From Sinohyriopsis cumingii (Eukaryota > Mollusca > Bivalvia > Unionida > Unionidae): DNA of 64,000 nucleotides. Both the position numbers and the translations under genes were made by a program. The notes beneath the pieces were generated by a model. The model did not search any database. It was not told the DNA's origin and worked only from the letters and a program-made list of their open reading frames with translations. Location of the stretch: positions 186,001-250,000 of the forward strand of contig JAPYKE020000263.1 in NCBI GenBank assembly GCA_028554795.2. Reading direction: 5' to 3'. Positions 1 through 64,000 of this stretch are shown piece by piece; positions within the stretch are counted from its first letter, which is position 1, and the number at the start of each line of letters is the position of its first letter.

Positions 1-1368
1 ATAACATAGCTCACAGTTCTATAGATAACATAAGCTAAAATCATAGGTAAGGGTCACTGGACACAGAAGATACCTGGAGAGCAATGTTGATGTGTTTATT
101 TTCTATTCTTTTCCTTTACAATCTTTAAAACTTTAGAGTGATTTCAGTTATCATCCAGGAAGGTGATGTTCGTATCCGTCACTATATTTTTGTCAATATG
201 TTAGTATATCCAATAAACTCGATCCGAATCATAAAGCGGAATGCCATCTGCCTCCAGAAATGCTTCTTTTATCTTCTTGTTCAGATTCCGTCAGCGTATT
301 TCCAAAATCTCGTATTTGCATCAACATGCAAGGGCTTTGTTCACATGTAAAAGTTCGTTGAAGAATTATAATTTCTGTGTTTATGTATCTAATTTTGCTT
401 GAAATCGTTTGCAAATTGAGTGCCAACAAACACTTTATGAAATCATTTTGGATTCATATCGTTTGGTTCCTAAAAGATAATTTGCAATTTCCTATTATCT
501 TCATTGATATTGAACAAATAAGAGGATTACATGCTAAAATACATATTTACATATATCACATCTAAATGATAGATGCCTTTGATAGCATTATTGACGTGTT
601 CATTTTATTTGTTGATCTGTAACAATCATTCAGTCTTTAGGTTTTCGCTCATCATTTAAAAATGCAATCGTGGTATCTCTCACTATAGGTGTTATCAGTA
701 TTATATTATCTCATGTAAGCATGATCCGAATTAGCCTCGGAACATGTTAATGTTTGTCTTCTTGTTATGATATTGTTTGAGCTTCTTTCCAAAATAGCAT
801 GTATGAAGCAGAGTGCGATGGGTTTATGGACATGTTACTCTTCTTTGAATAAGTTTATATTCTGAATATATTTATATAATTTTGCTTTAAATCATTTCCA
901 ACATTGAGTACAATCCAGAACTATATGAAACCTTGTGAATATATAACGATTCATCAGTAACATATAACTTGCATTATCCTAGTATGTTGGTTGAGAATGA
1001 AAACGTAAGAGGAATAAATACTAAAATACGTATCTTCATGGATCCAAGCATTACTGCATGCATACAGATACACCTCCATGCATTATTCATTGATGCACAC
1101 CAAAAAGCCATCGGAACGTAATGGTCTTTGGTAACAAGTTTGTTATAATAAAAGATATGTAAGAAAATCGATTTAGGGATATATAGCTTTCTGATTGTCA
1201 ATTTGACGTCAGTTGTGTTGCTGTAGAGAATACACTTAAGCAGCAACGTTGATATAATTTCTCCATTACAACATGTTATATTAGTATGTTCTTATTTATA
1301 TTGATATTAAACGGTATATTATTTTTAAATTATCGTTCTCTTTCCATTGTCTGACATCCTTTGCAAAA

Positions 1369-1380
1369 CAGGTGGTAAGT
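1369..1380 (+). other. Microexon-like module, triplet GTG
   Basis: CAG-GTG-GTAAGT, with the typical upstream arm (CATCCTTTGCAAAACAG) and downstream arm (ATTATATCTCGAC). Both splice signals are intact. It is the first module in the window and is repeated identically at 10998. Confidence 0.55.
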
Positions 1381-2423
1381 ATTATATCTCGACATTTTCT
1401 TTTACTTAGTCCACATAGTTGTTCAGTCATTGCAGAGAGAGATGATAAAACTGAATATATAATTATGATTTCAGATATAATTGTGTTTTGTCTGAAATAA
1501 ACTCCGAGATGAAATTGAGAATGGAGAGGTACGGAGATTGTGAAGGAAGAAATGAAAGATCTCAATATGTTGTAACTGGAGTGAAATTAAATCATAGATA
1601 AGAGTCAGATGGCGAGGAAATTATAATGGAATTTGATGAGAAAATTTGTTTATTCTAATTTCAGTAAAACTCGTGCAATTACTAGCTTGTGTTTCGTTAT
1701 AATCGACCAATGTAATGTTGATATCTTTCTCTCTACGTTTTGTCGATTTCCGGTTATATCCAGGAATCAAGATCTCATGTGCCTCCAACAAATTTGATTT
1801 TTCATCTTGTTGTTTATATTTTCATTGAAATGATTTGCCGAATATCATGTATGCATCATAATGCGAGGGCTTTCTAGATATGTAACAATTCGTTGAATAA
1901 ATTTAATTAATGTATTTAATTGAGTTTATTTATCTAATTCTGCATCAAAACTTTTTCCAGAATTTTGTGCTACCCAGCCCCATATTAAAACCTTGTAGAT
2001 ATATATCGATTTATATGTAAAAGATGATTTGCAATTTTTTGGCATACTCGTTGCAATGAGAAAATAAGAGAAATGCACTCTGAAATATATTTCTTCATCG
2101 ATACATGAATGATTGCATAACTATAAATATGGATATATCATTCACTGATACATGCATAGAAATATCGAACAGTCGTAGTCTATTGTAACAAGATTGTTAT
2201 AATTCATGATATGCAATCAAAGATTGAGGCATATATATCTTGTTGATTATTAAGAAGAAACCTAGTTGCATGATTACAGAGGATTCAGTGAACCTGCAAA
2301 TTTGATATAATTTCTCATTTACAACAAGTTATACTAGTATGTTCCCTTTTATATTGATATTTATCAGTGTCATGTTACTGAGCTCTTGTTATATCTGTTC
2401 CTTCTATGATATCCTTCACAAAA

Positions 2424-2435
2424 CAGCTCGTTAGT
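2424..2435 (+). other. Microexon-like module, triplet CTC, weak donor
   Basis: CAG-CTC-GTTAGT, 1055 bp after the previous module. The acceptor arm is canonical, but the donor has A-to-T at +3, so use is doubtful. Confidence 0.4.
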
Positions 2436-3110
2436 ATTATATCTCTAAATAGTGATTGAATCATCTTGGAGACAGAATAAAAAGGCATAAAATAAAATTA
2501 TTTTCTCTAAATAGCCTTTTGGTTTGTTCAAAAGAATCATCGATGATGAAATTAGGAAAGGAAAATTTGAAAGAATAAATAGAGGTTCTAACTATACACT
2601 AAATGACGTAAGCTAAAACTATAGGCTGGAGTCAGGCTACATAGAATGGTGCCCTTGATAGCAAAGTTTGAATGTTTGTTATATTTATATTTTCCGTAAC
2701 AAACTTAGAATTCGTAGCTTCTTTTTCGTTATCATCCATCAATTTAATGTTCGAATCCTTCGCACTATTTTGTTGTCAATTTCCTATTATATCCAGTAAG
2801 CATTACCAAAATCAGGATGTTGAATCCCATCTGCCTCGAAAATGTGATATTTATTTTCTTGTTCAGGTTTCGTTTGAGATAATTTCCAAATAATATAATG
2901 AATGCAGAAGAATGTGATTGTTTTGTGGAAATGCAAAGATTAGCTGAATAATTTAGATTTATGAGTTTATTTATCTAGCATGGTTTGCAGTTATTTTGCA
3001 CTACTGAGCGCAATTCAGCAATATATGAATACTATGTGAAGATAGGTTGAGTCATTTACAAAAGATACTTAGTTTTTCCTAATATACTAATTGAGAATGA
3101 CAAACTAAGT

Positions 3111-3325
3111 TGTTGTTGTTTTGGGGCTTAACGCCATTTTTCAGCACACGATAGGCTATACATGGCGGCCAGTATTAATGGTGGAGGAAACACGCGATGC
3201 TACTGGCAAGCTTTCTCACATACCCACATTGTCTGAATCCTAGACTCGAACCGCCGCAGACAGAGGTGAGATGGCAGTGATCCGTAATGGAGAGCGCTTT
3301 AGACCACTCGGCCACTCGGGGCCCC
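3111..3325 (-). mobile_element. tRNA-derived SINE, minus strand, internally deleted
   Basis: The element reads TTG tail, conserved body, then the tRNA-like head ending GGGGCCCC on the + strand, so it is inserted in reverse. A 12-bp target-site duplication, GACAAACTAAGT, flanks it at 3099-3110 and 3326-3337. Compared with the copy-B counterpart it lacks about 33 bp of the body after GGTGGAGGAA. It lies inside a spacer of the array. Confidence 0.93.
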
Positions 3326-3510
3326 GACAAACTAAGTAGACTACAAGCTAAAATACATATGTACATGGGTACATGACTTATTTTATACCCATAACATTGC
3401 AGGAAACATGTACTGATACATGCATAAAAATCCGATAACGTCCAAGTGTATGGTTACACGTTTGTTGCTATACAACATATCTATTGAAACCTATTCAGGC
3501 ATATAAATAT

Positions 3511-3754
3511 GGGGCCCCGAGTGGTCTAAAGCGCTCTCCGTTACGGATTACTGCCATCTCACCTCTGTCTGCATTAGTTCGAGTCTCGGATTCAGCGAAT
3601 TTGGGTATGTGAGAAAGTTTGAGAGCAGCTTCCCGTGGGTCGGTGGTTCTTTCTGGGGTTTTCCCAGATTCTTCCTCCACCATTAATACTGGCCGCCATG
3701 TATAGCCTATCTTGTACTGAAACATGGCGTTAAAACCTACCAAGATAACAACAA
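3511..3754 (+). mobile_element. tRNA-derived SINE, plus strand, full length
   Basis: The head GGGGCCCCGAGTGGTCTAAA has a Leu/Ser-tRNA-like box A, and AGTTCGAGTCTCGG resembles box B. The conserved body (TCTTCCTCCACCATTAATAC, TGTATAGCCTATCTTG) and an AACAACAAC tail follow. The target-site duplication is GCATATAAAT at 3499-3508 and 3757-3766. The family looks molluscan from memory; I cannot name it with certainty. Confidence 0.93.
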
Positions 3755-3951
3755 CTGCATATAAATCTTCCTGATTCTTAAGAAGAAATATTTTTGTATT
3801 ATTAGAGAGGATACACGTAACGAATATTTTTGACCAAGTTTTCTCTTACAACACTTTATACTTGTATGTTCAAGTTTATATTGAGGGTAATCAGTATCAT
3901 ATTATTGAGTTCTTGTCATCTTACTTCTTGTTCAAGATATACTTCCCAAAG

Positions 3952-3963
3952 CAGAAGGTAAGC
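3952..3963 (+). other. Microexon-like module, triplet AAG
   Basis: CAG-AAG-GTAAGC. The triplet is itself an AG acceptor, so a NAGNAG-type shift would give a zero-length exon. The two SINEs at 3111 and 3511 lie in the preceding intron-like spacer. Confidence 0.5.
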
Positions 3964-4412
3964 ATTATATCTCGACATTTTCTATAACTTTGTCTGAACA
4001 GTTATACCGAAATCTCATAGACAGAATAAAAAGCAGCTGATGAAATTATTTTCTCTGTTGTCATTGTGTTTTGTGTAAAAGAATCCCTTGCATGAAACTG
4101 GGGATGGAGTGCTTGATGAACATGTAATGAAGAAATAACATATCTACATTTACTGTGGATGAGATAAGCTAAAATGATAGATAAGAATCAGATGACATGG
4201 AAATTATGGATGGCTTTTATAGCAATATTGGTACATTTTGTATATTGTCTTTTCTCTTAAAATCCTTTAATCTTTAATTTGTTTTTAATATCATCCATTA
4301 ACGTAACGTTTTTATCCTTTATTATATTCTTGTCAGTTTCCTGTTATATCCAGTAAGCATGATCCGAATCATGCAGTGGAATCCCATCATTTGTAATCTT
4401 CTTGTTCAAATT

Positions 4413-6500
4413 GTATTAAGGTGAAAAAGGAGACCTTGTGGTTGAGCTCACTGACAGTGGTGGAATCAGATACTGTCATGTGTCGGTTGCGTTTTTCAAA
4501 AACTATATCGGTATAGATAATATTGCAATAATGCAATTCGTTCAATAAGAAATCGCTCCCATTCCCATAATTTAGTAATTTCAAATTGCTCAATAGCAGG
4601 ATCGATAATCAAAGAAAAAAAATACACTGCCGCAGCCTTAGTGAATGGTATATTCATCTTAACTTCTCTTATTGAAAATCCATTTGATAGATCTAAAAGC
4701 CATATATTAAATGCGTGCTAGTCTGGATCATATTTGTTTAACATAACTTTAAGTGATGGTGGGTAAGTTCGAATGGGAATGTTGATAAATGATAAATGGT
4801 ATATTGGTTGATATCATGTACCATTAACATCACGAATTACCAGGCGGAACGGTGTAAGTTTACAATGTTGCATTGCCAGCATCATTAGTCACTGAAGATA
4901 AAATTCAATTTTAAGCACTAAAAGCTTATCCTGGCGGGTTCTTAACGGTCTTGGATGTTTATGTTTATGATGTATTTTACCCTTATGTATAAATGAAGGA
5001 TTCAGACTGTGGTGATAAGTTGTGGCATTTACGACGGGGTTCTAGACCATCTGGAATCGGATGATATAATCAATACCAAAAATTTGCTCAACTTCTCGAG
5101 GAATATCGGTTTCAGAATGATGGTACCAAACCCTGGCACAAACCGTCATATACTTCTGTTAAGGGCAAGTAGAAATTTTCATTTTGAATCACTCTGACGT
5201 GCACAACCGATTCCAGGCCAGTTAGGAATCATCGCATGTGCACGTAAAAATGCTGAATCGTACACTGTCGCATCTGGTGCAAGACTACTCCGGGATTTTT
5301 TCTACAAAGGCCAAGTGGAATTCACCGATGTATCCACTCACTTTAGGTTCACCGTCATCTGAAAACAGAAAGGTCTCGACTGTTGTTCAACAGCTTTAAC
5401 CCACTTGTTTGGGTAACATTTATTGTGCAAAGACGACAATTGGGAAAGTTCCTGGCATAATCGGCGTGGTTTTGAATGAGAGGGGTACCTGAACACCAGA
5501 GCGCACAATCGCTAAAATTTAAGTATTCCCGAGGCATACATATATTTTAGCTGCATGAGATTGTACCAGGCAAAAAGGGTAATTGACTTGAAGTTCGCGT
5601 GCTTACTGCGCTTTGTGTGATGACAAGAGCGGATACGGACTGCCTGTCATGCAATTAAAATATGCAATTGAACAATTAACACAATAACTATGACAAACCC
5701 TCATTCTTACCGATATGAAAAAAGATCAAAGTGGAACAGCAGGTTCAAAAGGAAATCACCAAGTCCACAGCACGGATCTTAACATACAAATACATATGTC
5801 TGGTCGTATATGCAATTTGCGGTCTCGTGCAGCAACAACTGCCGGTCTTGGCGTGATAGAATCATGAGGACATCCACCTGTGTTATGCGCCAATTGGTAT
5901 TGTTGTCAGAACTATATCGATCATAATTTTGATGCAACTGCATTCCCAAATCGCTTGGGGCCACACAGAGTAGTTTCAATTCGATTAGTCAATTGTACTG
6001 GGATGCAACATAGACTACAATAATCAATGCGGCCGAGTTTGAGATTGTTCTGGAGGAATATAAAAATTAAAGACAAATCTGAGCACAAAAAATAAACCGT
6101 GGGTTGCAGATTTACAGACAATACAAGTTGAGTAAAGAATATTTTCATGGAGTGTGTTTATCATTCATCTCTGCAGGATTATCTTTTCTACAATCACTGC
6201 ATACTATAGTAGTACGAAAGGTGGCTTTGCCTTATTCGCTACCCTATTGGGACAAGATCAGCAGTACGTGACTCTCACCCCTTTGACTGGCCCACTCGCG
6301 TTATATGTGTGTTTGCACTTGAAGGTTCCTCTTCCAGTAGGACCAAAAACGTGAACTACAGACAACAGCCCACATATGGCATAACTTGTCATGATGGTTA
6401 GATGGAAGGAGTGGTGTCATGGGACACATAAGGCAAAAACGGTAGGGCCTTACTACTACAACACTATAAATTGCTACATCGCAGACAGCGTAACAATATG
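4413..6500. other. Unrecognised insert with broken coding-like stretches (copy A)
   Basis: Array homology stops after TTGTTCAAATT and resumes only shortly before the degraded module at 6640. The sequence between is less AT-rich. It holds protein-like stretches on the + strand (5009-5197, and a frame ending at the stop 5360-5362) and other openings on both strands beyond 5700. In the segment equivalent to copy B 14495-14656, copy A has two extra in-frame stops. I do not recognise the protein. The 3' boundary is approximate and no terminal repeats were found. Confidence 0.6.
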
Positions 6501-6639
6501 GCTAACATTTTTAGAGGTACATTAAAAATCCAACACAAACATTATTTATAACACGTCGTACGAGGCATGTTAAATTTTTATATAAATCAATATTATTCAA
6601 TTCTTTATACTTTTCTTTATCGTGATATCGTTCACAATA

Positions 6640-6651
6640 TAATCCGTAAGT
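6640..6651 (+). other. Degraded module, triplet TCC, acceptor lost
   Basis: TAA-TCC-GTAAGT. The donor is perfect, but the acceptor AG has become AA. It follows the unrecognised insert and is not expected to be spliced as an exon. Confidence 0.4.
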
Positions 6652-8608
6652 ATCATGTCTCAACCTTTTTTGTTACTTTTTTACATGTATGTTACTTTGT
6701 CTAAACAGTGATAAATTCATTTCAAAGAACAAAAAAAATTGAAAATATAATTATTATCTTATAAATTCTGAGATGAAACCGATACGCAAAGCTGCAGAAA
6801 ATAAAATAAAAAATAAAGATCTAACATTACTGTAAATGATGCAAGCTAAAATCAAAGATATGTCAGATGACATGGAAATTAGAGCTGCCACTGATAGAAA
6901 TTTCGGCATGTATTTTTTTTTCTCTGTAACAATCTTCTAAAATTTAGCTTGAGTTTTGTTTCTTCCAGAAATGTAATATTGGTTAGCTGCAGCTTATATT
7001 TTACCAATTTCCTTATATATGCAGACAGTATGATCCGAATTAGAATGTGAAATCCCATCTGCCTCAAAAAATTAGATTTTCCACCTTCGTCTTCAGATTG
7101 TGTTTGAATTTGTTTCCAAAATATCATGTATGCAGCAGAATACGAGGGCTTTGTGGACGTGTAACAGTTCCTTGATTTTTTTAATTTCTGAGTTTAATTT
7201 TCTAATGCTGCTTGAAATGATTTCCAAAGTTAAGTGCTATCCAAAAAGAATACAAATTACGTGGCGAATAACAATCCTTTCAAGTGCACTGGATCCATCA
7301 AGGTATCTCGTGTGTCAGGGATTGATTAATATAAATAAGTAGAGTTAGAGAATTATTTAAAAATCAATGTGTGGGCTGCAAAAGATAATTGACTTAAGCA
7401 TGGTTGTCTTTTTCTAGTCTTCGTGGTATAAACCACTTGGTTTCAATTTTCAAAGGTGGCGTATCCAGTAAGATTTCTTTCATTTCCTGGTTTTGAGACT
7501 CCAGTTGGGGTTGTGAGTAATTGCAATAAGTGTTATATAACTGAAAGTGTGGAGGAATTTCAAGGAATACATAGTGGAATGAATATCTACTTGGACATAT
7601 GCATGCAGACACATAAAAATGATTATATTCTGAATAGAAATATGCATAAAATAGATAGTCTGTGGTAAGATGTTTGTTGTAAACACTATATATAATGGAA
7701 GAGATCTAATATATAATAATATCTCGAATTTCTTTGTACTTTTTAGAACATAATTTAACAGATGAATTGAGGAAGGAAAGTTTAAAAAACAATGACTGCA
7801 TAAATGTAGCATCTAACTGTGCTCTAGGTTACGTAAACGAGAATCACAGATAAGATTCAGATGACATGTACTGTATAGATGCCTTTGATAGCAGTGTTTG
7901 TGTGTTTAGTTTAGTTTATTTCTATAAGGATCTTAGAATTTAAAAAAAAAAATTCTTTTATCATCCAGCAATATAATGATGTTATAGTTCACTGTGTCAA
8001 TTTCGTGTTACATCCAGTAAACTCTATCCAAATCATTCAACAGAATCTCATCTGCATCCAAAAGTGTAATTTTATTTCCTTATTGTTCAGATATTTTGAG
8101 CGTTTTCCCAAACATATTAAGTGGGCAGCAAAATGCCACGGCTTTGTCGAAATGTAATGATTCGTTGAATAATTTTAATTTCTGAGTTTATCGAATTTTG
8201 CTTCCGATCATCTCCACTTCTAAATGAAAGCCTGAAACTATATGGAAACTTTATGAACATAGATCGATTCATTTGCAAAAGCTAATTTCATTTCCCTCGT
8301 ATACTAATAGAGAATGACAAATTAAGACCAAGACATATCCACTTGAATACTTGCATGCATGCATAGACATAAACATGCATATATCATTATTGAATATAGG
8401 AATGTCATAGTCTATGGAAACAAGTTTGTTAGATGTTAAATAGAATTGTTTTGTATTGATATAGATGATACAGTCAACCGGTAAATTTGATATAATTTCT
8501 CTGTTACAACAAGTTATACTAGTCTGTTCCTTTTAATGTTGATATGAATCAGTATCATATTATTGAATTCTTGTTGTTTTCTTCTTTTTCATGATATCCT
8601 TCACAAAA

Positions 8609-8620
8609 CAGCTGGTGAAT
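8609..8620 (+). other. Microexon-like module, triplet CTG, weak donor
   Basis: CAG-CTG-GTGAAT behind a canonical acceptor arm. GTGAAT is a poor donor. Confidence 0.4.
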
Positions 8621-9441
8621 ATTATATCTCTACATATTTTATATTACTTTGTCTAAGCAGTCATACAGTCAATTTAGACAGAGAGAACGAAGAAGGAGAA
8701 ATATAATATTTTTTTCTTTCTTTCTAATAGCATTGTGTTTTGTGCAAAATAATCCCCGAAATGAAGCTGAGAATATAATGCTGCAGAAACCGGCAGTGCA
8801 ATCCCATTTGGTCGCAAGAAATGTCATTTTGTAACTTCTTATTCACATGTTGTTTGAGTTTATTTCCAACATATCATGTGTGCAGCTGAATGTGAGAGCA
8901 GACTTTGTGTACATGTAATGATTCATTGAAGAATGTTCAGTTCTGAGATTTTTTCTAATGATGCATGAAATTATTTCTAAAACTGAGTGATGTCTAGCAT
9001 AATTGAAAACCTTATTGACATATACTGATCATTTATAAAAAATATTTTTCAGTTTCTTCTTATAATTCTGGTGAATGGCAAAATCAGGAGAATAATTGCT
9101 AATATAATTATTTATATGGATACCTGACTGACTGCATACAAATAAGTGCGCGTAAATCATTCTTTCATGCATGCATATCTCGCTACGTCCCAGGTGATGG
9201 TAAAACGATTGTTGTAGTACAAAACATATAATGAAAGTTTTAGGCATATATAGCTCGTTGATTGCTAAATGTTCAGTTGAAAATATGTTATATTATTAAA
9301 GAGGATGCAGTTGGCAAGTAAATTGGATATACTTGTTTCTTTAAAACACGTAATACTGACATGTTTCTGTTTATGTTGATATTATTCAGTGACATGTTAT
9401 CGAGTTATTGTGATCTTATTTTTATGATATCCTTCACAAAA

Positions 9442-9453
9442 CAGCTCGTGCTT
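9442..9453 (+). other. Degraded module, triplet CTC
   Basis: CAG-CTC-GTGCTT. The acceptor is good and the donor is very weak. It is the last module before the duplication junction at 9623/9624. Confidence 0.35.
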
Positions 9454-10997
9454 ATTGTATCTTTACATTTTCTGCTGCTTTGTCTAAACCTTCATAGTGT
9501 CTTTTTAGACACAGAACAGAAAGGTAGAAAATATATTTAGTGTTCCTGTAAACAATGAGTAGTATCAAAATAACCCCTAAGATGCAACTTCGGAGAGAAA
9601 GCTGCAGAAACAGAAACAGAAAAATAACATAGCTCACAGTTCTATAGATAACATAAGCTAAAATCATAGGTAAGGGTCACAGGACACAGAAGATACCTGG
9701 AGAGCAATGTTGATGTGTTTATTTTCTATTCTTTTCCTTTACAATCTTTAAAACTTTAGAGTGATTTCAGTTATCATCCAGGAAGGTGATGTTCGTATCC
9801 GTCACTATATTTTTGTCAATATGTTATTATATCCAATAAACTCGATCCGAATCAGGAAGCGGAATGCCATCTGCCTCCAGAAATGCTTCTTTTATCTTCT
9901 TGTTCAGATTCCGTCAGCTTATTTCCAAAATCTCATATTTGCATCAACATGCAAGGGCTTTGTTCACATGTAAAAGTTCGTTGAAGAATTATAATTTCTG
10001 TGTTTTCTGTGTTTATGTATCTAATGCTTGAAATCGTCTGCAAACTGAGTGCCAACAAACACTTTATGAAATCCTTTTGGATTCATATCGCTTGGTTCCT
10101 AAAAGATAATTTGCAATTTCCTATTATCTTCATTGATATTGAACAAATAAGAGGATTACATGCTAAAATACATATTTACATATATCACATCTAAATGATA
10201 GATGCCTTTGATAGCATTATTGACGTGTTCATTTTATTTGTTGATCTGTAACAATCATTCAGTCTTTAGGTTTTCGCTCATCATTTAAAAATGCAATCGT
10301 GGTATCTCTCACTATAGGTGTTATCAGTATTATATTATCTCATGTAAGCATGATCCGAATTATCCTCGGAACATGTTAATGTTTGTCTTCTTGTTATGAT
10401 ATTGTTTGAGCTTCTTTCCAAAATAGCATGTATGAAGCAGAGTGCGATGGGTTTATGGACATGTTACTCTTCTTTGAATAAGTTTATATTCTGAATATAT
10501 TTATATAATTTTGCTTTAAATCATTTCCAACATTGAGTACAATCCAGAACTATATGAAACCTTGTGAATATATAACGATTCATCAGTAACATATAACTTG
10601 CATTATCCTAGTATGTTGGTTGAGAATGAAAACGTAAGAGGAATAAGTACTAAAATACGTATCTTCATGGATCCAAGCATTACTGCATGCATACAGATAC
10701 ACCTCCGTGCATTATTCATTGATGCACACCAAAAAGCCATCGGAACGTAATGGTCTATGGTAACAAGTTTGTTATAATAAAAGATATGTAATAAAATCGA
10801 TTTAGGGATATATAGCTTTCTGATTGTCAATTTGACGTCAGTTGTGTTGCTGTAGAGAATACACTTAAGCAGTAACGTTGATATAATTTCTCCATTACAA
10901 CATGTTATATTAGTATGTTCTTATTTATATTGATATTAAACGGTATATTATTTTTAAATTATCGTTCTCTTTCCATTGTCTGACATCCTTTGCAAAA

Positions 10998-11009
10998 CAG
11001 GTGGTAAGT
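10998..11009 (+). other. Microexon-like module, triplet GTG (copy B)
   Basis: CAG-GTG-GTAAGT. This is the duplicate of the module at 1369, unchanged. Confidence 0.52.
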
Positions 11010-12052
11010 ATTATATCTCGACATTTTCTTTTACTTAGTCCACATAGTTGTTCAGTCATTGCAGAGAGAGATGATAAAACTGAATATATAATTATGATTT
11101 CAGATATAATTGTGTTTTGTCTGAAATAAACTCCGAGATGAAATTGAGAATGGAGAGGTACGGAGATTGTGAAGGAAGAAATGAAAGATCTCAATATGTT
11201 GTAACTGGAGTGAAATTAAATCATAGATAAGAGTCAGATGGCGAGGAAATTATAATGGAATTTGATGAGAAAATTTGTTTATTCTAATTTCAGTAAAACT
11301 AGTGCAATTACTAGCTTGTGTTTCGTTATAATCCACCAATGTAATGTTGATATCTTTCTCTCTACGTTTTGTCGATTTCCGGTTATATCCAGGAATCAAG
11401 ATCTCATGTGCCTCCAACAAATTTGATTTTTCATCTTGTTGTTTATATTTTCATTGAAATGATTTGCCGAATATCATGTATGCATCATAATGCGAGGGCT
11501 TTCTAGATATGTAACAATTCGTTGAATAAATTTAATTAATTTATTTAATTGAGTTTATTTATCTAATTCTGCATCAAAACTTTTTCCAGAATTTTGTGCT
11601 ACCCAGCCCCATATTAAAACCTTGTAGATATATATCGATTTATATGTAAAAGATGATTTGCAATTTTTTGGCATACTCGTTGCAATGAGAAAATAAGAGA
11701 AATGCACTCTGAAATATATTTCTTCATCGATACATGAATGATTGCATAACTATAAATATGGATATATCATTCACTGATACATGCATAGAAATATCGGACA
11801 GTCGTATTCTATTGTAACAAGATTGTTATAATTCAAGATATGCAATCAAAGATTGAGGCATATATATCTTGTTGATTATTAAGAAGAAACCTAGTTGCAT
11901 GATTACAGAGGATTCAGTGAACCTGCAAATTTGATATAATTTCTCATTTACAACAAGTTATACTAGTATGTTCCTTTTTATATTGATATTTATCAGTGTC
12001 ATGTTATTGAGCTCTTGTTATATCTGTTCCTTCTATGATATCCTTCACAAAA

Positions 12053-12064
12053 CAGCTCGTTAGT
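12053..12064 (+). other. Microexon-like module, triplet CTC, weak donor (copy B)
   Basis: CAG-CTC-GTTAGT. This is the duplicate of 2424; the +3 change predates the duplication. Confidence 0.38.
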
Positions 12065-12739
12065 ATTATATCTCTAAATAGTGATTGAATCATCTTGGAG
12101 ACAGAATAAAAAGGCATAAAATAAAATTATTTTCTCTAAATAGCCTTTTGGTTTGTTCAAAAGAATCATCGATGATGAAATTAGGAAAGGAAAATTTGAA
12201 AGAATAAATAGAGGTTCTAACTATACACTAAATGACGTAAGCTAAAACTATAGGCTGGAGTCAGGCTACATAGAATGGTGCCCTTGATAGCAAAGTTTGA
12301 ATGTTTGTTATATTTATATTTTCCGTAACAAACTTAGAATTCGTAGCTTCTTTTTCGTTATCATCCATCAATTTAATGTTCGAATCCTTCGCACTATTTT
12401 GTTGTGAATTTCCTATTATATCCAGTAAGCATTACCAAAATCAGGATGTTGAATCCCATCTGCCTCGAAAATGTGATATTTATTTTCTTGTTCAGGTTTC
12501 GTTTGAGATAATTTCCAAATAATATAATGAATGCAGAAGAATGTGATTGTTTTGTGGAAATGCAAAGATTAGCTGAATAATTTAGATTTATGAGTTTATT
12601 TATCTAGCATGGTTTGCAGTTATTTTGCACTACTGAGCGCAATTCAGCAATATATGAATACTATGTGAAGATATGTTGAGTCATTTACAAAAGATACTTA
12701 GTTTTTCCTAATATACTAATTGAGAATGACAAACTAAGT

Positions 12740-12990
12740 TGTTGTTGTTGTTTTGGGGCTTAACGCCATTTTTCAGCACACGATAGGCTATACATGGCGG
12801 CCAGTATTAATGGTGGAGGAAGAACCCGGGAAAACCCTGGAAAGAACCACCGACCTACGCGAAGCTACTGGCAAGCTTTCTCACATACCCACATTGTCTG
12901 AATCCTAGACTCGAACCGCCGCAGACAGAGGTGAGATGGCAGTGATCCGTAACGGAGAGCGCTTTAGACCACTCGGCCACTCGGGGCCCC
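12740..12990 (-). mobile_element. tRNA-derived SINE, minus strand, full length (copy B)
   Basis: Counterpart of 3111-3325 that keeps the complete body, including AACCCGGGAAAACCC. It has the same GACAAACTAAGT duplication at 12728-12739 and 12991-13002. Confidence 0.94.
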
Positions 12991-13175
12991 GACAAACTAA
13001 GTAGACTACAAGCTAAAATACATATGTACATGGGTACATGAATGATTTTATACCCATAACATTGCAGGAAACATGTACTGATACATGCATAAAAATCCGA
13101 TAACGTCCAAGTGTATGGTTACACGTTTGTTGCTATACAACATATCTATTGAAACCTATTCAGGCATATAAATAT

Positions 13176-13420
13176 GGGGCCCCGAGTGGTCTAAAGCGCT
13201 CTCCGTTACGGATTACTGCCATCGCACCTCTGTCTGCATTAGTTCGAGTCTCGGATTCGGCCAATGTGGATATGTGAGAAAGCTTGCCAGCAGCTTCCCG
13301 TGGGTCGGTGGTTCTTTCTGGGGTTTTCCCAGATTCTTCCTCCACCATTAATACTGGCCGTCATGTATAGCCTATCTTGTACTGAAACATGGCGTTAAAA
13401 CCTACCAAAATAACAACAAC
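13176..13420 (+). mobile_element. tRNA-derived SINE, plus strand (copy B)
   Basis: Counterpart of 3511-3754, with the GCATATAAAT duplication at 13164-13173 and 13422-13431. The box A and box B-like segments are readable. Confidence 0.93.
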
Positions 13421-13616
13421 TGCATATAAATCTTCCTGATTCTTGAGAAGAAATATATTTGTATTATTATAGAGGATACACGTAACGAATATTTTTGACC
13501 AAGTTTTCTCTTACAACACTTTATACCTGTATGTTCAAGTTTATATTGAGGGTAATCAGTATCATATTATTGAGTTCTTGTCATCTTACTTCTTGTTCAA
13601 GATATACTTCCCAAAG

Positions 13617-13628
13617 CAGAAGGTAAGC
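13617..13628 (+). other. Microexon-like module, triplet AAG (copy B)
   Basis: CAG-AAG-GTAAGC, the duplicate of 3952. Confidence 0.48.
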
Positions 13629-14077
13629 ATTATATCTCGACATTTTCTGTAACTTTGTCTGAACAGTTATACCGAAATCTCATAGACAGAATAAAAAGCA
13701 GCTAAGGAAATTATTTTCTCTATTGTGATTGTGTTTTGTGTAAAAGAATCCCTTGCATGAAACTGAGGATGGAGTGCTTGATAAACATGTAATGAAGAAA
13801 TAACATATCTACATTTACTGTGGATGAGATAAGCTAAAATGATAGATAAGAATCAGATGACATGGAAATTATGGATGGCTTTTATAGCAATATTGGTACA
13901 TTTTGTATATTGTCTTTTCTCTTACAATCCTTTAAACTTTAATTTGTTTTTAATATCATCCATTAACGTAACGTTTTAATCCTTTATTATATTCTTGTCA
14001 GTTTCCTGTTATATCCAGTAAGCATGATCCCATTCATGCAGTGGAATCCCATCATTTGTGATCTTCTTCTTCAAATT

Positions 14078-15432
14078 GTATTAAGGTGAAAAAGGAGACC
14101 TTGTGGTTGAGCTCACTGACAGCGGTGGGATCAGATACTGTCATGTATCGGTTGCGTTTATCAAAAACTATATCGGTATAGATAATATTGCAATAATGCA
14201 ATTCATTCAATAAGAAATTGCTCCCGTTCCCATAATTTAGTAATTTCAAATTGCTCAATATCAGGATCATTAATCAAAGAAAAAAAAAATACACTGCCGC
14301 AGCCTTAGTGAATGGTATATTCATCTTAACTTCTCTTATTGAAAATCCATTTGATAGATCTAAAAGCCGCATATTAAATGCGTGCTAGTCTGGATCATAT
14401 TTGTTTAACATAGTTTTAAGTGATGGTGGGTAAGTTCGAATGGGAATGTTGATAAATGATAATTGGTATATTGGTTGATATCATGTACCATTAACATCAC
14501 GAATTACCAGGCAGAACGGTGAAAGTTTACAATGTTGCATTGCCAGTATCATTAGTCACTGAAGATAAAATTCAGTTTGAAGCACTAAAAGCTTATCCTG
14601 GCGGGTTCTTAACGGTCTTGGATGTTTATGTTTATGATGTATTTTACCCTTATGTATAAGTGAAGGATTCAGACCGTGGTGATAAGTTGTGGCATTTACG
14701 ACGGGGATCTAGACCATCTGGAATCGGATGATATAATCGATACCAAAAATTTGCTCAACTTCTCGAGGAATATCGGTTTCAGAATGATGTTACCAAACCC
14801 TGGCACAAACCGTCATATACTTCTGTTAAGGGCAAGTTTAAATTTTCATTTTGAATCACTCTGACGTGCCACAACTGATTCCAGGCGAGTTAGGAATCAT
14901 CGCACGTGCACGTAAAAATGCTGAATCGTACACTGCCGCATCTGGTGCAAGACTACTCCGGGATTTTTTCTACAAAGGCCAAGTGGAATTCACCGATGTA
15001 TCCACTCACTTTTTGTTCACCGTCATCTGAAAACAGAAAGGTCTCGAGTGTTGTTCAACAGCTTTAACCCACTTGTTTGGGTAACATTTATTGTGCAAAG
15101 ACGACAATTGGGAATGTTTCTGGCATGATCGGCGTGGTTTTAAATGAGAGGGGTACCTGAACACCAGAGCGCACAATCGCTAAAATTTAGGTATTCCCGA
15201 GGCATACATATATTTTAGCTGCATGAGATTGTACCAGGCAAAAAGGGTAATTGACCTGAAGTTCGCGTGCTTACTGCGCTTTGCGTGATGACAAGAGCAG
15301 ATACGGACTGCCTGCCATGCAATTAAAATATGCAATTGAACAATTAACACAATAACTATGACAAACCCTCATTCGTACTGATATGAAGAAAGATTAAAGC
15401 GGAACAGCAGGTTCAAAAGGAAATCACCAAGT
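14078..15432. other. Unrecognised insert, truncated (copy B)
   Basis: Counterpart of 4413-5765, cut at its 3' end by the copy B/C junction. Copy C lacks the insert, so it arrived in the A/B lineage. Confidence 0.7.
14495..15030 (+). pseudogene. Broken unidentified coding sequence
   Basis: Three abutting open stretches of about 54-63 codons lie in three successive frames: 14495-14656, 14676-14864 and 14842-15030. This is the pattern expected of one reading frame broken by small indels. The first reads through positions that are stops in copy A (after 4850). Mixed hydrophobic and charged composition, and preservation across both copies, argue for former coding sequence. The family is not recognised; mobile-element or viral origin is possible but not shown. 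Confidence 0.45.
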
Positions 15433-15433
15433 C

Positions 15434-15530
15434 TGGGGTTTTCCCAGATTCTTCCTCCACCATTAATACTGGCCGCCATGTATAGCCTATGTTGTGCTGA
15501 AACATGGCGTTAAAGCCTACCAAAATAACA
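15434..15530 (+). mobile_element. SINE 3' fragment at a duplication breakpoint
   Basis: Only the 3' body and tail of the SINE are present, starting at TGGGGTTTTCCC. The 5' part was cut by the breakpoint joining copy B to copy C, so the SINE end marks the junction. Confidence 0.88.
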
Positions 15531-15731
15531 ACAACTGCATATAAATCTTCCTGATTTTTAAGAAGAAATATTTCTGTATTATTATAGAGGATACACGTAA
15601 CGAATATTTTTGACCAAATTTTCTCTTACAACACTTTATACTTGTATGTTCAAGTTTATATTGAGGGTAATCAGTATCATATTATTGAGTTCTTGTCATC
15701 TTACTTCTTGTTCAAGATATACTTCCCAAAG

Positions 15732-15743
15732 CAGAAGGTAAGC
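15732..15743 (+). other. Microexon-like module, triplet AAG (copy C)
   Basis: CAG-AAG-GTAAGC, the third duplicate of 3952. Confidence 0.48.
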
Positions 15744-17407
15744 ATTATATCTCGACATTTTCTGTAACTTTGAACAGTTATACTGAAATTTCATAGACAG
15801 AATAAAGGCAGCTAATGAAATTATTTTCTCTATTGTCATTGTGTTTTGTGTAAAAGAATCCCTTGCATGAAACTGAGGATAGAGTGCTTGATAAACATGT
15901 AATGAAGAAATAACAGATCTACATTTGCTGTGGATGAGATAAGCTAAAATGATAGATAAGAAACAGATGACATGGAAATTATGGATGGCTTTTATAGCAA
16001 TATTGGTATGTTTAGTATATTGTCTTTTCTCTTACAATTCTTTAATCTTTAATTTGTTTTTAATATCATCCATTAACGTAAAGTTTTTATCCTTTATTAT
16101 ATTCTTGTCAGTTTCCTGTTATATCCAAAAAGCATGATCCGAATCGTGCAGTGGAATCCCATCATTTGTAATCTACTTGTTCAAATTTTGTTTATTTCCA
16201 AAATATCATGTATGCAGCAGAATAGGAGGGCTTTCATGACATGTAACGATCATTTGAGTAATTGCCTTTTCTTAGTTTACAGTTGTGATTTTTCCTGATT
16301 TCATTTCCAAAATTAATTGTTATCCAGCAACATATGAAAAGCTTGTTGAAATGTATTAATTCAGTTGAAAGATATCACTTGTATGTCATGTTAAACTCAT
16401 TGCGATTATGAAAATAACATGAATATGTTCTATTGCGAGTTTATGCCCTCAAAATAAATGATATGAGAGTGGACAGCAACAAGCTTTGTAATATTCAACA
16501 AATACTTTATTTCCCAAGAATACAAAGTGAAAATGAAAAATGAAAAACAAAGAACCTAGAGTATTGCAATCCAGTAAGCAAGATTCAAATCTGACAGTGG
16601 AATCATATCTGCTTCGGACGATTTATTTTGTTTTGTCTTGTTGGTAAGATTTTGTTTGAGTTAATTTGCAAAATATCGTGTATGTGGCAGAATTAGAGGG
16701 CTTTATGGACATGGAAATGTTCACTGAATACTTATAAATTCTGAGTATATATTTATAACGTTCGCTTCAAGTCGTTTCTAAAATTACTTGCTATCAATCA
16801 ATATATTAAAACTGGATATATAACGATTTTGTTGCAAATGATAACGTGTATTTTTCTAGTAAACTGAAGAAAAATGGCATACTAATAGAAATAAATTATA
16901 CAATACATATCTACATGGATAACTGCATGCATACTCATACAGATATATTAGTCCTTCATAAATACATGCATAAAAGTATTAGCATTTCCTTGCCGATAAT
17001 AGCAAGTTTGATATAATAGAAGTTATCTAATTAAATAGTAAATTTGATACAACATGTTATACAATTATGTTAATATTTGTATCGATATTAATCAGTGTCA
17101 ATTTATTGAGTTCTTATTTTTTTATATGGCTCTCAAATCGGATCGTAATGTCTTAACCGTTTTTGTAACTTTGTCTGAACCATCATATAGTTATCGCAGA
17201 GACAGAACATACTTGCAGAAAATACATACGTTTTCTAATAAGCTTGTGTTTTTCTGTAAAATAATCCCAGACATGATATAAGGAAGAAAAGCTACAGAAA
17301 TTTTGAAAGAAGAAATAAAAAATTTAACTATGCTGTATATGTCAATTAGAATGATAGATATGAGTCAGATGACATTGAAGTTAGACATGTCTTTGATCAC
17401 AATATTG

Positions 17408-18373
17408 GATCGGATTCGGATAATGTGGGTATGTGAGAAAGCTTGCCAGTAGCTTCTCGTGGGTCGGTGGTTCTTTCCGGGGGGTTTCCGGGTTCTTCCT
17501 CCACGATTAACCCTTTACCTCATACAACCGTCTTTGGACGCCTCTACAAAAGTCAGATCGAAGCGACTTTTGACGCTTCTACAAAAGTCCCATGGAAGCG
17601 CCTTTTGACGTCGGCTGTAAACATCAGCCATTTTAAGCCGATTTTCGTAGCGCCACCTTCGGGGAAAACCCCTTATTAGATACTACATTCATTTCTGCGA
17701 ATGACAATTACGTCAGATCACGTGGTCACTGTTTGTGTACTGGTCGATATCTGCTATTTAAAGTAACTGGGTCTTAATCTCCACTCTCCAAAATGGCGGT
17801 CGCGGATTTCATTCAGTTCTTACGAAGTTGTCATGATTAGAATCATAACTATGAAAGATTCAGTAACCTAGGTAAAAGCTCTGATATTCATATAGGCTGC
17901 AATTAGTTTTTATAAATTATCAAATTTAGATGACTTAGTGATGTTGACGCAGACAAAAATCTTGTAAATTTCGAGTATGAGAAATGGCAGCTACGGTTGG
18001 TCACACGGCCTCACTGACATGACGGTGAACGAGTTTTCTCCAGATTTTAAAGCACATAACACATTCTTCCGGGATAAATAATTACACAGGTATAACAATC
18101 GGACTTTACTCTTAAATTGTTCCACATATAATAGATGTGTACCAAAAATGTAAAATGGTAAAAATTGCTGTTAAACGTAACATACACTACATTGCTTAAC
18201 AGTTCACAGGCAGGCTATGCGTATGCGGTCGACTAGGTAACAGGTGTTCTATTTATAGCAAGAAGCACTTTGTCACTATGTTCTATGAGGTAAAGGGTTA
18301 ATACTGGCCGCTATGTATAGCCTATCTTGTGCTGAAAAATGGCGTTAAACCCATCAACAACAACAACAACAAC
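17408..18373 (+). mobile_element. 5'-truncated SINE split by a MITE
   Basis: The SINE body runs 17408-17510 and resumes at 18302 (TACTGGCCGCTATGTATAGC) to a CAACAACAAC tail at 18373. The tRNA head is missing. The interruption is the piggyBac-type MITE, inserted at the TTAA of the SINE's own ATTAATACTGG segment. Confidence 0.92.
17511..18297. mobile_element. piggyBac-type MITE, 787 bp
   Basis: Perfect 14-bp terminal inverted repeats, CCCTTTACCTCATA at the left end and TATGAGGTAAAGGG at the right, are flanked on both sides by TTAA (17507-17510 and 18298-18301). That is the piggyBac superfamily's characteristic target duplication. Just inside the left end are short inverted motifs (CAAAAGTC with GACTTTTG) and a near-repeat of them. 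No transposase ORF is present, so it is non-autonomous. GC content is higher than in the surrounding array. Confidence 0.95.
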
Positions 18374-19149
18374 GTGAGCTAAAATAGGAGTCAGACGGCA
18401 TGGATATTATAGATGCCATTGATAGCAATATTGACATGTACAGTTTAGTTTCGTTTCTGCAGCAATCTTTGTATATTTTTTGCTATCATCTATCATTGCA
18501 GTGTTGGTGTCCTTCACTGTATATGTTGTCACTTTCCTCTAATATCCAATAGGCATGATCCAAGACAACGTTCCTGAAAAAGTTTGCGTTTTGATCTATG
18601 TGTTTAGTTTTGGTTTAATTGTACTTTTAAAATATCATGTATGCAACAGAATGCAAGGATATTACAGACAGGTTCGTTGAATTATCATAATTTTTTAGTT
18701 TTTTTTCTAATTTGTTTCAAATAATTTCCAAATTTGAGAGTTATCCAGTAATGTATGAAAAGCTTGTGGAAACATATCGATTCATTTTCAAAAGATAACA
18801 CATTTTCCCCGTGAACTCATTGAGAATGGTAAAATAGCATGATTACATACGATAATAATATCTACCTGGATACATGCATACATGCTTACATATAAAAATG
18901 TATACATATATGACTGATAATAGCATGGGAACGTCCAAGTCTATGCTAATATATTTGTTATAAGATATGTAATGTAACAGATTTAGCCATTTATCATTTG
19001 TTCATTGTTGAGAAAAAATTTAGTTGTATCATTACAGAGAAAATACCTAATTTTGTTGTTGTTTCTCCTTGACATGTTATGTTAGTTTTCTGTATCATAT
19101 TATTGAGTTCTTATTGTTTGATTTCTTTTCCACAATATCCTTCACTATT

Positions 19150-19161
19150 CAGCGCGTAAGA
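19150..19161 (+). other. Microexon-like module, triplet CGC
   Basis: CAG-CGC-GTAAGA after CACAATATCCTTCAC. The downstream arm is diverged (ATAACGTTG), but the donor is still usable. Confidence 0.45.
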
Positions 19162-20458
19162 ATAACGTTGTTGATACCACCAGAAAGTCATCTCAAAGAA
19201 AGAACAAAGAAGGTAATATTATTATTGTTGTTATAGTTTTTTGTTTATGTCAAATAATCCCCAAGATGAAACCGAGGAAGATAATATGCAGAAACTGTGA
19301 AAGAAGAAATGAAAGATATAACTATGTTGTATAGGACGTAAGCTAAAATCACAGATCAGAATCACTTGAAGTGGAAATTACAGCTGTCGTTGATAACAAT
19401 ACTGGGATGTTTGGGTATTTTCTTTTCATCTTTGTTTCTTGTTATGATCTAGCAATATAATGTTGATATCCTTATGAATGACACAATAACATGAATGCAT
19501 ACGAAAATACATATATACATAGATTTTATAATGGATGCTTAAGCATAAACACACATACACACTTCAAATGTACAAGCATGAAAAGATCTGAACGTCCTAA
19601 CACGTTTGTTATAGTAGAAGTTATGTAATGAAAGACGTGGTCATTTATGGCTAGTCCATTAAAAAGAAAGAATTTTATTATTGTAGAGGATATAGAAATT
19701 AGAACTTCTCCTTTACAATACCTTATATGAATGTGTTGCTAATTTTGCTGATATTCATCAGCATCATTTTAGTGTGTTCTTATTGTTCCTCTTGTCTGTA
19801 AAATAATCCATGTTCTTCTCTGTAAAATAATTCCCGTGAGAAACCTGAGGAAGAAAAGCAGCAGAAACTTTGACAAATGACATATCAGTTCTAACTATCC
19901 TATTGATGATGTACGTTAAAATCACAGAAAAGATTCGGACAATACTGTAATCATAGATGCGTTTTATAGCAATATTGGTATCTTTAATTTGTTCTCTTTT
20001 CCGTACCAATATTTACATATTTGATCTTTTTTATCCTCCGGCAATGTAATATTAGTGCCTTGAAATATATATTTTGTCAAAGTCCTGTTATATCCGGTAA
20101 GCATGATCAGAGTCAGGCAGAGGAACATCTAGTCTAGGTTTTATTTGATTGTAATTCTGTAAAACATACATGCAACAGTATGTGAGGGATTTGCTAACGT
20201 GTAACTGTTTATGGATAGTTTAAATAATCTACGTAATATCTTTCATTGAAGACATTAGCAAAATTAAGTAAAATTTGAAAGCCTCTTAGAATCACTCGAT
20301 TCATTTGCAGATGATTACGAATATTGTCCTCACGAACACGTTGATAATGACAAAATAACAACACTACAAAACAAAATACATCTATACTTGATTGCTTGCA
20401 TACACACAAACTTGCATACATTCTTGATAAAACCCGCAGAATGCAAGCACGTGAGACA

Positions 20459-22395
20459 CCGGCTTCACTACATTAGTCCACAACGACAAGCTCTTGCCCT
20501 TAAATTCCCTCGTCGTTATTAGATTCTACAGTGATTCTTGAAAACTCAGCCGTACAGTGTTGGACTAAACAAGTTTTCATCCAACAACAAATCGATGGAC
20601 TGTCCTCATTTCTCTGCAAAAGCTACCTTGTCTGCAGTTCTGACTGACATCAAGTGCTCAATGTCTAAAGCAGATTTGCTCTCAATTGCTTCCACAATCT
20701 GACAAAATTACTGACATGCTGAGTTAATTACATTGTAAATAACAAGCCCCATGCGTCTATCGACGGTAGTTCGGCAGTTCGTCAAACCTCACATGCAATT
20801 TGCATATTCATCTGTAATTTCATGACCGTGGGATCAACGTTGGATCCGGTATATATTGCGATCATTCAATTGGAGAAACAACTATTATTTTCTCCCACCC
20901 CGATTCTCATTGAACATGCGTGGGGCCAGTTTGCAGAAAGGTCCACTTAGTAACAAAAGAGGCCCAACATAACATGGCCATGGCCGTAACTGCAGGTATC
21001 TTCCCACAAATGGCGGAACGAAGTGCATTAGCTTAACCTCCACGTTCTTAATGACAATTATAGGCCACGTCACACATCCGTAATTATCATAACTCTTTAA
21101 TTATTAGATCAACCATGAAGAACTATCTTTCCGCGAACGTAAGTGGAAATGAGGCAACGAAAAGGCGATCATTGCCTAAAGAGTTTTGCAGCACTAGACA
21201 ATCCTTGCTCTGAAATATCATCATTTTTACGCCCCCTTATCAGTCTTCCCTGCAGGAGAATGCTCCAATCCGTGTGGCCAAAAGGGGAAGAGTGGCCATG
21301 ACGATGTATGGACATGCCCTTTGGCCATAGTAACTTCAGCTCTAAACACGTCACTCTTCTATTTTTGTCGTCATCGTAAGTGCATTAAATCAAATTGTTT
21401 TCACTCTTGGGTTCACGATGGAATGCAACTATGGGTTTTAAATGACGTTATTTGCAGAATCAGTATGTATATACAAGAGGGGTGAGTTCATGCCCCCCTT
21501 CACTCGGCTTCCTGACGTTTCGTGATTCGCCTACAAAAACAAAAGGAAACACACAAGTAAGTTTTATCTTAGAGCACGATATGATATCACTTGTTTCCCT
21601 TATTATCAGTTTCAGTCTCCTTCCCAACAAGGACATACCAGACCTCACACCATCTTAAGATTTCTGTCGTCGAGTTGTGGAACGCAACATTCAAGTAGAC
21701 AGAATATATCTCCCATATAAGGAGAATGGAATTAGTACAGTGGTAGATTCCTTGCTTTTTCGGAACAATCAATCGCTTAGTGAATTACATCACCTGCGGA
21801 CTTTGGTGCAGTGGACATCTTAATCATATGTCGCATTTTTGGGCTCCATTTACACATATTATGTGGTCAAAATGGATACCAAACTTTGATTCTCAGAACA
21901 ATGTTCACGATCTGCGGTTCCATCTCGAAGTAGGGAAACCTCACTGGACTCGCGTTGGGGATACCTTTGAATGTACAACCTCAGCCAATCTCAATCTGTA
22001 TAGAAGAGACCCATCTCCGGATAATTATTTACATATAAACTTTATCGAGATCAAAACCTTTTAGAAAGTCTTTCACTGGTGGCTGGAAAACAGACATGGA
22101 ATAACAGTTCTCATTTTGTCCGACAACTCTTATATGGCAGGGCGAAACCAAGTCTCCAGACTTTTGAATTATTGTCCGGGATTTTCTAAAGTGGTGTCCT
22201 CAACAGCAAATCCATGTCCACGTTCTACATCTCCTAGGTTGACTAATCTATTGGCGGACCTAATTTCCCTCAAAACAATTACATTTAATACCAACAGAAA
22301 CGGTAATCCAGAGAGCTGGATAATCGTTGGTCTTTCTATGGATTTCAACGGCACTTTATCTACAAAAAATCAGGCTACTATAGTGATACAGGAAG
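20459..22395. other. Second unrecognised insert
   Basis: Array landmarks stop after ACACACAAACTTGCATAC (about 20416) and resume at AATCAGGCAGTGAATTCCC (about 22414). The interior has higher GC content, no array motifs, and no repeat that I can match elsewhere in the window. It opens modest reading frames at 21780-22064 and 22116-22451, without recognisable motifs. No terminal repeats or target duplication were found. It could be a degraded transposon or unique intronic DNA. Confidence 0.55.
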
Positions 22396-23181
22396 AAAAG
22401 GAACATAATCCAAATCAGGCAGTGAATTCCCATCTGCGTGGAACTATTTGACTTTATATCTTCTTATTCAGGTTGCGTTTGAGCTTATTTCCAAAATAAC
22501 ATGTATGTACCGTTATCCGAATTTTTGTGGAGATGTAAAGATTAGCAAGATGATTTCGTTTATGAGTTTATTTCTCTAAGTTTGCTTAAACTTATTTCTA
22601 AAATTGAGTCCCATCCAGCAATACATCAAAACCTTGTGGAAATATATTGCTTTATTTGTCAAATATAACGCGTATTTTTTTGAGGTTGTTTCCTAAATTT
22701 GTTTGAAATCATTTCCGAAGCTGAGTGGTGTCCATAAATGTATGAAAACTTTGTGGAAAGATATAGTGTCATTTGCAACATATAACTCGCATTTTCTGTG
22801 CAAACTCGTTTAGAATAACAAACTACCATGGGTACATGCTAAACAATATATATCTACATGGATGCATGCATGAATGCACATAAGCATGCATAAAGCCTTC
22901 ATATATACATGTATCCAAATATTGGAATGTCTTATTCTATGGTAATAAGTTTGTTGTAATGCAAAGTATGTAACGAAAGAGATTTAGCCATGTATAACTT
23001 AACTATTGTTAAGAAAGAAATTGTTTTATAATTATGTAGGATAAATGTATTCAGTAAATTTCATGTAATTTTAATTTTATAGCAAGTGATAGTAGTACGT
23101 TCCTATTTATATTATTATTAATCAGTATCATATTATTGAATTCTTGTTATTTTCTTCTTTTTCAAGAACGAGTTCTCAAAA

Positions 23182-23193
23182 TAGGTGGTAAGT
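23182..23193 (+). other. Microexon-like module, triplet GTG
   Basis: TAG-GTG-GTAAGT followed by ATTATATCTCAGC. It is the last module before the 23.3-25.9 kb block that carries polyadenylation signals. Confidence 0.52.
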
Positions 23194-23457
23194 ATTATAT
23201 CTCAGCAATTTCTTTAACTTGGTCTTAACAACCATACAGTCATCTTAAAAACGGAATCAAAATGGCTGAGAAATACCTAACTTTTCTTAGAACCTTGAAA
23301 GAAAATGTAGTTTGGCAACTGTTTGTAAATTTGGCAGGTCAAGTGTTTAGTGTGATTTGTTGTATAGACTATAAACCAGGCTAATGTAATTGTCATGCTA
23401 GTGTTTGTGTACATAGTTTGTTTTTGGATTTAATCAGCAAGTTACTATTGTTTCCAG

Positions 23458-23640
23458 GATTTGATTGATATTGCTAAAGGATTGGGTTGTTTGTTCCTTT
23501 TTAATCGATGTTATAATGATCACATCCCACACATCAAGTCATCAGTTGAAGTTGGTGCAGTCTGTTGGATCTTTTCTTTACAAAATTCATCCCTGTATGT
23601 TATATGTAAATTAAGCCACTGACCTGAGTCTTCAAATAAA
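23458..23640 (+). other. Candidate 3'-terminal exon with stop and AATAAA
   Basis: After an acceptor-like TACTATTGTTTCCAG, a frame stays open from 23458 for about 55 codons to TGA in CCACTGACC, with AATAAA about 20 nt later. In the second copy the acceptor is CCG and the frame is broken. It is the only stretch near the array with an acceptor, open frame, stop and polyadenylation signal in order. Chance is not excluded. Confidence 0.3.
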
Positions 23641-23679
23641 TGATTTTCTTTGTATTTTTATTTCATTCATTGTTGCATG

Positions 23680-23785
<106 letters not shown>

Positions 23786-25027
23786 ACAAACAAAGCCTAA
23801 TCAAAACCATTTGTTTAGTCGTTAGTTGTTACAGTTGAGCACTAATAATGTTAACACCTAGCTCCTTAATATATATGCGAGAAAATACAAGTACAAGGAT
23901 ACAATTTTAACACTGGAGAAAGCATTATCGCAATTGAAAGAAGTGAAAAAGAAGAAACTATTTCAAAATAGTAGATTAAAAGGTCGGCGAAACAATCTTC
24001 AGGGTGTTGTAAAATAAAAGGAGTAAATTAGAAATGATTGTATATGCCAATTCATGTAATTACATCTACAAATATAAATGTGATTGACATTTAATCTTTC
24101 AAGTATCTCTTTCTGGCCATATATTTTTGATTCCACATGAATCCATGCAATAGTTTTCCAAGAACTATGAATATTGAAGCTGATATATGTAAAGTAATTG
24201 TGGTGTTTTACCTTCTTCTAAAGTACTGAAATTTTACCGTGGATTCTGGTCTTTTTGTACAGGCTTGCTATTAGAGACCACATGTCTTGAGAGAACATTT
24301 TTTATTTTGTGATGAAGTGGTCTCTCAAAACAGGGCTTATTTCATCTTTAGTTGTTATTTGTTTTAACCAGCAATGTAATGATGGCATCCTTTACAATAT
24401 TTTGTTTCGATTCCTCTTATATCTTGGAAGTATGATTTAAACCCCAATGAGGGAGTTTGATGTCAACTTTCCCCAAAAAATTGTATTTTCGTTAATCTTA
24501 TTTTTCAGATTATGTTTTCTTTTATATGTTTTTATTCATGTATACATCAGAATCTAATATTGAAGAAAGAAAAAAAAACGCAAAATGAGCATGGCAATCG
24601 TTCGGTCAATTTGACAAGTCACATATTTAGTGTCATTTATAATAAAACTGTGAACCAGACTAAAGAACATGCCACGAAGTGCCACTTTTGTGCGAAAGGT
24701 AGTAGTCATTTTTGGAGTTAATCCTTATTGCGTGGTATTAAAAGAAGTTTTTGGTTATTAAACCAGCAGGGCATAATTGTTTCCCGGATTTCCTTGACAT
24801 TGATTGTGTTGTTTTTTGCATTTTTTTCCGAAGTTACATCGCATACATAAAGGCAAAGTCTCTTGAAGTTGTTGTGGTCGATAACTATCTTTGTTTATAG
24901 ATTTAATCCCTGTATGTTATGCAAATTAAGCCACTGACCATGGTTTGTGAATAAACTATAATGTTTGTGGATGGAATAATGGTGTATTGTTATGTCAGTT
25001 ATTCCTACATGCCCAATGTACATATAT

Positions 25028-25096
25028 CTCTATCTCTATATCTACATATCTGTCTCTCTGGCTCTGTCTCCGTCTGTGTGTCTCTATCTCTCTCTC

Positions 25097-25168
<72 letters not shown>

Positions 25169-25181
25169 TATATATATATAT
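25028..25181. repeat. (TC/TATC)-rich tract and (TA)n microsatellite
   Basis: Imperfect TCTATCTC-type repeats lead into a (TA)n run with one GA interruption. Confidence 0.97.
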
Positions 25182-26007
25182 TAATAGTAGTTACTGTTGA
25201 GCACTGGTAATAAACGTTTAGTACCTTAATCACCATAACAGAAACTCCAACTAAAAGGAGACAAATTTTAACGATGTAAAGAAATACTGACCCAGAAAGT
25301 AGTGAAAAAGTATAAATTTAAACATCGGTATATTTGAGATACTAATTCAGTTACATGTCTTTAAGGATGAATGTGATTCATATTTAATATTTGGATTATC
25401 TCTTTTTGTAGTTTGGTTTTAGATGAATCCATACAATATTTTGTCATTAAATATGAATATCTACAAAGTGACTACGGTTGATTTTCCTTCTTCAAAGGTG
25501 CTGCAATTCTACCTTGGATTCTATTCTTTTTGTACATGCCTGCTATTGGAGACCACTTGTCTTGAGGGAACACGTTTTTTTGGTTTGAGATGAAGCGGTC
25601 TTTCAAGACATTTTTTGCTGTGCCTTTACTTGTGTTTTGTTTTTATCCAGCGATGTAATGTTGGCATCCTTTTCTTTCTTGTGTCAATTGTTCTTATATC
25701 CGGGAAGTATGATTCGACCGTGGAAGTATATTATTCAGCTTTGAATCGTGGCTTCTTGTACAAGTCTGCTTCAGAGACCACTTGTTTTAAGTAACATATT
25801 TTGTTGGCAGGTCGGGTGGTCTCTCAAAACAGTTTTAACTGTTTGTTTAGTCGTTTTAGTGTTTTCATCTAGCATTGTAATGCTTAACTATATTTGTGTC
25901 AATTTCAAATTGCACACATTAAGAATGATTCAATTATAATTAGGCTCTGAACTGTCATCTACCTAAAAAATTTGATTTGTTTTATCTTCTTGTTCAGATT
26001 TTGTTTC

Positions 26008-26076
26008 CATTTATTTATTTGTTTATTTATATATTTATTTATTTATTCATTTATTTTTATTTATTTATTTATTTAC
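26008..26076. repeat. (TTTA)n microsatellite
   Basis: Imperfect TTTA tetranucleotide repeat inside an array unit, replacing the usual TTTATTTCCAAAATATC segment. Confidence 0.95.
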
Positions 26077-26613
26077 TCTTATACGCAACAGAATGTAAGA
26101 ACTTTGTGGATATCTAACGATTCATTGAATCAGTTTAATTTTTGATGATGTTTTCTAATATTGCTGAAATGATTTCTAAAATTGTGAGCTATCCAGAAAT
26201 GCATGAGAACTTTGTGGAAATATATTGATTTATTTGCAAAATATAACTCGCAGTTGCTTCGCAATATCAGAATCATAAAATACAAGGAATGCATCCTAAG
26301 TACATGGATTCATGCATGAATACACATAAACATGCATAGTTCATTCATATCTTCATTCATACATGTTTTGGATTTTCCGACTACAGTAAGAAGCGTGGTG
26401 TAATGCAAGTTATGTATGAAAAGAGATTTAGACATATATAGATTGTTGATTTTCAAGGAAGAATTTATTTTAATTGATTTTACGTGTAAGCAAAAAGTTT
26501 GATTTAGATACACTTTTACAGCGAGTGATCTTTGTATATTTATATTGATATTGATATTAATCATTTATTATTGAATTCTCGTTATTTTCTTTTCCAAGAT
26601 GTCCATCAAACAA

Positions 26614-26625
26614 GAGTTTGTAAGT
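26614..26625 (+). other. Microexon-like module, triplet TTT
   Basis: GAG-TTT-GTAAGT. The acceptor arm is altered (TCCATCAAACAAGAG), with G at -3. The donor arm is perfect. Confidence 0.42.
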
Positions 26626-27515
26626 ATTATATCACGAAAGTTTATGTTACCTGGTATAAATAGTTATATTGTCAGCTCAAACGAGTTAATGAAAAGGAAG
26701 AAATAATTATTTATATTTCTAATAAACTTGTGTTTTGTGAAAAATAATCCCTAAAATGAAACTGATAAATATAGCTAGGCAAACTGCGAGAAAAAATCAA
26801 AAATCTAACTTTGCTTTTGATGGCCTAAGGCGAATTCATGACCAAGAGTCCGAAGACAAGGACATAATATAATTTTTGATAGAAAAATTAGCATGTTCAG
26901 TTTTTACTTATCATAAAAATGTTTGTACAGTACAACCGTCTTGAGAGACCTGTACAATGTGTGACCATTTGTGATTTACATCCACAATTGTAATGAACAG
27001 TGGATTTGTTATATATATATATACCAACTATGTGACTGTCTGCTGAACATGACCAGACTCCTTAATGTCTCTAAACATTCTGCATTTTGATGCTACTAAG
27101 AATGAATACAATGCAAAAACAGAGGTTAACACCACCAAACTATATTTATTACTTGGCAACGATGACTGTTTTCAAACTTTTCTTTTTACTACAGACTCCT
27201 AAAATGGCATAGGTCATGCCTGTAATGTTATATATTTTAGTTTGTAAAGAAAACTCAAGTATATTGAGGTTGAGTCAATGTCAACAAGTTTGTTGTAATG
27301 CAAGATATGCATCAAAAGACATTTGGCCATATGTTGCTTGCTGATTGTTAAGAAAGAATTAATTTGTTTATGATAGAGGATGCATTTAACCAATGAATTT
27401 GATAGAATTTCACTGTTACAACAAGTAATATTAGTATGTTCCTACTTGTCTTGATATTCATCAACCATATTATTGAATTCTTATTTTCTTCCTTTTCATG
27501 ATATCCTTCACAATA

Positions 27516-27527
27516 CAGATTGTAAGT
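27516..27527 (+). other. Microexon-like module, triplet ATT
   Basis: CAG-ATT-GTAAGT behind ATATCCTTCACAATACAG. It is the last module of the left block. Confidence 0.52.
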
Positions 27528-28129
27528 ATTGAAACTACAATATTTTTGTTACTTGGTCTAAACTGTCATAGTCATCTCAAAAATAGAAAAAAAGGCTGAA
27601 GAAATATTTCAATTTTGTGGAAAATAATCCCTGAAATAAAACCATTGATAGCAGTATTAGTATGGTTAGTTTATTTTCTTTACTGTAGCAATGTAGGTAC
27701 ATATCTTCTTGAAAGACCTCTGCAATTAGCGACCACTTGTCATTTACGCCCACACTTGTAATGAATGGATCAATTGTGTTCTGTAAACGAACTGAATAAC
27801 CATATACTGAAAATGACCAGGGATCATGATGTCTTGGCAAAATCTACATTTAGGTACTTCTATGAACAGCCGCAACGCACAAACTGAGATATACATAATA
27901 AAACGTTTTATAATCCCTTGTAATCATGATTACTTTCACCATTCTTAAAATAGGCTGGCTACCAATTTATAACGTTTCATAGGTCATGAATATCACGATA
28001 AAAATTGTAGTTTGTAGAAAAGACTAAATTATATGCATATTGTTGATGGACTATGAAATACAGTATTATGTGATTAGAGACAAATACCACTGACCTTGTG
28101 TAACCCTTTGTAAAATCTACTGATTGGAA

Positions 28130-28423
28130 ACTAAACACTTGTGTATATATACGAAAAAGGAAAATAGCTGGAAAAAAGAGTCTGTCAATCGATTTCTACA
28201 TTTGATAGGTTGGGTGTAGTAGTGTTCTAGAAGGAGTAGTACTATACGGTAATATAGACTTTCCCCCTGCTGAATTGGCATGTTAGAGATCGGAGACATG
28301 GCTGATAGATATGGTGCTAGATGAAGGTGTGACAAACAAGTCAGTAATTTGTATGCTATGGAATAAACATGTGATTGTAGAAACATGTCTTTTCCTCTTT
28401 CATTACAAAACCCAAACATTACA
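28130..28423 (+). repeat. Probable 5' LTR (3' part)
   Basis: The region ends CATTACA immediately before a PBS-like TGGCGACGAGC, and contains AATAAA at about 28362 as a likely R-region polyadenylation signal. A stretch around GTAATATAGACTTTC recurs, diverged, at about 32880-32895, which may be a remnant of the 3' LTR. The start is uncertain. Confidence 0.5.
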
Positions 28424-28424
28424 A

Positions 28425-28435
28425 TGGCGACGAGC
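28425..28435 (+). promoter_or_regulatory. Candidate primer-binding site
   Basis: TGGCGACGAGC starts with TGG, the complement of a tRNA CCA end, directly after the LTR terminus, as in many Gypsy elements. I did not identify the tRNA. Confidence 0.5.
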
Positions 28436-29390
28436 ATATGGCTGAAAATGCTGAGGATAATAAGGGAAAAATAAGGACAGTTCTGTCACTCTACTCAGAA
28501 AATCATTACAGACCTGATACCGTGTTGTATTGAAAGTATATATATATCTGATAATGGCAGCAAGTTTGCACATTTTCCCGCCATTCTCAGTCCACGAAAA
28601 TGCACCTGATGTTTGATGGAAGAAGTGGGTGAAACTACTTGATAACCTTCTGATTGGAATGGACATCAGAAACACAAAGCGTAGACGTGCATTGCTTTTA
28701 CACTATGCAGGAGAGGAAGTAAACGATGTTTGAAACGGTCCAAGAGAAGCAGAAGATTATTTAACCGCCGTAGAAAAGTTGGCAAACTATTTCCCACCAA
28801 AGAAGAACCACTAATTTGAAGTCTACACATTTTGGCAAGAAAAACTACAAAATGGATAATTGATTGATGATTTCCACACCAAACTAAGGAGGCTTTCAGC
28901 ATGTGCTACTTCAATGATGTCGACAAAGAAATAAAATCACAAATAATTCAGTGATGTTTGTCAACACGTCTTAGACGTCTTGCTGTCTGTTTTTGAGATG
29001 AACCTAGCACATATTACACTTGCCGTGCCATGGAACTATCTGACAGACAAGCAACATAAATAGAAACATCCGAAAGAGAGAATGCCAATGCCATAACGAA
29101 ACGACGGACACTGAGTCATCTTAGAAACAAGACTCATTTCATTGAGAAAGCTAAAGGCATCAACAGACAACAATATAAAAACCAAACATGCAGAAATTAT
29201 GCTGGCGAATATGGACACAAAGATAAGCAGTGTTCCGCAAAAGGGAGACAATGAAATTTCTGCGAGAAGAAAAAACAATTTGCTAAAGTCTATAGATCAA
29301 GACGCAAGGTAGAAAGCAAAGGTTACTCAAGTAGAACGCCAGCAAAATAGAGGTAGTACATCTGATAGCTCAGGTGTAGAATACACCTTT
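28431..29390 (+). pseudogene. gag remnant of the LTR retrotransposon
   Basis: Heavily frameshifted. Gag-like segments can be followed in alternating frames, ending in a degenerate CCHC zinc knuckle at about 29187-29232 (Cys-x-x-Tyr-x4-His-x4-Cys order, with the second Cys replaced by Tyr). Basic residues follow the knuckle. It cannot make an intact nucleocapsid. Confidence 0.65.
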
Positions 29391-29429
29391 GACCTGCGAA
29401 CTCGAGATAAAGTCAATATTCTAAAACCA

Positions 29430-29900
29430 AAACAGCCTCACACAACGGTAGAACTAGATGGAACACAAATAGAGGTACACAATGACACAGGCTCAAGCAT
29501 CAATGTCATGAACAAGCATACATTTCCAAAGCTGAAACCAAAGCCTAAACTGCAGAAAACAGACACAAATGTATTTGCCTTTGGATCAGAAACGCAATTA
29601 CATATTGTTAGCAAATTTCAAGCCAAGACTGAAACAAAATACAGGACCACTACAGCTCCGTTCTCTGTAACGAAAGGAACTTTTAGAAACCTACTTAGTT
29701 ATGACACAAGCATACAGTTGCAAATAATTCCAAGAATCTGTGCTACAGTGAAGAGCAAGTCTGCAGAATTGTGTAAAAAGTACCAAGATATCTTCAAAAT
29801 AATTGGAAAACTAAAAGACGTACAGATACACATTCACACTGATGATACTGTAACTCAACCCCCATCGACTGGTTCCATTTCATATTCGGAAGAAAGTTAA
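29430..29900 (+). pseudogene. Retroviral-type aspartic protease remnant
   Basis: The active-site motif Asp-Thr-Gly-Ser-Ser begins at about 29484, in the frame of a 130-codon open stretch starting at Met 29508. It is followed by the linker leading to reverse transcriptase, and ends at a stop at 29900 just before the RT segment in another frame. Confidence 0.75.
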
Positions 29901-29904
29901 AAAC

Positions 29905-30600
29905 AAAGATGGCAAGACATGGAGAATTAGACATTATCGAAAAGATAGACAGACCAAATCCGTGGGTATCTCCAATTGTGGTTGCTCACAAACCTAAAAA
30001 CCCTGTCGAAATTATGATCTACGTTGATATACATTTGCCAAATAAGCAGTACTTCGAGAGAGATACATCACACCAGCAAAAGACGACTTTATAGCAGATA
30101 TCAACGGTGCAACCATATTCTCCAAGCATGGCCTAAATTCGGATTACCATCAACTGAAAAATCAATAACTATTACAACATTCTCAAGTCATATTGGACTA
30201 CGAAGATATCAACGTCTCATTTTCTGCAACGGAAATATTTCGAAACACACTCTGTACAGCACCGGAAAGACTGAAAGGCACGCTGAATATTACCGATGAC
30301 ATTCTAGTATTCGATCGCACTTAAGAAGAACATGACGAAAACTAGAGTCTACATTCACACGCATAAAGCAAAAGGGATTGCCACTAAATAAACACAAATG
30401 TGAGTTCCACAAAGGCGAAATTGAGTTCTTTGGATACATTTTCAGCAACGATGGAATTTATCCAGATCCGAAGACAGTGGAAGCAATCAAAAGTGCCACG
30501 ATTCCATCAAACACATCAGAAGTACGCAGTTTCTAGGCATGACAAACTATGTGGGACGATTCATCCTAATTTGTGCAAGACTCAGTGAGCCTCTTCGAGC
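29905..30600 (+). pseudogene. Reverse transcriptase remnant
   Basis: Early RT motifs around Pro-Trp-Val-Ser-Pro-Ile lie near 29960. A Thr-Phe-x-x-His-x-Gly-Leu motif follows near 30178-30205, then the catalytic Asp-Asp (Thr-Asp-Asp-Ile-Leu-Val-Phe) at about 30292-30315. A Phe-Phe-Gly-Tyr-like thumb segment lies near 30425. The frame is broken several times (for example the stops at 30092 and 30300). Confidence 0.85.
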
Positions 30601-30699
30601 CCTAACCAAGCAAAATAAACCATGAGAATGGACTAAAAAAGCACAAAAATGCCTTTGAAAAACTCACACAAGACCTAGCTACTAACACAATAATAGCGT

Positions 30700-31050
30700 A
30701 TTGCGATTCTAATAAGGAAACACAATTAATTGTAGATGCAAGTCCTGTTGGTCTAATCGCGTTATTAACTCAGACTGGAAAGCTCATCGCCTACGCCAAT
30801 AGAGCACGTTCAGATGTGGAAAAACGATATTTACAGACGGAACGTGAAGCACTTGCAACAGATGTGAGCACTTCCATCTGTACCTGTTCGGTCATACGTT
30901 TAAGCTAAGTAGTGACCACAAGACCCTCGTAGTCATTTTCAACAATCCAGAATCGAGAGATGGAGATTGAGATTAGAAGCATACATATTCAAAGTAGTAT
31001 ACAAGCCAGGTAAAACAAATGCAGGAGATTACAGTTCACGACACCCCAAG
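30700..31050 (+). pseudogene. RNase H remnant
   Basis: A conserved Val-Asp-Ala-Ser segment, then Tyr-x-x-Arg-Ala, Glu-Lys-Arg-Tyr-x-Gln-x-Glu, and a Ser-Asp-His-Lys-Thr-Leu segment occur in the order of Gypsy RNase H. The Tyr-Lys-Pro-Gly-Lys-Thr-Asn-Ala-Gly-Asp motif near 31000-31026 is the usual C-terminal signature. The frame is broken near 30865 and 30965. Confidence 0.8.
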
Positions 31051-31349
31051 ACTGTAACTGAATACTATAGGCATTCCGAAATTGCAGAAGCTTATATTCA
31101 GTTCACATTCGTCAATGCTGTACCCAAGGACATGACCGTTGAAGAAATTCGGACGGCTACATGGCCGGACCAAGACCTTCAACATGTTATCAAAGCAAGA
31201 GAATTTGAAAATTGGAACCATTCTTACAAGCAAAACAAAACCTTGGAAACATTTTCATGGCTCAGACATAAACTCACGATAGTTCCAGTTACAAATGGTT
31301 TTGTCCTACTGTGTGACCGGAAGCTAGTAATACTAAAAGTTCTACAAAA

Positions 31350-32430
31350 CAGAGTGACAGAGCTAGCACATGAGGGCCACCAGGGCATAGACAAGAAAAA
31401 CAACTTCGTGAGAAAGTATGGTTTCCTGGTATTGACAAACAAGCAGAGGATTTCTGTCAAAGTTGTATACCATGCCTTGTATCAACGCCAAAGCAAACGA
31501 CAGAGCCAATCAAAATGACAGTTCTACCAGACAGCCCTTGGAGTCAAATTAGCACGGACTTCAGTGGCCCTCTTCCATCAGGAGTCTTCTTAATTGTACT
31601 TGTTGATGACTACTCAAGTTATCCAGTAGTTGAAATTATTAACTCAACATCTGCAAAAACAGCCGTTCTTCAACTTGCAAAATATTTTCAATGTTCTGAA
31701 TACCAGAAGTTGTGAAAATGGATAATGGACCCCCATTCAATGGACAAGAGTTTACAAAGTTTGAAGAATACATGGGATTTAAGCATAGGAAAATCTCAAC
31801 TGTATGGTCTCAAGCCAATGGCGAAGCAGAAAGGTTTATGGGGACTATAGGAAAAACAATCAAAGCCGTTAATGCAGAACGTAATAGCTGGAAACAAAAA
31901 AATTACAACTTTTTACGCATTTACAGATCCACACCTAATGCAGCAGCCAACAAATCTCCAGCCGAATTTATATTTGGACGATAAATGAGAACTAAACTCC
32001 CAAGTATACAAATCAAATAAGACGACAACAAAACTAGGAAGACCGATAAAGAGAAAAAGGAAAAGATGAAGAACTATGCAGATCAAACTAAGAAACCTAA
32101 GAAGTCAAAATTTCAAAGTTTGAGACAGTGTTCTAGTAAAGCAAGCAAAGCGTGACAAGTTGTCAACTCCATTCGAGCCCAAAGTTGGCAACAAAAATAG
32201 ATCAATGATAACAGCGAGAAGAACATCATATAACTAGAAATTCGTCATTTTTCAAGACAGTAAAGAATTTACCCTATATTGCACCATCTGATGACCAGAA
32301 ATATAATGCAGTACGTCTAAAGAAAGATGGTGATAGATGTGACACATATCCAAAATCCGCCATGGCATTAAGATCAAACCAAATCAGAAAACCACCAGAC
32401 TACCTAAAGGAATATGTGTGTGCAAAATAA
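31350..32430 (+). pseudogene. Integrase remnant
   Basis: A degenerate N-terminal zinc region (His-Glu-Gly-His-Gln-Gly) lies near 31368. Catalytic-core Asp residues occur in Thr-Asp-Phe-Ser-Gly-Pro near 31557 and Met-Asp-Asn-Gly near 31718. The Glu is in Gly-Glu-Ala-Glu-Arg-Phe near 31825, in D-D-35-E order. The C-terminal part, with basic and Pro-rich segments, fades out near 32430. A stop at 31713 and several frameshifts break it. Confidence 0.85.
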
Positions 32431-32930
32431 TATAAAACTTTTAAAAGCTTTACCACATACATTGTTTTGTATGATGTTTGCTTATAAATAGTGTAGTATG
32501 TTAAAACTGTAAGCTGTTCTGTAGATCTAGATACTTAACAATAACATGCGTGTCTCATCAAATGGAAATTTAGTTTAACGTAGTGAATTTGAACTCTGCC
32601 ATCAATCAAAACCCAGAATTGTATAGGACTTAGCCGTGAGAACTGTAAATCTACACATCGCTAAGTTGACCATGTTATACTTTATGAACAAGAAAACAAT
32701 CAAAATGCAAATTCTATTACAATCATTAATTTATACTAAGTGAATTTCTGTTGTTATTCAGTGTATTATTATCATTATGACTAGTTCGAAATATGCTGAA
32801 CTGATTTTCAATTTATAAACAAACATTTTAAATCTGAAAGAATCAGAGGAATGTAATGCTATAGAAGAGGTGCTATGCAGTAATATAGACTTTCGAACTG
32901 CTAAATCAGCATCTTCGAGTGCTCTCCTCT

Positions 32931-35900
32931 TGATACTAAAGCCAGCGAATACTCTAGATACTACTTCCTCTCGTGCCTTCCGGTTAGCTCTGTCTGCAGA
33001 ATGATATACTTTGAAATCGAAATATGGGTAATTGCAAGATACTTGCCTTAAAGCAAGTCGGTTGAGTGTGCTGTACAATGGGACGTATAATTCATCTAAA
33101 CATTTGAACTTGTATTTACTTTGCACATTTAGATGCTTTTGGCACACAATTGCATGGGTAGCTAGTGGGTTCCTTCAGATTGCTATATATGTGTTTTACG
33201 TAAGTGCAGGTCTAGTCAATGATAGAAAAAACTCGTACGATTTTGCTGTATGATTTCCGCTACAGTCGGATATATATGGGTAAGTTATTTATAAATAGTT
33301 TAGACGTTTCGTCATAGTTACTGTAAACAACACTTCAATTTGTATTGTATAGGCAGTCTAAGCTTTATTAGAATTTGTTATATGTTTGCTTCAACTTCGT
33401 AATTATTAATAGAGATAACCTTCAAGTACTGATTGAAGTTCTTGTCGGCACATGGCCCATTTCCCACCCACCCACCCTTAAATGCTGCTTTGAATAGTGT
33501 GTAGCTCTGTACGCATACTCGCAGGGTTCATACAGAAGGATGTGTGCCTTGAGACACCTGTATACTGTCTGCTCTATTTTGTCTTACAAATTTGGAACAT
33601 GGGCATGACTAAGTGTAATCTTTGGAACCGTGGGTCATAAAACGAATCTTCAAGTGACGCTTGCTCCGGATGCCAATCTACGAATACATGTCAGACTTGC
33701 ACATTATGGAAAAACGGTTAGTTGGCTGGAGTAATAAGTGGTACTAAATACGTACTCAGTTTTAATACTGACTTCACTTCGGGGATTGACTAGCTCCTCT
33801 ATGAATATCTTATTCAACAAAGATGAGAGCCAGCTGATCATGGTCAGCGACAGCAACGACTCCTCCCTCGCCGTCGCATCATGATCAGACTTTCTTGACA
33901 GAACCATCAGGCCGTTTACCGTTTACCGCATGGATTCGAAAGCGAATCAGCCTTGGAATTTGCCATTAAACTAGAAAGCAATCGTAATAAACCAACGTAG
34001 TTAGTGGCTACGTGGATCAGATAGCGTGTGCCCTTCCCCATCTAAGTGACATAGACATGCCAACTACAATGGTTCTGTTATTCCACGGGCAGATTCTGCC
34101 ATATGACTCTGATCGCTACATGTCAATATCAAAACCAAGTTTCCATAGTTAGCCACCAGATGAACGATGTTTGTCAAGATTACCGACCCCACGTAATACA
34201 GGCACTTTCGTGGATCAGCCTAACCCCCATAGTACTACGAGATGCTTTCTGAAAATGATACCAGTTGTGTGCCCTGGTACTCAGGTGATGTCGCTTCACT
34301 TTCTTATCGATCGGTCCTTCTCAATGGGAACTATGGCTTAGGAACAGCTTGAAAGTTACCTTTTCTCACCGACACAGTCCATCTTACATCTTACATCTTC
34401 CTATCCCAAGAAGGTAAGTCTTTATCCACTACATTGCAGCGATATATAGATCGATTACACATATATTATCTCTCAGGATAGTATGGTCTTTATTTGTGGA
34501 TCACATTTCCCATATCCTGTCTCAGCACAAATAAAAGTACAAAGTCATACTGGACGCTGCAATACCTATCATTTCTGAACAGGTCACGACCACATTCGAT
34601 CTCACCATTTATCCCAAAGGATGAGATATCTTTCTTTCAGATATATGCAGAAGTTACGTGAATCAAAGATCGGCTAACGCGTCTCAACAAAACAACCAAC
34701 TCAATATCATGAAAGATAAACTGTTACTTTTCCAACAAAAGTGGACTATGCCATAGATGTTTGACCATAACAACTAACTACTAACCAAAAGACGAATAAT
34801 GTTTGTGCATTTTACGTAATCAATTCTTAAAAGAATCGCTACAGGTCACGGTTTAGTACCACAGTAAATACATACTATGGGCTCAATGTGATGTCAATCA
34901 TTTGTCACTCAAATCCAAATCAGAAGGTTCTGAGAGAATGGTGGGCCGCTGCTTTAGACAGTCGTTTCCAGTTTCATAATAGATTGCATAGGAGGTGTCA
35001 GCATTGCCACTTTGACCTAGACTCTACAAAATCTGCTCACAAGCTCAATCGTATTTGATAGATCGCACCAACAAGAGCAGCCTTCAGGTCATCAGTCACG
35101 GCAGTCTTTCACTTGTTGCAACTAGAGTTTAGTTATCCTTCTCGATCACTAGCATGAATAAAACTTAAAGCATTTGTTGAAATCTTAGTCAGCAAAGACC
35201 AACAAACATTCACTATTATCGCTGTCGAGTGTCTGCCTGGAAGGGCATTATAGACACATACCACCACATTAGTAGGCTACTTAGATGCTGTCTTGCATGG
35301 TAGGAACAGCGACTCTGTTAAATCACTATGTTAAATTATAGACAAGTCTGCTCTCATCAACATACCATTTATTGTCCCAACATCTGTGCTCTGGCTCTTA
35401 AGGCACAGCTTACCAATAGTACCCCTATGCATCCAGCTCGCTCTTGGTGCAAATAGTCCTGAACATGTAGTTAAAAGCCACGGGTTTGGAGTATTTATAC
35501 GAATAAAAGTACACAGAAATGGATCATTGGACCCCAGTTGCTCTCCATGCCACCATATATATATCACTCAGGTGAATACAGAAACCAATCTAAGTTTTAT
35601 ATATACATGAGGGGACTGTTTACGTGATCCAATATCACGTCTTCCGTCCCCGAATAACTACAGAAACAAGCAATTTGGTGGAAATATATTGCGTAGTACA
35701 ATCACGGTTCCATGCCACTCTACAGACAGTGTATTTTGTGTCCAGTTCCTATTACTCACCAAGAGGAGAAGTTTCGTACATACCACCGTCTAACAGCCCG
35801 AGAGTCCTTAGCTGTCATAATTTCTCATTGCTCACATTTGTTGCCAGTCCTATACTGTTACAATATTGTTGTCCCAATGGCAGTCAAAACTTTGCTCCTT

Positions 35901-36035
35901 TGAGCAAACGGCGCATTGCGGTCCCATATCAGCAATGGGAGAACCTCACCTGGCTTTCGTCATTTGGTCGATTGCAGGTACAACGTTCAAATAACGTTTT
36001 GTACGGGCGCAAGCACAACGATCAGGGGTGCTTTT
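32931..36035. other. Unassigned 3.1-kb stretch
   Basis: The sequence is less AT-rich than the array. It has no array landmarks and no confident coding motif. Short openings occur on both strands (33704-33907 minus, 35331-35567 minus, 35624-36037 plus) but none shows recognisable residues. It may contain a second degraded mobile element. Confidence 0.4.
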
Positions 36036-36170
36036 GATGTCCCACCCAGTCACATTATCCTGACACCAGGCCGAGCAGTCTCAACACTAACCTTAGGTAT
36101 GACTCGGCTGCGATTCGAACCGCAACCTCCCGCATCCGAAACGGACTCTCTAACGACTGGAGCGTTTCTT
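36036..36170 (-). mobile_element. Second tRNA-like repeat (short copy)
   Basis: Starts GATGTCCCACCCAGTCACA, continues TGACACCAGGCCGA, and ends with GATTCGAACCGCAACC, which reads as a reversed box B of a tRNA-like head, then CTCCCGCATCCG. It shares these blocks with 60600-60775 but lacks the middle part. It lies about 0.3 kb before the first right-block module. Confidence 0.75.
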
Positions 36171-36450
36171 TAATAATAATTATCTAATCCTAACATGCAC
36201 ACTCCCTCCCAGCCTCTCCTCAGTTACATCCATATGGAGAGCGTACTTCCAACTTAAGTAGTAATGGTATTTTATGCAAGTGGAGATGACTCAGATAACT
36301 TAGTTTTTTGTTGATAATACGGTGTAGCCTTCGAGCGATTAATTTGCGAGGTAGTAGTATTTCTACTAATTAATGATGCAGTATTATAAAACAAACGTAT
36401 TTTACTACAATTTTTTTATTGTCTTCTGTTTCATTATATCGTACACAAAA

Positions 36451-36462
36451 CAGTAAGTAAGT
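36451..36462 (+). other. Microexon-like module, triplet TAA
   Basis: CAG-TAA-GTAAGT, followed by another TAA. The sequence can also be read as a donor starting directly after CA. If introns are phase 0 this triplet would be a stop, so it may be a terminal or dead module. It is the first module of the right block. Confidence 0.45.
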
Positions 36463-37314
36463 AATACATCTCTCTATTTTCTAACACTTAACCTAAACTT
36501 TCTTTTGCGAGAGAGAGCTAACGATTTTCCAATAACCTTGTTTTGAGTGTAAATAATACCGCGAAAAAAGCAAGAAAATGTCTGCAAAACCTCTGAAAGG
36601 GGAAAAGATCTAATTATACTGTGGACGATTTAATCTAAATCATCAATAACGGGCGGATGACCAACACAAAATTGATGCATGTAATATAAATATTGCATTA
36701 TTTGAGTTTGATTTATTTTTGTTACAATCTTACATTTGTTTGATTGTTCGTTATCATCCAGGATCATAATGTCGATTTATTTGTCGGAATTTTATGTCGG
36801 TATGACCAGAGAAGCAGTGGAATGTCATCAACTTGATCTTGTTGATCAAATTCTATTTGATGTCTGTTCAGAAAAACGGAATCCACCAGAAGAAGCTTTG
36901 TGCATATATAATTGTTTGTATAATTCGATTTCTTATTTCGTTTATCAAACTTTGTTTGAAATAATTTCCATATTTGACTGATATCGAGCCGTATATGATT
37001 ACCTTTTGCAAATATATTGTCGATACGCATTGGTAATATAATATGCATTTCATCATTTGTCTGGATTACATACCAAAATTTACATCTTTATAGATACATG
37101 CATGCATGCATATACATGTACATATACATACAGCTTACAAACATCCACGGATAATAAGATTCAGACATCCTAATCTTTTGGTGCAAGTTTGGTTCAATAC
37201 ACATTGAAATAGATACATATTTTGTTCACTGTTTATAAGAAATTGAGTTAGGCATGCATTGGTAGTATGAAAATATTGAATTTTGTTATCGTTTTCATTA
37301 TATTGTTTGCAAAA

Positions 37315-37326
37315 CAGTTGGTAAGT
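37315..37326 (+). other. Microexon-like module, triplet TTG
   Basis: CAG-TTG-GTAAGT, 864 bp after the previous module, with upstream TTTGCAAAACAG and downstream ATTACATCTC. Confidence 0.58.
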
Positions 37327-38334
37327 ATTACATCTCATCAGTTTCTAAAATTTCTAGAATTGTCATCAATGAAACAGTATATACAAATGAAGAAAATCTT
37401 ATTCCTTTCTTCCAAATAACCCATTTGTGTGTAAAATAATCATTTGAAAATAACACAAGAAACTACGAATATAAGTCTACTTCAGACGACGTAAGTTAAA
37501 TTATAGATCAGACTCAAATGATAAATTGTAGGTACCCTTTTTGATAGCAATTCTGTTATGCTGAGTTTATTTTCTATTCAGTAAAAATGTTAACATTTTT
37601 AGTGAATTTCATTAATTTCTTGTCATTATCCAGCAGGCAGCACTATTGGGTATCTTTCACTGTATGTCATGTAAATTGGTAAAAATATCCAGTAAACCTG
37701 GTCCACTTCAATCAGTTGCATCTCATCAGCACCAGATAATTTGACTTGTTTTATAGTTAGACATCTTTGAATTTATTTTCAATAGTATTTGTATTTTCCC
37801 GAATTACAAGTCTTTGAGAACATATTTTGATTCCTGGTATAATTGTATTTGTTACTTTATTTTTAATACTATTGTTTTGAAACAATTTCTAAGATGTAGT
37901 GCATTTCATCGCTATTTCTAGACTTTGTGCACTATATCAATTAATTTCTGAAACATGCGTTTTCATCCCAAACAAGACGAGCATGACTAATAATCAGGAA
38001 TGCATAACAAAATAAGCATCTTCATGCATCCATCATACACATAAGCGTGAATGTATTATTACATACATTCTACCATAAATATATAGAACAGATCATAGTC
38101 AACGGGACGAAGCTTGCTATAATAAATTTAGACAAGTACATCGAAAGAGATCCAACTATGGTTTGTTAATTTTTAAGAGCGAATTTAGTTGCATTATTAT
38201 AGAAGATATACCTCTAAAGTAAAGTTCATATAATTTGTACGTTGTAACACATATCCTCGTGTTCCTATTTGTATTGATATCAATAATCTTATTAATATTA
38301 TTTTTTTCTCTATTTCATTATATCATTCACGAAA

Positions 38335-38346
38335 CAGATGGTAAGT
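38335..38346 (+). other. Microexon-like module, triplet ATG
   Basis: CAG-ATG-GTAAGT behind TATCATTCACGAAACAG. The unit's downstream arm is cut after ATTGTTA, where a foreign insert with a BED-type zinc-finger fragment begins. Confidence 0.57.
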
Positions 38347-38508
38347 ATTGTTACGACTCAAAAACTATGCAACATAAAGAGCTAAACCAACAGGTTTTGT
38401 AAGTGTTAGGAAATAAATTTGATTATCAACATGAACTTGCAGTGTTTTCTCCAGCAAAGAAAAGAAAACAGAAATGGAAGGAAAATTATGCCGTCATATT
38501 TAGATTTT

Positions 38509-38736
38509 GCGTTTTGAAAATTGTGTAATTGTGATTTTTCTTTTGAGCCTGGAGGTGGCGATGGCATAACAAAGCATGAAAAAGCCAATACACACAAACT
38601 TGTTGATTCATCATTAACAACCCAGCCTGAACCTTCAATGTTTATATATACCAGAGAGTACCTTGCTATCATTGGATCGGAATATCATTTTAGCAAACTT
38701 CTTTTAAAAATGAAAAATTCTTTTTTCTGTTGCTAA
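38509..38736 (+). pseudogene. BED-type zinc-finger fragment
   Basis: In the frame through 38521 the residues read Cys-Asn-Cys-Asp-Phe-Ser, Gly-Gly-Gly-Asp, then Ile-Thr-Lys-His-Glu-Lys-Ala-Asn-Thr-His-Lys. This resembles BED/TTF-type fingers found in hAT-like transposases and ZBED genes. The first zinc-binding Cys position is TGA (38515-38517), a single-base change from TGT or TGC. About 70 codons remain open after it. It is a relic, and the family assignment is by motif shape only. Confidence 0.5.
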
Positions 38737-38898
38737 TGTTGCTGGCGATTTTTCCAGAGATCGAAATTTAAAGAATTACTAGTGTGCTAGACCTAAACAG
38801 TTTCGTAAGACAAAATCGCAAAGAAGTCAGATTATTGATGAACGATGGTGCATTTCAATTGATAATAATTATTAAAACAAACATGGTATGGAAAAGGC

Positions 38899-38907
38899 TG
38901 CTATAAA
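38899..38907 (+). promoter_or_regulatory. TATA-like box
   Basis: CTATAAATAG lies about 30 bp upstream of the hairpin arm that starts at 38930. The spacing is suggestive of a promoter; function is unproven. Confidence 0.3.
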
Positions 38908-38929
38908 TAGCCCGTTTCTGCATGTGAGC

Positions 38930-39006
38930 GTGTTGCAATCTTGCACCTTCACAATGACCACCCGAATGGAACTGTGTACCGCTCAGAAGGTGCAAGAGTG
39001 CAACAC
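38930..39006 (+). other. Long near-perfect hairpin
   Basis: The arms 38930-38950 and 38986-39006 are 21 nt each and pair at 20 positions, with a 35-nt loop. The core pairs TTGCACCTTC with GAAGGTGCAA. Possibilities are a miRNA-like precursor, the end of a foldback transposon, or a target of one. Confidence 0.6.
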
Positions 39007-40192
39007 ACGCATCGTTGACATTAAATAAGTATGTTATTGCCCTACATTACAGATTGTTGATGATTTTATAATTAGTTACATATGCATTAAAGTTTCAAAC
39101 TTCAGTATCTGTTCCTGAACAGCTGTAGTTTTATCTTAAGCAATCAGTAGTTTTGGGGTTGACAGCTATGAAAATTAGGTAACATCATATACCTGACGTT
39201 ACAAAAACAAAATTGATATACATAACAGTATTGTGTCTTGACATTTTGTAATGCTTGCTCTAATCGGTCATCTGAAACACAAAACCAAAGGATAGAGAAT
39301 CTGTAATTTTTCTTCCAATAACCTTCATTGTTGTAAATGAGTTAAAATTGAGAATATACTATAAAAATAGTATGTACAATTCAATAGTTGATAGTCAGAT
39401 CACAAGTTCTAGTTGGCTTTTATAGGAATATTGCTATAATGAGGGTTTTTTCCTGCTGCATTAGGAACATTAATTTCCCCCTTCATCAATCAGCGTCATG
39501 TCGCCATCCAACAATGTATTGTATGTGCGTTTGAGATTTTAGCCAGTAAACATGATTCAAGTGAAGGAACGTGATAACATCAGCATTGGATAATTGTATT
39601 CTTTATGTTGTTGTTTGAACTTTTTTTCCAATATACAAAAAAATATCCAACAAAATATGAAGCTTTGTTGCAGTATAATGAGCCATATCCTTCTTCAATT
39701 TCTTTTTAAGCTTACGAATTATGTTTGAAATTGTTTTATAAATTGAATGCTGCCCAGCTGTATATGAAGATATTTGCGCAACACGAATTTATTGATTTGT
39801 GAAACATAAGGTGTGTTTTCATCATAAACAAGCTGAGAACAGCTAATAAGTAGTGCTACATACCAAAATGTATATCTTCATGAGCAGACGCATACACATA
39901 AACTGGCATACATCCATACATACCTGTAATCATACAAATATTGAAACAGCCTAGTTTAAATTATAATATAATTAGACAAATATAGTAACAGAGATATGTT
40001 AATACATAACTTGTTGATAGTTAAATTGTATTATTATAGACTATGCATCTTGCAAGCGAAGTTGATTAAATTTCTAAATTCCAACACGTAATACCCACAT
40101 TGTTCCTGATTATACTTATATTAGTAGCTTGCTATTTGTAGCAACATGCTATAGAATTTGTTCTTTTCTATTTCACCCTTCACAGGCAGTAA

Positions 40193-40204
40193 GTATTATT
40201 TATA
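40193..40204 (+). other. Microexon-like module, triplet GCA
   Basis: CAG-GCA-GTAAGT. The acceptor arm is shortened (TTTCACCCTTCACAG) and is more pyrimidine-rich than most. Confidence 0.58.
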
Positions 40205-41156
40205 TCTCGGTATTCTCTAATACTTTGTCTAACAAACCAACATAGGCACAGGACCTAATTGTACAAAATCAGATGTTTTCATCCAATAACCTAGTATGCA
40301 AAATAATCCCAAGAGAAAACTGAAAAGAAAAAAAAACAACTGCAAAACATTTGAAAGATATCTAAGTTTTAAATGACATAAGATAAATCGCAAATAATAG
40401 ATGACAAATTATAGACGTCTTTGATAGCAACATTTGTATGAATATTTTCTTGCGTGTAACAAGATGTTTCGTTTCTTTTCTCTGATGATTCAACAACGTA
40501 ATATTCATATTTTTCACTAATTTTATGTCAGTTTTGAATTATCATGTGCACTTATCCAAATCAGGCAGTAAAACCTCTTAAGCATTGGATATTTTATTTT
40601 GCTCTTGACATTGTTGAATTTATTTCCAACATACTGCTAAGCTAAACCCAGCAGAACAATACTACTTTATTGCACATATAATGATTTATTTTCTCTTTTG
40701 TTTCTAGTTTGGTTTGACATAAATTAGTAGATTCCGTGCCATACAAACTACATGAATATTTTTCGCAAGTGTGCATTTTTATCATTAGTAAATTAAGAAC
40801 GAAGAATAATCAAGAATACTTACCATTATTCATATAATCATGGATACAGCCATGCACGAATATAAATAAACAGACATGCATCTTTCCATACAGGCTTTCA
40901 TACAAATATGGCAACATCTTAATATGTTGGAACAAATGTGTTATAATACAAACAAATATAGTGATATAGAATAATCATAGATAGCTTGTTGATGGTTAAG
41001 AAGGAATCAATTATAGTGTTGTAGGGAATAAACCTAACAGGTAAAATAAATATAATTTCTCCATTACTACATACATCAGATCCTATTCTCATATTGATCA
41101 GTGGTATCGTTACTGATTTTTTCGTCCTCTTTTTTTTCATTATATTCTTCAACAAA

Positions 41157-41168
41157 TAGAAAGTAAGT
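41157..41168 (+). other. Microexon-like module, triplet AAA
   Basis: TAG-AAA-GTAAGT, 964 bp after the previous one, with TTCTTCAACAAATAG upstream. Confidence 0.55.
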
Positions 41169-42119
41169 AAACTATCTCGACATTTTCCATTACTTGATCC
41201 AAACAGTAATAAGTAAGAGTAACAACCTAATTATTCTACGGATAACCTTAATTTGAGTATAAATAATCCCTGAGAAATAAACTGATGGAGAAATTTGGGA
41301 AACTACAATACGAAACAACTGGTCTAACCATATTTTACAAGACATAAGCTAAATAAAGTAGGTCAAATGACAAATTTAAGACTCCCTTCATAGCAAAATC
41401 ATTATGTTTGATTTGTTTTATTTTAAGTAGCAATCTGAATATGTTTGGTTTATTTTTCATTTTCATCAATGAACGTAATCTCTTTAATATCTAATAATTA
41501 ACTAGTTATCTTATTGTTACAATTGTATTTGAATTTGATGCCAAAATGTCATAACAATTTTCTCTATACTTCAGTTAATTTTAGTTTAGGTCCTTCAATT
41601 TGTTTGTCAAATTTATTTTTAAAAATTTGAATATCTTAATTTATATCTAATTTTTTTAAAACAAAATACCTTCCAAAAGTGAATTTCGTCCTAGAGTATG
41701 TAAAAGACTTTATGCAAATATTTTCTTTAATTTCCGAAACACATTGTGGCTTTTCATCACGAACAATTACAGAATGCCTAATACTTATTTAATATATACA
41801 AAACTTCATTTCTTCATGGATATATGCATGCATGCACACATCATTAGATACATATTCATATAAATATTGGATCACCCAAGTCTATGGGGATACGTTTTCA
41901 TATAATACATACAGACAAATACAATGAGACATATATAGTTATAAGTTGCTTGTTGATTGCTATAAAGGAATTTATTTGTGTTATTACTGTGGATCTATGT
42001 AATGAGTGAGGCTGATGTCCATTACAACACATTATATCATCATATTCCTTTCAATTTGATATTAATAAGAGGCATCCTATTAATAATTTCTTTCATTATT
42101 TGATCCTGTCCTTCTCAAA

Positions 42120-42131
42120 CAGTCCGTAAGT
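42120..42131 (+). other. Microexon-like module, triplet TCC
   Basis: CAG-TCC-GTAAGT, 963 bp after the previous module. The next unit has lost its module. Confidence 0.57.
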
Positions 42132-42419
42132 ATTATACCTCAAGACTTTCTAACACCTGCTATAAAGAGTTATGTACTGATTTAGCATGCAAGAAGCAAA
42201 ACGGATCCTTTTCTTCCACTGACAAATATTGTTGTGTATGCAAAATAATTCCAGAGAAATTACTGAATAAAAAGCTTCAAAAACTGAAAACAGGAAACAA
42301 AAGCTCTAATTATCCTGTAGACGAAATAGACCGAAACCATAGATAAGTGTCAGATGTTAAAGAAATTATAGGCGTCTTTGAAGTTATTATTGTCAAGCTG
42401 AGTTAATTTTCTTTATATT

Positions 42420-43235
42420 CATATGGTTTATTTTTTTCAACAAATTTTATTAAAAAAATAAGCAAATAGTTTAATTATGAAAGTTACAAAATGAAAATTT
42501 AAATGGAATTTACTGTATTACTAATTAAATCCAAAATAATTCCAAAAGTTATATCATAAGTTCTAAAGTATCAAGATCACGGAATGTACTGTTTTCCCAA
42601 CAGTCCTGGTGTATCACAATGACATGGTCCAGAACAACTTTGAGTAAATTCACAGTAGTCCCAGAATAATATTTTAGTCCAAGGAGTAATTTGAAATTCC
42701 AATAAATAGGCAAATGTTTCCGCTCAAATTATGTCATATGAGAAATATTAAATGTGCCTATACACTGCTACGCAAGAACATAAGAAATAAGAATCCGAAA
42801 TAGGAGTGAAAATATGTCCAGATCTTTCTTCTCATATGCACCCTTATGACCCTAAGAAGCAGTTTTCTCCTACGCCCTAAGTGACATTTTGGAACAATCC
42901 ACGTCGTAAAAGAGCCCACCTGACAGACCCATGCAATGGGAAATTGTCTTAATTTTTCTAAGAACGCACATGACCTCCCCAATGAGGAATTAAAACAAAC
43001 AAGTATACAGGATTATTGAGATTATTATTAATGATTGTAAACATCTTTTTTATGCAAAGAATAGGCACTGTTAGTATCTTAAAATAGAATAAATACCCGT
43101 GTTTAAAAATTGGCTACCTAATATTTTGTTTTTAGGTGATCATTAAAATTTATAATCGCAAACAAAATTATACATAAAACTGATACAGTCATATATCAAT
43201 AGTTACACAAAATATAGATATACATAACATTGTTA
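42420..43235. other. Unassigned foreign stretch in the array
   Basis: Unit homology is lost after TTGTCAAGCTGAGTTAATTT and resumes at AGATATACATAACATTGTTA. The interior is partly GC-richer (42750-42980) and carries no recognised motif. The following unit has lost its splice-like module. Confidence 0.5.
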
Positions 43236-44252
43236 GGATATCTAGTAAACATGATCCAGACCAATAGTCGAATCTAATGGGCATCACACAGTTCGAGTTT
43301 TTATTTTTTTCATAGTTTCTTTTAATTTATTTCAAAACACAATTGAATCTATCGGAATGTAAAAATATTCTTGCATGCTTATCCTTTTAAGCAACATCAT
43401 AGTCTATCTGAACAAGTAGGGAAAAAATGAGGAAAATTACTGCTGAAACTATGACCATGAAATAAGAAGCAACATAGCTATCAATACTGTAAGTTAAATG
43501 ATACCTAAGAGTCATATGACAATTTATACATGTTTCCATAGCACTAGAGTTATAGTTTCTTTTCTTTTCTGGAGTCATATTACTATGTATATTTTATTTA
43601 TATTTTTGTATCCAAAAATGTAATTCTGGCATTTATCTGACATAAGTTTGAAAATACATTCCGTTATCATGATCCAAATCAAGCAGTTGGTCCACATGTG
43701 AATCGAAAAATTTGATTTTCTCTGGTTAACTTTCTTTTTAATTTATTTCTAAAATAAGATGTATGCTAAATAGTGTGAGGTCTTTGTGTATATGCCACGA
43801 AGTATTGTATAGTTTAGTTTCTTATTTCAATTGTCGAATTTAGATTGACATAGTATTCAAACCTTAGTGCAACCCCGTAGTATATGAAGACGTTAATTTG
43901 TGAAACATACGTTGCATTTGAATCACACATTGCGAACCACTAATAACATGAAACATTCAAAATTACACATCTTCATGAATGCGTGGATACAAATAAACAA
44001 ACGTAAGTCTTTATATACATTCATGGATTAAAATATTGGAAAATCCTAGAATATAATGTAGTTATAATAAACGAGACACATATAGCGAAGTAGATATAGT
44101 AATACAAAGCTTCTTGTATATATCTGTGAAGTAAAATTGATATAATTTCTCTACTACAACACATAAAATTCAGTTTCAGTGTTTACTGATTTTAGTTGCA
44201 TTATATTATTAACGTCGTCTTTTCGTTCTTTTTCATTACATCCAACATAATA

Positions 44253-44264
44253 CAGACAGTAAGT
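44253..44264 (+). other. Microexon-like module, triplet ACA
   Basis: CAG-ACA-GTAAGT after CATCCAACATAATACAG. It is 2133 bp from the previous module because of the foreign stretch at 42.4-43.2 kb and a module-removing deletion. Confidence 0.56.
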
Positions 44265-45664
44265 AATACCTCAACATTATATATTATTTACTCAGAACAT
44301 TCATCTAAGAAAACGAGCAAAAGGGTTTAAAATCTAATGATTTTTCTTAACGTATCTTTGTATTTTTTATAAAACATTCATGAAAAAGAAATAAATGAAG
44401 GAAAATGTGAAAGAATAAATATGTATAACTATAGTGTAGACGCTGAAACGTAAATCATACATTGGTAGTAGTTAGATCTAAAATAAATTATGGATTCCTT
44501 TTGGCCGCAATTTTGCTTTGTTTCGTTTGTTTCGTTTTCTGTAACAAAGTTAATATGTTAAGTTAATTTCTCGTTATCACGCAGCAACATAATGTCGTTA
44601 TCTTTCACTATATTGTATGTAAGTATGTTACTATATGCAATGAACATGAGCCGAATAATTATTTGAGAATTTTTTATCTTATTTAAAAGTTTTCTTTTTT
44701 TATTTTTCCCCCCAAAATCCATTGTTTTCATTACAATTTGAAGGTTTTATGCATATATAAAAATTCATTGAATACAATGTCTTATTATTTTATTTTATTT
44801 TTGATTTCGTTTAAAATAATTTCTAAAATTGAGTATAATAAAGACCTCATACAACTATATATATTTGCGAAATTCAAAGTCATTGCTTTTTATACGCAAG
44901 ATAAGAATGACCAATAACCAGTAGTAAATACCAAAATATATAAATTTATAGATGAATGCATCTACCCATTCACATAAATAAACATGGATATGGTGCTAAT
45001 CTAATATTGAATTTGTGCTCCATGTCATCGATCTGAAAAATAAAGGCATATGGTTTACACCAAATATATCCCTATAATGTCTTGCTGGTCCGAAATTAAA
45101 ATGGTGGTGTCAAACTTACATCCAGAAAATCCACCACAGCAGCTAATTTGAAAAACATCACTCAATTTGATGGAATCTTATTTATTTTGTTGCTTAATGT
45201 CCATTGGAATTATTTCCAAAATGATATCATATCCAGCAGAGTGTGGAGGCTCTGTGCACATATAACGATTTATTGTATAATTCAGCTTCTTTACTTTCTC
45301 ATACTTTGTTTTAAATAATTTAAATTCAATGTTGTCTGGCAGTATCTGAATACTTTTTGCAATTATATTGATTCATTTACAAAGCAATATGTATGTTCAT
45401 CTTTGACAAATAACTACCAGGAATAAATACCAAACTATATCTTAAGAGTGATTCAAACATACACGCATACACTTAAACTTACCTACATCCTAACATACAT
45501 ACATGCATAAAACTATCACATCATTCTTGTACACATTAAGACATTTTTCTCATAATATGTGGTGATAAGTGTAGTGCAAGACATAGAACCTTAATAGGTT
45601 TCTGATTGTTACAAATGAGTTCAGTTGAATTTTCTCCCTCTTTTTCATCCTATTCTTCACAAAA

Positions 45665-45676
45665 CAGTATGTAAGT
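45665..45676 (+). other. Microexon-like module, triplet TAT
   Basis: CAG-TAT-GTAAGT after TATTCTTCACAAAACAG and before ATTATATCTAAAC. Both arms are close to consensus. Confidence 0.58.
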
Positions 45677-46500
45677 ATTATATCTAAACTCTGGCCAATA
45701 TTTATATAACAGGCAGAACATGAGAGTAGAGGCTCTTATTTATTTTTAATAAAAATCTTGTTTTCTGTTAAGAATAATCCTGATTAAACAAACACCTGAA
45801 GAGAACACTGCATACATGGTAAAAGAGAAAACAAAATATATAGTTACATTGCAACCAATTTTAGCTTAAGTCATAGATGAGAGCCAGATGAGGAATTATA
45901 GATGACATTGAAAGAAGTGTTGTTATATTTAATTTACTTTCTTTTCTGTAACAATAGTCATATGTTTTGTTTATTTTCATTATCATCCATAAACGTAATG
46001 CTTGTATGTACGTTTTCTGTTACATCTAGGAAATAGTATATGTAAAGTTAAATTTCTTATTTGATTTTTCAAAATTCTGTTTGTAAAAATTTCCTATGTT
46101 TAGTACAATCAGACAGTATGTAAAGACTTTGTGAAATATATTGACACATTTGCAACACATAACATTCATTATTATAACAAACAAATTGAGAAGGATTAAT
46201 AACCAGGAATACATAACATAATACTATTTTCATGGATACATGCATGCACACATATATACATAAACATAAATCCACATATAACCAGTCTATTTGAACAAGT
46301 TTGATCTGATACGAAAAATGCAGTTAAATAAATACAGCCTTACACAAAATAATCTATTTATGATATAGGATATATCAAACACGAAGATTTAATATAATTT
46401 CTCCATCGCAACACATAATATCATATTACTGTCTATATTGATATTAATGAATATTATTGTTTTTTATTTTCATTTTCTATTCATTATATCTTTCCAAAAA

Positions 46501-46512
46501 CAGCCCGTAAGT
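46501..46512 (+). other. Microexon-like module, triplet CCC
   Basis: CAG-CCC-GTAAGT. An all-C triplet inside a strongly AT-rich unit is notable. Confidence 0.58.
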
Positions 46513-47163
46513 ACTATGAATCTAATTCATTTAATTCAAACAGTATACTTTCATCAGCATGATATAAATTTGTTTTTATCTTGTACTCAATAATTTGTTT
46601 AAATTTATTGATAGAATAAGGTGCATCCAGTTATAGGCAAAAGCTTTGTGTACATATAATAATCCATTTCATATTTCATTGTATCTCAATTCTGCAATTG
46701 TGTTTTAAATAATTTCCAGACATGAATGGCACTGATTAGAAGATGAAGACCATTTTGTGGATATATTGATTCATTTGTGAAACATGTGTTTGTTTATCAT
46801 ACACAGTTAAGTACGAGTAATTGCAAGTAATTCCAAAAATACATGTCGTGATGGATATAAGGGATCATCGCATACACATTAACATCCATTCATCGTTACA
46901 AATATACATGGGATGAAATATACTTGAACGTCCTAATCTATCTGAACAGTAGATAGAAATATGATGAAAGAGGTATAACCATACATAACTGTTGAGAGTT
47001 AAGAATGCATGTATAGTTATTACTATGGAGGCTACACCAAACCAAGATGATATAATTTCTCCCTGCAACACATCATGTCATTAAGTTTCTATTCATCTGA
47101 TATTAATCACTGTTATCTTATGATTGATTTTTTGTCGTCTTTTTCACGATATCCTTCGCAAAC

Positions 47164-47175
47164 CAGCGCGTAAGT
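47164..47175 (+). other. Microexon-like module, triplet CGC
   Basis: CAG-CGC-GTAAGT, only 663 bp after the previous module, with ATATCCTTCGCAAACCAG upstream. Confidence 0.58.
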
Positions 47176-47464
47176 ATATCTCCCAGCAATGGATAATGCT
47201 TGTTTGAGACAGTTGCCTGAGAGATAGAAATTAAGAGTTGGGAATCAGTTTTTTTATATAATTTCCAATACCAATCTTTTCTGTGTTAAAATGTCCCTCA
47301 GAAACAATTTTTGAAGCATTCAGAAACTGTGAAAGAAGAAACAAGATATACAACTGATCAGAAATGATGGAAGCTAAAGTGATGCATTAGGCTCTGATGA
47401 TAATTACATTATAGATGTCCTTGATATGAATAATATGTTCCCTTTAGTTTATTTTCCTTTCGCT

Positions 47465-47600
47465 AACATGAGCATGCGAGACTGTTAGGCAGTAGTTTCC
47501 AACGGGTCGATGGTTCTTTTTCAGTCTCCCTTGGTTCTTCCTCCACCAAATGTATAGGCATCCGTGTATATCATATCATATGCTTCAATCTGTCGCAATA
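47465..47600 (+). mobile_element. Old degenerate SINE fragment
   Basis: Diverged SINE body: GTTCTTCCTCCACCAAATGT and a mutated GTGTATATCATATCATATGC match the conserved body segments of the intact copies, preceded by GGGTCGATGGTTCTTT. No head or tail is visible. Its divergence shows that the family has been active over a long period. Confidence 0.75.
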
Positions 47601-48333
47601 ATCCCAAAATATCAAGCTTTTCCTTTCTATAGCAATATACATCTCTTTAGTTTGTGTTTTCATACAAGAATATAATTTCGAGGTGTTTTACTGAATGTTA
47701 TGCCAATTGCAATTATATTCATTAACAATATCCGAATCAGTCAGTGGAATCTTATAAGTATCAAATAATTTCTCATTCTATCTTGTTTAATATTGCTTTG
47801 AAATTGTTTCTACACCTTGATGTATCTAGCGGAATATTAAGGGTTTGTTCATGTATAGTGGTTCTTCGGAAGTTTGTTTTGGATTATTTTCCGAATTTTG
47901 TTTGAAATAAGTTCCAAACGTTAGCGCTATGCAACAATATATGAAGACATGAAAATATATCAATAGCTTTCTACAACATAACGCATTTGTATCCTGTTTA
48001 TTGTGAGAACTATAAATCTTGTTGGATACATGCATGTACGCATCAATATACATGGACAAGCACAATTACACATGCATGCAGATGTTGGACAATGTTAGTC
48101 TGTAAGAAGAAGTTTCCTAGAATACCTAACGTACATGTAGTAAAGGAGATATAGGTACACGCAGCTTTTGATATTAAGAAGGGATTTAGTTATTATATTA
48201 TATAGATTCCACCTGACAAGTAAAACTTATAATATGTCACCATTACAATATAAATGATTTTCCTCATGTTTGCACTAATTAGTGATAACATTGTATTGAT
48301 CGTTTTCTTATTTTTTATTATATCCTTCAAAAA

Positions 48334-48345
48334 CAGATTGTAAGT
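48334..48345 (+). other. Microexon-like module, triplet ATT
   Basis: CAG-ATT-GTAAGT after ATATCCTTCAAAAACAG. An old degenerate SINE lies in the preceding spacer. Confidence 0.57.
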
Positions 48346-49361
48346 ATTTTATATAGCAACATTGTGTAATACTCACATAAGAAGTCATTAAATAGATCAA
48401 AAGAGACGAAAATCTATTTTTTATCCTCTAGTAACCATGTTTGCTATGTAAACTAAAACGCGGACGAAAAACAACCGAAGAAACAGTTTCCGAAACTATG
48501 AAAAAACACATCATATTTAACTGTATTGTTGACAATATAAGCCAAATGACATATCATAATCAGATGACAAAACATATATTGACATCTTTGATAGCAATAT
48601 TTCTATGTTAACGTTACTTTACTCTCTGTAACAGTATCAATGTGAGTAGGTGTTTTCCACTATCATCCAGCAACCTAATGTTGTTATCTTTCTCTGTCAT
48701 TTATTCAAAGTTGGAAGTTTGTCATGTGAAAATAAATCAATCAGTAAAATCTAGTGAGCTTTGGATACCTGTTTCTGTTCTCAAGTTAGGTTTGAATTTA
48801 TTTCCAAAATTATTCGTATCTATCAGAATTTGAATCCTTTTTACACGTATTGAAATGCATATTTTCAGTTCCTTATTTCGTTTGTTTAATAATATTTTTA
48901 TATTAAAAATTTGTGCTGTACGCTGCTAATGAAGACTTTGTGCTGATATATGGATACATCTGCGAAACATACCATATATTTTCATTATAAACAAGTTGAA
49001 AACAAGTTATAAGCAGGAACAAATACCAAAGTAGATATATTGCTGGATACGTGCATTGATGCATACACATAAATAATCATACATCATTATCTAAATACAC
49101 GGAAACATATTGTATCATCATATTCTATTTAAACAAGTTATAACATATACAAGCAAATGTAATGCAAGACACATAGCCACAGAGCTTGTTGATTGTGAAG
49201 ATGGAATTGAGTTGTGTCGTTAGTGAGAAGATGCCTGACAAATAAATTTGATATAATTTCTCTATTATAAGACACATTACATTCTTTCTATTTATACTAA
49301 TAATGAACGGTCGTATCATGTTACTGATTTGTTGTTCTTTATCATTATACCCTTCACAAAA

Positions 49362-49373
49362 CAGGTAGTAAGT
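49362..49373 (+). other. Microexon-like module, triplet GTA
   Basis: CAG-GTA-GTAAGT. A GT directly after the acceptor gives a competing donor (GTAGTA), though the downstream GTAAGT is much stronger. Confidence 0.57.
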
Positions 49374-50368
49374 ATTACATCTCAACATTTTATTGTACTT
49401 GCTCAAAATGCATTCACAAGACAGAAGAAACTTGGACATAATTTTATTTTTCCTCTTCGAATAACTTTTCTTTTTGTGTCTATGATCACAGCTGGGAAAG
49501 GTCTTAGAGACCAAGCAGCGTATCTAACCGTACTGCAGATTATGTAATCTAATCTTAGACATGAGTTATGTTACAAATACATTATACATGCCTTTTTATA
49601 TAAATATTGTTATTTTGAGCATATTTTCATGTCTGTGACAAGATGAATATTTTATTTTTTGTCATCCAGCATCTGAACGTCAGGATACTTTACTGATTTA
49701 TATAAATTGGCAATTATATTATACCCTGTAAATATGATCCAAATCGATCAGCTGTGACTTATTTGATGATTTGAGATTTACCTTGTTCAAATTGTGTTTA
49801 AATTTATTTTCAAAATAAGTTCTATCCAACTCGATGTTAGTGTGCACACGTGATTCAGTGTTTAATTCAATTTCTTGTTTCATTTGTGAATTTTGTTTGG
49901 AATGATATGCAAAAATACAGTACTGTCCATGAGTATATGAAGATTGTATGAAAATATAGCGATTTCATTCATTTGTGAAATATAAGATGCTTTTATCATA
50001 AAACAAAGTGAGAACATCAAATATCTAGGAATATATATCGATTACATATTCATGGATACATGCACTCACGCATAAACATAAACATGTAAATACATTAAAA
50101 CATACACAAACATAACAATATTGGGATATCCCAGTCGATTAGAAAGTTCGTTATAATACATTGACACACATATTGAAAGAGATAAATCAATATATTAGCT
50201 TATTGGCTGCTCACAGGGATTTGTTATATTGTTGTAGAGGATACATCAAATATCTGAAGTTGATATAATTACTCTATTCAAGCGCATGATATCGTTTCTG
50301 TTTATAATGATATTAATCTGCAGTATCATTGATTTGGTATTTTCTTTTACATCCTATCATTCACAAAA

Positions 50369-50380
50369 CAGCGAGTAAGT
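50369..50380 (+). other. Microexon-like module, triplet CGA
   Basis: CAG-CGA-GTAAGT, 1007 bp after the previous module, behind ATCATTCACAAAACAG. Confidence 0.58.
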
Positions 50381-51097
50381 ATTATATCTGGACATTTTCT
50401 AATGCTTTCTCTGAACATCAATCCAAGAGACAGAAACGATAAGAAAATCAGATATTTTCTTTTTGTAATGAACTTGTTTTGTGTGTAAAGTATTCCCAAA
50501 GAGAAACCTCTGAAGAAAAACTGCAGAAACTTTGAAAGAAGAAAACAACAGATCTAACTATCCGTTAGATAACTTCAGCCAAACCATAAATGAGAGTCAG
50601 AGTACAGAAAAATTATCGACACCTTTCGAGGACCAAATTGTAATATTTAATTTATTTTGTTTTGTGCAACAATATTCATTGCATGTTGTTTGTTTTGTTT
50701 TTTTTCGTTTTTGGTTATCATCAAGCAACGTAATATCTGCATGTTCCATTGAATTGTGTCGGTTTACAATTACATGGCGTAAACATGATCCGAACAAGTC
50801 CGTAGACCTGTTGGGCATTGGATAATTTCAGATTTTATCATGTTGTAAGTTTTTATCTTTTTGAATATATTTACAAAATTAGTTGACTCTAGGGGAATGT
50901 GAAGGCTTTGTGTGCATATAACGATTCACTGAATAGTTCAGGTTTTTGGTTTTCTTAATATTATTGAAATAACGTGAAATTTAAGTACGATTCAGCTGTA
51001 TATGAAGACTTTATGCAAAGTGCCGATTCATTTGTGAAACAAAACATTCGTTTTCGTTTTTCTGATATTGTGTTTCTGTTCTTCATTATATTAAAAA

Positions 51098-51109
51098 CAG
51101 GCAGTAAGT
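51098..51109 (+). other. Microexon-like module, triplet GCA
   Basis: CAG-GCA-GTAAGT after CTTCATTATATTAAAAACAG. It has the same triplet as the module at 40193. Confidence 0.57.
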
Positions 51110-51762
51110 ATTATACCTTGATATTTTCTAATACCTTAAGCATCCAACCAAGACACACAACACAAAAGAATCAACTCTGATTTGCCTTTTTCAATGACAC
51201 TGTTTCATGTCCAAAATAATACCCGATAAACAACTGAGGAAGAACACTGCATAACCTGTGAAGGAGTGAACGACTGAGCTGACTGTACTGTAGACGGTGT
51301 AAGCTATGTCATTGGCACTGAGTCAGTTGACAGCACTAATAATGTTTTGATATGATTAGCGTTATCTGTAGTTTATTTTATTTTCTGTAACAAAATTAAT
51401 ATCGGTATATTTCATGCAATACTATATCACTTTGCTTCATTCAAATTATGCACTGAAGTTTCATCAGTATCAGATAATTTGTATTTTATCTTTCTGTGCA
51501 AAGTTTTGTTAGAATGTAATTCGAAAATAAATTGTAATCACCAGACTATGATTGCTTTAATGCTTGTTTAATGATCCATTGAATAATTCAATTTCTTATT
51601 TCCTTTTGAACTATCTTTCTTATAATTTTTTAATTGAGTGATTTTTAGTTGTATATGAAGACTTTGTGCAAATATATAGACTGAGTTCAGAACACAACAT
51701 TCAATTTCATTATGAACATGATTAGAAGGACTAATAACCAGGAATGCATACCAAAATACACT

Positions 51763-51763
<1 letters not shown>

Positions 51764-51794
<31 letters not shown>

Positions 51795-51825
51795 CATACA
51801 TACATACATACATGTACATACATAC
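51764..51825. repeat. (CATA)n microsatellite
   Basis: CATA/TACA tetranucleotide repeat that has expanded from the unit's own TACATGCATGCATACAC landmark. Confidence 0.97.
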
Positions 51826-52078
51826 ACAACGATATCGAACATCTAAGTCTATGGAGACCGGTTGTAATGCATTCAGAAATTGAGTGAAATTTTTTAACTA
51901 TACATTGCTTGATGGCTGTTAGCAAGGAATCAAATTAATGTATTATACCGGATAAACCTAACAAGATTGATATAATTTCTCAGTTACAAAACATCACCAT
52001 GTTCTTGTTTAAATTGATAAGAATATCATCGTATAATTGATTTATATTGTCCTCTGTTTGATTGTATCGCTCACAAAA

Positions 52079-52090
52079 CAGGTGGTAAGT
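52079..52090 (+). other. Microexon-like module, triplet GTG
   Basis: CAG-GTG-GTAAGT after GTATCGCTCACAAAACAG, 981 bp from the previous module. Confidence 0.58.
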
Positions 52091-53105
52091 ATCATATCTT
52101 AACATTTTCTATGATTTGCTCTAAACTGTGATCAAACAGATGGAACAAAAGAGTGACTCTATGATTTGTGTTATTATAATTACCTTGCATTTATGTGTTA
52201 AGTAATGAGCCAAAACGTTATAAACAAAATAATTAAATTATAATATGACAATGCAAGCTAAATGAATTGAAAGAGCTTCATGACAGGTCATATATAACTT
52301 TGATAGCAATATTGTTTTTTAAAAATATATTTTCTTGTCTGTAGCAGCAGTAATATGTTTATTTATGTGTAATTTTCTCACTATCATCCAGCGATTTAAT
52401 TGAGGAGACTTTCACTGAATTTTATATTGCTTTGAAATTGAATCCAGCAAAACGTATCCGAATCAATAAGAACAATCTCTTCAACTTTGGATAACTTTTG
52501 TCTTGCTGTTCAAAATTTATTTTTATTTGATGTATTAGTTGAATTTACGAGACTGTTAATGCTTTCTACACATATAATGATTCAGTGATGAATTAAATTG
52601 TTTCTTTAATTTGCTAATTTTTATTCAAATAATTTCCAAACCTTTGTTGCCATTCAGCAGTATATGCGGCCTTTATGGAAAAATATAGATTTATATGTGA
52701 AATATTATGTGGATTTTCACGGTAAAATTGTAGTGTTGAATAACGAAGAAAAATACCAAATTAGATATCTTCGTGGATACATGCATGCACGCATACGCAC
52801 AAATAAGCATACATCGAAACATGCATAAATACAAACAATATAAAATAATTATAGTTTATGGGGACTCGATTGTTACAATATGAACAACAAATATATTGAC
52901 AGATATATAACTATTCATAGCTTATTGGTTATTTCGAAACATTTTAGTTATTTTATTTTAAAGTGTACAACTTGACAGGTAAAGATTATTGTATTATTCA
53001 ATAAAGCAAATTATATCATAATGTTCCTATTTAAATTGATAGTAAGGCAACTTTATCATGTTATTAATCTCATATGTTTGTATATTTCATTAAATCCTTC
53101 AAACA

Positions 53106-53117
53106 TAGCATGTAAGT
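53106..53117 (+). other. Microexon-like module, triplet CAT
   Basis: TAG-CAT-GTAAGT after ATCCTTCAAACATAG. Confidence 0.56.
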
Positions 53118-53645
53118 ATTATTTAAATATATTCTGATTCCTGCTTTAGCAGTCATCAAAGTGAATAAGTAGTAGAAAATCTAATTGATTTATTATTTTG
53201 CATAACGCAATTATCTGTAAAATAAAACCGGGCAAAAATTTTAAGAAACAATTGCCGAAACTGTGAAAGAAGAAACATCTTAAACTAACTCATAGGTGAG
53301 TGCTGGATGACAAATAAATTATAGACACTATCGATAGCAATAATTTGTTTAAATTATTTTCTCCTGCATAACAATGTTAATATGTTTTGTTTGTTTTTAT
53401 AATCTGGCAATGAAATCTTGATATTTTGTTCTTATTTTCTCTATCAATTTGTAACTATGTTAAGTAAATATGATACAACTCAAGCAGTAGAATGAGTTCA
53501 TTTGTATTATTATAGAGAATGCACCTAAAACACAGATATTTTTTTCTTTACAATACACATCTTTTTCCTTTTGTTGATATTGATAACAAATATTGATTTC
53601 TATTTTCTTCTGTTTCATTATCCCCCCCCCCCAAAAAAAACCCCA

Positions 53646-53657
53646 CAGGCTGTAAGT
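53646..53657 (+). other. Microexon-like module, triplet GCT
   Basis: CAG-GCT-GTAAGT, 540 bp after the previous module. The acceptor arm is replaced by a homopolymer tract (a C run, then an A run, then CCCCACAG). The module survives although its surroundings changed completely. Confidence 0.57.
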
Positions 53658-54323
53658 ATTATATCTCAATATTGTCTAGTGCTTGCCTTTTACATCCCTT
53701 TGCAATTAAAGCTAACAAGCATGATCTGAGTCAATCACTTTGACCTCATGCACATTGGATAATACGAGATTTTACCTTTTTTATTCAAATTTTCTTTCAA
53801 CTTTATTTTAAGATAAGGTGCATTAAACATATGTTATAAAGCTTTGTTTTAATTTTGTGATATTCGTTAGACGTAATTTCCAGAATAAAGTGCCATCTAG
53901 CAGTGTATTAAGTCTTTATGCAATTGTTAAACGTGTATTTACATCAAGAACAAGATGAGATCGACTAAGGACCATGGATATTTATTAAAATGCATACCTT
54001 CATTGATGACTGCATGCACTCATATGCAATCATATATCCGCACATGAATATATGCATATCATTATCGAAATATCATAGTCATTGCGATCAGATTTGTTGT
54101 AATACATTCAGCCGAATAATGTGAGCGACACGTAGCCAGATAAAGCTTATTGACTGTTAACCAATACATGTTTTTATTATAGTATAAACATGACAAGTAC
54201 AGTTGACATAATTTTTCCATTACGACACCTTGTATAAACATTTTTCTTGTTTTACAGATAGTAATTAGTAATATCGTATTGTTAATTTCATCTTTCTTAT
54301 TTTTCATTACATTCTTCTAAACA

Positions 54324-54335
54324 CAGACTGTAAGT
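54324..54335 (+). other. Microexon-like module, triplet ACT
   Basis: CAG-ACT-GTAAGT after ATTCTTCTAAACACAG. Its duplicate near 57435 is dead (AAG-ATT-ATAACT). Confidence 0.57.
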
Positions 54336-55319
54336 ACTATGTATTGGCATTTGCTGTTGCATGCTCTAATAGTCACCATAATTACAGAACAATACATTAG
54401 AAAATCTAATTGTTTTCTTTCAATAATCTTGTTTTGTGTGTAAAATTATCCCGAGAAAATCGAAGAAAATTGCAGAAACAGTGACAGAAGACACAAATCT
54501 AACCATAGTGTAGACGATATCATCTAGATCGTAGATAAACCGGAAGGCAAACAAATCTAATAGCAATATTTTTATGTTTATTTTTCTGCAACAGTAATAA
54601 TATGGCTTATTTTTCGTTACCCATGAATGTATTGTTAGTATTGTTCAGTGAATTTTGTACAAACTTGTGACTAATGCTAGGAATAATGATTTAAATGAAT
54701 CAGTGGAATTTCATTAGGGTTGATAGCTTGGTTTTTCTACCTCGTTCGTTAACTTTATTTGAATTTATTTCCAAAAATAATTATATCCAGCAGAATGTTA
54801 AGGCTTAGTGCACATATAATGATTCATTGTTAAATTAAATTTTATTGTAATATTTTGAGTTCCGATTGAAATAATTTCCGAAACGTAATCCTATCCAGCA
54901 ATACTTGCAGAATTTGTGCAACTGTATGAATTAGTTTATGAAATATAAGGTGTATGGTCACTATAAACAAGTTGAAAATGGAATTCATACCAAAAATATC
55001 CATCTTCATTGATACATGCATGCGTGCATAAAAGTAAGCATAAACATTCTTCCAGACTGGATGATATGAGGCTGTGGGAACATGTTTATGATATACAGAC
55101 GTATATAGAGAAGGATATGTATCCAGATATAGCCTGTTGATTGTTAATAAGGATGTTAGTTGTAGTTATACGGGAGGCACCAAAGAAATACAGCTGATAT
55201 AAGTTTGTCCTCCGCAACATATCATGTTTTTATTTATGCTCATATTAATCAGATCAGATATATCATGTTTTTGGCTTTTATTTTTTCCTCTTTTTCATTA
55301 TGATCTTCAAACAATACAA

Positions 55320-55331
55320 CAGGTTGTAAGT
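55320..55331 (+). other. Microexon-like module, triplet GTT
   Basis: CAG-GTT-GTAAGT. Its duplicate near 58358 has lost the acceptor and has GTAAAT as donor. Confidence 0.56.
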
Positions 55332-55742
55332 ATTACGTCTGGACATCTTGTAGTACTGCCTTTAAACAGTGATCTAAAAGACTGAAGGAAATATTATAAA
55401 ATCAGTTTTTTCAAACTTGCATACAGATTTTTTGTGTGAAATCAACGCCAGAAAAACATGTATGGAAAAATATTCAAATCTGTGAAGAAAAAAAAAATTA
55501 GATTTTACGATACTTTAGATCATGCATGCTATATCATAGAACACAGCCAGGTCACAAACAGATTATAGAGTAATGGAGTATTTTAGATATAGCCATACAT
55601 AGCATGGTGGTTCTTAAAAGAAGGAATTTAAGTAAAGTTGTTATAATTTCTCCATTAAAATAAATTATATCATTTTGCTATTAATAGTGATATTTATTAG
55701 CATCATTATTTTCACGTCTTCTTTTTCATTATTTCCTTAAAA

Positions 55743-55754
55743 AAGCGAGTAAGT
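55743..55754 (+). other. Microexon-like module, triplet CGA
   Basis: AAG-CGA-GTAAGT, only 423 bp after the previous module. It has A at -3 and an A-rich arm (CCTTAAAAAAG). A duplicate at 56584 is dead. Confidence 0.5.
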
Positions 55755-57036
55755 ATATCTCAACCTTTTCTTATATTTTTGATGACGGGTCATCAGTGAT
55801 ATAGAACAAAACAGTTGAAATGTTCTTTGATAAAACGAAACAGTATTTCGAACTATACTGTAAATGATGTTAGCTAAAACAAAAACAAGAGTCAGATGAC
55901 AAATAAATTATAATTTTCTTTAACGGCAATATTGTTAAATTTTGCTATATTTTATTTTCTGTAACAACAATGACATGTGAAAGAAACACAAATCTGACAA
56001 TACTTTAGACTTTGTAAGCCTCATTATAGAAAAGTCTGACAGCAAATTTTAGATGTGTCTGATATCAATATGTTTAATCTATTTTTTTCCTTTCCTGAAC
56101 ACTTTTACCATCCTTTTTCTTAAACTCGTATTAATCAAATCTGTTAAAGAACTGTATTTTTTTCCCTCTTTCATTATGTTCTATAAAAAAAACAGTTGAC
56201 AAATATAAATCTGGACATTTGGTAATAATTTAAATAATGATCTAAGAGACAGAAGAAAAAAACATATATTAGAAAATCCGATTTTTATGTATGTAGAAAT
56301 GCACTTTTCCTTGCTTAGCTACACGCGGGAAATTATCGAACAACCTAGTGTATGAGAACAAGTCTTCTAGAATACACATAAACAAACAAATGAAGTAAAT
56401 TACCATACAAAGCTTGGTGATTCTTCAAAGAATGAATTAACTTAGACTATTAGTGAGGATGCACAAACAAGTAAATTTGATATGATTTATCCATTAAAGT
56501 AAATTATATCATATTGCTATTAATTGTGATATTTATTAGCATCATTATTGTTACTTCTTCTTTTTCATAATTTCCTTAAAAAGCAGCAATTAAATATGAA
56601 ATTTCAACTTGTATTATATTTTTATGACGGGTCATCAGGGATACCGAACAAAAGAGTTGAAATGTTCTTTGAAGAAAAAATACTGCAAATCATGTTCGCT
56701 AAAACATAAACAAGAGTCAGAAGACAAATAAATTATAATTGTCTTTAAAAGCAATATTGTTCTATTCCGCTATATTTTATTTTCTGTAACAATAATGACA
56801 TTTTTTTATTTTTGCATGATCATTCATCAAAATGATGTTGGAATCTTACACTGACTTTGATATTAATTTGTTATTATAATCAGTAAACATGACCAGACTC
56901 GAGCAGTGGAGTCCGCATGAATGAAAACGTCATATTATATGTGTACTTTTTTCGTTCACTTCATACAGACGACTATTGTGAAAGTCATATCGACATACAT
57001 AGATTATTGATTGTTAATAAGGAATACAGTTATACT

Positions 57037-57040
<4 letters not shown>

Positions 57041-57106
<66 letters not shown>
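57041..57106. repeat. (TA)n microsatellite
   Basis: Pure TA repeat just upstream of the GGG module at 57162. Confidence 0.98.
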
Positions 57107-57108
<2 letters not shown>

Positions 57109-57161
57109 CTTAGTCTTTTGTTCTTATGTACTTTCATTTTTTCATTATATCCTTCACTTAA

Positions 57162-57173
57162 CAGGGGGTAAGT
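57162..57173 (+). other. Microexon-like module, triplet GGG
   Basis: CAG-GGG-GTAAGT behind ATATCCTTCACTTAACAG. It lies just after a (TA)n tract at 57041-57106. Confidence 0.56.
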
Positions 57174-58086
57174 ATTTTATAGCAACATTTTCTAAGGTTT
57201 CCCTTAAAGAGCCACTTAAGAGACAGAACCTACGAGTAAATGATCAAACTTTTTTCATCAAATAGTGTTGGTCAGTCTCCGATAAAATAAAAATAAAAAA
57301 CGAATGCCGAAAATTTGAACGAAAACACAAATCTGACTATACCTTAGACTTTGTAAGCCTTATCATATAAACGTCTGACTACAAATTTTAGATGTGTCTG
57401 ATATCAATATGTTTAATCTGTTTGTTTTCCAAAGAAGATTATAACTATTATATCTCAACATTTTCTTTTGCATGATTTAAATAGTCATCTTACTTCTAGA
57501 ACATGAAATTAAAAAGTATAATTGTTTTCTTCCAATGACCCTATTTTGTGTGTAAATAATCCTTTAGAATAAAAAAACGAGGAAAAATTTCAAAAATTTT
57601 GAAAGAAGAAACATGTCTAACCGTAGTGATGATGATATAATCTAGATCATAGATAAACAAATTATAGACTTCTTTGGTAGCAATATTTTTATATTTAGTT
57701 TATTTTTTTAGAAAAAATATTAATATGGTCATTTTATTTATTGCTACACAGTTATGCAGTATTAGTACCAGTCAGTGAATTTTGTATACGTTTGTGACTG
57801 TATCCAGGAAACATGATTTAAATGAATCGGTGGAATTTCATTAGCATTATATACCTTGGTTTCGCTATCTAATTCTTGAAATTTATTGAATCTGTTTCCA
57901 AAATAAGTTATATCGAACAGAATCTTAAGGCCTTGTGTACATATAACGATTCAATTTATGTTTTTAATTAAATTCTATTTTAATTGTTCGAGTTTGAAAA
58001 AATTTCCAAAATTGTGTCCTACTTGGCAGTACTTGTCGAATCTGTGCAATTATATGATTTCATTTATAAAATGAACCGTAGATGTT

Positions 58087-58090
<4 letters not shown>

Positions 58091-58154
<64 letters not shown>
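58091..58154. repeat. (TA)n microsatellite
   Basis: Pure TA repeat within the decayed duplicate at 57.4-58.8 kb. Confidence 0.98.
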
Positions 58155-58157
<3 letters not shown>

Positions 58158-59611
58158 GAAATAGATATAGCCAGCTATAGTTAGCTGATTGGTAAGAAGG
58201 AATTTAGTTGCATTGTTAATCAGAACACAGCCAGGAAAACAAAATGTTGATATAATTTGTACTCTTCAAAACATACCATGTTGTTACTTATATTAATCAA
58301 ATCAGTTATAGAAATGTAATTTTGTACGTTGTTCTTGTTTAATTATGTTCTTAAAAATGGTTGGTAAATATATATCTGGACATTTTGTCATACTGCCTTT
58401 AAATAATCATCTAAGAGACAGATTTTTTTTAATAGAAAATCCGATTTTGATGTACATAGAAATGCACTTTTATTTGGTTACCTACACGCGGGAATGTATT
58501 GGAACATCCTAGTTTATAAGAATGAGTGTTTAAGAATACACACAAACAAACAATTGAAGTAAATTACATATAGCCATACATAGCTTGGTGATTCTTCAAA
58601 GAAGGAATTTACTTATAGTATTAGTGCGGACACACAACAAGTAAAGTTGATATAATTTATCCATTAAAGCAAAATATATCTTTTTGCTGTTACTAGTCAT
58701 ATTTATTTCGCTTTTGGTATTTGTATTCATCTGTTTTCATTATTTCATTCAAGAAACAGTGAAAAATGCAACTGTAGATCTAACTATACTGTAAACGATT
58801 TTAGCTAGAGCGTAAACAAGAGTCAGATGACACAAATTGTAAATATCTTTGATATCAATATTGTTATATTTGCTTTGCTTTATTTTCTGTAATAATTATC
58901 ACATTTTCAGCTTATTTTATTCATGATCATCCAGCAATATTTTATATCGGTATCGTTCACTGACCGAAACCAATTTCTGACTATATTCAGTAAACATAAT
59001 CCCAATGAGTCAGTGTAATCAACATGTATAAAACCCCACTAAAAAGCCATTTAAGAGACAGAACGTAAGAGTAAAGACTCGTACATTTTTCATCAAATAT
59101 TGTTGGTTTGTTCGTAAAATTATCCCTGATAAAAAATAAATATTACCGAAGTTGTCAAACAAGGAACAAGAAATCTGATTATACTTTATGTATGTCGTTG
59201 TCATTGATACAAATATTGTTATATTCAGGTTGTTTTTCGTTTCGTAAGAACATGAATGTATATAGTATATTTTTCGTCAAGCAACGTAATGCAAGTATTT
59301 ATTTATACTAAATTGTGTTATTTATATCCAGTAAAAATGTTCCAATTCAATATACCCTCATCATTATATGATTATTTGATTAGTTATCATTTTATTAAAA
59401 TTATATTTGCATTTATTAGCAAGATGTATTGTTATCTAATGGAATGTTAAGAAATTGTGCACATATATTAATTCATTTTATAATTCAACTTTTGTTTGTA
59501 ACAATTTCCAATATGTAGCGCTATCATTGGTATATGAACACTTTGTCACTCCTCATTATACTGATAATAATATTTATGTTGTGCTTCTCTTTCATAATAT
59601 CCATCACAGAT

Positions 59612-59623
59612 TAGCATGTAAGT
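59612..59623 (+). other. Microexon-like module, triplet CAT (last intact)
   Basis: TAG-CAT-GTAAGT followed by ATTATATCTCAAC. The next unit's module, near 60870, is broken. Confidence 0.56.
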
Positions 59624-60599
59624 ATTATATCTCAACACTCTTTAATATTTAAGCATAAAGCAAACAGAAAACAAAGAGTGGAAAAGCTATATATGTCCTT
59701 CAAATAACTTTGTTTTGTGTATGAAATAATCTATGAGAAAAACTGAAGAATTGGTTGCAGAAACTGAAAGAGGAAACAACCAGGTTGCAGACAACAAAAA
59801 CTATTAATAATGATCAACTGCCTTTGATAGCAAATATTGTTAGGTTTAGTTTAGTTATTGTTTTCTTTTTTGTAAAGTATTATGTGTTTAGTTTATCTAT
59901 CATTCCAATACAACAATATAATCGATGTATATTTCACTGCAATTTATGTATCTTGTGAACGTCATCCAAGTCATCAGTGAAATCAGATTAGCTTCGGAGA
60001 AATTCACTTTTGATCTAGTCCAAATTTTGTTTGAATGTATTTCACAAAAAAGATGTAACCACCACAATGTGAGGACTTTGTTCAATTATAACGACTATTT
60101 GTATAATTCCATTTCTTTCTTTCATTTAAGAAGTTTTTGGGAAATAAGTTGCAAAACTGTTTGCTATCGGGCAGTAATATGAAGATATTTTGAAATTGCA
60201 TCGGTCCATTTTGTAAAATATAAGTTGCAATTTCATCATAAACTGGTTAAGAACGACTATAAAGAATGCATCCATACAAACAAAACAATTTAATGGTTAA
60301 ATGCATGCTGACATGCACATGAACACGCATACATTATTGGAACATCCTATTTCTAACGGAATACGCTTGTTATAATATATACAGACAAATGTAGTAAAAA
60401 ATATTCAGGCAATACTTTGCTTATTGATCGCTAAGAAGGAACGTACTATTACTATTATAGATGACACACTAAACAATTGCGGTCTGTGATGTGATTTTGA
60501 TTTTTAACGTAGCTTTAACAATTTTTCAGTCGTATCGCTACGATGTCTGCAATGTGGCAGTTTATAGTGATGTCTAGTAATGGGGCATCATGCCGCAGA

Positions 60600-60775
60600 C
60601 ATGTAACATGATGTCCCACCCAGTCACATTATCCTGACACCGGGCCGACCAGTCCTAACACTAACCTCTTAATGCTGAGCGCCAAGCGAGGCAACTGTTA
60701 GTACCATTTTTGTAAGTCTTTGGTATGACTCGGCCGGGGATCGAACCCACGACCTCCCGCATCCGAGCGGTGAAC
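60600..60775 (-). mobile_element. Second tRNA-like repeat (longer copy)
   Basis: GATGTCCCACCCAGTCACA, TGACACCGGGCCGACCAG, TTAATGCTGAGCGCCAAGCG and GGGATCGAACCCACGACC form an element with a tRNA-type box B complement. The family resembles repeats I associate with bivalve genomes, unverified. It lies near the right edge of the array. Confidence 0.78.
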
Positions 60776-60900
60776 AATTACGTCATCATGATCCTCTTTA
60801 TATTGATATTAATCTGTAGTCTCATTATTTTTTCTGTTTCTTATTTTTCACTATATTTCTGACAAATCAAAGATTAAGTACTGTATCACGACATGTTCTA

Positions 60901-61574
60901 ATACTTGTTCTAAACAGAAATTAAAGGGGGAGAAAACAAACAAGTAGAAAATAACACAATAGATTAGCTCTGAAAAATTTAAAGAATGTTTCATATTATT
61001 TTAAAAGTGCACGTTATATATAAAAAATTTGACTTTCTATTTTAAGGATCGTGCCTTCTTTTTGCCTTTGATATTATGCTTTTGTTAGGGATACCTAAAT
61101 TTGCTTGACAGTATATTACCAGGTTGGTTCTGATTCCTGTTAAATCCTTCACATTCTCTGCATTTTGTTGTTTGCTAGTTTTATGACCTGTCAAATTGAC
61201 CAATGTGTCCAGGTCAATACCACATTAATCTGTATTTATTGTCTGCATCATACTTGCTGTTTTCAGTGGTTTCTGGAGACTATCTAAAACCTTTGGAGTA
61301 TACAAATTATTTGCATGGAAAACCCAGTATTTTCATCGAAATACATTTGTGGAAGCAAATCCTCATAGTTATTATTATCGACATAGACCTTTAGATTTCT
61401 TTAAAAACTTAGTTTCAACTTTTTTATTGTGATTAATATTATAAATTGTACGATCCGATGACTGGTTTAGGCTTCGTCGACGACTAGTCAATTCTTACTT
61501 GTACCAACAACCACATTAATTGGTGCTATGATCATTAGGGTAGATGTATACAAGTACATGTTGCGTGCAGATAT
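60901..61574. other. No supported gene
   Basis: AT-rich sequence beyond the last broken module. An open stretch at 61203-61394 has no recognised motif. No further array landmarks were seen. Confidence 0.4.
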
Positions 61575-61585
61575 TGTGCATTTAT

Positions 61586-61833
61586 GTTGTTGTTGTGGAG
61601 TTTAACGCCATTTTTCAGCACGCGATAGGCTATACATGGCGGCCAGTATTAATGGTGGAGGAAGAACCCGGGAAAACGCCGGAAAGAACCACCGACCCAC
61701 GAGAAGCTACTGGCAAGCTTTCTCACATACCCACATTGGCTGAATCCTAGACTCGAACCGCCGCAGACAGAGGTGAGATGGCAGTGATCCGTAACGAAGA
61801 GCGCTTTAGACCAATCGGCCACTCGGGGCCCCC
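61586..61833 (-). mobile_element. tRNA-derived SINE, minus strand, full length
   Basis: GTTGTTGTTG tail, complete body and GGGGCCCC head, flanked by TGTGCATTTAT at 61575-61585 and 61834-61844. It sits beyond the right end of the unit array. Confidence 0.94.
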
Positions 61834-61844
61834 TGTGCATTTAT

Positions 61845-62984
61845 AGTACGTATCATTTGCAAAGCTGATAGAGGCAGGTACAATATATAATTAATAAAAC
61901 AGGTTTGTGTGACAATTTCATGGGATACAATGTGCTTCATGACATGTATTAATCAATGTATGGGAACACACTGAAGACTGATTATAAAACTGCATGAGTA
62001 GTTTATAAGTTAGTCGTTTTGTCTTCAATGAAGGTAAGTTCAGGAGCAGAACGATCCAATGTGGTATGCGTATACAGCTGTGTATGATAAAACGTTATTG
62101 TGTTAGGATGACGATATAGGTAGATAAATAATACACAATTTTAATTATTGCATGGCAATGGTATCTTGAAATATTTTTGTAGATACATACATCTGTTAGA
62201 GTAACCATTACAGCATCAAAGATGTGTTGTTTATGCTTGACTTAGCGCAGCAATGGAAAACCAGATAAGAATCGGTTTGTGTAGGAAACGATCAAAATAA
62301 ACAGTCAGTCATTGTATCTTTGAACAATACGTCATCATTGCTATATGGTTAGATATTATAATTCGATTTTCCGTTGAATATTGCAGTTTCCCCCTGCCAC
62401 GACGTCTGCAAGATAATAAACTGTCTGAGATATAATTGGGTTGAGTGTCATTACAACTGGAAGATGATTCTTTCTGTCGATCTGAATATTCTGAAATAAA
62501 AGTGTGAACCGAACCTCTTCAATCAGAAATATGATTATGAACATCACTTGTATTGCAAAGAGTTTGAAAATAATATGTGTTGATGTCTTGTTCATGCAAT
62601 GTAAACGTGAATCACTTTAATGGTTCTCCAATTTGAGACCATCCATGTAGATGTGTATTTACGGCAGATTGCAAAATGGCACATATTGTATCGATGAACT
62701 GTATTTCAATGACCTCTGTTCAAGTTGCTGATCCATCAGTATTTATTGCAAAACATGGAAGACGGTAATATTATATTTATTGCGACAGTGTAGTAAAGTC
62801 AAATATACTGGAATAGAATAATCTCACGGTCATTTAAAATGGAAAGCTACTATTGGCTGTAAATATTGAATCTAATGTAAACTGACCATTATTACTCTTT
62901 CCCTTTATTCCTGTAAATATTACATATTTAGAAGTTCGATATTATCATGCTAGAAAATTGATTTGCACGTGTTAGATAATTTTT
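61845..62984. other. No supported feature
   Basis: AT-rich sequence without array landmarks, repeats or coding motifs that I can recognise. Confidence 0.4.
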
Positions 62985-64000
62985 GTTTGTTCATGATTTT
63001 ATGTATAAATAGGATTTTCAAGATGTTACGTAGAGATAGTATTTTGATGATTTGTCTTTACATAGGACATTCACGATTTTGATTATTCATACACCTTCAT
63101 GATTTGTGTTTAAACGTGAATTCATGGTGTTATTTATACGTAGAACATCATCAATTGTGTATGCATACAATTTTCATGATTGTATGTATATTGACTTTCA
63201 TGGTTTGTCTATAGATAGGACTTTCCTGATATTTGACTTTTATCATTTTATGTTTACAAAGGACCTTCATGTATAGGACGTTAATGATTTTGTGTATACA
63301 TGAGACTTTCATGATTTGTAATGCATAGGATATTCATGACTTTACTTATACATACGACATTCTTTATTTTTTTGTACATATGACTTTCATAATGTTTGTT
63401 TCTATATAGGACTTTCGCGATTCCATGTATAAAAAAGACCTTCATCGTTTGTATATGTATAATTTTCATGTTGTTATGTATAATGGAACTTTCCTGATTT
63501 ATTTATAGATAGGACTTTCTTGATTTCTCCATTATGATTTTGTGTATACACAAGACTTTCGTGATTTTGTGTAAGATGAGGAATTCTATGTGTTTGCATA
63601 TACAGTGCATTTTCATATGCACATGACTTTCATGATATTATGTATAAATAGGTCTTTCATTATTTGTCATTAGGTAGGACTTTTATGATTTGTCCATACA
63701 TAGGACTTGCATAATTTTATGTAAACGTAGAACCTTAATTCATTCGACTTTCATGATGTTGTGGATATACATCACTTTCATGATTTCTTTGGTACATACA
63801 TAATATATTCTTTATTTTGTGTATTTTATGACTCATGACTTTGTGCAGAAGTTAAAGAGTTCATGATTTAATGTAAGCAAATTATTTTCATGACTATGTG
63901 AAGGCATAGGACGTTCATGTATTTGTGTATGCATAGAAATTTAAAGATTTTGTGTATACATAGGACTTTCATAATATTATGTATGAAAAGTACTTTCATG
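62985..64000 (+). repeat. Diverged ~31-bp minisatellite
   Basis: TAGGACTTTCATGATTT and GTGTATACATA-type segments recur every 25-35 bp to the window end, many mutated. The array continues past the edge. It shares no motif with the 1-kb unit. Confidence 0.9.

Follow-up and report, generated by a model that had tools for sequence, protein, structure and literature searches.

The exons of micro-exon genes (MEGs) are of mixed small sizes, and in Dscam-type clusters exon–intron units have been tandemly multiplied and diversified, with exons that encode segments of domains. The exons of the aphid bicycle and megacycle genes are longer than 3 nt and are not known to derive from one unit repeated in tandem. 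Schistosome and tapeworm MEGs are described as carrying runs of tiny exons with lengths divisible by three, suited to skipping that can alter the protein by a single residue, and as encoding fast-changing products, with dN/dS above 1 for MEG-1, MEG-9 and MEG-15 (PMC4350168; PMC7653826). In the parts of these sources used here, a MEG is defined by at least seven exons, of which micro-exons form half or more (PMC7653826), and alternative splicing is reported to give protein variants, with products that are secreted or gland-associated (PMC4350168). The aphid genes are described as having many unusually small exons (more than 100 microexons in megacycle), fast-evolving proteins and nearly all exons in phase 2 (PMC9168663). 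A single 3-nt microexon has been reported in Drosophila homothorax (PMC7392893), 3-nt exons are reported to be spliced in in Drosophila TnT and mouse Ncam (PMC8042270), and 1-nt microexons are described in plant APC11 and VPS55, the VPS55 donors being conserved as GTRAGT (PMC8831610).

The locus considered here lies in a window of 64,000 nucleotides, the whole stretch of DNA that was analysed, in which 22 3-nt exons in a row are predicted from the sequence. Whereas homothorax, TnT and Ncam, as far as the cited accounts go, each have one 3-nt exon in an ordinary gene, and APC11 and VPS55 have single conserved ultra-short exons, the arrangement predicted here is an array; single 3-nt exons being already known, arrays of them would be the new element, if real. 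In contrast to MEGs, each duplicated unit carries a single predicted exon of 3 nt, the copies number in the hundreds within periodic repeats, and the host lineage is probably different, the repeats being mollusc-like; in contrast to Dscam, the predicted exon is one codon. Literature searches aimed at arrays of 3-nt exons showed none among the entries listed. We consider it probable that the window carries a portion of at least one micro-exon gene with 3-nt internal exons, one per ~1-kb unit, which would most likely be whole codons (phase 0).

The preliminary description listed 22 modules of the form [CTA]AG-NNN-GTAAGT, all on the + strand, with 18 CAG, three TAG and one AAG acceptors and a gap of always three bases, and each of these observations was confirmed. 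The array (array 2) and its triplets are as follows, with a CAG acceptor unless noted.

36143..60951, +, array 2, tandem unit of ~1 kb, module intact at 22 of 30 sites
36454..36456, +, TAA triplet, first unit, sole stop codon among the 22
37318..37320, +, predicted exon TTG
38338..38340, +, predicted exon ATG
40186..40188, +, predicted exon GCA
41160..41162, +, predicted exon AAA, TAG acceptor
42123..42125, +, predicted exon TCC
44256..44258, +, predicted exon ACA
45668..45670, +, predicted exon TAT
46504..46506, +, predicted exon CCC
47167..47169, +, predicted exon CGC
48337..48339, +, predicted exon ATT
49365..49367, +, predicted exon GTA
50372..50374, +, predicted exon CGA
51101..51103, +, predicted exon GCA
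52082..52084, +, predicted exon GTG
53109..53111, +, predicted exon CAT, TAG acceptor
53649..53651, +, predicted exon GCT
54327..54329, +, predicted exon ACT
55323..55325, +, predicted exon GTT
55746..55748, +, predicted exon CGA, AAG acceptor
57165..57167, +, predicted exon GGG
59615..59617, +, predicted exon CAT, TAG acceptor

A first-order Markov simulation (24 kb, 60 runs) gave a mean of 0.23 and a maximum of 2 such modules by chance, against the 22 observed, and the - strand of the whole window contains none. Between 36,000 and 60,000, a gap of 3 occurs 22 times and all other gaps from 0 to 12 together occur four times; in the window and 44 partly overlapping loci, AAACAG and GTAAGTATTA are separated by a gap of 3 in 32 cases and by no other gap from 0 to 40. 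The first list of 22 was chosen by exact GTAAGT. A flank-profile search with the module left out of the profile found 29 sites, to which one at 56193 was added to give 30, with the module intact at 22 and degraded at eight; as the flanks of the 22 intact units served to train the profiles, units of this kind are somewhat favoured. An intact AG-NNN-GTAAGT at 22/30 sites compares with 8.5% predicted from the mean majority fraction of the unit (0.735), a significance (P ~9e-18) that is overstated because of this training.

The ~1-kb unit also fills much of 1–28 kb (array 1) and recurs outside the window. The first part of array 1 belongs to a 9.66-kb periodic repeat, as judged by module positions along the contig of the window (C263:1.5 to 197 kb).

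1..27694, +, array 1, unit family of array 2, other sequence interspersed
1372..1374, +, module GTG, duplicate at 11001-11003
2427..2429, +, module CTC, donor GTTAGT, duplicate at 12056-12058
3955..3957, +, module AAG, donor GTAAGC, copies at 13620 and 15735
8612..8614, +, module CTG, donor GTGAAT (GTGAGT in sister copies on C263)
9445..9447, +, module CTC, GTGCTT
19153..19155, +, module CGC, GTAAGA
23185..23187, +, module GTG, TAG acceptor
26617..26619, +, module TTT, GAG acceptor
27519..27521, +, module ATT

The exact [CTA]AG-NNN-GTAAGT is present at 4 of the 16 flank-found sites of array 1, and AG-NNN-GT is kept at 13 of the 16, some of which are recent duplicates; at a further site, 6639, the AG is lost. 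The signal in the array 1 alignment is weaker, with 11 of 666 windows as low in identity as the triplet and GTAAGTA ranking 40th of 609.

For array 2, 20 of the 30 sites entered a gapped alignment, as the units contain indels and the other sites had too little aligned flank. The identity of the triplet (0.237) was the lowest of 944 three-column windows, the next being 0.286, and that of the GTAAGTA following it (0.919) was the highest of 918 7-mers. Maximum-likelihood site rates were 2.4, 4.2 and 2.4 for the triplet, 0.14 and 0.14 for the AG and 0.04–0.45 for GTAAGTA, with a median of 0.91; the triplet sites are thus fast yet not the fastest, ranking 26, 55 and 62 of 999, and other windows are faster. 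The unit copies have diverged by ~0.3 substitutions per site per branch and adjacent units are no more alike than others (Spearman -0.03); related by descent, the units are not independent in these statistics. Triplet diversity exceeded the level of saturation when background composition was assumed (P = 0.004), though not under uniform composition (P = 0.17). The GC content of the triplet (47%) was dropped as a sign of coding, since 11.5% of three-column windows are equally high. A T-rich tract lies upstream of the acceptor in the units. An AG-exclusion zone upstream of the acceptor is a mark of a functional 3′ splice site (for the concept, PMC1431707), and the 40 nt before the CAG are free of AG in 20 of the 22 units, against a mean of 3.9 units and a maximum of 12 at positions elsewhere in the unit. 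The conserved GTAAGTA, the variable triplet and the AG-free zone are consistent with genuine splice sites on either side of 3-nt exons.

Of the other readings, the one that survives best is that the window holds a former micro-exon gene, now non-functional, with working arrays elsewhere. We regard this as unlikely: eight of the 30 sites are broken, one triplet is TAA and gypsy-like and SINE-like sequence lies around array 2, but 22 donors are intact after the divergence given above, and a segment of array 2 that exists in three copies, 0.8–2% apart (32–81 differences per 4 kb), has the same bases in all four triplets compared.

The module family also occurs elsewhere on C263 and on other contigs, with 301 exact modules in the 2.9-Gb assembly against eight for reversed patterns. 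Array loci include C263:0–250 kb, C6:71.03–71.11 Mb, C10:111.60–111.74 and 118.97–119.03 Mb, and C12:58.2–58.7 Mb. Viral contigs and prokaryote contigs yielded 0 and 0 modules, and the patterns tried found no further modules in C263:250–450 kb. None of the 301 exact modules has a stop triplet, an absence to be read with the caveat that NAR triplets are generally rare. All 13 T-first sense codons are present, TTA only as a single lone match, and residues are uneven in this exact set, with no Glu, no Gln and only two Lys, although AAA and CAA do occur in variant-flank modules. When eight arrays were read in order, using exact matches only, stops numbered 0/214 in frame 0, 27/206 in frame 1 and 2/206 in frame 2; after collapsing (repeats merged and five C263 blocks dropped as copies), 83 array-codon pairs remained and the probability of no stop was 0.002–0.045, depending on the composition assumed. 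The concatenated array of the window is free of stops in frame 2, which, together with the TAA at 36454, makes phase 0 less certain. Examples of codon orders read as peptides are GFGFCHHHHHGGHGG and CGANCG. Longer exons, starting at the nearest upstream AG, would span 8–120 nt and were rejected, their length classes modulo 3 comprising 11, 5 and 6 units with no common frame.

Neither the window nor C263:250–450 kb showed a recognisable first or last exon of the conventional kind. This lack of a coding exon, the TAA in the window array and the AT-rich surroundings would suit genuine 3-nt exons in an untranslated RNA, which we nevertheless hold to be quite improbable, as such exons would be under no need to stay 3 nt, and the gap is always 3 in the sequence examined, the residues are uneven and stops are absent from the 301.

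Ratchet points of recursive splicing consist of an AG directly followed by GT, with no gap. The modules could be such points for the removal of a very long intron, with the 3 nt as a neutral by-product, in so far as acceptor and donor adjoin, the units lie in long AT-rich DNA and the splice signals are kept. This is very improbable: gaps of 0–2 are absent and the gap of 3 is present in the sequence examined, a by-product should change at the rate of the unit, yet no window of the array 2 alignment is more variable than the triplet, and stop absence is not predicted. Two 96%-identical C6 units, GCG and AAT, with 52 differences in 1337 positions, differ at all three triplet bases and nowhere else from -37 to +45. 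On C10, GGT and CAT/CAC units that are 2–4% apart within 500 nt differ at two or three triplet bases, and across eight units the three triplet columns are the sole variable columns from -215 to +76; 33 columns outside the triplet vary within 500 nt, and the Fisher P of 1.5e-4 was run with 49 and is hence conservative. A C12 pair (149/991 differences, 2/3 triplet bases) and a C6 TGC/GGC pair (126/1721 differences, 1/3 triplet bases) were not significant. Because the C10 and C12 loci were picked once a difference between their codons had been noticed, the pairs from them are illustrative.

Near-identical bodies with differing 3-nt spacers are the expected trace of serial insertion, and arrays lie on several contigs, as if a mobile element or satellite had landed head to tail with a random spacer and a coincidental look of splicing. 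We give this still less credence, since the borders of arrays 1 and 2 fall mid-unit and not at a module, where the ends of an element with a 3-bp target duplication would be expected (although the borders may have been truncated by subsequent insertions), inspection by eye showed no inverted ends, the unit ends are kept far above the unit average despite the divergence, and neither the AG-exclusion zone, the T-rich tract nor stop absence is predicted. Least probable of all is a locally hypermutable triplet free of selection, which whole-triplet replacement in young unit pairs would suit, but against which stand the uniform GTG of all 22 exact modules listed in C263:0–214 kb, CAC five times in succession on C10, and the four triplets shared by the three array copies, from which the codons look selected.

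The earlier proposal that each triplet is an exon and each unit an intron copy draws support from the conserved splice sites, the variable array 2 triplet, the AG-exclusion zone, the gap of 3, the copies across the genome and the 0/301 stops; array 1, the collapsed stop count and the maximum-likelihood site rates speak for it less strongly. Its extension to a peptide put together one codon at a time is plausible, although the TAA in the window's own array counts against it. A GTAAGTA donor fits U1. In each unit, a T-rich stretch lacking AG would lead into a CAG acceptor, a single codon free to vary and the GTAAGTA donor, and the spliceosome would join the unit codons in order. Tandem and segmental duplication would increase the number of units, a new unit could swap its codon, and a broken unit would cost one residue with no frameshift. 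We infer transcription, inclusion of the triplets, phase 0, diversifying selection and a short low-complexity peptide product. More broadly, we lean slightly towards a family of giant genes with one codon per exon, in which tandem duplication of exon–intron units would add residues that fast codon turnover in newly formed units would rewrite, so that low-complexity peptides (e.g., Gly/His/Cys/Met-rich) could be lengthened, shortened, re-spelled and possibly re-assorted by skipping, with the frame kept.

If RNA confirms it, this would be the most extreme micro-exon gene layout known to us. About 1 kb of intron would be spent per residue, and the arrays would offer a natural test of U1/U2 recognition of an exon that cannot accommodate the two simultaneously, on which exon versus intron definition and the ordered splicing of dozens of introns could be tested. 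Exon and intron evolution would be separated base by base, and entire protein families could escape the usual gene finders and aligners.

The window gave no Rfam match at gathering score and no tRNA. A Pfam search for a host gene, covering 10 of the 33 window ORFs, returned no match reaching the cut-off other than retroelement RNase H and integrase zinc-binding. The long ORFs of C263:250–450 kb, among those listed, looked mostly transposon-like by eye. A GTAAGT at 34414, also judged by eye, does not appear to be of the array family. Gypsy-like and SINE-like sequence surrounds array 2.

All 22 modules of the form [CTA]AG-NNN-GTAAGT, which the preliminary description had read as one-codon exons in tandem copies of an intron, were recovered where it had placed them, against approximately 0.2 expected by chance per 24 kb. 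As that list had been chosen for an exact GTAAGT, the search was repeated with profiles of the sequence 45–350 nt up- and downstream, leaving the module out, a control that is partial since the profiles were trained on the flanks of the same 22 units. This search identified 45 sites in the window, which lie in two arrays of tandem units:

Within 1–28 kb, + strand: array 1, 16 flank-profile sites and one at 6639
36.1–60.9 kb, + strand: array 2, 29 flank-profile sites and one at 56193

The module is intact in 22 of the 30 array 2 sites; in array 1, it is exact in 4/16 sites and AG-NNN-GT is kept in 13/16. At window position 58757, the donor has been lost, apparently by deletion, and CAG is followed immediately by TGA; this unit could, if in phase 0, serve as a terminal exon, or it may be plain decay.

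The modules are under sequence constraint. The units, approximately 1 kb long, are homologous along their whole length; the alignment of 73 stretches has 999 columns and a mean majority fraction of 0.735. Their tree (34 units) has a star-like shape in which many terminal branches are close to 0.3, and neighbouring units of array 2 are no more similar than distant ones. Among the 20 array 2 units with enough flank to be ranked, the triplet is the least conserved of 944 three-column windows (pairwise identity 0.237; next, 0.286), and the GTAAGTA that follows it is the most conserved of 918 7-mers (0.919). The triplet is also the most variable window when all stretches are pooled (entropy 1.947; next, 1.675; 41–43 stretches cover the module), while array 1 alone gives a weaker signal, with 11 of 666 windows as low as the triplet and GTAAGTA at rank 40 of 609. 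By ML rates, GTAAGTA is the slowest 7-mer, and the triplet sites are fast, not fastest (ranks 26, 55, and 62 of 999); triplet diversity lies above saturation when background composition is assumed (P = 0.004) and not significantly so under a uniform one (P = 0.17).

The acceptor side carries a T-rich tract with the common ending CACAAAACAG, and the 40 nt upstream of CAG contain no AG in 20 of the 22 units (elsewhere in the unit, mean 3.9, maximum 12/22), a difference whose P value is weakened by the shared descent of the units. Such an AG-free zone is a recognised mark of real 3′ splice sites, and GTAAGTAT fits the U1 5′ end. When the flanks are defined more strictly, a three-nucleotide gap is seen in 32/32 cases (window and 44 loci, partly overlapping). 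Exons starting at an earlier AG were rejected; their lengths would be 8–120 nt, without a common frame.

In the 2.9-Gb genome (1138 contigs), a pattern allowing up to two mismatches gave 503 matches (reversed control, 5), and exact ACAGNNNGTAAGTATTATAT gave 301 (A 90, T 72, G 82, C 57) against 8 in the controls, most of the 301 clustered on contigs C6, C10, C12, and C263, the last of which carries the window (C263:186001–250000); lone exact matches (C5 twice, C11, C12) do not exceed the control level. Module positions in C263:1.5–197 kb, including the start of array 1, show a ~9.66-kb periodicity, in line with which window 1–5765 is duplicated at 9624–15433 (97% identical). Array 2 is present again, at least in parts, near 1.21 and 2.12 Mb.

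No stop triplet occurs among the 301 exact modules, to which the codon and peptide lists are confined, modules with variant flanks being left out; all 13 T-first sense codons are seen, TTA only as the lone C11 match. After collapse to 83 array–codon pairs, leaving out five C263 blocks as copies, the absence of stops has a probability of 0.002 (background composition), 0.019 (uniform), or 0.045 (observed). Because NAR triplets are rare overall, part of this absence may reflect residue preference. Read in genomic order, eight arrays contain stops at 0/214 in frame 0, 27/206 in frame 1, and 2/206 in frame 2; the window's own 22 triplets give 1, 1, and 0 in the three frames. The predicted peptides are of low complexity, for example, GFGFCHHHHHGGHGGHHGCC (C10), CPCGPTWPTSSANCGANCG... 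(C6), and GGCGCCGGCGCGGCHMCHGCHMSC... (C263:564–726 kb). Codon orders at C10:118.97–119.03 Mb and C263:564–726 kb are dominated by codons for His, Gly, Cys, and Met, a composition that a metal-binding peptide might have.

In some young units the codon appears to have switched while the flanks stayed unchanged. Eight 2.5-kb units on C10 carry GGT (5), CAT (2), or CAC (1); GGT units diverge from CAT/CAC units by 2–4% within 500 nt, with 2 or 3 of the triplet bases changed, a single triplet base separates CAT from CAC units, and from −215 to +76 the three triplet columns are the sole variable ones. On C6, GCG units differ from AAT units at 52/1337 positions, including 3/3 triplet bases, with zero differences outside the triplet from −37 to +45. 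The pairs TGC/GGC on C6 (126/1721; triplet 1/3) and ACT/TCG on C12 (149/991; triplet 2/3) point in the same direction, not significantly; the C10 and C12 loci were chosen after their codon differences had been noticed. We read these patterns as suggesting diversifying selection on new units. Alternatively, old codons may have been retained while introns were homogenised by conversion, which predicts extra divergence beside the triplet; none was seen, although splice constraint could mask it. Simple hypermutability of the triplet is countered by a 4-kb part of array 2 that is present in three copies, between which all four triplets are identical despite 32–81 differences, and by codons common to many tandem units (GGT; CAC, five consecutive; 22 GTG).

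Most likely, the spliceosome would recognise each unit by intronic signals, because 3 nt of exon are too few to contribute, and would join the codons in order, so that loss of a unit would cost one residue and never shift the frame. We infer transcription, inclusion, phase 0, and a peptide product. Single 3-nt exons are documented (PMC7392893, PMC8042270), and micro-exon genes are described as series of small exons whose lengths are multiples of three, which allows single-residue variation in a protein (PMC7653826, PMC4350168); arrays of single-codon exons were not found among the matches listed from the open-licence PMC literature. The present arrays may be classed as a candidate extreme form of micro-exon gene.

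First and last exons were looked for, including in C263:250–450 kb, and not found, nor were further modules in that region by the patterns tried. Its long open reading frames, among those listed, are by eye mostly transposon-protein-like, with Polinton/Maverick-like and LINE-like frames, and one near 402 kb resembles, again by eye, a Roc-type GTPase. Between arrays 1 and 2, window 29313–31984 holds a broken gypsy-like pol with RNase H and integrase pieces above the cut-off and protease below it. Similar tRNA-SINE-like repeats border array 2 by eye (36040–36145 and 60610–60775), and one more SINE-like repeat, of a type known from molluscs, lies at 61590–61830; repeats of this kind point to a molluscan source. 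Degenerate tandem repeats, mostly of 26–27 bp, occupy 62990–63999, up to the window end.
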